The notes beneath the pieces were generated by a model that made no database searches, had not been told where the DNA came from, and worked only from the letters and a program-made list of their open reading frames with translations. From Cryoendolithus antarcticus (taxonomy: Eukaryota; Ascomycota; Dothideomycetes; Cladosporiales; Cladosporiaceae): 64,000 nucleotides of DNA. Location: contig NAJO01000004.1 of assembly GCA_002077065.1 (NCBI GenBank), positions 1,358,753-1,422,752 on the forward strand, in the 5' to 3' direction. Positions 1 to 64,000 of this stretch are shown here, piece by piece. A program made the position numbers and the translations under genes. Position 1 is the stretch's first letter. Each line of letters starts with the position of its first letter.

Positions 1-534
1 AAGTCCCTCCACGCCGCCGGCGTCCAAAATAACAATATCGAAATCCAATCCGTTCCTGGCAGCTACGAACTCCCTTTCGCGGCCCAACAAATGATCCGCG
101 CGGGCGTGACCCAACATGCCGCTGGTTCGGTGGGAGGCGTGTTGGCGGCTGTGGGAGAGAAGGCGGGGGATTTGCTGGGAGGGAGTGTGACGGATCTGAC
201 GAGTTTGCCAAAGGCCAAGCCTGTGACGCAGGAGAAGTCGACGGGCCTGACGGGGCCGTTTGATGCGGTGATTGCTATTGGCGCGCTCATCAAAGGCTCA
301 ACGATGCATTTCGAGTACATCTCCGACGCCGTCTCGCATGGGCTCATGAAGGTGCAGCTAGATACGGGATGTCCGGTCGTGTTTGGGCTGTTGACGCTGT
401 TGACTGAGGAGCAGGGGCTGGAGAGAGCGGGGTTGAAGGAGGGGGGGCATAATCATGGGGAGGATTGGGGGAGTGCGGCTGTAGAGTTGGGGGTCAAGAG
501 ACGGGGGTGGGAGCAAGGGCAGTTTGTGGCGTGA
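1..534 (+). CDS. RIB4: 6,7-dimethyl-8-ribityllumazine synthase, C-terminal part (5' end outside window)
   Basis: Penultimate step of riboflavin synthesis: condenses 5-amino-6-ribitylamino-uracil with 3,4-dihydroxy-2-butanone 4-phosphate to lumazine. The frame is open from base 1 and ends at TGA 532-534, giving 177 residues with no start in the window. Family signatures seen are VPGSYELPFAAQ near the left edge, GALIKGSTMHFEYI with the catalytic-type His and substrate-binding Glu, and GCPVVFGLLTLLTEEQ followed by GHNHGEDWGSAAVELG, the usual C-terminus. A longer loop (GGSVTDLTSLPKAKP) separates the first two blocks, as is common in ascomycete enzymes. The last 30 codons are strongly G-rich. Convergent with CYM1, 147 bp away. 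Identity is secure; the missing N-terminus cannot be judged. Confidence 0.95.
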   Translation, partial: KSLHAAGVQNNNIEIQSVPGSYELPFAAQQMIRAGVTQHAAGSVGGVLAAVGEKAGDLLGGSVTDLTSLPKAKPVTQEKSTGLTGPFDAVIAIGALIKGSTMHFEYISDAVSHGLMKVQLDTGCPVVFGLLTLLTEEQGLERAGLKEGGHNHGEDWGSAAVELGVKRRGWEQGQFVA

Positions 535-681
535 GATTGCAGAGGTGCGGGAGAGGGGAAGGGGACGTGTAGGATAGGAACGAGGGTGGAAGGAAACCGA
601 GGGAGGTGCTGTCGAAAATACATAGGTGTTGTACAGAGTAGAAGCACAAAGCGGTCCATCTTACACCCCTCCTTACGTTCT

Positions 682-3600
682 TCACGCAGCAGCAGTAGCA
701 CCAACGCCCAACTCCTGCGCCATATCCTCAACCCTCCACCCCTCATCCTCCTTCACAAACCCCTTCCTCGGCCCCAAAACTACAATCCTCCCCTCACCCC
801 TCTCAAGCTTCCCCGCCAACCCCTCGGCCGCGCTCCTCACATCGCTCGCTTGCACATCAAGCAACGCCTCCCGCCTTTCCTGCTCCATATCCCTCGATAT
901 CCCAGCCTCAAACCTCACCATCCCCTCTGCACTAACGCTCACAGGCGCGTCGACGCCTTGGAAGACAGAAAGCTTAGCCTCCTCGAGCTCTTGCTCAGTC
1001 CATTGGCGATCAAGAGCCCATCTTGCGGACTCCGTCATGATCTTCAGCGAGTTCTCGGGATTTGGATCGCGGTAGGAGCTCATCGTGAATGTTCCCGAGA
1101 GTGGCCGGGAGGAAGCAAAAGCGCCGTAAGCGCCGCCTTTCTCGCGGATCTCGTGATGAAGATGCTTGTGCGTTAGTAAGGCGGCGAGGATGGAGTTTGC
1201 GGCTTGGGTTGACGTGGAGGTGTACGGTGCTGTGGGAAGGGCGAGCGCGGCGTAGGAGACTTGGTATGGGAGGGTGAAGTGTGTTCTGGAAGAGGTTGAG
1301 ATTGATGAGGTGGTGGCGGAGGATGTCGATAAGGTGGGCGTCGGAAGGGCGGCCGAGGAAGTCGACGTGAGGAAGGACTGAAGCGCGGACTCGTTTGCTG
1401 ATGTGGCCGAGGAGCCGCAGGTGAGCGCGACGCGGAAGCTGGACTTGAGGCTGGTAGATGCTAGCGCCTGGATGGCTTGGAGCTGTTTGATCAAGCCGGC
1501 CATGGCATCGGCACTCTCCTCGGCAGACGCGAGTTGAGCGATGAGCTTGACTTGCGTAAGCCCGCCAGTCTGCTCAGCCAGTCGTCCGCTCGGCCCAAAC
1601 CCTGCATTCGCGTACATTGATGCGTACATATGCCCACTTCCTGCCACAGCATCGACAGCTCCACTGGCGCCGGACTGCAGCAGCTCGCGGATCATCTTGT
1701 GTGCCTTTGGCGAATCGAAGTCAGTCTGCAATAGCAGGATCTGCAGTAGCTCATACATTGCGGGCACGTTCCGATCGAAAGCGCTGCCTCGTAGCATGAG
1801 TCCTTCGTGTGCAGTGTGCAGGTCGTGAGGCGAGCCGCTGACGTGGTAGCCGATGCTGACACCACCAGTCTTGAGCTTGATGAGATCTTCGAGCTCTTCC
1901 ATCGACTTATTGCGCGTGCCTATGCGCATCAATGCATCGCAGAACAGCGGCACAAGCATACGCAGCTCATCCGGCAGGTCGTCAAACTTCGCGATACCAC
2001 GGAAGTAAGTGAGCTCGTTCGTAGGAGCTTCATGCCACTGTACTCTCGCGTGAGCGACTGTGCTGTCCCGGATCGCAATGTCTTTTTGCTTTCGAGGGAT
2101 ATCCTTGGTACTGAGCATTGGCAGGCAGTCGACCGACTGCGAACGGCCGGCATCCTGCTCCTCGACCAGATCAAGCTCCTGCTTTCGGAGATGCTCGTAA
2201 GCAGCTTCCGCACTGCCATGCTGAGCTGTCTCTGCGTCGATCTTTGCTGCCAATCGCGACTGCTCCTCCGCGGCAAGCTCCGCTGCATATGATGCGGACG
2301 GCCGCATAGTGTATGTGAGAGTTCGATCAGAAACGAGGTACTTTTCGAGCAGATCCTCTAGATATCGCGGCTTGGCGAAGTCAGACTTGAACTTGTGGAC
2401 AATGCGATTCCACTGTAACGCATCGAAAGGGTCGTTGCCGGTGAACCACTGCCCTTGCACGTTCTGTACGAGACCAATGCCGAACTTGGCGGTCTTATGC
2501 TTCAGGCTTAGCTCCAGCTGATGCAGCATGCCATCCACTTTCTGCTTCTCGAAACCGTTCGCTATCGACTCCTTGATGGTAGCGAAAACCGTCTCCTTCA
2601 CCTTGGGCAGGTTCTCCTCAGTCACGCCATTCAAGCCAAGAGCGAAGATAGCCTTCGCCGTGTGCGAGTCATAGCCGGTATTGGGGGAGAAGTCAGACCC
2701 AAGCCCAGATTCCACCAGTGCGCGGTACATCGGCGATCCATAGCCATCGGTAAGCAGTGATGTGGCGATGTTCAGAGCAAAGGACTCCTGAATGTTGGAG
2801 GTATCGCCCATGATCCAGGCAACTGACGTGCGGTTCTGCGCGTCGGGTGCCGTCATCTGATCGAGCGGACCTTCCACAACGACATCCCTTGCTCCATTCG
2901 CGAGCGAGATCGGGAGCTTGTTCTCGTCATTGACAGTGATCTTGGTGAAACGGTCCAGCTCACGTCCGACAATTGCAAGATGCTCTTCCACAGGCGTGTT
3001 GCCGTATGTCAGGATCTTGCTGTTGCTCGGGTGGTAGTGCTGTTGGTGGAAGTTGCGCAGCTGCTCGTAGGTGAGATCGGTGATCTTTTGTGGCTCGCCA
3101 CCGAAGAAGTTCAATGACGGTGCGATCTCCTGCAGCCATCGCATGTAGTAGAAGTAAGTCGCGTCCGAGAATTGCCCTTTCATCTCGTTGTAGACGACAC
3201 CTTTGAAGACCAAGTCCTTGCCACCGGCGTCTGCAGGTGCAGCTGGGTTCTCTGGACCGACTCGCCACCCTTCCTGGATGAAGTCTGACTTCTTCAGCAA
3301 GGGATGCAGAGTCGAGTCGAGGTACATCGTCATCAAGTTGCGAAAGTCCTTGGGGTTAGTCGTAGCAATAGGATACATCGTATGATCGAGAGATGTGAAC
3401 GCGTTCATGAAATTGTGCAGAGACCGTGGAAGCATCTTGAAGAAAGGATCGCGAATCGGGTACCTACCTTTCCGTCAACACCTGTGGTCTACCCCTCACG
3501 CGCCTGCGTCTGCTTACTTCTCGCTGGAACACAATGTGACATGCTCGAGTATGTGTGGTACCCCGGTGGCGTCTGGCGGATTCGTCTTGAAGCCGATGCT

Positions 3601-3852
3601 GAAGACATTGTTCTCATCATCTCTTGCTACGTGCAGGTAGTCTGCACCTGTCTTGTCGTGCTGGAAGTGTAGCGCTGATAACTCCAGCTCAGGCACATGC
3701 CTGGCCTTCTGGAGGGTGAAGCCATGGATACGGTCTCCCGGCTTTGGGAGGCTGTTCAGGTCTGTGACGGATGCGTACGCTCGCCTAGATAGTCCAGCGA
3801 TACGGTGCGGCGTCAGACGAAGACTGCGCGAAGTGCGCAGAGCCGAGAGCAT
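682..3852 (-). CDS. CYM1: mitochondrial presequence protease (PreP/Cym1, M16C metallopeptidase)
   Basis: Degrades cleaved targeting peptides in the mitochondrial matrix. Two exons: 3852-3518 and 3463-682, with a 54-bp intron 3517-3464 (GTAAGC...TAG). Joining them gives 1038 residues, the normal size for this family. The chosen Met (3852-3850) starts a typical matrix presequence rich in Arg/Ser ([17 protein letters not shown]); a Met 14 codons upstream is possible but does not look like a presequence. The inverted zinc motif H100-x-x-E103-H104 (PHILEH) lies just before the intron, and exon 2 opens with [16 protein letters not shown]. The block after the zinc motif reads LCSSEK where this family usually has LCGSEK. 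Divergent from taxilin, convergent with RIB4. Confidence 0.95.
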
Positions 3853-4329
3853 TAGATGTTGGTGATTGAAAGGACAGGAAAGGGTAATGGTCATTGCCCG
3901 GAGAGCTGAAGTCGGGTCTTGGCTAATCAACAGCCTCCTCTCGCGGGCCGAGATCCTCTCTGCAGCAGTGCATATGATACCGTGCAGGTGCATGTCACGA
4001 CTACAAAGCACCTTTGTATCACCTTCCGGACTCACTAACGGGAAGCGCTCATAGTAGTACAGCAGCAGAAGCCAGGCACGATATATCATTGCCACGTCGA
4101 CTGGGCCAGAGCCAGCTTTGCCGAAACCTCCTTGGGACCAGCCCTCTCTCTGTGTGCTGCGCGGAACATACCATACCAGACGGACTTGCGAAGTTATTGC
4201 TACGAGGACATAGTATCGACTGGAACGTGTTATTGCGCCTTCACCAGAGGAGTCATCACGACAGGTCTCCCAAATGCCAAGGAGGCGAGGTGAACGACAC
4301 GACAGCCAACACTGTCCATCTCCACTCGC
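3853..4329. promoter_or_regulatory. shared divergent upstream region of CYM1 and taxilin
   Basis: 477 bp between the two start codons. The antisense frame upstream of CYM1 is open by chance as far as 4371, but it shows no homology-like blocks and is read here as leader/promoter. No specific factor site is claimed. Confidence 0.5.
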
Positions 4330-5946
4330 ATGACCGACGAAATGGCCGCAGTGGCAAACCAGAATCAGCAACCGCTATCGTCACCTGGCGACTACACTCG
4401 CGATGCCTCGCCTATTGATGGCGCGCTGGCCGCGCCACCTCCACCGCCAACAAACCAGCCCGCTCCTGCCAAGGGAAAGGCCGCCAAGGGCAAGAAAGGT
4501 GCTGCAGCATCCAACGACCCCAACGATGCTCACAAAGCGCTGCTCTCCAAGATCTCACAGCTGGAGGCTACCAGCACCGAGACCGCCAAGGAGGAGGGCG
4601 AGATTGACGCGGAGGTGAAGAAGGCGAATCGCGATCTGAGTCAATTGCTCGGGACGATGGAGCCGCATCACAGCAAGATCGACATCGTGCAGCGCAAGTA
4701 CACTGAGCTTCTGAGCGATATGAAGAAGCTTGAGCGCGATCACGGCAAGGCGAAGAAACGCGGGGATCAGCTGCAGAAGGAGAAGGATGAGGTGAATAAG
4801 AACTTGACCAAGGAGAAGGCGATGAAGGATAAGCTTGAGAAACTGAGTCGCGAGCTGACGCGCGAGAACAAGAAGCTTAAGGAGGACTTGCGGGATGAGA
4901 AGGAGTCTGGCTCGCACAGGAACGATGAGCTGCAGCGGAAGCTCGAAGATCTTGTGTTGGACGTGGAATCTGTGGTTTCAGACCGACGAGCGCCAGAGCG
5001 ACAAACGGCTGAGCTCGAGCAGGACAAGCTCTTCAGAGAGAAGTTCACCAGTTTTCTGCACCAGTACGAGTTGCGAGAACTGCATTTCCAGTCACTACTA
5101 CGGACGAAGGATCTCGAGATTGCATACCAGATGTCACGACACGATCAGCTCAAGAAAGCGCAAGAGTCAGAGTTGAGCAAGAGTCACCAGTTGACACGCC
5201 AGGTCAGCACCTTCAGTCAAACCGAGAACGAGCTTCGAGGCCAGCTGAACGTGTATGTTGAAAAGTTTAAGCAGGTAAAGCTCCCCTTCCTCTGTCGCCA
5301 TTTCTCCCTCCGCTACGCACGCAACAATAAGATGAGGTTCCAAGTGTCAGTCAAAGATAACTGACTGACCCTTTAGCAGGTAGAAGACACCCTCAACAAC
5401 AGCAACGACCTGTTCCTCACTTTCCGCAAAGAAATGGAGGAAATGTCCAAGAAGACTAAGCGGCTTGAGAAGGAGAATCTTAATCTCACCCGTAAGCAGG
5501 AAGCGACTAATAAGAATATCTTCCAGATGGCGGAGGAGCGGAGTCAGTCGCAGCAATCCATCGACCGGCTTTCACGGGAAAATGAGAAGTTGAAGAAGCT
5601 GTGTCGCGCTATGCAGAGTGGCGGGTACGGTACTGCAGATCGAGTTGCGGGGCAGGATCCAGGATACGACGCAATTGAGGGCGGCGCGGTGTATGACTCT
5701 GGCGAGAGCGAGTACGAAGATGACGAGGAGTATGATGAAGATGAAGAAGGAGAGGAGTATGATGACGACACTGAGGAAGAGTCGCCGGAACAACATCCAG
5801 GGCCAGAGGGCAAGGCCTTCGGCCCACCGCCTCCGCCGCCACCGCAACAACAGCAGCAACAAGCGCAGAACGGAGTACCGAATGGTGTGGGATCTTCAAG
5901 ACAAGCGGCGCCGGCTGCGGCACCACAGATCAATGGGCGGCACTAG
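4330..5946 (+). CDS. taxilin family coiled-coil protein
   Basis: Long coiled-coil protein of the taxilin family, which in animals binds syntaxins and ribosome-associated factors; the fungal role is not well established. Two exons, 4330-5274 and 5380-5946, give 503 residues. Low-complexity Pro/Ala/Lys N-terminus (about residues 25-60), then continuous heptad coiled coil from about 65 to 420 containing the family block [19 protein letters not shown] and, across the splice, [20 protein letters not shown]. The tail is a Glu/Asp/Tyr acidic run, then poly-Pro and poly-Gln. The intron ends in a tandem acceptor TAGCAG (5374-5379): using the first AG would add one Gln. The second was chosen because it gives the contiguous family sequence. 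Start is the first ATG in frame. Confidence 0.9.
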
Positions 5947-6871
5947 GGGTTGCTCGCTCATGGCGATGCTGGATTGAAAGTCTCAAGCCGCGAGAGGAGT
6001 GGGAGGGCTTTGTGGAGAAACTGTGGAGAGTGTAGCGTATACCGTCGGTGCTGCAATTGTCGCAAACCTAACCTTCTGCTGCTTGCGTTTGCTGCCGTCG
6101 CACGTTTTCTCACTGATCTCACATCGAGTAGCTAAGTCAAGCCAGTGCCTTCTCCTTGCCACCTCCACCACTTCCCTTCAGGAACATTTCTCCGTTCATA
6201 GTTCATGGAAGCGCAGCAGAACAGAACAAACACACCCACCGCATCGTTCCAACAACTGCGTGTGTGGTCACTTGCTTTGCGCGAGAGAAGGCCAGCTGCT
6301 CAGCTCAGCAATCATCAGCCCTTGCGGTTGATGCACTGAGTGAGGTGTTGGCACACCACACTATAACAGAACTGTCTTTTCGGAGATCAAGAGGAGAGGG
6401 TCTATATGTGCGGGTACAAATCACTTGCACGAAAGGGGGCACCAGAAGGCTGCCCTAGAGGGCAATACGCGGTCCGAAACGTCGTTAGCGGTATAGGCAC
6501 GACAGCCGCGGCAATCTCTACGAGGTAGATTATGCGTGGATGAAAGATGTTGTGGGTCGCGTTGATCTCTCGGCCGTGATGAATACAGCATTCGCTGGGC
6601 TGGAGGTGGTCCACAGTAGCATACGAGCTTGACTGACCCCCGAAGATCAGGAGATGGCAAAGTACGGTACTGTTGAATGCGAAGGTCATCATTGCAGGCA
6701 TGTCGGTGCTGCTGTGGATCGTGCTGTGGCAGTGGAGCTGGTTTATTTGCGCCACGGAGATAACACGTGCTGCATTATCCCTCCATCCGTCCATCGATCA
6801 ACACCGCCTGCTTCCATTTCGCAGCGCGACATGACCCTTCCACTTACTCACCGACACCTCACCGTCTCCGC
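5947..6871. other. convergent spacer, no gene recognised
   Basis: 925 bp between two convergent genes, unusually long for this window. Open frames on both strands (for example 6402-6794 minus) have no recognisable domain, no plausible splice partners and codon usage unlike neighbouring genes. Confidence 0.5.
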
Positions 6872-8041
6872 CTAGGCTGGGACAGGCAGCCCGTCCTTGC
6901 GTAGGAAGATATAGCCTTCCGGGACCGTCCCATCCTCGTATACCTGTGCCATGATAGCGCCATTCAGGGCAGTGAGATTCTCGTCCATGTCGGCAAGCAG
7001 AGGGATCTGTAGTTCCGTTAGCCCCAGCTGTCGTCACGTCGCAGCGACAGGAACGCGCACTTACCACCACAGTCTGCTGCCCATACTTGTCCCTCACGAA
7101 CTGCGCAAAGCCCTCCTGCTCGAGCTTTTTGGCATGTATGCAAGCCACGACGGCTTGCGGTCTGTTGATCTGTGACACGTACAATGGTCAGTCTCGTGTG
7201 TACAGCACGACGCAATAGCAATGCAACAGGCACGATGTCAGCATACCTCGATCCGCCAAGCTCTCACGGCATCCTGTGCACTCAGCGCAAACCCCAGCAC
7301 CACAAACTTCCTCCCGCCCTGCTTCACGCGTTCCGCCACCATTCGCTCCAATACTCTCTTTCCCAGCAGCCCATGCACTCCCATCCCACCCTGTAGCGCC
7401 CGCTTACAAGCATACAGATCTACCGGTACGATCTCGCGCTTCGCCACGGCGGGATCGGAATGTGACACCCAGGTTGCAAGGTGGGCGTAGAGATCTAGAA
7501 CTTCCCAGCCGGCGTGACTGGTGCAGAATGAGTTCGCGAGATGACGGGCGACACGGTGTTCGTGGAGCTCGGCGGGAAAGGGGGAGAGGAGCAGGATGGT
7601 TTTGATCGCTGATTGAATCTTGGGGAGAGAAGCGTGTCGTGGTAAGCCTGGGCTGCGATCTTGAGGATGCATCGTCTCTTCTTTCGGCGTGTTGTACACC
7701 TTATCCTGCTGCTTAGCCGACTTGCTCGCGTGGCTCTCTAGCGCGCGGCGTAATTGTGAGAATCCAAAGTTCGCCTGTGGCGTGACAGAGGGGCCACAAA
7801 GCTGGGGTGGAGTTGAGTCGGCGATAGTGTCTGATAGTGAGATCTCGTCGTCGTCGTTATCGATGACTATGGGTTCGGACAGATGATGTGGTGTTGCTGG
7901 GCGTAGTTGAGGTGCCGGAGGCGGGGTGGAGGGCTCCGAGAGGGGCGAGGAAGGAGCATAGGTTGGCGAGGAAGGTGCATGGGTCGGCGAGACATCAGCG
8001 TGCGTGCGAGAGGTGTGATCTGGGGTGTAGCGGGAATACAT
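6872..8041 (-). CDS. uncharacterised protein with acidic SIM-like motif, three exons
   Basis: Not recognised as a named family. Exons 8041-7247, 7169-7065 and 7006-6872, all phase 0, join to 344 residues; donors GTATGC and GTAAGT, acceptors CACAG and TACAG. Residues 1-65 are Ser/Thr/Pro-rich and disordered. A motif PIVIDNDDDE resembles a SUMO-interacting motif (hydrophobic core followed by acids). From about residue 145 to the end the chain looks folded, with blocks LLSPFPAELHEHRVARHLANSF, ending in VYEDGTVPEGYIFLRKDG. The structured C-terminus is spread over all three exons and splices cleanly, which supports a real gene. Start at MYSRYTP is chosen as the first Met after a region without coding character. 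Tandem with the next minus-strand gene. Confidence 0.75.
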
Positions 8042-8625
8042 GATAGGCGTTGGTGAGTGAGTGTAGTCAAGTGTACTGTCTCTTGCGCAGGAGGATGCAA
8101 CGGTAGTAACGTTTGTTCTGATGTAGGGAAGGAGCGAATGAAGCCGAATCGCCACAGCTGAGACAGGAAAGGAAGGAAGGTACTCAAGTGAACAGGCGAT
8201 CCATCGCAGCCTGTGAAAGGAAACGCGCGGTCTATGCAAACACATCACTGAGGCTCTTGCGCTGTGTATTCATGCAACCTCGTCGACCTCGTGCTGTAGA
8301 TTTGACTCACGACATGATCTCTCCACTGCAGTTTGGCATTCTGGTCGTTTATTCCTTGTGTCAGAGCTAGTGCAGTTCGACTTTCGCACAGACATATGGC
8401 CTCTCATATTTTTGAGTGACCGATAGAGGATAAGCTCCGGTCTTTGGACGGACTCTCCACAAATGCGTGTGGCCCACAACCTAGTGTCGACAATATTTGC
8501 TGTCTGCTCGCGGAATACGGTCAGAAGGGCCTCGAAGTGACTCGTGCATCTCCTGCGTGGCAGCAGAAAGACATCAACGCCGAGGCTACGTTTCTGAAGA
8601 AGCCGGATTCCACATCTTGAATCCC
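8042..8625. promoter_or_regulatory. upstream region of the 6872-8041 gene
   Basis: 584 bp between two tandem minus-strand genes: terminator of the 8626-9594 gene and promoter/leader of the 6872-8041 gene. Nothing else seen. Confidence 0.4.
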
Positions 8626-9594
8626 TTAAAGCTCCATTTCATCATCACCACCATGGCCACCCTGCTGCACCGAACCGAAATTCTCCCTAGCCATTCGCTC
8701 GTTCATCGCCTCCCAGTCAGCATGATTTCGGATCTGCTGGTAAGAACCATATTGATCAGCCATCCCAGTCTGCTGCTGCATCGCATGAGCATAAGTCGGC
8801 GCCTGCCAAAGCCCGCTCGCAGCTGCGTACACCGGATCTATAGCGCTCGACCGACGGGGGTCAGGTGCCTGGTAGCCAGTCAGGATGTATGGCTCTGCAT
8901 CGACGACTCCATGCCGGGTCTGCGGACGACTCGATGCGATGGACGCTGCTCGCATTCGTGCTGCTGGCGGAAAGGCAGGCTCGTGGGCTTCTCGTATTGG
9001 TGTGATTGGTTCGATCTCAATGTGAGTGTCGAAGTGGCCCTGGCGTGCTTGCATCTTGGCCTCATACCGTTCGCGTGCCTGGGCGATCTCCTGAGACATG
9101 CTGGTTGGTATGTGCACGCTTCGCAGGTGTTGTGAGAAAGGGTATGAGGGTGGCGAAATGCGCCATAGCTCCAGCAAGCGTAGTCTCTGGTCATGCTCAG
9201 CGTTAGCGAAGAGATGTACTTGGCTCTGCAGCAGGGCATTGGGGTCTATGGAGTGGTCACGGAAGACCTGGGCTAGCTCCTCTGGCATCTGATTCTCATG
9301 GTAAGGAGGTGGCGGGCTGTTCGATGTCTCTGACGCGTTGTCCGTCCGTATGTGAGCTGTGTGAGCGTAGTGGCTGGATGCGAAGACTACTTGGTCTTGC
9401 CCAAGCATTGTTGCAGTCTGCAAAGGTGGCAGTGGCTTCGACATACCACTCGACGGTTGCTGGTAGGCGTGATCCTCTTGTATTGGAGCAAAATGCATGC
9501 CTCGTGCGAACATCGCAGCCAGCTCGTCTTGCTGTGTGTACGCCATGTCGTTTGAGATTCGATCTCCAGTCGGAACGAGACTCGAGCCTGGCAT
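8626..9594 (-). CDS. uncharacterised 322-residue protein
   Basis: Single-exon frame of 322 residues, not recognised as a named family. A second Met at residue 17 (9546-9544, MAYTQQDELAAMFARG) is an equally good start. The sequence has a Pro/Tyr motif PPPPYHE (PPxY-like, a possible WW-domain ligand), a central segment SQVHLFANAEHDQRLRLLELWRI followed by PPSYPF that looks conserved and helical, and Gln/Tyr/Ala-rich disordered flanks. It ends in an acidic DDEMEL. No signal peptide or membrane segment is visible. Codon usage matches neighbouring genes, which supports coding. Function cannot be assigned. Confidence 0.7.
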   Translation of the reverse strand: MPGSSLVPTGDRISNDMAYTQQDELAAMFARGMHFAPIQEDHAYQQPSSGMSKPLPPLQTATMLGQDQVVFASSHYAHTAHIRTDNASETSNSPPPPYHENQMPEELAQVFRDHSIDPNALLQSQVHLFANAEHDQRLRLLELWRISPPSYPFSQHLRSVHIPTSMSQEIAQARERYEAKMQARQGHFDTHIEIEPITPIREAHEPAFPPAARMRAASIASSRPQTRHGVVDAEPYILTGYQAPDPRRSSAIDPVYAAASGLWQAPTYAHAMQQQTGMADQYGSYQQIRNHADWEAMNERMARENFGSVQQGGHGGDDEMEL

Positions 9595-10385
9595 CTTGCC
9601 GCACTAGCCAATATCAGTGGATACTCTAGGCGTATATTGGGCGCGGACAGACGTTATGAGAACCTGCACTGCTCGCCGGCGCCCAGCAGTGTGCTATGCT
9701 GGTACGAGCCGCACTGGCGTAGCAATAGGGGCCTGGGCAGGTGGAGCCTAGGATGCCACACTAATCCCTGTCTCTCAATGCTCTCCCGAAATTTGCAGAC
9801 TATTATCCCAGACGACTTCGTATATCGCTACCTAGTGCTAGATGTTATTAGCAAATCTCTAGTAAGTCCAGGTCCTTCTCAGCAAAGCTGCCAGCGAAGC
9901 AGAGTCAGATGACGCGAGCGATACGTGTCTTGGTCTTGCTGTCTCGAGGTGACGTGGCGCTCAAGAAGTATATTTGTGACTATCGATATCTATATACACT
10001 GGAGCAACAACAATGGTAGATGCAGCAAGCAAGGATAGGGTGGAGAGGAAGAAAAATAGCAGTGCATAGGGCGGTGATGATAGTGTGAGGTCAAGCGCGG
10101 TGGATGAAACCGCTCGATCTCGATGCTGGGATCTGATTGGTTGTAATTGCAGGCACTGAGAGTCAATTCGCAGCTCCAGAACATGTGCTTGACTAGAAGA
10201 CCTGTCTGCGATCGACACAGGCATGCGCAACGTCCCATGGCCTCGACAAATGCAGTCTTGCTATCTACCGACAAGGACGACAGCTACATCTTTGGGCTGG
10301 CCGCTACAAGCACCCGCTATTCCGAAACCTCAACACCGCATAGGAGACAGACTCCACAACACGTGCCAGCTTGTTCATAACTTCC
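9595..10385. other. spacer between tandem minus-strand genes
   Basis: 791 bp. Promoter side of the 8626-9594 gene and terminator side of the RING gene. No domain-bearing frame, tRNA or repeat was recognised. Confidence 0.4.
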
Positions 10386-11993
10386 TCAGTATGTAGTCTC
10401 GTACGCATAGCGTGCGTAGTCGTCGTCGTCGTCAGAGTAGTGATTGTGCTCCACATTGTCCATAGTGATCTCCTCGTCGCCGTACCCTCCCTCAGAAGGA
10501 GAGTCTCGCGCCGTGGACGACGACTGCTCGCTGCCTTCGTCGCTATCTTCGTTCGAGTCGTCATCGTGGGACTGCAGCGGGGAGAAGCCCGCTCTTTCTA
10601 CTGCGTGGTCGTCATGTTCATTATGGTCGTTTCCTGTGATTCTCACAGAGATGCCGTCGTGTTCATTATCGTCGTTTGAGTCAGATTCCGAGTCGTCGCT
10701 GCTTCTTGAGAGCACCGATACTCGTGTATGATTCACCGTGGCAGTAGGACGCCTAGACTGCGGCACTCCACGCGCAGACGGTGCCTTCCTACGCGTCCTG
10801 TGAGTCATGATCGGCGCATCGTCGTCAGAATCGTGAGCTGCAATTGTGACTGCAGGTGCGCGAGTAGCTCCCTCTTCGTCATCCGAGTCGATAACTATCG
10901 GTGCGCGTCGCTGTACACGGCGTCGGGGCTGAGCAGGGGTGGATTGCGCTTCTGACTCATCGTCAGAGTCCGCCCCACTGCGGCTCTCGCTGTTATCCGA
11001 CTCCTCGGCCTCGGAAGCAATGAAGCCGTCCAAATTTGTATCGTCCTCCTCCTCTTCGGATGACTCTTCGGACTCCGAGGATATCGCAACAGCCTGAGTG
11101 CGAGCATGCGCACGTCTAGCCTCTTCTCGCCTTCTGCGGCTTCTGCTCTGCTGCAAAGGACGACGCGGAGGCGGCAGGATTCCAAAGACGCTCTCGTCGA
11201 GTGCAGGAGCGTCAAAGTCATCCTGATCAAGATCGGCATCGAACGAGTGAGTGTCATCCTGCTCCGCGAGCAGTTCGTGGTCGATCTCCTCCTCCCCACT
11301 TACATCAGAGTCATCGTCACTGCTATACGCAAGGCCGTCATCTCCTGCGAACTGGGGGCAGCGGAGACACTCTCCGTCTTCGAGTTCCCATAGACACCTT
11401 CGGCATCGCCGAACGCCGTCTCCAACATCATGCAGGGCTGTGCCTCTCATGCGTCGGTGTTCACCAAAAATACCGCGAAACAGCCCGCTCTCATGTTCCG
11501 TCCCCTTTGCCTTATCACTCGCTACCCTCACTGCTGCCTCCGTGGCAAAGTGTTGATGCTCGACCAGATCCTCTTCCGCAGAAAGTAGCTCAGGTCGTGT
11601 CGTGAAGATGATCGTCATCTCTCGTACAATGAACGACGGCGTAGGTTGGAACCCTACCACAGCTCGACAGTCAGGACATGTTTGCTTCTTCTGCGTCACC
11701 AGCCAGGCGTCCAGGCAGATGTAGCAGTAGGTGTGCCCACATGCGAGGGAATACGGTTCAGTCAAGAAGCGATAGCACATCTTGCAGGTGATGAGTTGGC
11801 GCATGGCCTCGAGATCTGGCTCCAGCTTGCGCAGCGCGACTTGATAGTGGCAGTCATCACTGCCTGCTGTGTGTTCGTGTTTGCTGCTGGGGGGTTTGGT
11901 CGAAGTAGATTGGCGGACAGCCTCGCGCTCGTGTGAGACCTTTTGCCTCTTACGCGCGGTATCCTGCGTACTGAGCCCAGCGCGAGAGAACAT
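10386..11993 (-). CDS. RING-finger E3 ubiquitin ligase with long acidic SIM-bearing tail
   Basis: Predicted nuclear ubiquitin ligase, 535 residues, single exon. A complete C3HC4 RING lies at residues 70-109 (C70, C73, C85, H87, C90, C93, C106, C109), preceded by a short helix and followed by a basic/hydrophobic segment ending in TIIFTTRPELL. A second Cys cluster, CRRCLWELEDGECLRC, near residues 205-220 could bind another zinc. The remaining 300 residues are an extreme Asp/Glu/Ser run with PIVIDSDDEEG, a SUMO-interacting-motif-like element. N-terminal RING, second Cys cluster and acidic tail resemble the histone-directed ligase Psh1 in outline; a SUMO-targeted ligase is the alternative. Neither is proven. 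Divergent from COX23 with only 248 bp between starts. Confidence 0.8.
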   Translation of the reverse strand: MFSRAGLSTQDTARKRQKVSHEREAVRQSTSTKPPSSKHEHTAGSDDCHYQVALRKLEPDLEAMRQLITCKMCYRFLTEPYSLACGHTYCYICLDAWLVTQKKQTCPDCRAVVGFQPTPSFIVREMTIIFTTRPELLSAEEDLVEHQHFATEAAVRVASDKAKGTEHESGLFRGIFGEHRRMRGTALHDVGDGVRRCRRCLWELEDGECLRCPQFAGDDGLAYSSDDDSDVSGEEEIDHELLAEQDDTHSFDADLDQDDFDAPALDESVFGILPPPRRPLQQSRSRRRREEARRAHARTQAVAISSESEESSEEEEDDTNLDGFIASEAEESDNSESRSGADSDDESEAQSTPAQPRRRVQRRAPIVIDSDDEEGATRAPAVTIAAHDSDDDAPIMTHRTRRKAPSARGVPQSRRPTATVNHTRVSVLSRSSDDSESDSNDDNEHDGISVRITGNDHNEHDDHAVERAGFSPLQSHDDDSNEDSDEGSEQSSSTARDSPSEGGYGDEEITMDNVEHNHYSDDDDDYARYAYETTY

Positions 11994-12241
11994 GGCGGCG
12001 GTGGTGTGATGCTCGCCTTGTTGGGAGACAACAAAGGGAAAGGTGGTGTTGTAGATGTGGGGAGATAAGTTGCCTTCACAAGTTGCCTCTGAGAGTGGAT
12101 CTCGAGGCAGACACGCTAGGGTGGGGGTGAGGGTCGGCCCTTACCTTATCTACATGCACTGACTGCTGGCTGCCGCACTGTACACGAACTCCGGACATCG
12201 TCGCCACAGCAAGACCGCATCGACTGGAACATTGACCATCT

Positions 12242-12667
12242 ATGTCCGAGTCAGAGGGCCAGAAGCCAGCCGACACCGAGACTGCATGGTCCAAGGGTAA
12301 GGCAGAGTTCACTGGGTACGATCATCTGGAAACCACATTCCTGCATACACTGACGACCCCCGTAGCAAAAGTTATAGCAAGTACTTCGACCCTTGCGAGG
12401 AGGCTGCCCAACGAAGCTTGAAATGCCTGCGGCGTAACGGCGGCGATAGGCTGATGTGCACGGATTACTTCGAGTATGCGCTATCAACAACCTTCACCAC
12501 GTCGAGCAACGCTGACAATTGTTCTCAGAGCCTACAAGGATTGCAAGAAGTCATGGGTAAGTACTACGATGCATTACACTCTGCTGTGATCGAAGGCTGA
12601 CATGCTTGGACAGATGGACGAGATGAAGGAAGCCAAGCGAGCATCGAGCAAAGGCTGGTTTAGCTAG
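12242..12667 (+). CDS. COX23: Cox23-type twin CX9C protein (cytochrome c oxidase assembly), four exons
   Basis: Small intermembrane-space protein needed for copper-dependent assembly of cytochrome c oxidase, imported through the Mia40 disulfide relay. No single long frame exists; it was assembled from four exons: 12242-12315, 12366-12473, 12529-12556 and 12614-12667, total 87 residues. Introns are 50, 55 and 57 bp (GTACGA, GTATGC, GTAAGT donors). Exon 3 is a 28-nt microexon. Two CX9C motifs are present: C-EEAAQRSLK-C in exon 2 and C-TDYFEAYKD-C spanning exons 2 and 3. The tail KEAKRASSKGWFS is typical for filamentous-fungal Cox23. The first splice was chosen over the nearby GTAAGG donor because it restores GKSYSKYFDPC. 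Stop lies 4 bp from the stop of the convergent WD40 gene. Confidence 0.9.
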
Positions 12668-12671
12668 TCGC

Positions 12672-14081
12672 TCAGAGATAAGTCACCTTCTTGCCCATTA
12701 GGTCCTTCACGATGTCATCCAGTTCCTCCCGCTTCCGCTTCCTCTCAGCTTTATCCCCCGCTGCGAACCCCATCCCATTATCTGCGTCATCATCGTCAGC
12801 TGCCTGATCCTCCCAGGTCCGTGGACTGTAGCATCGGATACGGCCATCAGAGTGCGCGGAGTACAGCTCCATTGAGTGAGGCCGCCATGCGAGGGATGTT
12901 GTGGTGTTCTTCAGATTGCGGATCGCAGGCGTAGACGCCGTCACTGTAGTCTCAGCCGCAGGAGGCGCAGCCATACGTAGACGCTGGCGTAGGGTCCCGG
13001 CATGGAGATCGAACACCAGCACCTCCTGCGGATTGGGATAGAACACAGTCGTCTTCCCTGCAGGCTCAAGATGAGCAGGCGCCAGTACTGGCAGCAAAAT
13101 AGTGGTCTGGCTGTTCTTGAGCGTCGGCCCGAAGTTTGCCAGCGTGTTCGCCCCTGTCGACATGTTCCAAACTCGCATCTTCTCGTCAGTACCTGAAGAG
13201 ACGAGATGTCGGCCATCCTCGGACCACACGACACCATTTACCGCACCTACATGTGCCCTCCCGCGCTCTCTACGCCGAGCCCCAGTGCCTTTGCCATCAT
13301 ACCCTGGGATGCCAATGTTGTCGTCCATGTCCAGCACACCAAGACTACTGGCACTGCGGCGAATGTCCCAGAGTCGAACAGTACCATCAGTAGCGCCACT
13401 GGCCAGGATGTTGGGATCCTTGGGATGCCATGCGACTGTCAACACTGACCCGGAGTGCCCAGCAAGGGCGTGCGCGCTTGAACCTGACTGTAGGTCGACA
13501 AGCCGTACCGCGGGGTGCGCTGACGCACATGCCACCAGCAGATGTGACGCTGTAGTCGAGGTTGCATGAGAGTGCACAGTGCCTCCAAGATCGAAGCTAG
13601 CACTGGCTTCCAACGTCCCAGACGAGAAGACCTTGACTGTGCCATCATAGCCACTCGTAATGAAAGCTAGACTGTCGATGAAGAAGGAAACATGAGTGAT
13701 CCCTAGACTACCCGTTGCCGATGTTCGTGAAGCGTATTCGAGTGGTGTGTGAGCAACCTTCCCGGTAGGAGATGCTGCTGCACCCTCCAAATCCCAAATA
13801 GCCACCGAGGAGTCCGAGCCAGCAGAGAGCAGGTAGCGGCCTTCCCATCGGTCGATGGCGATGCTGTTGATACCTGCAGCGTGTGCTGGTCGACCGCTCT
13901 GCCGCTGGCCTACACTGCCATGACTGTTGTTCGCAGTCCAATCAATCGGACTGGGTTCCTCAAGCTGGAAGGAGACATTCCCATTGGCCTGCAAGGATTG
14001 TAGTAGTCGTTGATTCTGCGCCTGAGCAAGCGCTGAGGGGCTGACAGAGCCAAGCTGCCTGTTCAGCAGGAAGGCGTTCAT
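12672..14081 (-). CDS. RAD28: CSA/ERCC8-like WD40 repeat protein (transcription-coupled repair)
   Basis: Likely fungal counterpart of Cockayne syndrome A (ERCC8) and yeast Rad28, a substrate receptor of a DDB1-Cul4 ubiquitin ligase acting at stalled RNA polymerase II. Single exon, 469 residues. The diagnostic segment is HAAGINSIAIDRWEGRYLLS followed by AGSDSSVAIWDLE, matching the CSA first repeat (GGGIN...EGRY.LSGGSD). Further WD repeats follow, with AGHSGSVLTVAWHPKDPNIL, ASGATDGTVRLWDIRR and AHVGAVNGVVWSEDGRHLVS. The C-terminus is acidic then basic (DDDDADNGMG... KAERKRKREEL). Another DDB1-associated WD40 protein is the main alternative. Convergent with COX23 and divergent from HEL2. Confidence 0.85.
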   Translation of the reverse strand: MNAFLLNRQLGSVSPSALAQAQNQRLLQSLQANGNVSFQLEEPSPIDWTANNSHGSVGQRQSGRPAHAAGINSIAIDRWEGRYLLSAGSDSSVAIWDLEGAAASPTGKVAHTPLEYASRTSATGSLGITHVSFFIDSLAFITSGYDGTVKVFSSGTLEASASFDLGGTVHSHATSTTASHLLVACASAHPAVRLVDLQSGSSAHALAGHSGSVLTVAWHPKDPNILASGATDGTVRLWDIRRSASSLGVLDMDDNIGIPGYDGKGTGARRRERGRAHVGAVNGVVWSEDGRHLVSSGTDEKMRVWNMSTGANTLANFGPTLKNSQTTILLPVLAPAHLEPAGKTTVFYPNPQEVLVFDLHAGTLRQRLRMAAPPAAETTVTASTPAIRNLKNTTTSLAWRPHSMELYSAHSDGRIRCYSPRTWEDQAADDDDADNGMGFAAGDKAERKRKREELDDIVKDLMGKKVTYL

Positions 14082-14410
14082 GCGTGATCATGACTGATCG
14101 TAGGCATAGGTCTAAGGTGGTAAAGTCAAGGTCCTACAGTACAAGCATATGCCGGCAGTCGCGAAGCCTCATGGAATCGTGGCGTTTGAAGACACCGATT
14201 GTGGCGCAGGTGTCCAATGCCGTCATTACTAATCGGGCTCCACTTTGATATTCGACGAGAGCTTTCTTCGAGCACGTTGTTGCGTTCACTAAGCACAGGT
14301 TCTCCTTGCGTACGATACGTGATAGCTCAAGAGATCTCAACTGTAGCGATCTTGCCAAGCTGTACAACGCACTGAATTCAGGAACTGGTTCCACGTTACA
14401 AGACCTACTA
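14082..14410. promoter_or_regulatory. shared divergent upstream region of the CSA-like gene and HEL2
   Basis: 329 bp between start codons. The HEL2 frame stays open for 35 codons upstream of its ATG but contains no other ATG, so this part is read as leader. Confidence 0.5.
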
Positions 14411-16819
14411 ATGGCTTCAACTACTGGGACAGCCAATGTTCAGACTGGGGGCGGAGAGGGACGAGGTGGCCAAAGAGGACGCGGACGGGGCAGAGGCGGA
14501 GGGTCAAGAGGTGGCGGCGACCATGGCATGTTCATGGGTGGGCCACCCGGCGACAGAGGTGGAACTCGCGGACGAGGGCGCGGCAGAGGCAGAGGGCGCG
14601 GTCGCGGGGATAGAGACAGGGCCTACTCTCAAGGTCAGACATCTGCACCAGGCCAACAACGAGATCCGACCAACACACACCCACCACCACAACCCGGCGG
14701 TGGGGGCGTCTCTGGTGCTAGCCTAGCCAGAGACGCCCCAAACAACGAAGGCTCCACGACAGTGTCCGCACCTGTAGATACTGCCGACGACGATGCGGAA
14801 GTCTGCTTCATTTGTGCGTCTCCGATCGACCACCACAGTGTGGCGCCCTGCAATCACCGCACTTGTCATGTGTGCGCGTTGAGGCTGCGCGCATTGTACA
14901 AGACGAAGGCTTGCGCGCATTGTCGATCCGAGGCTGCCACAGTCATCTTCACTGATGATGCAGAGAAGCGATTCGAGGACTATGTTAAGACCGACTTCCA
15001 CCGCACGGACGATAACATGGGCATCTGCTATGAGAAGCAGGAGATCTTCGAGGACACTGTCATCTTGCTGAGGTACAATTGTCCGGACGAGCACTGTGAT
15101 GTGGCATGTCTTGGGTGGCCAGACTTACATCGACATGTACGTACAGCACACCAGAAAGTCATGTGCGATCTGTGCACGCGGAACAAGAAGGTCTTCACCC
15201 ACGAGCATCAGCTGTTCACCCAGCAGGAGCTGAAGCAGCACGAAAGGAAGGGTGATGATAACCCGGGTGCCGTCGATCAGACTGGATTCGAGGGTCATCC
15301 GGAATGTGGGTTCTGTCGGCAGAGGTTCTACGGTCGAGACGAGCTCTTCACGCATTGTCGGGATAGGCACGAGCGGTGTCATCTGTGCGATCGTCATACT
15401 GACGCGAATAATCCGCGATACTTCATCGACTACAACTCGCTTGAACAGCACTTCTCCAAGGACCACTTCCCATGCATGGACGCGGAATGTCAGGAGAAGA
15501 AGTTCGTGGTGTTTGACTCTGAGCTTGACTTAAAAGCACATCAGCTAGAGCAGCACCCGGATGGCTTGTCGAAAGATGCACGTAGGGATGCAAGGCGTGT
15601 CGATATTTCAAGCTTCAACTACCGTCCGAACTACCAAGAAGAGCGTCCGCAGCGTGAAGCGCGAGGAGGAAGGAGAGCAGGTCGAGGACGCGATCCGAAT
15701 GCTGACGGCCCTTTGCCCGCGACATCCGCACAGATGAGCAGAGCAGAGATCGCTCATGCACGTGCAAGGGAGATCCAGAGTGCACAGTCGGTGTCCACAC
15801 GGACCTTCGGAGGCCAGCTCTCGCAGCCTGATCCGACACCGCGCGGCGCGCACACACCGCGTCCCTCAGCAGCACAGCCAGTCGCTGATGCGGTCGCGCC
15901 GCCGTCACCACGCGCCGCTGAAGCGCTGACTCCAGCTGAGCAAGCGCGCAGACTCCGTCATGCAGCAGTGACAGAGCGCGCCTCCAATCTGCTGCAAAAC
16001 GATCAGACCAAGCTGACTAGCTTCCGCGATCGAATCTCTGCATACCGAAATGGGACTACTTCCGCATCGGACCTGATCGATACCTTTTTCGCTCTCTTCG
16101 ACACATCCTCACAGGAGCTCGGCAAGCTCATCAAAGAGCTCGCAGATATCTTCGAAGTGCCAGGCAAGCGAGATGCTTTGTTGAAGGCATGGAGTGATTG
16201 GAAGGCAATCAACGAGGATTACCCTTCACTACCTGGACCAAGCGGACCAGACACGACATCAGCCGCTGGCATCATAGGCAGCGGTATCGGGGGAAGCAGA
16301 GTTCTGAAGCTCAAGAGCTCCACCGCGCAAAGCTCGCGCGCTGCAGGACAGCCTGCATCTTGGAACGCAGCAAGTCGACCTACCGATGCCTCTTCAGCCA
16401 ACGGCGCAACCGCAGCTTTCCCTTCCCTACCAGCTCGTACAAACGGCGCTGCCAAACCGACGTCATCGGGCTGGCTTGCATTGCGGCCAGCAAATTCCGC
16501 CTCGAGCTCCGCACGAACGAGCGCAGCACCAAGCCGCACCGCATCTTCCACTAACTTGCCCCGAAGCAGTGCAAAGGCTCCCGCTGCAGATCTCTTCCCT
16601 GCTTTACCTGCCGCGAAGAAGCCCACTAGTAGTGTCTTCTCGCCTGGCTATAGGGGCGCGGGTGTGATTAGAAACGCAGGAAGCGGTACATCGACGCCGG
16701 TCCATAGGTGGGGCGCAAGTGGGAATGAGGTCGAGGTTCCCAGTGCAGCCGAGACGGAAGCTGGGCTGAAGCAGGCGAAGGGCAGGAAGGGAAAGCAGGT
16801 TGTGTTTCAGTGGGGATAG
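14411..16819 (+). CDS. HEL2: Hel2/ZNF598-type RING E3 ligase (ribosome quality control)
   Basis: Ubiquitinates 40S proteins on collided ribosomes to start ribosome-associated quality control. 802 residues, single exon, from the only in-frame ATG. Order of domains: RGG-rich N-terminus (about 15-75); RING at about 131-175 (C-x2-C ... C-x-H-x2-C-x2-C ... C-x2-C, from CFICASPIDHHSVAPC through CAHCRSEA); a run of C2H2 fingers from about 225 to 380 (for example HCDVACLGWPDLHRHVRTAH, CGFCRQRFYGRDELFTHCRD, CHLCDRHTD); helical region 520-600; then a Ser/Ala-rich tail with several FPSLP/FPALP repeats and terminal KGKQVVFQWG. Multiple fingers plus FPxLP repeats are diagnostic of the family. The long N-terminal RGG block is more extreme than in yeast. 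Convergent with TRM112. Confidence 0.95.
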   Translation: MASTTGTANVQTGGGEGRGGQRGRGRGRGGGSRGGGDHGMFMGGPPGDRGGTRGRGRGRGRGRGRGDRDRAYSQGQTSAPGQQRDPTNTHPPPQPGGGGVSGASLARDAPNNEGSTTVSAPVDTADDDAEVCFICASPIDHHSVAPCNHRTCHVCALRLRALYKTKACAHCRSEAATVIFTDDAEKRFEDYVKTDFHRTDDNMGICYEKQEIFEDTVILLRYNCPDEHCDVACLGWPDLHRHVRTAHQKVMCDLCTRNKKVFTHEHQLFTQQELKQHERKGDDNPGAVDQTGFEGHPECGFCRQRFYGRDELFTHCRDRHERCHLCDRHTDANNPRYFIDYNSLEQHFSKDHFPCMDAECQEKKFVVFDSELDLKAHQLEQHPDGLSKDARRDARRVDISSFNYRPNYQEERPQREARGGRRAGRGRDPNADGPLPATSAQMSRAEIAHARAREIQSAQSVSTRTFGGQLSQPDPTPRGAHTPRPSAAQPVADAVAPPSPRAAEALTPAEQARRLRHAAVTERASNLLQNDQTKLTSFRDRISAYRNGTTSASDLIDTFFALFDTSSQELGKLIKELADIFEVPGKRDALLKAWSDWKAINEDYPSLPGPSGPDTTSAAGIIGSGIGGSRVLKLKSSTAQSSRAAGQPASWNAASRPTDASSANGATAAFPSLPARTNGAAKPTSSGWLALRPANSASSSARTSAAPSRTASSTNLPRSSAKAPAADLFPALPAAKKPTSSVFSPGYRGAGVIRNAGSGTSTPVHRWGASGNEVEVPSAAETEAGLKQAKGRKGKQVVFQWG

Positions 16820-16951
16820 AGAGACACTGGTGTGAAAGGTGTACATACGCAATAAACCAATCCGGTAGGCCAAAGGCAGCTGAAGCAGATTTCTCATCAT
16901 TTGATCCTCAGTCGCACGCCATGAACGCCTTGCGCCATAACCTTTTACCAA

Positions 16952-17464
16952 TCAGACCATATGACTAGGTAACAGGAAATTGGCAATCCCCTCCTTCACC
17001 GCGTACTCGTGATCGCAGTTCCCGCATCGCAACGACCCACTCTCAATACTCGTCTCCATCAGTAGTTGATGCAGATCCTTGAGCGTTTGAGATGGTTCGC
17101 CCGAGTCCGGATCCTCGAGAGATTCAGGTAAGGGTGGCTCTGTGGGTAGGGCTGGGAGGCCGAGCTGAATAAATCTCAGTCACAGATCATTGAATTGAGG
17201 GATTGAAGAAGTCTATGTACCTCGATCGTCAACGTCTTCATCGCTTCCCAGTCTAGTCGAGGGAGGATGTTTCTGATGAAGAGGACGTTGATGTCGGTTT
17301 CGATTTGTTCGAGGGATGCTTCCTGATGATCATACTCAGTGACTTGTTCACTACGATATTCGTTCGGGATGTTGCTATACCTTTGGGTGTAGTGGAAACG
17401 ATGCTGGCGACAACTTGCACGTTTTCCGTGCACAGCAAAGGAAATTCAGTGTGAGAACCTTCAT
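16952..17464 (-). CDS. TRM112: Trm112, activator subunit of tRNA/rRNA/eRF1 methyltransferases, three exons
   Basis: Small zinc-binding partner that activates methyltransferases acting on tRNA, 18S rRNA and release factor eRF1. Spliced by hand: exons 17464-17381, 17322-17221 and 17164-16952, introns 58 and 56 bp, all phase 0, giving 132 residues. Signatures: start MKVLTLNFLCCARKTCK, with C10/C11 and C16 of the first zinc half-site; FIRNILPRLDW in exon 2; C109 and C112 in LRCGNCDHEY, followed by VKEGIANFLLPSHMV at the C-terminus, which is nearly invariant in the family. No single uninterrupted frame covers the protein, so it is easily missed. Divergent from the dehydrogenase at 17979. Confidence 0.93.
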
Positions 17465-17978
17465 CTTTGCAGGCGTGTCGCGCTGAGCGTCGTGGCGTCG
17501 ATTAGAACTCGGCACAGTGTTGGTGTAGTATCTGGGATTGATTGTAGGTCGTCGAGAAACTCATCATAGCGGTATATGGAGGATGTGGTCAATGGAGCAG
17601 GATTGACGATCGCATTTGATAGACAAAATATGGCGTCCTCAGGCAAAATGCAAACGTATGTGTCCGTGCGAGATGGCTCTCATAGGGAAGTCGAGGCTCT
17701 CGCTTTACAGGATGCTTCCTAATTAGCCTCATCCTCTTTACATGCACGCCTCGTTGCGATGCGTACCAGAATTTTTCAACGACCGCAACGTAGTATCTGC
17801 GTTCGTCTCAATTGATACTCGTCGTAGCATTTAATTAGTCGCAGAGGGAATAGATCAAAAGGCTCTCTGCTCGCCGAGGAAATTGTTTAGTGGACCTCAC
17901 ATCTGCTTGATCGACTTCCGGGAGGTCACTTCGCTTCATTGGCCTTCTGAGGCACCTTATCCTGCCGCTCCGCCACGG
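17465..17978. promoter_or_regulatory. shared divergent upstream region of TRM112 and the SDR gene
   Basis: 514 bp between start codons. Short frames such as 17461-17646 minus overlap the TRM112 leader and have no family features. Confidence 0.4.
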
Positions 17979-19038
17979 ATGGCGTTCGTAAATAAGCTCG
18001 CGATCATAGCCGGAGGCGTAGGTACATTGATGCCTCCTAATCCCCTTCAAGTCTCGTTCGCAATGCTGACCAGACTTAGGTGGCATCGGCTCCGCCACCG
18101 GCTGTCTCCTTCGATCTCAAGGCGTCAGTGCAGCTCTCTTGTGCAGTCCCAAGTCTGGTGGTCCTGACATTGTGCCCACATAGGCCAAGCTAGCTCTCCT
18201 CTACGCCCCCTTCGAAGCCTCACGAGTGAGCTCCGTGATTAAACAGACATACACCGACTTCGACAACGACGATGATAGCATCAAGACCTATGCCTGCGAT
18301 ATCACGCAGCCTGAAAGCGTCAAGGAAGCTTTTGGCAAGATTGGTGAAGACCGCGTCGCGGTGCCAAATATGCTGATCGTATGTCTCATTCCTACCCACT
18401 CATTACTCCGACTCTGCGAGTTGACCAGCCATGCTAGAACTCCGCCGGCTACGTAAATCTAATGCCCATGTCCACGCTCACCCCCGAAGACTCTCTCCTC
18501 CACTACCAAATCAACGTCCACGGCCCCCTCCTCTGCGCCCAAGCCTTCCACGCCCTCTACCTCGAACACCGCACTTTGATGCAGTCCGCCATCTCCTCCG
18601 GTCAACTTCCCTCCAGCACCAAAATCTCCGGCGCCAGGATCGTCAATATCGCCAGCCAGGCTGGGCACGTCGCGCTGAAGGATCATGGCGCTTATTGTGC
18701 GAGTAAGGCTGCGTTGCTGGCTTTGACGAGGCAGATGGCTAGTGAATGGGGAGCGGAGGGCGTGGTGGCTAATAGTGTTAGTCCGGGGCCTGTTTGGACG
18801 GAACTGGGGAAGAAGGCTTGGGCTGATGCGAAGGCGAGGGAGGAGTGGGTTCTTGCTTGATTGTGGGGGGTTTGGGAGTGCATGCTGACGATGTGATAGG
18901 TATCAGGCTGCTGTGCCTACTGGTAACTTTGCTGAGCCCGAGGAGGTCGCTGAGATTGTAGCGTTTCTTTGTAAAGAGAGCTCGAAGAATATCAATGGGG
19001 CGGATGTGAGGTTGGATGGGGGTTATACTGTGAGATGA
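17979..19038 (+). CDS. short-chain dehydrogenase/reductase, five exons
   Basis: Classical SDR oxidoreductase, 275 residues, substrate unknown. Exons 17979-18021, 18080-18123, 18184-18378, 18438-18844 and 18900-19038; introns 55-60 bp. Features: Rossmann glycine motif split by intron 1 (IIAGGVGGIGSATG); NSAG at the start of exon 4; catalytic Ser in IVNIASQAG; YxxxK as YCASKAALLAL; and the PGPVWTELGKK and GGYTVR C-terminal blocks. For intron 2 the GTCAGT donor after SQG was chosen because it gives AKLALLYAPFEASR. For intron 4 the GTGGGT donor (18845) was preferred over GTTCTT. The Gly-motif Thr of the usual TGxxxGIG is Ala here. Exon 4 contains the sharpest codon-usage switch in the window, near 18660. 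Confidence 0.88.
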
Positions 19039-19167
19039 TTGAATCGCTGGCAATGTGATACGCACTGTACATACACCCTCAAACACCTGACCTGCCCGTG
19101 GGTATCACGCCTTGGTTATTAGAAATCCCTGCCACGCAATGCAACCAATCTGAAATATGCCTATCCC

Positions 19168-21789
19168 TCACGCTTCCTCCTCTTCTTCTCCGCCGATTCC
19201 AATCCCTCCCTGCCGCCCACCAACTTCTCTCGCTCCCTTATCAGCAATCCACACGCCGTCCAACGGCGCCACCAGACTTGGGTTCACGAACCGATACTTA
19301 CTCTCATCCCTACTGATATGCGCCCTCCCGACCGCTAGATCCCTTCCTCCCGCAACGCGAGCAGCATCTCCATCAGCCCACGGATTTCGATCCGGCGTCA
19401 CTGTACCACTAGCTGGAATCGGGTCATCGGCCGAAGACTCAGCATCATCGTGGTAGGACTCTAGCAGTTCTGCGCGCTTGACACTCCGCAGCGCGATGAA
19501 GCGAAGGAGCGGCTTGTACGTGTTACCGAAGGAGAGCGCTGTCCAGATCGTAATTAGTATTAGCGGCACAAGGAGTAGCGAGCGTGGGATCGCGCGTTTG
19601 AGAATCAGCTGCCCGGCTGTCGTGAGCTGGAAGAAGATCAAGCTCACGAAGATGCGGTCGCAGATAATGCCCCATCCACGGCCGGTGGAGTGTTGTTGAT
19701 GGTCCATCGCGTAGAGGAGCTGGTACTTGTAGACGAAGTGGCCGATGGCGAAGTAGGCTAGCCCGGCGAGCAGGACTTGCCAGGAGGAGTGCAGCACGCT
19801 GTAGACCATGCAGATTGTGAAGACTAGCAACGACGTGGGCAGGTAGAAACCGTAGCTGAATACCGGCGGCTGCACTAGCTCAGCATAGTCTCGCGGTGTC
19901 TTGCAACCGAGTCGGTAGATTGGGTATAGTGTCACGCTGCCGATTTCGAGGAGACGCAGCGGGAACAAGCCGATGCCCTGCAGGATTACAAAGTTGACGT
20001 AGAAAGATAGCAGGCGCTGCAGGGAGACTGCTAAGGTATAGGCTACCTCGCGGAAATCTCGCAGGGCGTCACCGAAGCGCTCGAAGAATTGGTAGAATTT
20101 CGAGGCTGTGCCGAGGATGGTGAAGATGATGAAGAAGTTGAAGAAGAGAAAGAACCAGTTCTTGCTGATTGCTGAGAGCTCGACGTCGCCTTGCGACATC
20201 ATGCCTTGGTAGGTGCTAAGCCAGTAGTAGAGGTACGGCACCAAGATGCCGAGAAGTGACGCGATGAGGGTTGGGATCTGGGTGTTTACCAGAGAGCGGA
20301 TGTTGGGATGTTCGTCGAGGATCTTGGCAAGCTGAGGGAAGACTTTGCCGATTGTTTCGACGGATAGCAGGCCAGCTATGGGGACTAGGATGAGGGACCA
20401 GAAAATGGTGAGGATTATAATGAAGCCTGTCACGCCCCAGGCGCGGAGCATGCGGCTGCGGCGGGTGAGGTAGGTATTTGGCCAGACTACGTCGGAGGGT
20501 GCGGGGCTGGGATTCGCGATGAGCTGCATTGGTGATGGGTCGAGCAGCGCTTGGATGGACATCTGTGCTGCGGCAACAGAGTCCATCGTAACGAAAGCGA
20601 CTGGTGTGGGTGCAAAGGTCTTCTGACGCAGCTGCTTCACCTCGGTGTCCGCTTCCTTGAGCTTCCCCTCGTAGTAGTCGATCGCGTCGACTTCTGTGGT
20701 GTGCCAGCCCAGCCATCCGCTCCTGACCTTAGTCGTAGGCCGTGTTGACGAGTATGGCCCGACATGGGGTTGACCGTTACCGTTCATCAAACCAGTCCTC
20801 TCTTCTGCTCCTGTCGACTCCTCGCCGCTGTCTGTCGATACATGGGGTGCAGGGTTGTGCAACGGCAGCGTAGCCAAGTCTGCCTCCACTCTTTTGCTTC
20901 CAAGATGCACCGTATACGCTTCCTCCAGCCGCCGCAGCGTGTTCATCCGCTCTGCCATGGCGTCATCCAATTCTTTCCACTGTCGACAAATCGTCACGGC
21001 CTCGACTTTGCCAATGTCCAAGCTCTCCAACAACTCCTTCAGCCTTGCCTCATCCTGCAAGTCCTTCGGAATGCCAGACAGCTTGATCGTCCTGTCTGTG
21101 ACCGTAGTCTGAGTCCCCAGATACTCTTGCCGGATCTCAATGATACGTCGTGTCGTCGAGTATATGAGGTATATCGCGATGGCGGTGAAGAGGTAGGCGA
21201 AGGCGACATACATCCAGAGATAGTCTGTCTCCAGATTCTCCGGGAAGAACGGGACAGTGCCGTTGCGGACGTTGAGTAGATTGACAGATCGTCGCACATC
21301 ACCGTGCGGACTATCTATGAAGTCGCTATGCTTCGTGTTGTTGTGTTTGGTGCCGTTATGCCTGGTCCCGTTTCCAGGATTGAGATCGTCCTCATCCTCG
21401 TACGCGTCGTGCACCGGCTTGATGACGACAAGCGAGAAGAACAGCGTAATGGCCAGGAACTTCAGCGCCATCTTGAAGAAGGCAAGGAAAACGTATGCAT
21501 CCAGTCCGGCCGAAGCGAGGACTTGCTGATCCCCGATTCGCCATAGAGGAAGAATCCAGCCGAAGAGGGTGTTGGGGAGCTCGGGTAATGCTGCGGACTC
21601 GCCCTTATGCTTCTTGCGCGCTGCATATAGACTGGGCCATCGTGGGCGGAGGACGCAGAAAGCGAGGAAAGCTCCGATTCCGAGGGCCAACGAGAGGATG
21701 ATCTGGATTGTTGTCTCGCGAGGCGAGCCTGCGCCCAGCAGGTCCGGGAGAGTCTCGCCATCGTCGTGGTCCCATGTGTCGAAGTTCAT
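19168..21789 (-). CDS. CSC1: CSC1/OSCA-family calcium-permeable cation channel (DUF221)
   Basis: Hyperosmolality-gated or mechanosensitive cation channel family of the plasma membrane. 873 residues, single exon. Layout matches the family: N-terminal membrane segments (about residues 30-50, 95-115 and 185-205), a cytosolic RNA-recognition-like domain (about 210-430, with LSGIPKDLQ early and QKTFAPTPVAFVTMDS late), then a membrane domain of several helices from about 440 to 745 (for example GVTGFIIILTIFWSLILVPI and NWFFLFFNFFIIFTILGTAS). Between about 285 and 345 is a Ser/Thr-rich cytosolic loop typical of fungal members. The short C-terminal tail is acidic. Convergent with the SDR gene, 129 bp apart. 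Confidence 0.93.
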   Translation of the reverse strand: MNFDTWDHDDGETLPDLLGAGSPRETTIQIILSLALGIGAFLAFCVLRPRWPSLYAARKKHKGESAALPELPNTLFGWILPLWRIGDQQVLASAGLDAYVFLAFFKMALKFLAITLFFSLVVIKPVHDAYEDEDDLNPGNGTRHNGTKHNNTKHSDFIDSPHGDVRRSVNLLNVRNGTVPFFPENLETDYLWMYVAFAYLFTAIAIYLIYSTTRRIIEIRQEYLGTQTTVTDRTIKLSGIPKDLQDEARLKELLESLDIGKVEAVTICRQWKELDDAMAERMNTLRRLEEAYTVHLGSKRVEADLATLPLHNPAPHVSTDSGEESTGAEERTGLMNGNGQPHVGPYSSTRPTTKVRSGWLGWHTTEVDAIDYYEGKLKEADTEVKQLRQKTFAPTPVAFVTMDSVAAAQMSIQALLDPSPMQLIANPSPAPSDVVWPNTYLTRRSRMLRAWGVTGFIIILTIFWSLILVPIAGLLSVETIGKVFPQLAKILDEHPNIRSLVNTQIPTLIASLLGILVPYLYYWLSTYQGMMSQGDVELSAISKNWFFLFFNFFIIFTILGTASKFYQFFERFGDALRDFREVAYTLAVSLQRLLSFYVNFVILQGIGLFPLRLLEIGSVTLYPIYRLGCKTPRDYAELVQPPVFSYGFYLPTSLLVFTICMVYSVLHSSWQVLLAGLAYFAIGHFVYKYQLLYAMDHQQHSTGRGWGIICDRIFVSLIFFQLTTAGQLILKRAIPRSLLLVPLILITIWTALSFGNTYKPLLRFIALRSVKRAELLESYHDDAESSADDPIPASGTVTPDRNPWADGDAARVAGGRDLAVGRAHISRDESKYRFVNPSLVAPLDGVWIADKGAREVGGRQGGIGIGGEEEEEA

Positions 21790-22805
21790 GGCTCTGAGAT
21801 GGAGGGGACTACCAGAGCGGTCACGACATGATCAGGATCGTCTTGTCAACTCTTCTCGCGCTACACAAACATTCATCTGTCCACTGCTTTATGACGTCCG
21901 AGGCTCGCTTCCGGTCGCGCTTAGTCAGCCTCCTGGCCTCAACATTCGATCGATATATCAAACGAGCACTTCTATCTCGCCTATCCTCCGACCCTACTTT
22001 ATTACGCGCAACAATCACCTCTGACGTGCATCAACGTCCAGGCTCAAGGTTGTCTTTGATTGCGCCGCAGGTCGAGGATCTTGTCAAGCTGCACCGCGGG
22101 GAGGTCAAGAGACATGGGTGCCTGGCGGATCCAGTTGGGAAGGCATACCCTGTGCACACCCCGTTACCCTACCATTCTCTATATGAAGTGGGCGATAGCA
22201 TAACAAGGCGATCAGCTGCCAGCGTGGTGCAGCAGAGCTACGCAACAGGCAAAGTCACGCAACAGGCAGAGTCAGGCATATAGTGAAGCTGCAGTTGCAA
22301 GAACCAAAGTTCCCATGAGGTCTACCGGGGAGCCTAGTGCAGAATCTGAAGAGATAGCCTTCCCAAAAGATCAGGATACCATACCCACAGCACTTCTTGA
22401 GCACGTCGTAGATCCACGTTTGAAATGTTCGCCCCGGTCTATTGGGTGGTGATGAATGTGGCCAGGCAGGGGTAGCGTAAAGTTGGAGCGGGAGGACTTG
22501 GCAGAGTAGGACTTCGAGCTGCAACATTCCGACCACTCGCCGTGCAACACCACCGCCGCGCCATCACCCCCACCACCGCTGGCACGCGCATCACCGCCGG
22601 CACCGTGTCATTCAACGCATGCCGTCGTGATTGCCGCTGACGCGCTCGCCCCGAACACATTGACGCGTGCAGATCGCGTGCCTTCACTTTCACCTCCGAG
22701 GGGTATCAGCACGTGTCGCAGGCACGACGGCGACGGCATTACCACCTGCCCTGAACACGACACACACAAAGACAAATGTTGGCGCAATAGAGTGCCTGCG
22801 ACGCC
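21790..22805. promoter_or_regulatory. long divergent upstream region of CSC1 and SET1
   Basis: 1016 bp between start codons, one of the longest divergent spacers in the window. Frame 21828-22283 (plus) has no family features. A 12-bp direct repeat, ACGCAACAGGCA, occurs near 22240-22270. The part nearest SET1 is C/A-rich, consistent with a long leader. Confidence 0.45.
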
Positions 22806-25800
22806 ATGTCGCAGATTGGCAGCGCTGACGCGAGCCGCGGCAACTCTTCACCCAGCTCACTGAAGCGCAAGCGCGGACTGAGCGAGTACACCAACTCCCT
22901 GCGAGCACAGGGCATCTCTCCAAAGACTGCTCGGTTGCCTGATGCTACCGCAGTGAACGGATTAAGCCATCACTCCTCATCAACGCCAAGCGGAGAGCAT
23001 CACCACTCGCCAGACTCGGATTCTGGAGATCTCCTACAAGGCGTAGGCTCCGCAAGCTCACTAAACAGCGCAAACTCATCAGTCTTCAGCCGTGGCTCCA
23101 GCGGTGCTACACAGAACGCAGCAGCTCACTCGGCGAACGGGTTCACCCCGCGCACTGATCACACTGACTCTTCGCCACCCAAGCAAGATAAAAGCAGAGC
23201 TGCAAAGTCCTCCGCTGCCATGTCTTCGCACAATGGCAGCCACCACATCCCTCCACCACCTCCGCCTGACGCCACCAATGGCGCATCACATTCCCGCAAC
23301 GCGCGACCTTCGATGCAACTCCCACAAGGAACAGCGAAAGGGTACAGAGCGGTTTGGGATCCAGATTTGGAAAGCAGGCTCAGTAGAGAAGAGCGAAAGC
23401 GCGCTACCGTCAGAAGAAAAGAATTCGGTCTCGAGGTACGCGCCACATTTCATAAGTCACTGAGCCTGCATTATATCACACAGATTACATGAGAAAAAGT
23501 CGAAACCGCTCTGTACCCTTTCGCTGACACGGGGATAATTCTCAGGCATACCAACCAGATCCACCGCCAGATCCGCGCCTTGCACTTCCTGGGTATACCT
23601 CAGGAAATTGTCGAGGCAAGGAAAGGCCAAGCAAGGCAATTTTGCGTATTGCGCCGTACAATTTGCCGCCCTTCAAGGTCGACAAGCATTCTGTGGGACC
23701 TGGTGAAGCGCAGCATATTGTCATTCGAGGGTTTGATCCCTTCTTGCCGGAAAGCACGCTACGCTTGAACTTCGAGCAATTTGGCAGCATTGCACTGGTG
23801 CAGAGCAAGACAGATCCAGCGACTGGCAGCTATTTCGGCATTGCCATGATTAAGTATCGAGACTCTGTTAGGAATGGAGCTGATGTCACAGCGGCAAATG
23901 CGGCGAAGCAGGCGGAGGCTGAGATGCATGGGCATCGGATTGGCTTGCAAACGATCACGGTGGAGGCAGATCGCGAAGGGCGGAGGTGCAAAAGGTATGT
24001 GGAGAGCGCGCTTAAGAAGTCGCGCGAGGAGCGTGAAAAGGCACGGACTGCCAGTATCGCACCACCTCCACCGCCTCCACCACCGGATGCGACAGCTGGA
24101 TCCTCAGACTCCCCAGCGCCACCGCCAAATGCGCCGAAAGGTCCTTCTGGACGACCGTCCGCCGCAGCTAGGCCTCCGCCAGTAGGTCCTGCAGCTGCAG
24201 CAGCACCAAACCCGCGCTCTGCGGCTACTTCGTTGATTGAGGAAGAACCAGTGCTCCCAAAGCTCAAGCGCAAGCCATACATCCACGTTCCGCATGCCTC
24301 AGTCCCTGTTCTGGGTACGACAATACCGCACTTGAAGAAGCGTCTAAAGTCGTACGACTGGCGAGAGGTCAGACTTGACAAGACTGGCTACTATGTGGTG
24401 TTTGACAACTCCAAGCGCGGTGAAGACGAGGCGGAGCGTTGTTTCGCGGAGTGCAACAACGCCGCACTCTTCACCTACAACATGCAGATGGAGTGCCAGA
24501 AGTATGGCAATCCGAACTACGAACGCAGTCCCAGTCCTGAGCGTGCGAAGGAGGCAAAAATGAAGAAGGAAGAGATTGAGCGCTTGACCCGCGAAGATGC
24601 CGAAGACAATGAAATTGAGAAGAAGAACAGGGCCGAGAACCTCGATCCTGTCCAAGGCGCGCTCGATCAACTCCGCATTGACCTGCGCATGAAGATTTTC
24701 GAAGACATCAAGCAGCGCGTTGCTTTGCCCATCTTCCAGGACAGTCTAGATCCTGCTAAGCATGTCGCAAGACGAAGACAGCTGGGCTTGCCCGATCCGT
24801 ACGATGATGAGAACAAAGCCACATCTGCTCTCTTTAACAAGGCGGGCGATGCATCTCCGCACAGCGCACGGGGACGGCCAGGTCAGACATCAAAGCCGCT
24901 CAGGCCACACGATCCTAATTCGCAGCGTGGGAGGAAAGGGTACCAACCGCGTGACAGGGAGCCGCTCAACGCGTTCTTTGACGAGCGAAGGCGCCGACCT
25001 GCACCACGACCTTCACACGCACGCGGCCTACACTTCAAGCTGCAGCAAATGTATCCCAGCGACGATGAGGACTCTGATGACGAGCGCAGGACGTCTCTTA
25101 CCAGAGATACCGAAGACCAGGAGAGCCGTCCACTCAGTCGTGCAAGTAGGGATTCAACGCCCTTCAATGGGTCAGAATCTGTCGCGGACACACCGAACAA
25201 GCGTCGGAAAGTTGCAGATTGGGAAGACGATGACAAAGAGACGTTCAGCGACCTGCATAAGAGCCTGGTCGGACATCTCTTGCCAAAGGAACCAGAGGAT
25301 CTTGCGACCCGCGAACTGGAGCTCATTATTGGGACCCTTCCACGATCTTCGAAGTACGCCACGCGTGCCAGGACTGAGCTGTTCATCCGGCAGCGGTCGA
25401 AGGCCGATGATGACCTCTTCCAGGTTAAGAGCTTGCAGAAGGGTGTTGTTGTTGAAGAAGCCGCGTACGACTCCGATGCGCCGACCGAAGAGACCAGCAA
25501 GCTTCATCTACTGGACATGGACGATGCTGCGATCACTGCTCTGGCCAAGAAAAAGAAGAAGAGCAAGGAGAAGATCATCGCACAACAGCTGGCACTGCGG
25601 GCGAGAGCAGCGCAGGGCAAGGCAACACGCAAGCCTGCAGAGCGCAAGATCATCATCAAGGAAATTGAGGAGAAGGATGAAGAGCTGCAAGCCATTGAGG
25701 AGACTGAAGAAGGAGAGGCACACCTGAGCGTCACGTACGACAAGCCGCGGCGGACAGTGGAGAATGATCATGAGCTTATACTGGACATCGACGGGTGGCA

Positions 25801-26801
25801 GGACGCCATGAAGGACGACGAGGATTTCCTCTTCGCCCAGCAAGCTCTTGCTGACGAGCATGCTGCAAGCCTTGGTGATGTCAAGTTCTGGGCATACAAG
25901 CAGAAAGAGATCAAGTCCCTCAACAGCGGCTTCCCTGGCGCTGAACGTACCGACTCCGGCATCGAAGGCTACTACGTCCCCAACTCCACCGGCTCCGCCC
26001 GCACGGAAGGCGTCAAGAAGATCCTCAACGAAGAGAAGTCCAAATACCTCCCCCACCGCATCAAAGTCCAACGAGCCCGCGAAGAACGCCAAGCCCTCGC
26101 CAAAGCCAACCCTCTCGCCGTCGCAGAGACCGTCAAGCTCACAGCCGCCGACAAGATCGTCGCCACCGCCTCTTCCCGCAGCAACCGCGTCAACAACCGC
26201 CGCCTCGTCAACGACATTAACCTGCAAAAGCAATCTCTCGCCGCCACCGCCACCTCAACATCCCAAGACGTCGACGTCGCCATCCGCTTCAACCAGCTCA
26301 AGAAACGCAAGAAGCACGTCAAATTCGAGCGCTCTGCAATCCACGGCTGGGGCCTCTACGCGGAAGAAAACATCGCCATCAATGACCTCATTATCGAGTA
26401 TGTGGGCGAGAAGGTGCGCCAGAAAGTCGCGGATATGCGCGAGATTCGGTATGAGAAGCAGGGCGTTGGGAGCTCTTATTTGTTCCGCATGATGGACGAC
26501 GAGATTGTGGACGCGACTAAGAAGGGGGGGATTGCGAGGTTCATCAATCATAGTTGTAGTCCGAATTGTACAGCGAAGATTATCAAGGTTGAGGGGACGC
26601 CGAGGATTGTTATTTATGCGTTGAAGGATATTGGGAAGGGTGAGTCTCCTTTGTGATGGCTGATTGGATTGAATGTGTTGCTAATGCTGTCTTGCAGATG
26701 AGGAACTCACGTACGACTACAAGTTTGAGCGCGAGTATGGGTCTACGGATCGCATACCGTGTTTGTGCGGGTCGGCGAATTGTAAGGGCTTCTTGAACTA
26801 G
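22806..26801 (+). CDS. SET1: Set1 histone H3 lysine-4 methyltransferase (COMPASS catalytic subunit)
   Basis: Methylates H3K4 at active promoters as the catalytic subunit of COMPASS. Exons 22806-23435, 23546-26639 and 26698-26801 give 1275 residues; introns 110 and 58 bp. Residues 1-200 are disordered and Ser/Pro-rich; an RRM-like domain follows (about 262-350, [15 protein letters not shown] and YFGIAMIKY); a poly-Pro/Ala linker; the second conserved region ([20 protein letters not shown]); the N-SET region (about 960-1110); SET domain about 1136-1255 with the signatures [20 protein letters not shown] and, after the last intron, DELTYDYKF; and post-SET CxCx4C ([13 protein letters not shown]) ending at the stop, as in all Set1 proteins. 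The last intron separates the SET core from its final motif, so a single-frame prediction would lose the catalytic C-terminus. Confidence 0.96.
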
Positions 26802-27108
26802 ATGCCGTCTGTGTGGCCTTCGGAGCTCTGTCCTGCCAGCGCATGGCAATCTCCGTGGAGGCATGCCCGATCACATCTACAGTGGGCCGCTAGCCGATGC
26901 GTGTTTCCGCTCGCAGGATTCGAAAACTGCTACCAGTCGCAAGACTGCCTTCGTAGCACCTCAAATACAGAGAAACTCCGTGCCGTGCCCATGCATTCTT
27001 TCATTTCGCTCCACGTGAAGAAGCCCAGGGAAAGAAAACTTGTGTCCTTGTTGTTACCAAATATCGGCGTCGAAGCGGGTTGCTACAGGCGCTACGTACG
27101 CCTTCCAT
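26802..27108. terminator. convergent 3' spacer between SET1 and MAK11
   Basis: 307 bp holding both 3' ends. The flanking coding ends are G-rich on their own strands. No extra gene seen. Confidence 0.35.
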
Positions 27109-28644
27109 CTACTCTTCTGCACTACTCTCATCTCCGTCCCCGTTCACCACCCCATTCCCCTGTCCACTCCCCCGCTCGTCCATCACGAAAGCACCTAGAC
27201 AGGTGATCCTGTTCCCAGTCTCGTGTGTGCTGATCAGCGTACCCACTTGCCTCAATTCCCCGCTGCCCACATCTGCAGGCGCGAGATCAGCCGGTGATAG
27301 CTGCCAGACTCGCACTGCGCCGTCGCTGCTGGCTGTGATGAGTAGCAGGTCCTCGCTTGGCGAGAGGAGGGAGAGGACCGTGAAGTCTCTGACCCGGCCG
27401 GTGATGTCTGCTGCTTTGCCACCGATGTGGGCAAGTATTGTGAGCGCGAGCTTCGCTATGGGAGGTGACGCGTTGCCGTTCGTGCCGTTGGTCTCAGTAG
27501 CCGGCTTTTGAGCGAGCTCGTACAACACTACCCTCCCATCCTCCGTGCTCACAGCCAGAATGCTTCTGCCCTCTACCAGAGGCAAAAAGCGCACCTGATG
27601 CACCTTCGTCCTCGGCTCCACAACAACAACATCCACAACCTCACTCTCAAGCGTGAACAAAACCACTCCCCTCTCAAACCCCACAACATAGCTTTCCCCA
27701 TCCGGCGCCCAACATACCCGTCTGCCTTCGCCAGAACTATACTTTCCCTCTCCCACCTTCCCCAACATCTCACGACTGAAATTCAACACACCCGCTTTCT
27801 TCCCCGTCATGAGGTTCCAGAGCCGCATGCATCGCTCCCCGCGCGAAACGCTAAGCATAAGTTTTTCCGATGGATGGATCGCAAAGTCGTTGATCCCAGT
27901 CGGCACTTCGCCCGGCGCCGCAGTGTCGCCTGATGGTCGGCCGGCCGGTTTGGGAATCGGAGCCTTGAGAGTTGAGAGGAGAGTCCAGTCGCGCGTTCGG
28001 GTGATACCGATTGTGTTCTCCTCGGCTGCGGAGAAGAGCTTAGATTTGGAGGCGAAGTGGAGGCAGGATATTGCGCGGTCGTGGTGGATTAGGTTTCCTA
28101 GGGCCTGGTTTGAGACGTTCTCCGCAACCTTGGAGCCGGAAAGGGAAGGCAGTTTTGGAGTGGTGGAAGAGGATGGGGCCAGGGTGGAGAGGTTATAAAG
28201 GTTTATGCGTTCGTCGGCGCCGCCGGTGGCGAGGAAGCGTTTGTTATTTGCGGTGCTTGGAGAGAGGGCGAGAGTGCGGATGGAGGAGGTGTGGGCGGCG
28301 AAGAGGAAGGTGTCGGCATATTTGACTGGGCTGGAGTCGTCCGAGATCGTTGCCGACAGGGATTCTTTGGGAATAGTTGCTGTGAAGCCATGGAGAACTC
28401 GTTCATATGAACCTGTGACAACCTGGACAGTGATGTCCGTGGAAGGTTTGGTCTCGACATGGCCATCGTGAACGGTTCCGTTAGATCTGGCAGCAGCTTT
28501 TGGAGCCTTCGCCGACTTTGGATCCTGTATGGCAGCTTTCTTCCCGTTAATTGCAGCTGCTGAAGTGGTGGCTTTTGCCTTTTTGAAGGCACTCGGCTGG
28601 GCTGCGGACTGCTCGCGCTTCCTCTTGCCAATTAGACCGGCCAT
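27109..28644 (-). CDS. MAK11: Mak11-like WD40 ribosome biogenesis protein (PAK1IP1 family)
   Basis: WD40 factor for 60S ribosomal subunit maturation in the nucleus; the animal homologue is PAK1IP1. The frame opens at 28704, but the Met at 28644 (MAGLIGKRKREQ) is preferred because it begins a basic nuclear N-terminus; this gives 511 residues. Diagnostic blocks: VVTGSYERVLHGF at the start of the first blade, LFAAHTSSIRTLALSPS, FLATGGADERINLYNLSTLA, HHDRAISCLHFASKSKLFS, and DFAIHPSEKLMLSVSRGERC followed by MRLWNLMTGKKA. The C-terminal blades carry long insertions (for example residues 410-460), larger than in yeast. Coding strand changes from C-rich to G-rich around 27900. Divergent from VID21, convergent with SET1. 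Confidence 0.9.
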   Translation of the reverse strand: MAGLIGKRKREQSAAQPSAFKKAKATTSAAAINGKKAAIQDPKSAKAPKAAARSNGTVHDGHVETKPSTDITVQVVTGSYERVLHGFTATIPKESLSATISDDSSPVKYADTFLFAAHTSSIRTLALSPSTANNKRFLATGGADERINLYNLSTLAPSSSTTPKLPSLSGSKVAENVSNQALGNLIHHDRAISCLHFASKSKLFSAAEENTIGITRTRDWTLLSTLKAPIPKPAGRPSGDTAAPGEVPTGINDFAIHPSEKLMLSVSRGERCMRLWNLMTGKKAGVLNFSREMLGKVGEGKYSSGEGRRVCWAPDGESYVVGFERGVVLFTLESEVVDVVVVEPRTKVHQVRFLPLVEGRSILAVSTEDGRVVLYELAQKPATETNGTNGNASPPIAKLALTILAHIGGKAADITGRVRDFTVLSLLSPSEDLLLITASSDGAVRVWQLSPADLAPADVGSGELRQVGTLISTHETGNRITCLGAFVMDERGSGQGNGVVNGDGDESSAEE

Positions 28645-29016
28645 GATCGGTCCTAGATGGCTGATGAGTATGGCTCTCGTCAAGACACTGGCAGCATCTG
28701 CCACTAGTGAGATGATACATGTAAGTATTGCATTTCCGAGAAATCATTCATCCTAGCAAAGTTTTGACACGGGTGAGCCCGTGCCTCCTCGAAGTGGCCG
28801 AGCGCTCCCGCTCTTCGACCTCCACATTCACGTCCCTTGGTCCTACGGGCGCAATCTGAGTAGCGGCGACGCGTTGTGTATAACATTAACTATTACAACG
28901 CGGCCACCATACAACACAGCGCCTGCATAACGACTCATCTGGATCTCCTCATGATAAAATACCGCGGCTTATCAGCATTTGACTCTCATCGCGGTGGTGC
29001 CACGGAGAATGCGTAG
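28645..29016. promoter_or_regulatory. shared divergent upstream region of MAK11 and VID21
   Basis: 372 bp between start codons. No recognisable element beyond its position. Confidence 0.4.
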
Positions 29017-32000
29017 ATGTCGACGACGGATGTCCTTCGACACGCAGCAATCGAGGACGCTGAGCGTGGGTTGAGGTCAGTATTCCTCGATAATTATCCA
29101 CATGCATACGAAACGACAGCTATGGATGATGCGATCACGGAACAAGTCTTTCATTGATGGAATGTTGCCTGTACGACGTATTACTGATGGCATTTGCAGG
29201 GCTGCAGTTCAGTCGCAGAAGGCCGGGCTGCTCGCGCTTTACGACATCACATTGCTACTTCAGGACAACAACTCGCTCGCCAGTCTATGCAATGCCTCGA
29301 TTGATCAACCGGAGACCATCGCATGGTTGAATGCGAATAGCCTCGACCAGTAAGTCATTGTACACGCGCATTAATAGTATCGTGCTAACACAAGGGCCAG
29401 AGGCTGTCACTTTGATGAGGCTTCACTCTCCCACCCAGTCATACCGCAAGATGTCCCTGTCACATCCACGAAGACACTTGAAGAGCAGCCTGTGCTTACG
29501 ACTGAGCCTGAAAGTGAGACTACAGAGAGCACGATCCCTGGACCACTTGCCTCCGTGATCAAGCCTTTCACTCCCGCATCCGCCGCGAGCACTATGGCGG
29601 CAGCGACTACGCAGCGGCCGATCGATCTGCTTGCATCCGCCGAGAAGCGCACTCGGATCGCTTCGAAGTCACCATCATTGCCCGTCACTCGCCGCTCCCC
29701 AGGCTCTGCGCCGCCTGCTGAGCTTGCGCCACCTGCGCCGGAGGATGAAGCAAACTTCACTCAAGCTACCCGAGAGAGGCTTCATCTTGAGACTGATGCT
29801 CACCCGCATGCCAAGACAGTGCATCTCCCGTCAGAAGCAGTTCAGGAAGCGCGACTACGTGAGAGAAGTGAAGCGACGCATCTGAAGGCCAACACTGATG
29901 CTGAGCGTACGTCTCACCTCCAGGTGCAGGGTGACCTGGCTTCATCACCGTCCTCAACCGTTGGTGCTCATTCGGCCGCTACTCCGATGCTCCCACAGGA
30001 CTCACCAGATACCTCACCGGACTCGGAGCCGGCTGCTGTCGATGTGCCTAAGGATCTAAGGCCCACACCAGACGAGCGACGTGTCAAAGCCGAGCACGAC
30101 AGGAACCTTGCAGCAAAGAAGGAGCAAGCTCGCAAGGAAGCACTAGGCGACATCTCAACGCCTGACGATCAGCTACGCTGGGAGGAACGTGAAGCTGCTG
30201 CTCGCGAGGCAGAGGAGCAAGCAGCTCGGGATGATCGGGAAGGTCCAGAGCCGTCGACGAATGGTCCGGGCCGTGAGACAGAGGCACAGGCTGTCGCGGA
30301 CATGCAGACCGATCGTCTCAAGGCAGCTAAGGCTACGGTCTCTCGTCAACTCGAAGACCTACGACAGGACGAGCCTGAGTCAGAGGAAGACAGTATTACT
30401 GTTGTCCCCCGACGGGCAACATCGTCTCGTGAAGAAGCTGATCGACAACGCGAAACCTCAACCGGGAGCCGCGACAAAGTCTCAGCCACGCCCTCTGATC
30501 TGGCCAGTCAACCTCCGAAGCGCGCAACAGAAGGCGTCAATGGTACTCCATCGCTTGAGCCTCGCAGGCGACAGTCTTCTATCGAGCCTGTATCTCCGAA
30601 GAGCACGCGGCGCGATGGACGAGTGGTACGTATGCAAGAGTACGTTACACCACCGCGGACCCGCCGGCCAGAGTATGATCTGAGCCCACACGCAAGCATC
30701 GCTGCCCTAGGCGAGCTTGCTTCATTAAAGGGTGCAGCAGAAGACCCCGAACGAGACTATCTTGAGCCACTCTTCCGCATACAGGCCCATGAATCTGGGA
30801 ACATCAACACACAGCCGTTGCCCGATCTGATCAAATCTGCGACCAAGACGTTGTCGACTGAAGACTACTTCACCGCGACACACGAGCGCATGGACTTCCG
30901 CATGCTACGAAGGATCTATCAGCTCCAGAACGCGAACAAGTGGCCATTGCGACAGATGGAGAAGTGCAAGGAGCCGCCAGCACCCGTGACCCACCAAGAT
31001 CACCTGATGGCGGAGATGCGCTGGATGGGTAAGGACTTTCGCGCCGAGCGCAAGATGAAGACAAGCGTTTGTGCCTGGCTGGCTCGCCGGTGTGCTGACT
31101 ACGTGGCTGCCGATGCTGACGAGCGCATGGGCATGCGTGTCAAAGTCAAGGGCAGACGCACGAGCGACGTCGACATCGAAGACGACGCCGTGCCCGAACT
31201 GGAGGCTGCTGGTGAGTCCGCTCCGGAGGACGACAGTATGCCCAGGACACCAGTGCTCGGTGCCACGCTGCCGACTAGACTTGTCGTGGCGCCCGAGCTC
31301 GCAGACCACGTTCATCAGCTGCAAACATCTGGCACGCTTCGCAAAGCCTTGGCAGATGTGCCTGTCTGGGTGCCTGAAACGTTGCCACAACATTCGAAGT
31401 CTAGAATGACCCAGGTATCGAAGTTCGTCAGTGGTAAGATCCTGCCGAAGCAACAGCAACCGTCCCGCAAGCGCAGTCGATACGACTATGAAGATGAAGC
31501 GGAGACAGAAGACGCCCAGCCGACATACAAGCGTCGACGAGATGAGCAGAACATGCAGCCTGATGACTCTGAGATTGCACTGTTTCATCCTGATAACAAG
31601 CATATCCGCGACAGACTACACGCCAACAATGTCTTCAGGCCGCCTTCAGAGTTTCAGATGCCTAGCACGCCATTCTACGAGTTCCGCAACGGCTCGCAAT
31701 GGGTGTGGGAGGACGACCAGAAGCTGCGGAAGCTGGCCAAAGACTACTCATTCAATTGGTCACTCATCTCAGCCGAGATGGCGCTACCTTCACGATTCAA
31801 GAGTGGTATGGAGCGACGTACGCCATGGGAATGCTTTGAGCGTTGGGTGGAGCTGGAGACATTACCTGCTGAGATGCGCAAAACAGTCTACTTCAAGACC
31901 TGGTTTCAGCGCTTGGAACAGAGTCAGCAAGCTGTGGAGAGACGCTACAACGCGCAGGTTGCTGCGATCCAGCAAGCGCAGCAACAAAGCGGTGTCACTG

Positions 32001-33576
32001 CAGCGCAGCAGCATATGCCTATGCGGCGTCGGACTCTGCCATCAAGAGTCGAGAAGCGTAAGAGTACACGACACTTGTGGACTGTAGATGCGATGCGGAA
32101 GCTGGCCAAGAAGCGTGAAATGGCGGAGTACAAGAAGGCCGAATGTAAGTGCCGTCCAACATCGTGAAGATTCTAGCAACACATACTGACCATATATTAG
32201 CCGCCCGTGCCGCAGCCCAGCGCAAGTCTACGCAGCAAGCTGAGACGTCCCAACAACCACGAGCCCCGATGCTGACTCCCCAAGAGTTCAGTAAGAAGCG
32301 CTATGAGCGTGATCTACAGCTTGCGGAGATGCAACGTCAACATCGCCTGAAGATGCTCGAACAGCAACAACGATCATTGCAGATGACCCGAGCTGGCCAG
32401 CCAGGTCAAGTCAATGGCGCACCTAACGTGCCTCGACCTGGAACCGCCAGCCAGGCACAGATGTCGGCGAACGGGCAGCAGCATCCAACTGTCAACGGCC
32501 AGGCCCCACAGCAGCAGAGGCAAGGCTTACCGGCACCGACTCGCAACGGACATCTCGCAGTCCCTGGTGTCAACACACAAGGCATCCCACAAGCCCATAT
32601 GCGATCAGCTGTGCCGATAACACAGTCTGCTGAAATGCAGCGCATGGCACAAGCGTCTGCGCAGTCACGACAGAGTCAGTACGGAGGACAGCAATTCCCT
32701 ATGCCGAACGCAAGCATGATCAGTCCCATCGCCAACACCGGCAGCATGACGACTCAGCAGCAGATCGCCAGTAATCAGGCGCTCTTGGCTGCTTTCCAGG
32801 CACAGACACAAAGCCATCAACAGCAAGCGCAGATGCCTGTCCAGCACCAAGGCTCTATGCAGGGCAACCACGCACAGAGCACGCAGATGAATGGTCAACA
32901 GCACATGTCTGCATCGCCAAACATGCCACCACCACCTACGCCTCAAGGCAATTCGGGCCAGCTCTCTTCTGGCCATGTACCTGCTGTCATTGCTATCAAG
33001 AATCAGCTCCGCGCTCGGTACCCTAACATGACCGAGGCCGAGCTGACCAACTTTGCGACGGAGCAACTGAAGCATCAATCTCAGTCCTCGAGTCAAGTCA
33101 GGCAGAGCGCTATGAACGCCGCAGCCGGGTTGTCGAACGGCGTACCGTCCGCTACAGCCAACATGCAAACGTATGGTCAGAACCAGCAAGTCTACCCTAG
33201 CAACCCAAGCATGGCGAACGGAGTGAACGGCTACGGCACTGGCGACGCATCATCACAGGTCAACGGCTCCGCTCAAAGTCCACAACACTCCTACGCTCAG
33301 ATGATGAGGCAGCGCCAGATGCAGCAGATGCGCATGCAGCAGTCACCCAACACGCCACATGCACAGCTGGCCAACAGTCCTGTCGTCGCGCACGCGAGTC
33401 CGAACGTCAACCCTGTCAGCCCAGCTGTGCAGTATCAAGGCGTCAACAATGTGCCGAGCATGACTGTCAGACCGTCGAGCAGGAGTAATACGCCTGGTAT
33501 GATGCAGAGTCCTGGAGCTTTGGCGGGAGGATTGCAGGGAAGTCCGAGGACAATGCAGGCGAATGCTGCGCGGTGA
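29017..33576 (+). CDS. VID21: Vid21/Eaf1, scaffold subunit of the NuA4 histone acetyltransferase complex
   Basis: Platform subunit of NuA4, which acetylates histones H4 and H2A. Exons 29017-29075, 29200-29349, 29401-32144 and 32201-33576 give 1442 residues; introns 124, 51 and 56 bp. The N-terminal short exons encode a helical start (MSTTDVLRHAAIEDAERGLR). Residues 70-560 are disordered and charged. The HSA domain is at about 575-650 (HQDHLMAEMRWMGKDFRAER), the SANT/Myb domain at about 830-895 (WVWEDDQKLRKLAKDYSFNW, then PWECFERWVELETLP). A long Gln/Met/Asn-rich tail (about 930-1442) follows, similar to activator-binding tails. Domain order HSA-SANT-Q-rich identifies the family. Codon usage stays uniform across the huge third exon. 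Confidence 0.95.
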
Positions 33577-33899
33577 GAGCAATCGGGGGGCCTTTCGGGT
33601 GGAGTGCACAGCGAAGTGTGGGCCCATCGGCGTCTATAGTGAGTACAGCTTCACCCCACCTCCGTACTATTGTGGTACCTTCGCGTCGTTGAGCATGTCC
33701 GCACGTGTCGCCATCGTAGGTATGCTTCATGTTGGTGTACATGAGGTCAAAATAAGCTTACTGGGAGGCTGGGTATTCCTTCCTCGCCTCATCAAAGCGT
33801 CGCTAGGCACCCATCGCGTCTCGATGTACGACTGCACTCTTACTTCACCCATTCAGTCTCCTTACACCCTGATACCAGGATAGTCGATCATCACAGGTC
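33577..33899. other. spacer between VID21 and PCH2
   Basis: 323 bp between tandem plus-strand genes, holding the VID21 3' end and PCH2 leader. Nothing else recognised. Confidence 0.4.
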
Positions 33900-35255
33900 A
33901 TGGCGCTCATCAGTCCCACCCTTCACATCGAAGTCCAGCTCAGATCCCCGACGCCTGCGAACACCCAGACTGCTGTCAGAGCGGAGGTGGTGACTTGAGT
34001 AGAGCAGATGTACAAGGCTGTCGAGATCGGCTCGAAGCTCAAGTTTGAGACTCGGCTGAAGCACGACAAAATCGTCGTCAGAGTCCAGATAGTTGACTTT
34101 ACTGGTCCGCTGCAGTCATCGAATTGGATCGATGTTGAAGATGTACAGCTAGATGTGCAAACTTATCATCTTCGACGGCCAGATGACACCGGTGGCCGCC
34201 GCTGTGTCAAGCAAGACGAGCACTCCTCACAAGCCCGCACCTTAGCTCTTCCCAACGCTCTCCTCACCGACGAATGGGATTCGCTTGTCTTTGACGATGC
34301 GCTCCCAGCTCGCCTCCTCCGCTATCTCGTCCGCATGGTAGATATGATGGGCCAACCTGGTCTTAATCTCGCGACGTTCAATTGGAACCGTCTCTGCCTT
34401 CTTCACGGTCCACCAGGCAGCGGCAAGAGCACACTTTGCAGAGCTCTGGCCCAGAAGCTGGCCGTTAGGCTCGGCGAATCGTTTGCTGCTGCCGATCTGG
34501 TCGAGATCAATGCTAATGCCATGTTGAGCAAGTATTTTGGCGAGAGTGGGAAGTTGATCGAGAGTACGTTCGATGGTATTATGGAGAGAGCGAGGGATGG
34601 GAAGAAGTTGATTGTTGTGGTCATTGATGAGGTTGAGACGATCGCCGGGTCGAGGAAGCTGGCTAGTGGTGGTGGGGAGTGTCATGATGGGCTTCGTGTG
34701 ATTGCATATCATGCAAGTCGCTACGCGAACAGTGCTGATTAGATGTCCAGGCTACCAACCAGCTGCTCACCGCGCTCGATCGGCTCTGTCATCTGCCGAA
34801 CGTCATCACTTTGTGTACCAGCAACATGCTGGAGGCAATCGTAAGCTCGTCCCTAACCCACCAACGGGTAGCACTGACGTCGCGTCCAGGACCCAGCCTT
34901 CCTCGACCGCGCCGACATCAAACAATACATCCCCAGTCCCTCCAGCTCGGCAATCTACAACATCTTCCGCTCCTGCCTCAATGAGCTCGTCCATAGCCAG
35001 CTCGTCACTGCAAATGATGATGTGCCCACTCTAGCCACTACCCACATGACCTTGCACGACTCGCCAGACTCCGCTGGCTTCCGCTTGTGGAAAATGTCAG
35101 ACAAGTGTGCTAGACTGGCGATGAGTGGCAGGACGCTTCGACGGCTACCAGTTCTCGGACTCGCGACGTACACCTGGGGTGTGGCTCAGACGCTCGACAA
35201 TGCTGTGGCAGCTTTGGAGAACGCTGTAGAGCAGGAGGTGCTGAGCAGAGCCTAG
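33900..35255 (+). CDS. PCH2: Pch2/TRIP13 AAA+ ATPase, N-terminus uncertain (in-frame TGA)
   Basis: Remodels HORMA-domain proteins; acts in the meiotic pachytene checkpoint. Secure exons: 34008-34697, 34751-34840 and 34890-35255 (381 residues from the ATG at 34008), introns 53 and 49 bp. Walker A is GPPGSGKST, Walker B LIVVVIDEVETIAG, and the sensor region contains NVITLCTSNMLEAIDPAFLD; LPNALLTDEWDSLVFDD is a Pch2 hallmark. Upstream, 33900-33992 encodes MALISPTLHIEVQLRS and a helix ending RAEVVT, apparently the true N-terminus, but an in-frame TGA at 33993-33995 separates it from VEQMYKAVEIGSK. A GT-AG segment of only 18 bp (33990-34007) would remove it; 33-bp and 75-bp alternatives also keep frame. 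It may be an atypical intron, a nonsense mutation or a sequence error. Confidence 0.85.
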
Positions 35256-35379
35256 CATTGATGACCGTCGAAAGAGGCTTGGGTGGATTCTGAGTCAAGC
35301 ACGCCGACTACCCCGGTGGATGCCTGTAGCCAACAGTGGGTCTGGTGCAGGAGAGATCGCTGTCGAAGCTTACAATGCC

Positions 35380-36471
35380 TCAATCGTACCAGATAGCGTT
35401 CATGCCGAAGCCAGGTTCGTTGATGTCGAGATGAGCTACGCGCCCTAGGAACTCGTCCTTCCATCGGTATATCTCTACGAAGCCTCTCTCGTCGTCGCAT
35501 AGCGCGAGCCACTCATCAGACCACGGGCAGGGACTGACTGCATTACTATGCCCGCCACTTGTTGGCGTCGGATTCAGACAGATCTGCCGCTCAACGTCAC
35601 CATCTGCCGAGAGCGAGAAAGCAGCGATGTATCCCGACAGAGATGGCGAATTCGACCTCGATGTAGCGAACAGATACTTTCCCGACTTCGAAGTGAAGAC
35701 TACGTCAGATCGAAACATCTTGGGAAACGACTCCATCATGCCTGGCGGTACGAGAGGATATTCTTTGCCTGTGTAGCTGGGCATTCTGGTTTCGGGATCG
35801 ATGCTGTACACGCACAGTCGATTGCCTCCCTCCATCAAAGCATACAGGAACTTCCCGCTCGGCGCGAGCTCAACCCATCTCGGATGATCATTTGCAGCAG
35901 GTGCATCGACGGATCCAACAAGTGTCAAGTGCCCTGTCTCAACGTTCTTGGAATGACACCAGACTTTATTAGCCCACATATCGGCACTGTAGAGGTACCC
36001 CTCTGCGGCATCAAAGACCATGCCGTGGATTGCTGAGGTAGGTAGGTACTCGTAGTTCTGTACATTCTCCTCCAGTGCTCCAGTTTCAGCGTCGGTGGAG
36101 AAGACGTTCCCGAAGCCAGCGCGATCGTAGAATGGGTTGCCGTAGACATGATATGGCGGCTTCTTGGCCGCTAAGACGAAGATGGCTCGTGTCTTTGTAT
36201 CTGCGTCGTTGGCTTTCGGGTCGCCGCCCATGGGGTGCGAGACCTGGTGCGTGATCTCTGCGGGCGAAGGGACGGCGAAGGAGTTCCATTTCTTCATGCC
36301 TGCGCCATAGATCGTGGAACGGGAGTGGTTGAAGGTCATCCAGGAAATCGGCTCATCTCTGGGGATCTCGGTACGTTTGATGAGAGTGAGTGAGAGGTCT
36401 GAGTCGTCGAAGCAGACTGTGAAGATTGCTCCTGGAGGCGTCCAGGTCCCAATCATGAGGTGGTGTTTCAT
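35380..36471 (-). CDS. carboxy-cis,cis-muconate cyclase (3-carboxymuconate lactonizing enzyme)
   Basis: Beta-propeller enzyme of the fungal protocatechuate branch of the beta-ketoadipate pathway, cyclising 3-carboxy-cis,cis-muconate to the muconolactone. Start chosen at MKHHLMIGTWTPPGAIFTV (Met 22 of the open frame), giving 363 residues, the usual length. Family blocks: EPISWMTFNHSRSTIYGAGM, KKPPYHVYGNPFYDRAGFGN, AIHGMVFDAAEGYLYSADMW, ANKVWCHSKN, DHPRWVELAPSGKFLYALME. The C-terminus, ICLNPTPTSGGHSNAVSPCP to GMNAIWYD, is complete. No other aromatic-degradation gene is adjacent, so a catabolic cluster is not supported. Convergent with PCH2 (124 bp) and divergent from the small membrane protein. 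Confidence 0.9.
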   Translation of the reverse strand: MKHHLMIGTWTPPGAIFTVCFDDSDLSLTLIKRTEIPRDEPISWMTFNHSRSTIYGAGMKKWNSFAVPSPAEITHQVSHPMGGDPKANDADTKTRAIFVLAAKKPPYHVYGNPFYDRAGFGNVFSTDAETGALEENVQNYEYLPTSAIHGMVFDAAEGYLYSADMWANKVWCHSKNVETGHLTLVGSVDAPAANDHPRWVELAPSGKFLYALMEGGNRLCVYSIDPETRMPSYTGKEYPLVPPGMMESFPKMFRSDVVFTSKSGKYLFATSRSNSPSLSGYIAAFSLSADGDVERQICLNPTPTSGGHSNAVSPCPWSDEWLALCDDERGFVEIYRWKDEFLGRVAHLDINEPGFGMNAIWYD

Positions 36472-36835
36472 CTTGGCGGTGCTGGTTCTGGTGAACGATC
36501 GATACGATAGCCTGACTCTGGTGATATGCTGCAATGTCTAATAGGCATGCATGCCTGATTGAAGCTGGAGGCTCACATTTTCGAAGTCATTGATCTCGTG
36601 GATAAAGACATACACCCGACATATGTCGGCACACCGCCTCGGCAAGCTCAATACTCGGCTCAATGTGTCGAAGAAGAAGGTTCGGGAGGGTCGGCTGCAG
36701 GGGCTGGCTGGTCAATGGAAACTCTGGAGGCTGGCGTTGGGCTGGACATCAACTCGTTTCGATGCGCTCGCGACCACGGTGCACCCATCTTTGCTGCTGG
36801 TTCAAACAGACTCACACCCACACTGATCTCCAACC
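36472..36835. promoter_or_regulatory. divergent upstream region of muconate cyclase and the 36836 gene
   Basis: 364 bp between start codons; a plus-strand frame 36559-36849 overlaps it but lacks family features. Confidence 0.4.
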
Positions 36836-37348
36836 ATGGGTCTCTTTGACGGCGAATCCAGCACTTCGCGCTCCCACTCATACGGCGGACGCGCTTCCCA
36901 CTCGCCCTCCCGCGGCGCCTACACCCGACCAAGCTATGCTCGCTCCGCCTCCTCAGTCCTCGGCGGTAGCTCGCGCGGCATCTTCTCGAGTGGCGGCGGC
37001 GGTAGCGGTAGCTCATACTACAAGCGGCGACCACGCGATGGCTACGTCTCGATGCTCATACACAAGCTGCAGCGCATGATCAAAGAGCTGTGGTACTACG
37101 CGCGACGGCATCCAGTGAAGGCCTTCTTCGCTGTGGTAGTGCCATTGCTGAGTGCTGGCGGGGCTGTCGGAGGGTTGTTGAAGGGATTCGGGGTACATCT
37201 ACCTTCTGCTCTTGGCGCGATGGGTGGACAGGCAAGTCGGGGTGGCGGAGGGTACTACGGGAGTAGCGGATATGGGGCTATGAGTGAGAGCAGTGGATGG
37301 ATGGGCAACGCTGGAAGTCTTATGTCGATTGCGAAGGCATTCATGTGA
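36836..37348 (+). CDS. small conserved membrane protein of unknown function
   Basis: 170 residues, single exon. N-terminal 65 residues are Ser/Gly/Arg-rich and disordered (several RS and SPSR motifs, possible phosphosites). A basic amphipathic stretch follows (DGYVSMLIHKLQRMIKELWY), then one hydrophobic segment at about residues 95-120 (VKAFFAVVVPLLSAGGAVGG, LLKGFG). The C-terminus is Gly/Ser/Tyr-rich. The pattern of basic helix, RRHPVKAFF and a membrane segment with GGLLKGFGV recurs in uncharacterised proteins of filamentous ascomycetes as far as I recall; no function is known to me. Its internal disorder and short length leave some doubt, but codon usage and clean start and stop support coding. 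Confidence 0.75.
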   Translation: MGLFDGESSTSRSHSYGGRASHSPSRGAYTRPSYARSASSVLGGSSRGIFSSGGGGSGSSYYKRRPRDGYVSMLIHKLQRMIKELWYYARRHPVKAFFAVVVPLLSAGGAVGGLLKGFGVHLPSALGAMGGQASRGGGGYYGSSGYGAMSESSGWMGNAGSLMSIAKAFM

Positions 37349-38164
37349 GAAGGACAGAGGTTAGCAGTGGGTGATACCACGCCACGTGGGCGCCATTGCC
37401 ACACAGCAGCTATTGCAGACGCCAGGGGCGATTCACTGCAATGCACGGCTTTATGACTTGTACAAGCGGAGACAACTGGGATCTTCGGCTTGGCTTGACC
37501 GATCAACTGGAGAGGAGGAGACTGGAGGACAGGGATCGGGTGAAGATCCCAACCTCATTTTCAGGCAGATTCGCTTCGCGTTGGAGCGCAACTGCACCAC
37601 ATCGCATACGGGACAGAAGCTTCGATATTCCGCCGGCTACTGGTGGACCATAGGCGCCTCCTCCACCGTCAGTGGTACTTTCGGTCCGTCTTCCGCACAT
37701 TGGGACGGAGCCGAATACTTTCGTCAGCAACTCGGATGCAGTCAGACAGCCGACAAAATCCGACTGTACATCATTGGCCGTCACAGTAGGAGCACTCCAC
37801 AGGCGCTTGGCTATATGTGCGCTTCTCGGACGCATTATAGATCGCTACCGAGCATTCACAAGGCGTTGGAGATTACATTCGGCCCCTGACAAGCATACAC
37901 CATGCCAGCTTCAATCATGGCAAATGTCAACGCACAGATCCACATTTACATAAGTACGAGACCGTCAAAGTACGAATGATAACACAGGGAGTCGACGGAG
38001 CCATATGTGAGCTCTGTGCAAGAGCGTCAATCTGAACAGCCTATTCCTGTAGGTACGCTAAAGTCGTCCTCTCATCATCTCATAGGCAAGGAAGGCGTTG
38101 AGCTAGGCATTCGAAGTGTACCGTCTGATGGGAGAACACAACATGCGTCACAAGCGATTCCATT
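37349..38164. other. long convergent spacer, no gene supported
   Basis: 816 bp between convergent genes. A plus frame 37371-37889 (172 codons) exists but its translation has no hydrophobic core pattern, family motif or matching codon bias. No RNA gene or repeat seen. Confidence 0.45.
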
Positions 38165-39719
38165 TCAAAGTTTTACATCATTCGTAGCAATCCTACTTTG
38201 CGCCACCGTCGGCCGCACACTCTGCGGGTTCCGAAAGACCTCCCCGGGGTCATATATCGCCTTGATCCGCTCCAACTCCTCTAAATTGCCCCGCCAGTAC
38301 AACTTCTGCGCCTCTGCTCCCAGCTCAAGATCCACATATCCCGGATACGCACCGTAATCCGTGTACACGCGATCGGCCTTCATGTGATTGACGATCACGT
38401 CGTTCACGCCAGCAAGGAACTGTTTCGTGATGTCCGAGACGCCACTGATTAGCTTGTCGCTGATTGCATAGGACTGCAGGAAGTATAGCGCATCTCTATG
38501 TGCGTACGCTGTCGCTTCCATGGGCACGGTGTTGGTATTTCCACCAGCAAGATCGAAGATCAGGAACCAGATCAATGTGCCTTTGTCGGCGTGCTCGATG
38601 TACGAGAAGAGCTTGTCGACTCCGGGGTCATCGAGAAGATTATCCTTGCTGCCGTTGAAAGTGAGTGTCTTGGTGTATGCATGCGCGGGTATGCCACCTC
38701 CGAGCTTCAGGGCGACCTGTTCTGCTTCATGAGTAAGCACGTCCAGCCAGTTTTGGCGCACCGTGGTCGTGGAACCAGATTCGCGAAGCGGGAAGTACGG
38801 CTTCAAGGATAGCTGCTCGAATTCCGAGTTGGATCCATAGAAAGTCCCGCTGATGGAGAGGCCGAGAGTCGTGATGGTCGCCGTCGTCGCGAAACGCCAC
38901 GTCAGGTCGGGATCGGCGATAAACCTCTGCCAGGTCTTGAAGACATCCGCCATCTCGGTCCAGGAGCCCGAGGTGAATGAGTATTTGTATTGGACAGTCT
39001 CCCCGGGGGCCTTTTCAGTGCGAAGGACGAATTCGGTAATGATGCCGAACGACGCACCGGCACCTTTGAGCGCCCAAAAGAGATCTTTGTGCTGAGTCTC
39101 AGAGGCTCGCAGGATCTGGCCATCCGCTGTGACGACCTCTACCTCCTCTACGTGATCGAGAGCCATTCCGAAGAGACGAGAACTCGGACCCAACCCACCG
39201 ATTGTGGCGTGCCCTCCCAGACCGACCTGTGGACAAACACCTTTCGTGCACGACATCAGTCCCATGTTCAGTCGACGTCTCGGCACACTCACCATGAGCC
39301 ACTGCCCGCTTATGGGGACTATACAAGGAATTGTCTAGCTCGCCCAATAGCATTCCGCCACCCACCGTAGCGCGCCACGTCTCCGTGTTCAGGGAAAATT
39401 TCTTCATGTTCCTCAGATCGACCACAATGCCGCGATCTGGAGAGGAGAAGTTACAATAGCTATGCCCGCCAGACTTGGCCTGGACAGCTAGCCCTGCCTT
39501 TGCAGCTGCTCCCACGATTGCGGCGACCTGCTCCGGTGTTCTTGGGTACGTGACGGCATCTGGTCGAGTACGAATGTCAAGGTTATAGAGCTTGACGTGG
39601 TTGAATTGGTACAATGGCTCATCGGCGAAAGCGTACAGCGTATCATCGGAGCCTAAGGCGTTCTTGATGAGGTCTCGCACTCCTCGCTCCTGGTCGCTCA
39701 GATTGAAGACGATACTCAT
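38165..39719 (-). CDS. FAD-linked oxidase with bicovalent flavin site (BBE-like, oligosaccharide oxidase type)
   Basis: Berberine-bridge-type flavoprotein oxidase, substrate unknown (sugars or alkaloid-like compounds in relatives). Exons 39719-39293 and 39240-38165, intron 52 bp (GTGAGT...AAG), 500 residues. His86 in AKSGGHSYCNFSS and Cys145 in GVCPQVGLGGHATIGG match the 8-alpha-histidyl and 6-S-cysteinyl flavin attachment sites of glucooligosaccharide oxidase; spacing of 59 is about the same as in that enzyme. The intron splits the codon just before VCPQ. PCMH-type FAD domain spans about 45-220; the C-terminal BBE motif is YPGYVDLELGAEAQKLYWRG followed by PGEVFRNPQSV. No clear signal peptide, so it may be intracellular, unlike secreted oligosaccharide oxidases. 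Confidence 0.9.
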
Positions 39720-41026
39720 GATTTAGATATAGCTGATTGGGAAGTGGGAAAGTGGAAACGGAAAGTGGTCAACTTGCAATCCTGTTTAAGTAGGTGTGCT
39801 CCTGTGTCAGATGCATTTGGTAGCAGCACGCCAGCCACACTTCGAGAGGACGGAATGTAAGTAGCTTCTGTCAGACCATCATGAGATACATCACAAACCG
39901 GCCTGTGTGCAGACCAATCACGGCCTCACTGGCACCACCCGGGCGACATACATCGGCATCAGCGCAGCATACCTGGTCGGACCACCCGAGTATGCCAGTA
40001 TGTCGACTTCGTGAGCCAGTGGAGGGCAAATGCGCGCGTATTGTCGTATTGAGCAGGCGCTCATGACAGTGATGAGAAGCCATTGAGTCAAGCTGCCGAA
40101 CAATTGAGCGGCTCCATAATTGCTCTCATGAGATGGAAGTGACTGCGGCCCCGCGTAACATGTATGGAGAACGTGGCGTGAGCAGCAAAGCCTCGATGTG
40201 ATTCGACATTGGAGACAGCCGCGAACTGCAGCCCAAGATTGGCGTTTTGTCCATGGCGATCTAGCCAACCACGCCAGCGTCGAGCGCGAACTCAACGGCT
40301 GAACAAGCGTGGATGATGATCTTGACCAAGGCCGCTGTGCTGACGTCTGATCAGGCACGCTCAGAACACGAGCAGAGCTGGTAAGTCGCTAGTGCACCAT
40401 AGGACCGTAAATCTCTTCTCATGCGCTACAGTGTATAGGCTCGAGACTCGGGTTGTGCCTTCCCGGCCGCTGACAAGTGGTAGCACGGTTCTCGATCAGG
40501 AATCACCTATATATTTTCGGTGGTGAGCTGTCAAGAGCATGCGTGCAGAATGTGTGTATGTCCCTTCCACGTCATTGCCTACACAACGCGAAATTTTGCC
40601 TGAGGCTCGTGCACATGCATGAGGGAATTCTTGCCATGCCGAGTCCCACAGAAGAATTACTCAACATACACTCACCCTCGCCACATCCACCCGAACGCTG
40701 TTCACAAAACAAGTGGACGCATTGCAACCTCATCACAACGATATCGGGCAGCCTCGACAGGAAGCTGCCACCCAAATACCACCACCATTCCTTCACAGGA
40801 CCTCGAATCTTTGCTGCTTGACCCGCAATCCAACCCATCCCCGTCACCTCCAATCCCTGAGCTGCCGCATCAGCGCTTCCTTGGGGCTCTTCCCTTGAAC
40901 GGGGAAGACTCTGCGAGGCCTCGCCCAAGTTTGATCGCGTCGGGCTTCGCTCCCTTCAAACCTCCCTAAGACCAGTCGGGACACTTGCAATTACTTCCAA
41001 TACTCAGTCTGTTCTCTTGCAAGGGA
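39720..41026. promoter_or_regulatory. divergent upstream region; long leader of ornithine decarboxylase with candidate uORF
   Basis: 1307 bp between start codons, the longest intergenic promoter in the conserved part. A 116-codon plus-strand frame lies at 40619-40969, ending 57 bp before the ODC ATG (41027). It could be an upstream ORF in a long leader, a feature reported for fungal ODC transcripts, or chance. Several upstream ATGs lie within it. Minus frames here show no family features. Confidence 0.4.
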
Positions 41027-42430
41027 ATGGCACCTAGCGCCATCGACTACAACAACGACAATGCGTATCTGTCAGTGACCAATAATCACGTGAAAGGAGG
41101 TCATGGCTTTGCAGTGCCAGCAGTTGAGCGTCTCAATGGGACAAATGTGGCGAAGGAGATGATTGGCGCCGCGCTGCAGAAGCGTGTGCGTGCAATCGAT
41201 ACGGACACCTGTGTGGCGGGAGAGGAGGATGCCTTCTTTGTGGCGGATATGGGAGAAGTCTACCGCCAGCACATGCGCTGGAAGAAGCATCTCGGCAGTG
41301 TCACGCCGCACTACGCTGTAAAGTGCAACCCGGATCCTGTCATCATCAAGCTGCTAGCGGCACTTGGATCTGGCTTCGACTGTGCGAGCAAGACGGAGAT
41401 CGAGCAGGTCTTGCAGGCGGGCGTTGAGCCGTCCCGCATCATCTACGCGCAGCCGTGCAAGACCAAGAGCTACCTGCGCTACAGCGCTCAACAGGGTGTT
41501 AAGCAGATGACCTTCGACAATACTGATGAGCTGTACAAGATCAAGGCGATCTGTCCGCAGGCTGAGCTGTACCTCAGGATCTTGACAGACGACTCGGCCA
41601 GTCTCTGTCGCCTGAGTCAGAAGTTTGGCGCTAGCATGGACAGTGTGCCCGAGCTGCTTGCACTTGCTCGAGAGCTAGACCTGGACATCGCAGGCGTGGC
41701 CTTTCATGTTGGATCTGGCGCATCGGATCCGACTGCCTTCCACAAGGCCGTCTCAGACGCACGCGACGTCTTTGACCAGGCTCTGGCTCTTGGCTTCACA
41801 CCCCACACTCTCGACGTCGGCGGTGGTTTCATCAGCGAGACATTCGATGAGATGGCCGCTGCGCTGTCCCAAGCACTCGATCAACACTTCTCGCCCAGTG
41901 TTCGTATTATCGCCGAGCCTGGCCGGTACTACACCAGCGCTGCCTTCACCCTGGCCTGCAATGTCATTGCTCGGCGTACCGTGCAGGATCCGGTCACTGG
42001 ACTGCACAGCTATATGCTCTACCTCAACGACGGCGTCTACGGCAACTTTAGCAGCATCATATTCGACCACCAGCATCCGGTCCCGCAGGTGCTATTTCGT
42101 GCTCGCCGAATCAATGGACTCCACTGCTCCAGCAGCCTTTCTCTCGCCGACTCCGGCTACAGCTCATCCGATGACGAGACTTCTGCCGACAGATCTGCGC
42201 AGCACAAGGCAATCGAGTACTCGATCTGGGGACCTACTTGTGATGGGATCGACTGCATTGCCGAGTCTTGGACTTCCCCGCAGCTAGTCGATGTTGGGGA
42301 CTGGCTGTACTTCGAGGACATGGGTGCGTACACGAAATGTAGCGCTACCAGGTTCAACGGGTTCACGGACAAGCATGAGACGGTGTATGTATGCAGTGAG
42401 GCGGGTGCTAGTGCGTTGCTGGGGTTCTGA
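41027..42430 (+). CDS. SPE1: ornithine decarboxylase
   Basis: Rate-limiting enzyme of polyamine synthesis (ornithine to putrescine, PLP-dependent). Single exon, 467 residues from the ATG at 41027 (MAPSAIDYN); the frame extends 14 codons upstream to an ATG at 40985 that is less likely. Lys99 in HYAVKCNPDP forms the Schiff base; glycine-rich phosphate site LDVGGGFISETF; EPGRYY; Cys405 in GPTCDGIDCIAE is the dimer-interface catalytic cysteine. A Ser-rich insert (SSSLSLADSGYSSSDDETSA) before the WGPTCD motif is typical of filamentous fungi. Regulation by antizyme and leader sequences is known for the family; the upstream region here is long enough for that. Convergent with the CID gene, 88 bp apart. 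Confidence 0.96.
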   Translation: MAPSAIDYNNDNAYLSVTNNHVKGGHGFAVPAVERLNGTNVAKEMIGAALQKRVRAIDTDTCVAGEEDAFFVADMGEVYRQHMRWKKHLGSVTPHYAVKCNPDPVIIKLLAALGSGFDCASKTEIEQVLQAGVEPSRIIYAQPCKTKSYLRYSAQQGVKQMTFDNTDELYKIKAICPQAELYLRILTDDSASLCRLSQKFGASMDSVPELLALARELDLDIAGVAFHVGSGASDPTAFHKAVSDARDVFDQALALGFTPHTLDVGGGFISETFDEMAAALSQALDQHFSPSVRIIAEPGRYYTSAAFTLACNVIARRTVQDPVTGLHSYMLYLNDGVYGNFSSIIFDHQHPVPQVLFRARRINGLHCSSSLSLADSGYSSSDDETSADRSAQHKAIEYSIWGPTCDGIDCIAESWTSPQLVDVGDWLYFEDMGAYTKCSATRFNGFTDKHETVYVCSEAGASALLGF

Positions 42431-42518
42431 AGAGTAGAGAGATAGACAAGGGAGGGCATTGAAAAGTTTGTTGTTACAGGAAATGGTCTTGTCCTTCTCT
42501 TGATGATCTTCCAGCCTT

Positions 42519-43604
42519 TCATGACATGCTCAGATACCACGCAGGCTGACGATCAGCCTCTTTCCGCTTTGCAATCCCTTCATAAGTAAAGCCGTAGTAG
42601 TTCCTTGTCGGCCGCTCCCGGTCCTTCCACACTACACTCCCCAGCGCGTCTACATCCTTCACCTCCTCAGCATCAGTATACTTGTCAAAACACCGCAGCG
42701 CTTCACGATGCAGCTGCTCTACATCCCGCCGCAAAGCCTCACTCGCCTGCTGCCCGCCACGCTGCAGGTACATTCCACCTGGCTTCAGCGCGTTGGCATG
42801 GATGGGGAAGCCACGCATTCGCTTCTGGTAGAGTGCATTTGTTGCAGGGAGATCGTGCCAGGGTGTTGTTGGGTCGTGAGGGAGGTGGTGTTGGCGCGGG
42901 AGGATCCACTTGCTTTCTTCGCCTTTTCGGCGTTGCTCGTCGAGGATTGCTTTGGCTTCCTGGGAGGCGAGGTGGCGGTCTAGATCGTCCCATGTGCGAG
43001 AGACTGTGATAGACGATTGCAGATCGCTGCATTGCTCGGATGTGAAGATCGAGAGCCGCTCCCAGTAGTCAACAATGCGTTGGACGGATGCCAGGGTAGT
43101 GCTAGGTCCGTTGCCTTCGCTGTGAGCTGCCAGGTGGGCAAGCGACTGGATGGCGGACTTCAAAGCCTCGGTGCAAGCAGGGCTGCTAGTGCTCTGTTTT
43201 GCGTGCGGTCCGTCCTTCAGCCGTGTGAACATGAAGCACAGCACATCGTGCAGTACGTAAGTAAGATGCAGCCTGCGAAACGCTGCCGTTGGAGGGTCTC
43301 TCGACTTTCTAGTCCCAGAATCTTCAAGTCCCTCGAGATCGTCGGCGATCGGAGACGTGCAGGACTTGCTGAAAGCGACCAGATACTTCGACAACGCCGT
43401 GGTCCTCGTAGCTGAGGGAATGATGTTCCGGGTAATGAAGTCTTTGCATGCTTTGACTTCTGCCTTGGTACATATGTTCGATGCTCGTGACAGAGCTCGC
43501 GTGAAGATTACCGCATCGTCTCGGGATATGTCGGGTGCTGCACTGTCGAAGTCGCGCCGGAGCAGCGTGCTCGTGAAGACCGCTTTGGCTACTGAGATGC
43601 TCAT
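42519..43604 (-). CDS. CID-domain (RNA polymerase II CTD-interacting) protein, CHERP/SR140-like
   Basis: Probable RNA-processing factor. Start chosen at MSISVAKAVFTSTLLRRDF (43604), giving 361 residues; the frame runs 16 codons further. Residues about 1-150 fold as a CID/VHS-like helical domain: KAEVKACKDFITRNIIPSAT with TTALSKYLVAFSKS and RRLHLTYVLHDVLCFMF correspond to the CID helices that bind the Pol II CTD. A middle helical part contains QRIVDYWERLSIF. The C-terminus has HDPTTPWHDLPATN, close to the PWYDLPA motif that follows the CID in CHERP-type proteins. A CHERP or U2-associated splicing role is inferred from this. Divergent from the splicing factor PRP39 with a 255-bp shared promoter, which fits a common RNA-processing theme. 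Confidence 0.8.
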   Translation of the reverse strand: MSISVAKAVFTSTLLRRDFDSAAPDISRDDAVIFTRALSRASNICTKAEVKACKDFITRNIIPSATRTTALSKYLVAFSKSCTSPIADDLEGLEDSGTRKSRDPPTAAFRRLHLTYVLHDVLCFMFTRLKDGPHAKQSTSSPACTEALKSAIQSLAHLAAHSEGNGPSTTLASVQRIVDYWERLSIFTSEQCSDLQSSITVSRTWDDLDRHLASQEAKAILDEQRRKGEESKWILPRQHHLPHDPTTPWHDLPATNALYQKRMRGFPIHANALKPGGMYLQRGGQQASEALRRDVEQLHREALRCFDKYTDAEEVKDVDALGSVVWKDRERPTRNYYGFTYEGIAKRKEADRQPAWYLSMS

Positions 43605-43859
43605 GCTGCGCTTCTGTGAGGTGTATACATACAGACTACGACTGCCCTGCATTCATATGTGGGAGAGTCAGTGGCTCTCGCTTGGCTCTGCTAGCGCAAT
43701 GAGGCTCTGCGGAGCTGCTGTCCGAGGCATCTTGCGCGCCAGTGAACTTGAACCTCAGCGTCTTCTACCCTTCACCAGCAGAGCCACTGCCACTGCTACT
43801 CCCCTTTGCCACTCCCCATTATCTCCATCATTCGCTGTGCTCTGCATGAAGCGTGCGCA

Positions 43860-45978
43860 ATGCCTGACTTCAGCTTCACAGATGACGCCGAGTTGCACAA
43901 GCTGAGTGCGCAAGTGGTTAGCTCCTACTTCCCCCCCGCCTGTCGTCAAGGTACGCGCGCATACATCAGCCTACTAATAACATGGCGTAGGTCGCCGAGC
44001 CGGAAGACTTCGAACACTGGGAGAAGCTTGTACGTGCTGCTGAGGCGCAAGAAGGTGGTCTGAATCGCAACTCGAGTCCTCAAGCGATCGCAGCAACCCG
44101 TGACACATACGATCAATTCCTAGCGAAATGGCCACTATTCTACGGCTTCTGGAAGAGATATGCGGATCTAGAGTTTTCGATCGCTGGCAGCGAGGCTGCG
44201 GAGATGGTGGGACACCTGCACCTGCGGAAGTGAACGATAGCTGACAAGGCTAGGTTTACGAGCGCGGTGTCGCTAGCATTGGCATGTCAGTCGACCTCTG
44301 GACCAACTACTGCGCCTTCAAGGTCGAGACAAATCACGACGTCGATGTGATCAGAGAGTAAGTTACCGGGCACCCCTTTCCTATCCTTTGCCCATAACAC
44401 CACAGCTTGCGCGATCTTGCGCGTTGGTCCCTTTGCATGGCTACATGCTCTGTTGGTGAGACTTCTGCCCCGATCTCTCATGACCGAGTCTTACGTTTCG
44501 ATCAGCATCGACGAATAGCGCACTTGTCTTTGCGATCGAGCTCCGATTGTTTTGCCCTCCGCCTACACACGCGAGTCGAGTCGCAACCTAGCATCTCCAT
44601 TCTTGCACTATCATGAGCACATGCACACAGGACGCATTTCTGCACAATGTTCGCGCCCACCTCCTGCACATCCTCCACTTCCCACCGCTGTCACCGACAA
44701 TGCTGACACCACCTGATCAGGCTATTCGAGCGAGGCGCAGAGAGCTGTGGGCAAGACTTCCTCGCGCATCCCTTCTGGGACAAGTTCATCGAATTCGAAG
44801 AGCGGCTGGAGGACCAAGATCGCATCTTCGCCATCCTCGGCCGAATCATTCATCTGCCACTCCATCAATACTCTCGATACTTTGAACGCTACAACAGCAT
44901 GAGCAAGCAGCAGCCACTTGAGAAGCTCGCGTCAGCCAACATCATCGCGCAGTACATCTCAGAAGTGGAGCAGACTGCAAACCAACCTGGGGATGTCGAT
45001 CGCGACATGCGCACGCGGCTCGATGCATATCATTGGGAGATCTTCAGCAAGACACAGGCAGAGGTGTCAGCACGATGGACATACGAGCAAGGCATCAAAC
45101 GACCTTACTACCACGTCACTGAGCTCGACGATGAGCAGCTCACGAACTGGGGCAAGTATCTCGACTATGAAGAAGCTCAAGGAGACTACATGCGGACGAA
45201 GTTTCTGTACGAGCGGTGTCTGGTCACTGCAGCAAACTATGATGAGTTCTGGTTCCGCTATGCACGCTGGCTGGCCGCGCAGAAAGATAAGCAGGAGGAA
45301 GTGCGCAATACCTATCAGCGCGCGAGCACGATCTACGTTCCCATCGCGCAGCCAGCAATCAGACTACATTACGCGTACTTCGAGGAATCGCAAGGCCGTG
45401 TTGATGTTGCAGAGGCCATCCACGAGGCTGTCCTGATGCTCATGCCTAGTCACTTTGAGACCATCAAATCGCTCGTCAACCTTCACAGACGGCAGTATGG
45501 TGTGGATGCTGGGATCGAGCTCCTGCGGCGGTATAGCGAGAGTCCAGACTGCAACAGCCAGACCCGAGGCGCGCTTGTAGCTGAGTGGGCTCGCGTGTTA
45601 TATCAGTGTAAGGCTGACAGTGAGGGCGCACGCAAGCTCTATCAATCCACGCAAGCGCAGTTCTTCGGCGTTCAAGCGTTCTGGTCAACGTGGCTACAGT
45701 TTGAGTTGACGCAGCCTACGTCCGATGAGAGCATCCGGCAGTCGAGGATCAAGACGGTGCATGATGCTGTCAAGGGATGGAAGCAGGCGCTCGACGAGGG
45801 GTTTGTGAGGGATGTCAGTACGGAGTACTTGCAGTATCTGCTCGATCGGGGCGGGAAGTCTGCCGTCCAGGATTACTTGCTGTTGGATGCTGAGGTGAAT
45901 GGACCAGCGAGCATGAGGGTGGTCAGTGAGGGGAAGAATGGAAGCCTGGGGGTGAGCACTGCGCTCGAGAAGGAGTGA
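43860..45978 (+). CDS. PRP39: Prp39, U1 snRNP splicing factor (HAT repeats), four exons
   Basis: U1 snRNP-associated protein stabilising 5' splice-site recognition. Exons 43860-43916, 43991-44206, 44254-44357 and 44721-45978 give 544 residues. HAT repeats run throughout (PEDFEHWEKLVRAAEAQ, WPLFYGFWKRYADLE, VYERGVASIGMSVDLWTNYC, LFERGAESCGQDFLAHPFWD, FWFRYARWLAAQ). The first donor is uncertain (GTTAGC at 43917 chosen; GTGGTT three bases upstream also keeps frame); intron 1 has an excellent branch site, CTACTAATAAC. Intron 3 (44358-44720) is 363 bp, about six times the local norm, yet the protein is continuous across it. The end is a short polar tail. Confidence 0.92.
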
Positions 45979-46463
45979 AAGCGGCAGTGAACTGCAGAGT
46001 AAAGTCTCCTGTAGTCAGACCTGGACAGCTCCTCATGCTGTGTACGATAAGAGCGCTGAGCAGGAAAGCTTACATCGCTGGGTTGGCTAGACGTAGCGGT
46101 AGTATTATAGGGCCGCGTCAGGCTGTACAGCGGTGCTCTACTTAAGACTCACCTATCGCATTCCCTGCCATCGGTCACAGAAATGTGCTATCAAGTCTGA
46201 CTGTTGCTGTCTCAATGCGCCCGGCTAACAATATGCGATGTAGTATTCAATGTGCCAAGACATGTTGAAGTTGCAGGCGCGAGTCGGTGACGCGCTAAGC
46301 GCAGCCTACAACGTCGAGCTTCACTTTAACAATACAAAGTAGTTGCATACACTCATTCACTCGTCTCCCACCAGCACGTCCCTGTCGAAGAAACATTTGC
46401 CACCCTCGCACCCTCAACACTGATACCTACGCATCCTTTCAGCCATACCACATCGCCCGCAGA
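45979..46463. promoter_or_regulatory. spacer between PRP39 and PRE10
   Basis: 485 bp between tandem genes. The part next to PRE10 is C/A-rich, consistent with a transcribed leader. No gene seen. Confidence 0.4.
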
Positions 46464-47455
46464 ATGGTCTGTTTGCACTTCAGCGACTATAGCGGAGCTA
46501 CTCATTGACCAATTACATGTAGACGTCGATAGGCACAGGCTACGATCTCTCCAACTCCGTCTACTCCCCCGATGGCCGCAACTTCCAAGTCGAGTATGCC
46601 GTCAAGGCGGTTGAGAACGGCGGCACAGCGATTGGAATAAGATGCAAAGATGGTGTTGTCCTCGCGCTTGAGAAGCTCGTGACGAGTAAGCTACAGAAGA
46701 AGGATGCGAATAGACGGATTGCTACAGTGGATCGGAACGTCGGCATCGTATGTTGCAATGCAGTACATCGATTAGGATACGCCGACAAGCACTGACACTC
46801 GCCCCAGGTCTCAGCCGGCCTCCTCCCCGACGGCCACCATCTCGTCTCCCGTGCCCGCGACGAAGCCTCCTCCTGGCGCAGCACCTACAAAGCGCCCATC
46901 CCCGTAACTTCCCTTGCAGACCGCATGGGCGCCTACGTGCAAATGTACACGACCAGCAGCGGCGTGCGACCTTTCGGCGTGACTGCCATTCTTGGTGGCT
47001 GGGACGCGGAGACCGAGGTCGATGTTGATGGAGTGGTTGGGAAGGGTCCTTCGACTGGTGCGGGAGGGAAGACGAAGGGCGCCAAAGAGGGTGGAGCGTA
47101 TCTCTACATGATTGAGCCGAGCGGTGCGTATTGGGGGTATTATGGTGCTGCGACGGGCAAGGGCAGGCAGGCGGCCAAGGCGGAGCTGGAGAAGCTGGAT
47201 CTGGATCCAAAGAAGGGTGCGACGATAAGCTTGGAGGAGGGCGTGAAGGAGGCGGCGAGGATTATCTATGTGGCGCACGAGGAGAGCAAGGACAAGGAGT
47301 TTGAGCTCGAAATGACGTGGGTGAGTGCTGTTAGCGGGCCTACAAAGGGAAAGCATGAGGAGGTGCCCAAGGCGTTGAGGGAGGAGGCGGAGAGGTTGGC
47401 GAAGAAAAGCCTGGAGGGTGAGGATGAGGAAGATGATGGGAAGATGGAGGAGTAG
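46464..47455 (+). CDS. PRE10: 20S proteasome alpha-type subunit Pre10 (alpha 7), start codon as its own exon
   Basis: Non-catalytic alpha-ring subunit of the 20S proteasome. Exons: 46464-46466 (ATG only), 46523-46747 and 46808-47455; 291 residues. The 56-bp first intron (GTCTGT...TGTAG) separates Met from [20 protein letters not shown], the alpha-subunit signature; no ATG precedes TSIGTGYD in the second exon, so the start must be upstream. Other family blocks: [59 protein letters not shown]. An insert ([20 protein letters not shown]) and an acidic tail ([13 protein letters not shown]) are typical of this subunit. Convergent with FCF1. Confidence 0.92.
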
Positions 47456-47952
47456 GGTGGTGTCGTGAAGTCTCGTTGAGGCTGTGGGAGTGCTAGATGG
47501 CGAGTCGCCTGGGTCGAGCTGCTCATCGGCAGTGCTGAGCGGACGCCGGAACGAGCATTGCATGTTATGCACGAGCTGCGAACAGCATGGAGACAGGGAG
47601 CGTCGAAACCACAGACGTCACAGCTAGGAGTATGGAATTTGCAGCGTGGCCAGCGATGGCGGTGTCGCGAAAGCCAAAGCAATCAGCCGGGCCAACACAA
47701 CATAGCTTAGTGTTGATGGCACCATGTAGACCCTCAACTTCCCCATCATCGCGAGGCTCAAGACCCGAAAATCGCCACTCAGCGGGTGGTGCCTCGCCTT
47801 GGAGGCGTTATTTGTGAACGCACGGGATTGCTCCAAAGGTTCTCAATTTGAACTGATCGTGAAGACCGTGCCATTCGTCAAACTCCAAGCGCCTCGCTAA
47901 TTCACAAGTCTCCTCGTCTCAATCATTCCCCTCCAGCACAGCATCATGCCCA
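47456..47952. terminator. convergent 3' spacer between PRE10 and FCF1
   Basis: 497 bp. No gene recognised. The flanking coding ends are G-rich on their own strands, mirror-wise. Confidence 0.35.
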
Positions 47953-48596
47953 TCACTTCTCCGGCGCATCCGGCAACCTCTCAATCACATACTTCCCCCT
48001 CGCCACACTCACAATTGGCACCCCTGGCACCTTCCTCACCCGCCTCTTCAAATCCCGATCATTCGTCGCCACCAAGTAAATCCTCTGCTTCACCACCCGA
48101 TCCACAATACAGTCATCCGCGTACGTTCCCTTGTGATCGCACTTCAGGCGCTCAAACTTCTCGTCTCGGGCTATTTGCAGCGCGATGCGGTATTTAGGGC
48201 CTAGCTTCTCCAGCTCGGCCATCACGCAGTCGGTTATCAGTGGCGTACAGGTCGCGTAGAGGGTGTCCATTAGGGTGGTGAGAAGAGGGAGTTTGTGGTG
48301 GACTGTGTGGGAGAGGAAGTTTGTGTCGACGAGGATTTGGTAGGGGGCTTGCAGGGCGGTGTTGTGTTGGAAGAAGAGGTTTGAGGGGGCTTGGGGGCTG
48401 GATTGAGGTCAGTAAAGGCTTCATATATCGAGGTGGACAGTCCGACGTACATCTCTCGTATCAGCTCATCGCCAGGCTTCTTCTTCTTCTGCTGGGCATC
48501 CGCTGCGGTCTCTTGGTTCTTCTTTAGTCGCGCATCGCGCTGTCCGATGACTCGCTTGACGGTCGCGAACTTGCGGACCTTCTTTGCGACTCCCAT
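47953..48596 (-). CDS. FCF1: Fcf1, PIN-domain 18S rRNA-processing protein
   Basis: Essential nucleolar PIN-domain protein of the SSU processome, required for early pre-18S cleavages. Exons 48596-48451 and 48397-47953, intron 53 bp (GTACGT...CAG), 196 residues, the normal size. N-terminal basic region MGVAKKVRKFATVKRVIGQR; splice restores EIPQAPSNLFFQHNTALQAPY. PIN acidic residues are in ILVDTNF, MAELEKLG, YADDCIVDR and ATNDRDLKRRVRK. The C-terminus, PGVPIVSVARGKYVIERLP, is near invariant. Coding strand goes from C-rich to G-rich about two thirds along. Divergent from CSI2. Confidence 0.95.
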
Positions 48597-48978
48597 GCTG
48601 CTGTATCTGCTTCGGGCAAGATATCAGCTTCTGCAGTGTTCCTTCCTTGACGTAGATTTCGTGGCTACCCCAGATTCGAGCGGCTGCAGGGATCTAAATT
48701 TGAACAAGGTACGGCTATGCCCGCACGGTGGACTCGTGTACAACGAAACTGTCCACGGCGTGTAGTCGTGCTCGTGCTACACAAGACACGCATACGCTTG
48801 CATTCACTAAAACTATCACTACCCTGTCGCTCCCCCTGGTGGTTGCTCACACAACTGCAAGGCTGCTACACGATCCACGGCTGCCCCATCGAGAATACAA
48901 ACACGTAAACAAGCCAAGCCTCTTGAAGGCAAGAACCACCGAACTGCCCGGGAGAGGGGAGACGTTCACAGCACAGCC
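48597..48978. promoter_or_regulatory. shared divergent upstream region of FCF1 and CSI2
   Basis: 382 bp between start codons. No specific element assigned. Confidence 0.4.
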
Positions 48979-50109
48979 ATGGCGCGCCAATCAAGACGGA
49001 TGCGACTCTTCGCTGTGCTTGCGCTCACCATAGCGCCGCTCGCCACAGCGCAGATCACTGGAAACCTCCCCGATCTCTCCACAGTCACCCAAACCACAGC
49101 CTCGTCATCTGCTTCAAGTACAGAGACCTCTGCAACAACAGAAGCGACCACGACGAATCCCTCCTCCACTGTCCCCGAGAGCAGCACCTCCGTCTTCGCC
49201 ACGACGGGCAGTGTGAACAGCGGCAATGGCATACGCATTTCTGATCTTCCCACCATCGCAGGCGCTGGCATACCCACGCTAGTCATCCCATACACTGCAG
49301 CGGCACCCTTCATGCAGCAGTCGAAGCTACCTGAGGGCACGGTCTTCATTGTGGTCGGCGCAGTCCTCGCCTTCATGGGCGCATGCGTGCTCTTCTGGCG
49401 AGGACTAGTGGCATGGAGTATCAACCGCAGCGTACGGAAGAGCGCGATGGCAAGCATACGAGGCAGCGAGAAGGACGGCAGAAGCTGGGGTGGCAGCACG
49501 GGCTACGATGCAGTGGCAGGCAAGAGAGGAAAGCACGGCAACACATCAGCAAACCGAAATCACGACGCGGGCTCGAGCATGTCTCTCGATGCCTTGACTT
49601 CGACTGGCAAGCCTTTGCGTGGCCGACACGCAGAGCCATCAGCTCCAGGACCGGAAGGGCTGTTCTTCAGTCCTACTGCACAAGCACGGCATACGAGCTG
49701 GGGTGGCGATCCTTCGCGACCGGTTGTGGAGTTGAATCACCAACGAAGCAGCACATATCTTCCCGCCGGCTACTATGCATCGCCATCATCACACGCACCG
49801 ACTCACACTATCCTCGGTGGCAACGCCGGCGATCGCACATCTCTCGCACCTTACCCCCGACATGCCGAGTCAACTACGTCGCAAAACCGAGCCAGCCGGC
49901 AGTCGCGCGACATGCGAGATGCTGGGCGTGGCAATCGAACATCGTATATGGATGTTGGTGCGAGGAACTCGTACCTTGACCCAGCTAGCGGGCAGGGCTT
50001 GGGTGCCAGGACGAGCAATAGCGATATGGGCGGGAGCAGTCGAGCGCCGAGTGCTTACTTTGAGGATTTGCTCGAGGAGCATGGCACGGGGCCGAGGGAG
50101 AGGTTTTGA
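48979..50109 (+). CDS. CSI2: Csi2-like cell-wall/bud-neck membrane protein
   Basis: Single-pass membrane protein related to yeast Csi2, linked to chitin synthesis and septum localisation. 376 residues, single exon. Signal peptide at residues 1-24 (hydrophobic core LFAVLALTIAPLATA, cleavage after AQ likely), Ser/Thr-rich extracellular region (about 35-75), a conserved juxtamembrane block (LPTIAGAGIPTLVIPY ... APFMQQSKLPEGTVF), a membrane helix at about 115-137 (IVVGAVLAFMGACVLFWRGL), and a long cytosolic disordered tail. LPEGTVFIVVGAVLAF followed by WRGLVAW and RSVRK is characteristic of this family. Start is the first ATG before the signal peptide. Confidence 0.85.
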   Translation: MARQSRRMRLFAVLALTIAPLATAQITGNLPDLSTVTQTTASSSASSTETSATTEATTTNPSSTVPESSTSVFATTGSVNSGNGIRISDLPTIAGAGIPTLVIPYTAAAPFMQQSKLPEGTVFIVVGAVLAFMGACVLFWRGLVAWSINRSVRKSAMASIRGSEKDGRSWGGSTGYDAVAGKRGKHGNTSANRNHDAGSSMSLDALTSTGKPLRGRHAEPSAPGPEGLFFSPTAQARHTSWGGDPSRPVVELNHQRSSTYLPAGYYASPSSHAPTHTILGGNAGDRTSLAPYPRHAESTTSQNRASRQSRDMRDAGRGNRTSYMDVGARNSYLDPASGQGLGARTSNSDMGGSSRAPSAYFEDLLEEHGTGPRERF

Positions 50110-51024
50110 GGATGTGGTGCTGGGTGATGCTGATAATGCCAGGCGATCGAAGGGGGTGCATCCATCGGGGTTGGCAAATTGGAGCGAGTTTGAAGTTTGG
50201 CGCTGCATTGTGAATAGTCTGTGCACATAGCGTGTCCTGCCATTGTTCTCCGCCATCGTCACGTGCACCACATGCGTTGTATGCATGTCGTCTCCGTAGC
50301 ACAGAAGAAGTGAGATCGCGAGGCGCCTGGGGGATCTCCAGTCCGTGCAGGGGGGTGCAATGCGTGTGCGGAGGTGGCGAGTCAGCGTCAACATCACCTT
50401 TCGCACTAGATATGGTGAATGCTGTTCGGCAACATTATGCTGATGCTCGGCGCCTATTCGACAACGCGTGCCCACTGTGATAGCGCGACAATGCGCAGGA
50501 CAGCAGCGCGTTATGAGTCTCGAAAGATTCAAAGACGAACGGTATGTCTCTCACGTTGTACTCCCCTGCAAGCCTCGCCCGACCCGGTCCGACAGATTGA
50601 ACACTGGTTATTATTTCAAGCTGCTGCTTTTGGAATCCCCACCGAAGATCGCCGCTATGATTACCACCCACTCGGGCTCACCCAAAGTACAAAGATACCT
50701 CCGCACATCGCCCTCCCAGGATCACCGAGGCACAAGCCCAGATATCGGCTCTGGACAAAAGTCTAACCCAATCCCCACACGCGCCATCCCCGAAGCAGCG
50801 TGCCACACCGCGGCTCACGTCCACGCAAGTCGAGGATTTGGCTTTTGGGATCTGGCGTGACATTCGCGGACGATGGAGTTCGCCATGTGCCTGGACGGTG
50901 GGCCGCGGTGGGAGATGATCACTGCGCGTCTACTGTTCTCGTCTCTTGCGTTCTTGTCGGTCGTCTACGACACGCGATGGATGAAGTCTGGATATAGTGG
51001 CCTCTGTCTGGATCACCCAGCACC
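50110..51024. other. spacer between CSI2 and the acyltransferase gene
   Basis: 915 bp between tandem genes. Several short frames overlap without family features. It probably holds the CSI2 3' UTR and the acyltransferase promoter. Confidence 0.4.
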
Positions 51025-52617
51025 ATGTTGCCAATGTCGCTACCCACCATGGACCCCGTAAAGGACAGCAAACCCATACGACGCTTCCCAGCCATCTTCC
51101 CTTCCCTCCGACAAGTCTCACGCGTCCTCCACCCCAAAGTCCTCTTCGCATGGGAGAATTCAGTCCAGTACCGCGCGTCGAATACATCCTGGCTTGACGG
51201 TCTGCGCGGCATCGCAGCATTGCAAGTCTACTTCTTCCACTTCTTCGGCTTGCACACACACTGGGGCAACCCTTACGGCGCAACCCCCGAGGACGTCTAC
51301 ATACACCAGCTGCCCTTATTCCGCGGTATCTGGGCCGCTGGAAGCGCTGCGGTCTGCATCTTCTTTGTCATTAGCGGGTTCGCGATTACGATCAAGTGCT
51401 TGACTTTGTTACGGAAGGGGCAGCATCTGGCATGCTATGAGAGTCTGGCTTCGAGTCTGATACGCCGAGGGTTCCGGCTTTACTTGCCTGTGGTCCTTGT
51501 GGGCATTCCCGGGTTCTTCCTGATGCGCACGGTGGATATGGTGGAAGCGGGCACTTTCTCTTTTGAGTTCGAGAGGAAGAACTCCACCATGGAGCAGCTG
51601 CTTGACTTTGTCCACCGGACTGATGCGCATATATCGCCGTTCACCTACGCCGAAACGCATGAGTTCAGAGATCGATATCCGTATGCTCCTTCTGCGTGGA
51701 CAATACCGATGGAGTACTACGGCTCGATTGTCAGCTACTTGACAATCCTATTCGTGTCGCGCATCCCTGCTTTCAAACTAAGATGCGCAGTCATCGGATT
51801 TTCCTCGCTCTACGCACTTCACCGCGGCTGCTGGTGGGCTTCGCTGTTTCTGAACGGCATGCTGCTTGCGGAAGTCATGCTCGAGCAACGCCATCGTGCT
51901 GCGACGAGCGAGAAGCACGCGGCGCCTACCTCCCGCGCCCGGCACATGTTTTACCAGATTCCGTTTGTGCTCATGTTCGCATTCGGCTACTACATGGGCG
52001 GCGTTCCTCCGAAAGTCCTTCCCTTCGATTTCCATCCGATACCGCGCGTCGGCTACCAGTGGCTCTACACCCTCTATCCGCCTTTCTGGATGTTCGAGAT
52101 GCAAGAAGACACTCGCTGGTTGTGGTACTGGTCGGGCATGTTCATCATCATCGGCATCTCGCAAGTGCCCTGGCTCCGGCGCGTTCCCGAATCGACGTTT
52201 TGTCAATGGTTGGGGAAGCTGAGTTTCTCGCTATACCTCGTGCATCCGGCTATTATTGCTGTGCTCAAGCCGCATCTGGACCGGTTCATAGACGGTTCGG
52301 GAGCGGGGAAGGGCGTGAAGTGTGCGTTTGACTTCATCACCCTCACGCCAATCTGCTTCATTGTAGCAGCAGTGACGGAGCGATGGATAGACCAGCCGAG
52401 TGTGACGTTTGCACGGTGGTTCGAAAAGCGCATCACGAGGCAAGAGACGGAGAAGAGTATTGAGCTGCCACTTGGTCGGCAGTTGGAGATGGAGGAACAG
52501 GCGCCGTTGGTGGAGAGGATATGGCCGGAAGAGGAGGAAGGCAAAGAACCGTCTGATGCGTTGTTGGGTAGTCCGGGCAGCTCACAACGGAGAGCGTCCC
52601 ATGATAGAATCTCGTGA
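51025..52617 (+). CDS. acyltransferase-3 family membrane protein
   Basis: Integral membrane acyltransferase (Acyltransf_3, OafA/YrhL-like superfamily), which in fungi includes proteins acylating cell-surface or secondary metabolites; substrate unknown. 530 residues, single exon. The entry motif is SWLDGLRGIAALQVYFFHFF, containing the Arg and His expected for the active site. Roughly ten hydrophobic segments follow, for example SAAVCIFFVISGFAITIKCL, YGSIVSYLTILFVSRIP, MFIIIGISQVPWL and FCQWLGKLSFSLYLVHPAII. The cytosolic C-terminus is acidic (ERIWPEEEEGKEP). Three in-frame ATGs lie within 25 bases (51025, 51034, 51049); the first is used. No biosynthetic cluster genes are adjacent. Confidence 0.88.
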   Translation: MLPMSLPTMDPVKDSKPIRRFPAIFPSLRQVSRVLHPKVLFAWENSVQYRASNTSWLDGLRGIAALQVYFFHFFGLHTHWGNPYGATPEDVYIHQLPLFRGIWAAGSAAVCIFFVISGFAITIKCLTLLRKGQHLACYESLASSLIRRGFRLYLPVVLVGIPGFFLMRTVDMVEAGTFSFEFERKNSTMEQLLDFVHRTDAHISPFTYAETHEFRDRYPYAPSAWTIPMEYYGSIVSYLTILFVSRIPAFKLRCAVIGFSSLYALHRGCWWASLFLNGMLLAEVMLEQRHRAATSEKHAAPTSRARHMFYQIPFVLMFAFGYYMGGVPPKVLPFDFHPIPRVGYQWLYTLYPPFWMFEMQEDTRWLWYWSGMFIIIGISQVPWLRRVPESTFCQWLGKLSFSLYLVHPAIIAVLKPHLDRFIDGSGAGKGVKCAFDFITLTPICFIVAAVTERWIDQPSVTFARWFEKRITRQETEKSIELPLGRQLEMEEQAPLVERIWPEEEEGKEPSDALLGSPGSSQRRASHDRIS

Positions 52618-53021
52618 TAGAGGAATGCATCTTTGGAGCCATCAGCACACGTGTCGCATGCTTTGCTGATGGCGGTGGGTCAAATCTTCCCCGGGACATG
52701 CATGCTTCTGTATACCAAAGCCTTATGTTCCAGCGCTTACGGTGTACCATGTTCACGATGATATGATTGGAACTTGGGTAAACTTTGCTATGTCTTCCAT
52801 ACGCTTGTGCGCGCTTCGTCGGTGTGGTGTGGGCCAACACTCTTGCGAATGCTGAACCCGGGTAAAATCAACGCTTGCATGTGCCATGAAGCACGGGAGA
52901 CGTAATGAAACCTTCTCCGCTCGCTCCATGCTCCCTCTCTGCCTTGGTATAACTGCTTCTCTCATGCTACCTCACTCCACTTGCTCGATCTCGCGCGCCT
53001 TGGACGACCTCAAACGAGAAT
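52618..53021. terminator. convergent 3' spacer between acyltransferase and 14-3-3 genes
   Basis: 404 bp, no gene recognised. Confidence 0.35.
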
Positions 53022-53934
53022 CTACTCCGCCTTGGGCTCCTCGGTCGTCGTCGCAGCAGCCGGCTTCTCCTCCTCGGTCGCAGCAGCAGCTGCTGGCGCC
53101 TCCTGAGTGGCAGCCGCAGCGGGCGCAGCCTCGCCCCCGTGGTCATCCGAGGACGTCCACAGAGTGAGGTTGTCACGCAGCAGTTGCATGATGAGGGTGC
53201 TGTCGCGGTAGGAGTCCTCGGACAGGCTGTCGAGCTCGGCAATCGCGTCGTCGAAGGCCTGCTTGGCGAGGTGGCAGGCGCGGTCGGGCGAGTTGAGGAT
53301 CTCGTAGTAGAAGACGGAGAAGTTGAGGGCGAGGCCTAGGCGGATGGGGTGGGTTGGGGTGAGCTCCGTCTGTGCCACGTCGGTTGCGTTCTTGTAGGCT
53401 TCGTGGGCGGCGGTGGCGGCGGTCTTGCGCTTGTCGCCCGAGGCGAACTCGGCGAGGTAGCGGTGGTAGTCGCCCTTCCTGCGATGTTTTCCGTCAGTGG
53501 GCTGAGCGTGGATGAGGCAGCAAGGCCGTTGGTGAGGCAGCAAGTGCAAGTACGTACATCTTATGGTAAAAGACCTTGCTCTCGCCGGTCTCGGCCTTGG
53601 GAATGAGGCTCTCGTCAAGCACATTCAGCACATCCTCGCAAACCTGCTCGAGCTCCTTCTCGATCTTCTGGCGGTAGGAGCGGATGATGCCGACGTGCTG
53701 GTCGGACCCCTTGGCCTCCTCCTTCTGCTCGATGCTGCTGATGATGCGCCAAGACGCGCGGCGGGTGCCGACAACGTTCTTGTAGGCGACCGAGAGCAGG
53801 TTGCGCTCGTCGACTGTGAGCTCGCCGCCGATCTTGGCCACTTCCTTCATGTACGTGACCATCTCATCGTAGCGCTCCGCCTGCTCGCACAGCCTCGCGA
53901 GGAAGGTCTTGCTGTTGCGCTCCTCGGTGGCCAT
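53022..53934 (-). CDS. BMH1: 14-3-3 protein
   Basis: Phosphoserine-binding dimeric adaptor, regulator of signalling and metabolism. Exons 53934-53558 and 53478-53022, intron 79 bp (GTACGT...CAG) splitting the KMKGDY codon; 277 residues. Start [20 protein letters not shown] is chosen over a Met 10 codons upstream because it matches the family start. Signatures: [79 protein letters not shown]. The tail is an Ala/Glu/Pro-rich acidic run of about 40 residues. This is the outermost clearly essential-type gene, about 10 kb from the telomere. Confidence 0.96.
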
Positions 53935-54324
53935 GATTGTGTTGTTGCGAGTGAAATTGTGCAAGGAGAGTGGGATTGTTGAGAGTGAGGTGGGCTTGTC
54001 AGTAAGTGGTGTGGTGTGGTGTGAGCTTGTGTGTGCCTCTGTTTTGGCGAGTAGAGGTGAGGCTGCGCGTTGGCGGGGCTAAGGGCTAATTTCGTGCGTC
54101 CCGGCCCGGGCCTAGCGTGTGATGAGGAGAACATGTGAGAGGGCACTCACGAGATGCTACCTCTACGATTCTACTACAAGCCGCCATGCCCACGATGAAA
54201 GGAAGCACAGAACCTGTGCAATAAGATCACGGATGAGCTGGTGGTGAATACGATAGGTGGTGGGCTGGGCTCCATGAATTTCACAGTCTGTGCCTATCTG
54301 CACTGCCGCACAAGACAAGACTAT
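53935..54324. promoter_or_regulatory. 14-3-3 upstream region
   Basis: 390 bp between the 14-3-3 start and the decayed gene. Contains a GT/GTGTGG-rich stretch (54000-54040). Confidence 0.4.
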
Positions 54325-55401
54325 TCAGTACTTCACAACAGCCAGTCCTTTACAGGCATGTCCCGCGTCCCCGAAGATCTTCACCTTGGCCGCCGGCTTC
54401 GTCTCACACTCCCACAATCGACCCGCCTAGTCAGCAACTAAGATGCGCTGTCTCGATTTGTCAAGGCGGAGTTCGATCGCCTCCCCAAAACCCTGCGCGA
54501 TGATCTCCCGACCACACTCGTTTCGAACCTCTGGCACTGGTCCCACAAGTGTCTTCTTGTTCAAGGTGTTGCCGAAAGGCATCTCCCCTCGATCGGTCCA
54601 GTACAAGACGCCTTCGTCGCCATCAAACTCGAGATCAATTGTTGCCGGCAGGCTGTGTGCTACAACTTCAATATCTTTTCGGTTTGCAGCACTACTGCCT
54701 TCGGGGAGGTCAATCGATGCCGAGAAGATGCGCCCTTGGCCCGACTTTATGTCTCCATTTTGCGTCCAGAAGAACTTGCCGAGCTTGTTGGACACAGTGA
54801 TACCGACGGGCCAGAAAGTCGCATCATGCATCTTATCCGCCTCAGCTTCCCAGTCACCTGTCTGTACAATGATCTCGTGCTGCGAGCTGTCGAGGTTGGC
54901 ACGGTGAATGCGCAAGCCCTCGCGATCGCAGATGTAGATCTTCTGACTCTCACTATCAATGTGGAGCTGCTTGGGCGTGTGTACGCTGCCTATGGGGATC
55001 ACTGTTTCGATGTCGCTGCCGTCGAGCTTTGCAGAACAGATTGCGCCATCGTTGATTAGTGGTAAGCCCTTGCACGTTCAGTACATCCTTCCATCGTGCA
55101 CGTCAATCCCGTCAGGCATTTTCTGGTTTGCCACTATGGCAGCTGGTCGAGCCGACTTGTTGTTCAAAGTGACTTCTAGGAGTTGTCCACTGCTGAGCAA
55201 CTTCTCCGTAGGAAGTTCGCCTGAGTAGACGCCTTGGTACATGTTGAGTAGCAGGATCTTGGTCCCATGTCCTTGCTGTGGAGGAGGGTAGAGACCACCT
55301 TTGTCGCTCTTGTTGCCGAGCTTGCCCAGATCGATGTAGTTCTTGACCAGCCGATGAGCGATCCCATTTGGTCCAGACCACTCTTCGGTATTCCGATGGG
55401 C
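54325..55401 (-). pseudogene. YWTD (LDL-receptor class B-like) beta-propeller gene with two in-frame stops
   Basis: One reading frame from 55401 to 54325 (358 codons plus end) keeps protein-like sequence throughout but is broken by TGA at 55080-55078 and TAG at 54429-54427. Before the first stop it reads GPNGIAHRLVKNYIDLGKL ... MPDGIDVHDGRMY, where the family expects Trp after MY; one base change turns TGG into TGA. After it comes TCKGLPLINDGAICSAKLDG, then YWTD-type blades (QKIYICDREGLRIHRANLD, GVLYWTDRGEMPFGNTLNKK). After the TAG, AGRLWECETKPAAKVKIFGD continues the propeller to TGA 54327-54325. Upstream of 55402 an AG acceptor (GTCACAG) probably marks an intron, and the first exon was not resolved. 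Recent inactivation is inferred because nothing else is damaged. Confidence 0.8.
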
Positions 55402-57556
55402 TCTGTGACGTTATCACAGTCAAGTCCATGCAAGACTGCCATCGGAGTACCCTGGAGATGTTTGGGTGAGTCGTTGTCCACCCACGTCCTGTTCGCGGCG
55501 AAGGCCGACATGGCGAGAAGACTAGGTGAGAAATACAACATCCCCACATACAGCACTGCAGCGGTATCGTGCACAAGAAGCCCACCCATAGCCAAGCTAG
55601 GACTAGCGACCCTCGAGTAGCGCATCTGGGATCCCTCCTTCAATGCCAACCTCCTCCGCCCTCACAATTCCTGACCACGGAAGACACCGAGCGGCATACT
55701 TGCACTGGCGAGAAAGAGCAGGACGCGGATATCACAGAGATGGGGCCATGCTGGCTGTCTGCAGAGGCGTTCGAGCTGTGCGAGCAAATTTTAATGCGTT
55801 TGCCATGCGGTGCGCTTGACTTGCGCAGCTTCGCAGTTCTTGGGTGGGTATAAGCGCGTCGATATATACGGCAGGAATAAAATACGCTTGCAGACGTCGC
55901 AAAGGTCGCTGTCGAAGCCTGTCATGCAGCTGACAGGGAACCGATGCAGCGTGGTCGGTCCGAGCACGGCTCGCTCCCTCAATCGCATGCAGAGGACGCG
56001 GTAACACCTGTTTGCACCGTGCGTCCGAACCTCAGTGCTGCAGCCAGCGCTGTGCAGACGAAAGAGATGAACGCCAGTTGCAGTGGTGCGGAGGTGCAAA
56101 GGAGGTGGTCTGGCCTGGGCGATGCATCGCAGCAGGAGAGCGAGGGCGCGGCGAAGGAGGCGCACACTACGGTCTCGAAGAAGACAGGTAAGGGTAACTG
56201 CACATCGCGCCGGAGCGCAGGTAGAGTGAAGATGATACCTCTTGCGCTCCTTCACTGGAGGCTGACTTCTGGCTCTGAGAGCGTGAGGGCATGTGCGGCT
56301 GCCCTGCGCGCTGCTCGCGGGGGCGGATGATGGCGACGATTGCGTGACTGTCCGGTGTTGTGACCGGCCGCGAGGTCAGTACGAGTGGGTCTGCTTATGA
56401 GATTTCTTTACTTCCGTTTCTTATCCCAACTCCCGCATCCTGCAAAGTCTTCACTTCAACACTCAGCCACGTAGGTCTTTTCATACCTCGCAGCGTTGTC
56501 ATCGATGACGACCGCCCATCCTAAGTCAACATCGAATACCTCAGCACGCGATCCGCGTCCTCACGAGTCAGCGTTCACACCAGCACGAGGCGTCCCATCC
56601 TGCGCATCATCAGCCTGCGCTCCGTTAGAATGGAGCGCCAGCTAGCAAACTCGAGGCGCGAGCTCGCAAATATGGAGCGCCAGCACAACATCATCCAGAC
56701 CCTCTACCGCGGAGCGTCTCTGCAAACACCGACAACGCCAAAGACTCTTCTGAGGTTGCTGCCAAGGACAAGCTGGTCCAGCAGCTTCCGCCCGACACGG
56801 CATCCATGGCTTCCTACTCAGTGCTACCAACATAATGCCTAGTCAAGCTGGCACGCTCGCTGCTTACGCGCAATCGATCGGAGGCTATACACCAAGATCC
56901 TAGATGGCGCTTAGTTGGCATCGACAGCCACCGCCGCCTGCCACCAGCTTCCGAACGCTCCGGACCATGTGGCTTGCAAAGAGCGATACGCTCAGAAGCA
57001 AGCACGTCGATATCCCGAAGCGATAATCAATACGCCGATGATCAACGCCACTGTCCGTGGAAGCGCGAGTCGATGCTGTGCAGGTGATGGGTACACGAAG
57101 AAGGAGATTTTGGAGGAGACATCAGCAGGGGCTGCGAACGTATGGGAAATCGAGCGATGAACGTCTAGCTGTCGCCTTACTGAAGCTGTAACATTTTCCG
57201 CGAGCAGGCAGTTGGCTTCGGTCAGGGTCAGATCGCTTTGTACGCTCTCAGGTAAGTTGAGCTTTCAATCCGTGTCACGAAGTCGCTTCTTGTATTCCAT
57301 TGCAGTCGTCCTCCGTACCCACAGACGCATCGCTATAGCGAGTGTTGCTGTGTGTATCATGTAAGCAAGACCTCCGCTTGACAGTTTCGATCTGCATCGC
57401 CTAGATGTAAACATGTCTGATACGTGTTCGTAAGCCTACTCTGTCTCGTGGGCGTGAGTATGCTTAATAACCCGGAACCAGTGCTTCGTGCGACGGACGA
57501 CACAGATAGCGAGCTTACATCTTCTGCGACTCTTTCGAACATCGTAGATGTCCAAT
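55402..57556. other. poorly coding subtelomeric stretch with possible gene remnants
   Basis: No intact gene supported. 55402-55650 may hold the first exon of the YWTD pseudogene (an open minus frame reaches 55649). At 56630-56826 the plus strand shows a helical peptide (MERQLANSRRELANMERQHN) which, after a 2-nt frame change near 56720, continues as NAKDSSEVAAKDKLVQQLPP up to a TAA; this looks like one coding sequence broken by a frameshift. A further 81-codon frame at 56915-57160 has no family features. Frames at 55944-56330 (plus) and 55791-56255 (minus) are unsupported. Confidence 0.35.
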
Positions 57557-58018
57557 CTAAGCCCCCACGTATATCGCACCCGCAGCGAGCGCCGAGATAC
57601 CTGCACCAGGTATGGCATGGAACCGACCACTTGACTTCGACCCGGCGCACGCGAGGAAGAAACCATCGGTCCCAGCAACTACGATGCCGATAATGACTAG
57701 GATCGTGGCTGCCTCTGTCCATTTCCCTTGGTATGCGAATGTAAGGAGGGTGAGGCCCGTCCCGAGTTGTCGCACTCCCATCAGCGAGGCGTACGACTCC
57801 GCGAGACGGCAACAATGCTGGTCGGCGCGAGATGCTGCCGTGTTGCGGCGCGCGTCGGCGTTTGTGTCGTTGGTCTCGTTCCCCTTCGTTGATTCCAGCG
57901 CAAGGCCGAACGATCTTGAGAATCCGACGGGATCTACGACTCCCCTTGCCCCAGTTCCAACAGCGAGTGTCGCAAACGTAACACAAACGAACTTGAACGT
58001 AGGGAGAATGTAGTCCAT
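57557..58018 (-). CDS. DUF4267-like small membrane protein
   Basis: 153 residues, complete from ATG 58018 to TAG. Four hydrophobic segments: residues about 8-26 (FKFVCVTFATLAVGTGARGV), 85-97 (GTGLTLLTFAY), 105-123 (ATILVIIGIVVAGTDGFFLA) and 135-152 (HAIPGAGISALAAGAIYVGA). SYASLMGVRQLGTGLTLLTF, GKWTEAATIL and GTDGFF fit the pattern of the fungal and bacterial DUF4267 family (GxRxxxxGLxLL, DG), function unknown. An Asn/Asp/Thr-rich loop (ESTKGNETNDTNADARRNT) is lineage-specific. Intact despite degraded neighbours. Its start lies only 16 bp from the end of the dehydrogenase fragment, so the promoter region is within decayed sequence. Confidence 0.75.
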   Translation of the reverse strand: MDYILPTFKFVCVTFATLAVGTGARGVVDPVGFSRSFGLALESTKGNETNDTNADARRNTAASRADQHCCRLAESYASLMGVRQLGTGLTLLTFAYQGKWTEAATILVIIGIVVAGTDGFFLACAGSKSSGRFHAIPGAGISALAAGAIYVGA

Positions 58019-58042
58019 AGCTTATAGGTATACTCAGGGGCC

Positions 58043-58090
58043 GAGGTTTCGAGGGATCGAGGGGTCGAGGTATCGAGGGGTCGAGGTATT
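58043..58090. repeat. six-copy degenerate 8-bp tandem repeat GAGGnnTC
   Basis: Consecutive units: gaggtttc, gagggatc, gaggggtc, gaggtatc, gaggggtc, gaggtatt. It sits at the downstream end of the truncated dehydrogenase frame and 25 bp from the DUF4267-like start codon. Confidence 0.9.
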
Positions 58091-58135
58091 GTCGTGAGAG
58101 TATTGCGGGTTACCTTTACTTAACCTACCTTGGCC

Positions 58136-58150
58136 GGTACGGGCCGTACC
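58136..58150. repeat. short perfect inverted repeat at the dehydrogenase break
   Basis: GGTACGG-g-CCGTACC: 7-bp arms around a single base, about 40 bp beyond the last recognisable dehydrogenase codon. Confidence 0.7.
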
Positions 58151-58471
58151 GTCGTACCAACTTAAATAACTGTAAGTACTCCTTAGATTTAGATCCATGG
58201 CCTCAAAGACGAGCCACGCGATTTTCACAGCCTGCTCGAGATCTTCGACGCCTTCGTAAGTTCCTGCCTGTCCGTAATTCAGTGCGAGATAGATCGCCAA
58301 ATTGTCCTTGATGTAGGCGACGGCGTCTGTCCTCGACCGCTCGCTCGGGTCCCGAATGATGACATGCCATCCTGCGCTTACCCAGCACGCGGCGATTCTG
58401 CGGCCCAGTACGCCGTCTCCGAGTACGACTACAGGGCGTGAGGCGTATTCCATCGGTGGTGACCAAGACAT

Positions 58472-59423
58472 GATGCTGGGAGATTAAAGGATTCGAAGTA
58501 AGGGCCGAAGGGAATGTGGTGGATGGATTGCAAATGTGCTGATTTAGAGAAGGGCGGCCATCCTACTTTATATTCCCACCTGTATAGGGACACAAGGTAG
58601 ACATTGTACTTGACTGCGGCGTCGATCGGATGCCGTCTGCTTCCAGCTATCACACGTAGCGTGCGCCAATAGGAAAGTCACTTTCATAGCCGGCGGATTC
58701 CGGTGCTATATTCTACATTAATGAATTTTGCGGACGTAGCGATATGGTGTATGCAAGCTGATCGACATACGTGTTATAGGGACTTGTTTGTGCAGGTCCC
58801 CACTCGCCGATCGGCGCGAGCTTCAATGCCTGTCTCCGCGATAGACAAACTTGTGCCGACTGTCCGGAGGACATCGAATTCCTGCGGTGAGCATCATCGG
58901 ACGAAGCATGTGACACACGTGCATGCTGATACGGCGTCGACTGCGATGATGGAATTGGCCCAGATACACGGAACCCGAAGTTCAACCGCACACGGCTAAG
59001 CGAAGATCACAGGCGACTGTCGAGCATGTATGGAAGCGTTGTGGAGAGGTTTGACCTCAATTCTCAGGTATAAGGCCGTAGGGTACGTCTACAAGGTGCG
59101 TGCCTACCATCGACGACTGAGTCTTGATGCTCAAGTCACTCTTCAACCTCTGTTAGGGTAACACTTTAGCCTCTCGGGAGGAATGCCGTAGCAGCAATGT
59201 TCAACCTGGCTAGACATGAGCATGCACTACATAGTCGTCAGAGATTAAGAGAAGCGGTGATACTGATAAGGTGTTCATGGCGTAGCGTCTACGTACCTGG
59301 GAGATGGCAAGTATCGCGAGTTCCCTATACTACTCTGAGCGGCGCATGTCCGAATGTACCAAGTAAGCCTCCTAACGCGAGCGCGTAACTGACAAGCACT
59401 ACAGCAGCCAAGATGGTGGAGCC
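58472..59423. other. subtelomeric spacer, no gene supported
   Basis: 952 bp. Short frames on both strands lack motifs. Base composition is mixed, without the CpA loss seen nearer the telomere. Confidence 0.4.
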
Positions 59424-60477
59424 TCAACTAGGCTTCACTCGCCGGCCGAGGACCACTATGGGCACGACAGAGCCAGCGGCAGTCCATACGTCTGGGTGCC
59501 CAATTGCAAGGTATAACGCACGAGTGGCCCCCGAGTGTGTCGTTATTGACACGTATGTGCTCTCATCGTTCTCGAAAAGGTCCTGCAAAAAATTCCGCCA
59601 GAGCTCCGCGTGCTCTTGCATGGTCTCGCGATGGTCAGGGGTCCACAACCTATCGTCTGCCGTCAGACCTGGACTCAGCTCGAAATATGGGAATTCCGCT
59701 TGTATCTGGGAGGTCGAACTTCGCTTGTCGCAGGTGTGGACGCCGAAGATCTCTCGCAGCGACTCGTGCACTATCGGAGACTTGGATGGCGGGAGTCCTG
59801 CGACATTCTGCCAGGTTGTCGCCACGGTTTGCAGACATCTGCGTAGCGGGCTGGTGTAGAACGAAGTTGGTGCGGCTACCTGGTCCATTTTGATCGCGTT
59901 GGTCCAGAACTCGCCAAGATCTTGAGCTTGCTGAAGTCCCCTTTCAGTGAGCTTGGGATCGACCCATGACATGGTCTCATCGCCATCAATCTTCGACCAA
60001 TATCGCTCCCATTCGTGTCTACCAACCTTGCGCTCCTTCACATTGTGTACGCCTGCACCCAGTCAGAAAGCCTACGCAAAAGCTGCAAGTGAGGACACAG
60101 TGCTGATTACCTTCTCCGTGGCGGGCAACAAACAAAAGTTTGTATCGCTCATATGCTGGACTGGCCGAGTTTAGATGATCAAGATACCGTTGTAGTCGTT
60201 CCCACGGAAGGGTCTCAGATTGTCCTACGTCAGACTCGTACTCTCGATCAATGATACCAAGTCGCGGCAATGTCCTTGCTCGGAAACCGCTCTCAGGCCC
60301 TGTCTGCTGCTGATCATGCTGAAATAAACCGGATACGTATGAGAATTGCACGAAACTGCCCGGTGGCATTGTCGTGCTGGGGCTGAGTCGGTCCCTGAGG
60401 CCCTGCCACGAGATTGCGACGAGGGTGAGTGCAAGCAAGATTATTAATACTCCTGGTCGGTACATTAAGTCAACCAT
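59424..60477 (-). CDS. membrane-anchored histidine phosphatase (phosphoglycerate-mutase-like, Pmu1 type)
   Basis: Histidine-acid phosphatase superfamily protein, substrate unknown. Exons 60477-60111 and 60052-59424, intron 58 bp (GTAATC...CAG) splitting the Gly codon of the active-site motif; 331 residues. Start is the ATG at 60477 (MVDLMYRPGVLIILLALTLV); the open frame extends to a TTG only. Residues 8-25 form a signal anchor. The catalytic motif is RHGEG-VHN (R119, H120, H125, N126), restored only by the splice. Other conserved parts: WVDPKLTERGLQQAQDLG, FYTSPLRRCLQT, HESLREIFGVHTCDKRSS and the second His in ITTHSGATRAL. All catalytic residues are intact although neighbours are decayed. Confidence 0.88.
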
Positions 60478-60759
60478 CGGCGAGCATCGCTTTAGCAAGT
60501 ATGCGGTGGGAAGATGTTGTAGGACACGGGCTCATCTCATCATGTCGACCACATGCTGTCGCCCTGACCCCGCAGCGCGTGCATCTGAGGCCGCAACCGG
60601 TGAATACAGTGCATGAGGCTTGCATCTCATCTGAGCTATAACGGTATGCGCGTAGAGACGAGCCAACATAAGACATCAATGTCTTGTCTTAGGCTGCACA
60701 TGTTGGACTTCGGTCCCGTCCAGAACTGTTGTCATATGTAAGTGTCCTACCGTAACAAA

Positions 60760-62736
60760 ATGTCACAATCTTTGCCCGGTCTGGCAAAAAACTTCATTCC
60801 GCCCCAAGTATACGAGAAAGTTAGATTCGACGATGCGAAAGAAGAGATCAGGCTACTAAAGGTAGTCTCGTTCGAGCCCATAGTCGAATGTGAGCTCGAG
60901 GTCATGTCGCTTCGCAGGATTGACAGCTTCGCTGCGCTCTCATACACGTGGAAGAATGCTCTACACCCAGAGCAAGCTCAGACTTCTGAGAACGAAGGCT
61001 TGAAGGTGGTCAGGTGCAACGGAGTCGAATGTTATTTGCTAGAGAATCTGTTCGACGCACTAGCCCATCTTGGCAGACGACATGATCAAGAGCTTTTTTG
61101 GGTAGACGCAATCTGCATCCATCAGTCTAATCTCGAGGAGAAGACATCGCAAGTCCAGCTCATGAGTGCGATATACCAGAAAGCAACCAGCGTGCTCGTC
61201 TGGCTTGGAAAGGCCGATGATGACACCGACAACGCAAAGCACATTATCGATCATCTGGGCAATCTTGAGATCGAAAAGCTCAAGTCAATCACTGCTGACG
61301 CTCTCGAGTCACCCAGCGTTCAAGATCTGCTCAAGAACACATTTCACGATCGGAAGTACTGGGTCTCACTCGCTAGGTTCCTGCGGCGGACGTGGTTCAC
61401 TCGAGCTTGGGTGGTCCAGGAGGTCATCCTGGCCAGTCCGGATAGTATTTTCGTTTACTCTGGGGATTACAAGATCTCTTGGCCTGCAATAAGAGCAGTA
61501 TCTGGCTGGCTCTCGAGCAGTCCATGGAGGCAAACGTTCTCCGATCAGAGCTTCCTTGGTGACAGCCACCAGCCTCCGCGATTGAATTCCGCGGCGAAAA
61601 TCGGGGGTACGCAAGACGACATCATGAAGATGACGAAGGTCTCTTTCTCCGGCGAGCCACATGACCTTTTCCTGGACACGCTGATCAGAGTGCGTGAATT
61701 CGATTGTGAAATGCGTCGAGACAAGGCGTACTGTTGCTACGGCATTGGCATGCGCTACCGACCAAGAGGTTTTCCGTTCCCGAAGCCAGAGTATCGCGAT
61801 GGATTCACAGACGCGGATGCCTTCACACAGACCGCACAAGCGGTGTTGCAGATGTCGCAAAGCCTGCATTTGCTGGCATACGCGGAGAGTAGAAGATCAA
61901 CTGACCTGCAAGGCAAAGACACGATGCCATCCTGGGTGCCCGACTGGTCCGTATCTGACACGTTAGGACTCGGTGTCACAGGCTATCGACGATACTGGGC
62001 TGCGGCAAACCTGACTCAGATAGTTGAGTTTGCCGACGTCCCTCAAAGACGCATCCTTCGACTGAGGGCCGCTGAGATCGATCAGGTCGCACACCTTGGC
62101 AACTCGAAAGGAGAGATTGCTAGCGGCGCAGACCTCCGGGCTACTCGTGAAGTTATTGGCCTAATTCGCTCTGACTACCGAGTCCGCGGTGAGGCTACCG
62201 TCCAGGGCCGCGAGGAAGTGCTGTGGAGAACACTTGTCACCGATACGTGCCCAGGTATCAGATGTCCTGCTCTCCCGGAGATCGGCACCCAGTTCCGACC
62301 ATGGTTGCACCAGAAGAGTAAGAATGCTGGTAGGCGCATCCTTGAGGTCCTCAACGATCTATCCCAAGCAACGACAGGCGCCAGCTCAGACAATTATATA
62401 CCACAGTCTTCTGCATCTTCGTCGAGCGGCCTTCGACCAGATCCGCAAAGAGCCGCGTTTGCCAATAATTTTGGGCTCAGAATGTGTCTCAAACTATTCG
62501 TAACAGATTCAGGTCTCCTTGGCTCTGGTGCTGAAGCTATACAGCCCAAAGACTCATTGTGGATCGTACCAGGTTCGAGAGTACCGTTAGTCATGAGGAG
62601 GTTTACGCCCTCAGCACATAAATATCCCAACAGGTACCAGCTTGTCGGCGCGGCTTATGTTCATGGACTTATGCACGGCGAAGCCTTGATGCAAGATCCG
62701 CCCTTGAACTTCCAGACAATGATCGAAGTAGTGTGA
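60760..62736 (+). CDS. HET-domain protein (heterokaryon incompatibility type)
   Basis: Probable non-self recognition protein of the HET superfamily. 658 residues, single exon; ATG 60760 is chosen (MSQSLPGLAKNFIPPQVYEK); the open frame begins 6 codons upstream without an ATG. HET domain at about 30-200: EIRLLKVVSFEPIVECELEV, FAALSYTWKNAL (SYxW motif), LFWVDAICIHQSNLEEKTSQ and VQLMSAIYQKATSVLVWLG, the three classical HET blocks. RTWFTRAWVVQEVILA follows (RxWFxRxWVxQE). The C-terminal half (about 330-658) has an alpha/beta pattern common in these proteins, but no NACHT, ankyrin or WD repeats. Intact, 1.1 kb from the telomere repeats. No partner gene such as a SesB-like lipase is visible next to it. 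Confidence 0.93.
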   Translation: MSQSLPGLAKNFIPPQVYEKVRFDDAKEEIRLLKVVSFEPIVECELEVMSLRRIDSFAALSYTWKNALHPEQAQTSENEGLKVVRCNGVECYLLENLFDALAHLGRRHDQELFWVDAICIHQSNLEEKTSQVQLMSAIYQKATSVLVWLGKADDDTDNAKHIIDHLGNLEIEKLKSITADALESPSVQDLLKNTFHDRKYWVSLARFLRRTWFTRAWVVQEVILASPDSIFVYSGDYKISWPAIRAVSGWLSSSPWRQTFSDQSFLGDSHQPPRLNSAAKIGGTQDDIMKMTKVSFSGEPHDLFLDTLIRVREFDCEMRRDKAYCCYGIGMRYRPRGFPFPKPEYRDGFTDADAFTQTAQAVLQMSQSLHLLAYAESRRSTDLQGKDTMPSWVPDWSVSDTLGLGVTGYRRYWAAANLTQIVEFADVPQRRILRLRAAEIDQVAHLGNSKGEIASGADLRATREVIGLIRSDYRVRGEATVQGREEVLWRTLVTDTCPGIRCPALPEIGTQFRPWLHQKSKNAGRRILEVLNDLSQATTGASSDNYIPQSSASSSSGLRPDPQRAAFANNFGLRMCLKLFVTDSGLLGSGAEAIQPKDSLWIVPGSRVPLVMRRFTPSAHKYPNRYQLVGAAYVHGLMHGEALMQDPPLNFQTMIEVV

Positions 62737-63216
62737 GCTTGACCTAGTCTTTCTGGATGCGCACTACAAACCGATAGTCGTCTTACTGGCTGAAGAAGTG
62801 AGGACCGTGTTGCTCAAAAATGATCGGATTAAGAGAGCTCGGCTTGAAGGTGGGGCCTGACAAACGCGTCTTACTCAGTCGTCTGATCTCCACCTGATAC
62901 TTCCTCAAGTTCGTTGGGTCCCTGCATTTCCACTGCTGTCACTGGCCACGTTCGGTATGACAATGACAGACGAGGACCGCAAGACCTTGCTCCAGCGTCT
63001 CGCGGGGCATCTCCCAGGGTCTGCGATCGCAAGTGATGCCGCCTTTGCCACTTGGCAGTACGATGCCACAGCGCCGATCTTGTGGAGCGTATGCTCGAGG
63101 CTCAGCAAGGCGTAAAGTCTCGATAACGGAGGTTTAATGGAGAGATTGCGGGTTGGAGGAAGGGCGGAGAGGATAGAACGCCAGGCTCGAGGCACGAAGC
63201 CCCGAGAGGACTAGCA
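62737..63216. other. transition from HET gene to telomere-proximal DNA
   Basis: 480 bp. A short plus frame (about 62958-63116, 52 codons, starting MTMTDEDRKTLLQRLAGHLP) is too short and unmatched to call; it may be a remnant. CpA dinucleotides are still normal here. Confidence 0.4.
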
Positions 63217-63884
63217 AAGACCTACGATATATAAGACGGGTTTCTAGCTGTACGAGTAACCGAAGTAGAAAGGGTTATCTCTCTCTCTAAAAGCCTTTAT
63301 AGTATATAGTAAGTACTTATCTACCTCCTATAGCTTTAATAGAGTCTAGAAAGATTCTAATATACTATATATACTCTAGTAGATCTTTATAGGGTTACTA
63401 CTTTACTAAGTAAACTAGGGAGAAGACTTTAGTAAGACTAGTTACCCCGTAAAAGTCTAGGTAAGTATATAGCCCTAAGTAGCTTAGCTAAAGACTTTAA
63501 TATACTCTATAGCCTCTATCTAGTCTAACTTATCTTACTATCTATCTTATTAGTATTAATAAATAGATAAGAGAGCTCTTCCTTCTAGAATCTAGATATT
63601 AGAAGGTAGTAACTATCTAGTTACTACTCTATTATAATCTACGTACTCTTAATAATAAGAAAGACTTTCTAGGCCTTTCTACTATTAGACTAAGCTATAC
63701 TAAGTAGAAGTTAGCTTAAGATAGTTTAGAGAAGTAAAGACTAAGACTTACTATCTTAACTATCCTCTCCTAGGTGTTCCTCTAGTCTTAATCTTCCTAG
63801 GTCTTCCTACTGTTCTCTTAGGCTTAGTCTCCTCGATCTCTAGACTCTCCTTAGAACTACTTTCTTCTCGGTTCTCTCTAGATC
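63217..63884. repeat. CpA-free, AT-rich telomere-adjacent tract (RIP-like decay)
   Basis: Read base by base, there is no CpA dinucleotide and only three TpG in about 670 bp, while TpA and CTAG are very frequent. This is the pattern expected from exhaustive repeat-induced point mutation (CpA to TpA on both strands) of a former repeat, perhaps a telomere-linked element. No open frame survives. The identity of the original element cannot be read. Confidence 0.85.
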
Positions 63885-64000
63885 TTAGGGTTAGGGTTAG
63901 GGTTAGGGTTAGGGTTAGGGTTAGGGTTAGGGTTAGGGTTAGGGTTAGGGTTAGGGTTAGGGTTAGGGTTAGGGTTAGGGTTAGGGTTAGGGTTAGGGTT
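63885..64000 (+). repeat. telomere, TTAGGG x 19 plus TT
   Basis: Perfect TTAGGG units from 63885 to the last base, G-rich strand running 5' to 3' toward the right edge, as at a native chromosome end. No variant units seen. The true length is unknown because the window ends in it. Confidence 0.99.

Follow-up and report, generated by a model that had tools for sequence, protein, structure and literature searches.

The window, by which we mean the whole 64,000 nucleotide stretch of Cryoendolithus antarcticus DNA, contains a series of genes whose coding strand turns from C-rich to G-rich before the stop codon. The initial annotation had described this as a pattern around convergent gene ends, which raises the questions how regular the switch is, whether it depends on the neighbouring gene and what might cause it. 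We measured G/C skew on the coding strand at fourfold sites, with the last 60 codons as end zone and codons −240 to −120 as reference. The sample comprised 283 kb outside the window's second copy, in four stretches on three contigs, with 106 genes. Gene models were home-made, without RNA evidence; a stricter finder, in which equal odds were set for G-ending and C-ending fourfold codons, later replaced the first models. For the change-point scan we took G and C at fourfold sites within the final 750 coding nucleotides of each gene, with 500 permutations for the p values. In the codon-shuffle control, made with the first gene models, codons were permuted inside genes and within fourfold boxes.

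Strand skew along genes

The scan covered 28 window genes: 17 switch from C to G with p < 0.05, ten have no significant switch and one, MAK11, has an opposite one. Eight switches had been called by eye, and seven of them were borne out by the scan, which placed them 1 to 114 nucleotides from the eye positions (p ≤ 0.002 each). RIB4 (Pfam DMRL_synthase) has its G-rich 3′ zone at 141–534 on the plus strand, with the change point 391 nucleotides before the stop codon (skew −0.50 before and +0.63 after the switch, p < 0.002). It converges with CYM1 (M16C_assoc, PreP_C), where the zone lies at 682–946 on the minus strand (−0.48 to +0.84) and the switch at 946 (1060 by eye). The gene at 6872–8041 switches at 7445 (7430 by eye), and its zone, 6872–7445 on the minus strand, contains two introns (−0.41 to +0.35, p 0.002). 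SDR (adh_short; 18665–19038, plus strand) switches at 18665, by eye at 18660 (−0.71 to +0.67, p < 0.002), and converges with CSC1 (RSN1_7TM; 19168–19567, minus strand; −0.18 to +0.45, p 0.012). In SET1 (SET; 26362–26801, plus strand) a strongly C-rich stretch precedes the switch at 26362 (26400 by eye; −0.93 to +0.35, p < 0.002). ODC (Orn_Arg_deC_N; 42199–42430, plus strand; −0.41 to +0.60, p 0.004) converges with the CID gene (CID; 42519–42789, minus strand; −0.33 to +0.84, p < 0.002), for which scan and eye gave 42789 and 42790. PRE10 (Proteasome; 47035–47455, plus strand; −0.46 to +0.57, p < 0.002) converges with FCF1 (Fcf1; 47953–48253, minus strand; −0.71 to +0.63, p < 0.002); here the switches are at 47035 (46970 by eye) and 48253 (48150 by eye). 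MAK11, a name taken over from the initial annotation for a gene with a Pfam match to WD40 only (27109–27919, minus strand), is an exception in detail. The rise called near 27900 is present in 60-codon bins, but the skew then falls and rises a second time, and in the last 750 nucleotides the step is opposite (p 0.03).

The switch runs with transcription, as had been claimed, and therefore the plus strand at convergent pairs reads G-rich, spacer, C-rich. The wording "around convergent gene ends" was too narrow, since tandem genes step likewise at their own 3′ ends. Tandem ends with a G-rich 3′ zone are found on the minus strand at 8626–8851 (−0.14 to +0.86, p 0.024; the downstream neighbour is on the same strand), 10386–10815 (−0.28 to +0.41, p 0.038) and 12672–13158 (−0.31 to +0.43, p 0.020). 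Mean end skew is +0.385 for the 63 convergent genes and +0.298 for the 43 tandem ones, a difference that is not significant (p 0.16 for the 106 genes, p 0.20 in a separate comparison). The initial annotation had reasoned that a step at all 3′ ends would support mutational bias and one confined to convergent ends termination, and the split falls on the side of the former.

Altogether, 87 of 106 genes have more G than C at the fourfold sites of the last 60 codons, and in 94 of 106 the skew there exceeds that of codons −240 to −120 (Wilcoxon p 1e-14). The last 30 codons have a mean fourfold skew of +0.40, with G exceeding C in 87 of 104 non-tied genes. Gene starts are C-biased: in codons 1–30 the fourfold skew is −0.33 (106 genes) and G exceeds C in only 21 of 98 non-tied genes. 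With the first gene models, the pattern exceeds codon shuffles by z = 12 inside the window (24 genes) and by z = 15 outside it (66 genes).

The shift occupies about 270 nucleotides inside the stop codon and continues weakly for about 100 nucleotides beyond it, at synonymous and non-synonymous sites alike. At synonymous sites it is one between keto (G, T) and amino (C, A) bases. Toward the gene end, the C share of twofold pyrimidine sites falls from about 0.70 to 0.47–0.55 in favour of T, and the G share of twofold purine sites rises from about 0.65 to 0.82 at the expense of A; greater exposure of the coding strand would be expected to give these net changes. Each of the eight fourfold boxes shifts. 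The shift is also present in each of the four next-base contexts, and deamination limited to CpG was therefore rejected. Codon positions 1 and 2 shift too, and in the last 60 residues Glu, Gly, Val and Lys are raised while Ser, Thr, His and Leu are lowered. The 5′ leader is C-rich (skew −0.24 to −0.16 over the 100 nucleotides before the ATG, 90 genes), and about 100 nucleotides of the 3′ UTR are G-rich, the skew dropping quickly past the stop codon from +0.29 to +0.08 (89 to 62 genes). Since the shift extends to leaders and trailers, to codon positions 1 and 2 and to all boxes and contexts, codon or translation selection alone is insufficient. AT skew of all bases, in bins over the last 900 nucleotides, lies between about +0.05 and +0.10 in 17 of the 18; at fourfold sites taken alone it does turn. 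Ahead of the G-rich zone lies a C-rich dip, about 360–1000 nucleotides before the stop codon. Start terms are negative over 0–270 and then positive over 270–600 nucleotides; stop terms are positive over 0–270 and then negative over 360–1000 nucleotides, and the 3′ terms are roughly twice the size of the 5′ terms.

The initial annotation knew of no description of such a pattern, and in this it was wrong. McLean and Tirosh (2011; PMC3315797), in the part of their text used here, reported a C bias at the start and a G bias at the end of genes for dozens of fungi, most of those examined, fourfold sites included and with a maximum at the stop codon. As in our genes, the skew reaches promoters and 3′ UTRs and alters amino acid use, and AT skew of all bases is nearly flat along genes. 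They found at most a weak link of skew to expression and left open whether the cause is mutational or adaptive. The gene-end skew in this fungus is almost certainly this published intragenic strand asymmetry, irrespective of the neighbouring gene. Intron edges, neighbour orientation, twofold sites and the dip go beyond that part of their text, in which "intron" occurs once and "convergent", "R-loop" and "antisense" are absent. For plant and fungal transcription starts, Fujimori (2005; PMC555766) likewise found more C than G near gene starts; the work is about gene starts and its abstract is silent on gene ends. Within a limited literature search, the keto/amino nature of the synonymous shift, the preceding C-rich dip and the step at intron edges are possibly new.

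Composition steps at intron edges

After adjustment for position, exons are on average keto-rich before introns and amino-rich after them, with opposite signs on the two sides. The first such result could have stemmed from position or false introns, and therefore the exon-edge analysis was redone with the stricter finder, position terms, shuffles, introns found in both genome copies and separate stretches. In five site classes the position-adjusted step was set against shuffled intron positions, which reached the observed value in 0 of 500 cases for four classes and in 1 of 500 for the fifth. With a position model from 58 intronless genes the step is 0.199 (95% interval 0.128–0.268, 66 introns). 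Validated introns show a larger step than all introns. Among informative introns common to both genome copies, 14 of 17 have the same direction, position not being adjusted in this count. The paired test of internal introns gave a modest result (13 of 19 validated introns, p 0.03; 10 of 15 others, p 0.45), and a 40-kb stretch with 12 introns, C13, has no intron-edge step. Introns that have the step and are present in both genome copies are located on the plus strand at 34698–34750 (fourfold skew +0.69 in the 150 nucleotides before and −0.08 after), at 34841–34889 (−0.08 before, −0.78 after) and in PRE10 at 46748–46807 (0.00 before, −0.78 after).

Intron cores have a skew of +0.03 near the stop codon (CI −0.11 to +0.18, 14 introns) and of −0.14 in mid-gene (CI −0.25 to −0.03, 29 introns). 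The strong G-richness of introns near the stop codon in the first models (+0.26, 15 introns) stemmed largely from introns without a branch site; validated ones gave +0.08 (11 introns) and +0.03 (14 introns). A bias resembling splicing enhancers, which would be similar on both intron sides, is contradicted by the opposite signs before donors and after acceptors. Warnecke (2008; PMC2374712), in the part of the text used here, also described exon ends that differ from exon cores; that pattern is approximately symmetric in many species, whereas here the two intron sides shift oppositely over about 180 nucleotides.

Possible causes of the skew

We know of no accepted cause of the fungal gene-end skew. 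Our main reading, to which we give a probability of about 0.45, is that this is the known fungal pattern with transcription-linked asymmetric damage or repair as its likeliest cause. Such an asymmetry would lead to net C to T and A to G changes on the non-template strand; it would be weak directly after the start site and directly after introns and would increase toward the gene end. One candidate source is that the displaced strand lies exposed, for instance in R-loops. For this reading speak the G excess at the ends of 87 of 106 genes, which is alike at convergent and tandem ends, and the position-adjusted intron step in five site classes. In a yeast reporter, R-loops were lowered by an inserted intron (PMC10511428, part of the text), whereas in Drosophila R-loops accompany negative GC skew (PMC9254486, likewise in part), which counts against a mechanism of the R-loop type.

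Comparison of the two genome copies weakens the damage or repair reading. Fourfold divergence is flat along genes (0.27–0.31, 27 pairs), with no rise at gene ends, which does not favour a mutational or repair mechanism; transcription-linked asymmetric mutation, as the initial annotation had suggested, is a possible cause against which this equality stands. Sites that differ between the copies are less skewed than identical sites (+0.22 versus +0.60), and a model in which an older skew evolves under the process of the gene body has a slightly better fit than one with a separate equilibrium for the zone (lnL higher by 2.8 and 3.6). A relic is thus slightly preferred over a maintained skew, but uneven constraint among sites would look alike. 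Further points against damage or repair are the barely shifted intron cores near the stop codon, the fast fall of the skew after it and the missing intron step in C13, and a simple rising gradient does not predict the C-rich dip.

Somewhat unlikely, in our estimate, is that selection on nucleic acid or amino acid composition holds the skew while mutation is uniform along genes. Such selection might favour, for example, amino-rich RNA with little structure downstream of start codons and acceptors, or it might act through C content that paces RNA polymerase, as proposed by McLean and Tirosh. The about equal divergence of all zones, the stronger skew of identical sites and the fit of the stationary zone-specific model, which is not preferred, are consistent with selection, as is the drop soon after the stop codon. 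End skew is also correlated with GC3 in the middle of the gene (rho 0.46) and, weakly, with how often twofold sites carry C (rho 0.24, p 0.02), a crude expression proxy derived from codon usage only. Against selection, the shift is shared by all fourfold boxes, by twofold sites and by codon positions 1 and 2, leaders and trailers carry the skew too, and fourfold divergence is not lowered at gene ends, as constraint there would give. Specific RNA pairing is not seen either: in the first 60 eligible genes the dip paired no better with its own end zone than with a swapped one (p 0.23), and the comparison of own with swapped pairs across 47 introns gave the same outcome (p 0.74).

The intron-edge step alone could be an artefact of home-made gene models or of intron placement in genes, which we consider unlikely. 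The models rest on no RNA evidence, and C13, the modest paired test and the unadjusted test of introns in both copies all leave room for it. The finder, however, favoured neither G- nor C-ending fourfold codons, position was modelled on intronless genes alone, shuffles almost never matched the observed step, and it is the validated introns that step more.

Quite unlikely is two-way transcription, in which sense and antisense transcripts from nucleosome-free regions at both gene ends would write mirror-image skews, so that the 3′ end resembles the reverse complement of the gene start. The antisymmetric start and stop terms fit this and it would account for the dip, but the 3′ terms are about twice the 5′ terms and the model alone does not predict the intron step.

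Termination of transcription between convergent neighbours by R-loops or a G-rich signal, a role proposed in the initial annotation, is very improbable and not needed to explain the skew. The slightly higher mean at convergent ends is not significant, the width of the convergent gap has no bearing on end skew (Spearman 0.007, 58 genes), and the peak is inside the coding region and not in the spacer. Runs of G are fewer than codon shuffles would give (449 versus 477 runs of three or more, z −3.1; 125 versus 152 of four or more, z −4.1), with paired G runs at expectation (100 versus 95, z +0.8) and thus no G clustering beyond composition on the coding strand. A specific motif was rejected as well: any 6-mer signal above codon shuffles is weak, TGCTGT, which ranks first, is not rich in G, and GGGG is under-represented. 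In human genes, GC skew and R-loops at both 5′ and 3′ ends are said to have been described by Ginno in 2013, with skew linked to termination in gene-dense places. A G-rich coding strand near 3′ ends would be common to both; here, in contrast, the skew depends neither on orientation nor on spacing, and G runs are not in excess.

Exons as possible units of strand asymmetry

A more far-reaching reading, which we regard as doubtful, is that the exon and not the gene is the unit of fungal strand asymmetry, with a gradient from amino-rich to keto-rich written by transcription and reset by each intron. Composition would then record exposure of the displaced strand and perhaps former introns. If true, the reset would separate the models, as it is predicted by R-loop or nascent-RNA-packaging models and not by uniform transcription bias, translation selection or termination signals. 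Fungal gene finding, work on codon usage and studies of protein C-terminus evolution would then have to take account of composition at gene and exon ends in their models. Should the step be absent in annotated genomes, the finding shrinks to another species with a known pattern. Skew patches in single-exon genes might, on the exon reading, be traces of lost introns. Abrupt falls and rises do not differ in the 14 interiors of such genes (p 0.46), and these interiors are patchier than codon shuffles, both in variance (z 3.1) and in neighbour covariance (z 3.8).

Gene-end skew across the stretches analysed

The coding-strand skew at gene ends is confirmed and is general across the stretches read, namely the window, C46:1-200000, C13:300001-340000 and C84:700001-740000 (C84 is the contig of the window, C46 and C13 are other contigs of the assembly, which comprises 149 contigs and 46,965,068 bases). 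The first 61.1 kb of C46 carry a second copy of the window and were excluded from every count termed independent; the independent sample covers 283 kb of 47 Mb, in four stretches on three contigs, and is less than the whole genome. The first gene models came from a purpose-written gene finder and underlie the synonymous shuffles, the UTR and leader profiles, the gap, G-run and dip tests, and the copy divergence and copy models. A second, stricter finder, with branch-point scoring added and fourfold codons ending in G or C given equal odds, returned 154 predictions with 130 introns (median 58 nt, CTRAY branch motif in 103). These models were used for the 106-gene skew profile, the intron-edge tests, the change-point scan, the shared introns, and the box, context and C-terminal residue analyses. 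After removal of the second copy, edge-cut genes and genes shorter than 200 codons, 106 of the 154 were kept; introns were analysed in 117 genes with 150 codons or more. All gene models are predictions from sequence alone, and gene names in the window stem from Pfam matches or the initial annotation.

Counted in codons back from the stop, fourfold GC skew in the 106 independent genes is +0.40 in the last 30, +0.28 at 30-60, +0.15 at 60-90, -0.07 at 90-120 and about -0.25 at 160-250. In the last 60 codons it is positive in 87 genes, and it exceeds that of codons -240..-120 in 94 (Wilcoxon p = 1e-14). All four stretches show the end skew, C84:700001-740000 most weakly (+0.18, 12 genes), and synonymous shuffles gave z = 12 for 24 window genes and z = 15 for 66 others. 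A change-point scan of the last 750 coding nucleotides found a significant C-to-G switch in 17 of the 28 window genes, none in ten and the opposite in one. For seven of the eight genes in which the initial annotation had placed such a switch by eye (CYM1, the gene at 6872-8041, SDR, SET1, CID, PRE10 and FCF1), the scan agrees within 1-114 nt; in the eighth, MAK11, the pattern is more complex than the single switch described.

The initial annotation had also raised a possible role in termination between convergent neighbours, which is unsupported. Mean end skew is 0.385 in 63 convergent and 0.298 in 43 tandem genes (p = 0.16; p = 0.20 with the first models), downstream profiles are similar for both, and among 58 convergent genes end skew is unrelated to the distance between neighbours (rho 0.007, first models). 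The mirror image at convergent pairs arises because gene orientation alone produces it.

Two single-exon genes, CSC1 (19168-21789) and MAK11 (27109-28644), also show skew that climbs and drops internally, besides the change at the gene end. The HET-domain (heterokaryon incompatibility) gene near the telomere (60760-62736) has no end skew.

Kind of asymmetry and the upstream dip

At synonymous sites the shift is one between keto (G, T) and amino (C, A) bases. With the first models, fourfold GC content is almost constant (0.61-0.65 over the 300 codons before the stop), while toward the gene end G replaces C and T rises at the expense of A; twofold sites move from C to T and from A to G. The shift is seen in all eight fourfold boxes and every next-base context (stricter models). 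Codon positions 1 and 2 shift as well, with Glu, Gly, Val and Lys raised at C termini. It dwindles over roughly the first 100 nt of the 3' UTR, and 5' leaders are C-rich. G runs are not enriched relative to codon shuffles. Upstream of the G-rich end lies a C-rich dip. In 40 genes with 450 or more codons the skew is -0.315 at codons -250..-120 vs -0.057 mid-gene, and it is lower in the dip in 30 of them (p = 3e-5, first models).

The initial annotation knew of no description of the pattern, but its core had already been published: in most fungi examined, 5' ends are C-biased and 3' ends G-biased, also at fourfold sites, in promoters, 3' UTRs and amino acid use, and the 3' bias peaks at the stop codon (McLean and Tirosh, 2011; PMC3315797). 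That paper puts forward both mutational and adaptive causes and argues against C-to-T deamination, since AT skew is flat. All-base AT skew is almost flat here too, but it turns at synonymous sites of gene ends (first models), which weakens this argument. Fujimori (2005) deals with gene starts.

Intron edges and a possible mechanism

The intron-edge step is probably real, though an annotated genome is needed. With terms for distance from start and stop, fourfold sites shift to G within 180 nt before donors and to C within 180 nt after acceptors. For branch-validated introns the fourfold before-after difference over 150 nt is 0.206 (null sd 0.033), with 0.139 for twofold T/C, 0.147 for twofold G/A and 0.085 for codon positions 1 and 2, none of the four reached in 500 shuffles; fourfold T/A gives 0.073 (1/500). 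Values for all introns are smaller (0.174, 0.107, 0.110 and 0.064, and 0.055 for fourfold T/A, matched by 5/500). A position model trained on 58 intronless genes only gives a step of 0.199 (95% interval 0.128-0.268; 66 introns); by stretch it is 0.31 in the window, 0.22 in C46, 0.22 in C84:700001-740000 (interval touching zero) and none in the C13 stretch (-0.02). Nineteen introns have matching positions in the two copies. Of the 17 with sufficient sites, 14 run in the expected direction without position adjustment. For introns remote from gene ends, a paired test gives a weaker result with validated introns (13/19, p = 0.03) and a non-significant one with unvalidated introns (10/15, p = 0.45).

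According to a review, exon and intron asymmetries are opposite in human and mouse, a pattern that does not extend to yeast (PMC10030826). No report of an intron-edge reset in fungi was among the matches listed in the open-licence literature. What may be new here is the step at intron edges, the dip upstream of the G-rich end and the keto shift at synonymous sites.

An exposed displaced strand would yield net C-to-T and A-to-G change on the coding strand. We infer that such exposure could act here; a gradient restarting behind start sites and behind introns would fit the pattern. This gradient leaves the dip unexplained, and antisense transcription starting at 3' ends might be added to account for it. 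In yeast, R-loops are reportedly lower on genes with introns than on intronless ones, and in a reporter they drop when an intron is inserted (PMC10511428, citing Bonnet, 2017). In Drosophila a link between R-loops and GC skew is reported with opposite sign (PMC9254486).

The second copy of the window

Most of the window has a reversed second copy (1-63009 vs C46:3048-61054, 81-88% DNA identity), which may reflect a hybrid or whole-genome-duplicated genome; a literature search found no paper on duplication in Cryoendolithus antarcticus, an ascomycete of the Dothideomycetes. Among 27 gene pairs (first models), the fraction of fourfold sites differing between copies is about 0.30, and 0.27-0.31 in every zone. 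End skews correlate (r 0.85) and are positive in both copies in 19 pairs; in the last 60 codons the skew is +0.22 at differing vs +0.60 at identical sites. A model in which the gene-body process acts on a skew of older date has a slight edge over one with a zone-specific equilibrium (lnL higher by 2.8 and 3.6). The comparison, in which changes are unpolarised, is compatible with selection or with a process that was stronger in the past.

Three branch-validated introns, in the genes starting at 5488, 13744 and 44525 (0-based), are predicted in the C46 copy only and are candidates for gain or loss between copies, or model errors. Positions 57398-58086 are missing from the collinear place in the second copy and are 93% identical to C46:172881-173563; this identity, above background, suggests a recent dispersed copy or transfer. 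C84 terminates where the window does, in a TTAGGG telomere array reading outward (63885-64000). The AT-rich subtelomeric stretch at 63240-63884 (GC 0.41 over 63001-64000), with many CTA, TAG and TATA words, could by eye be a mutated repeat.
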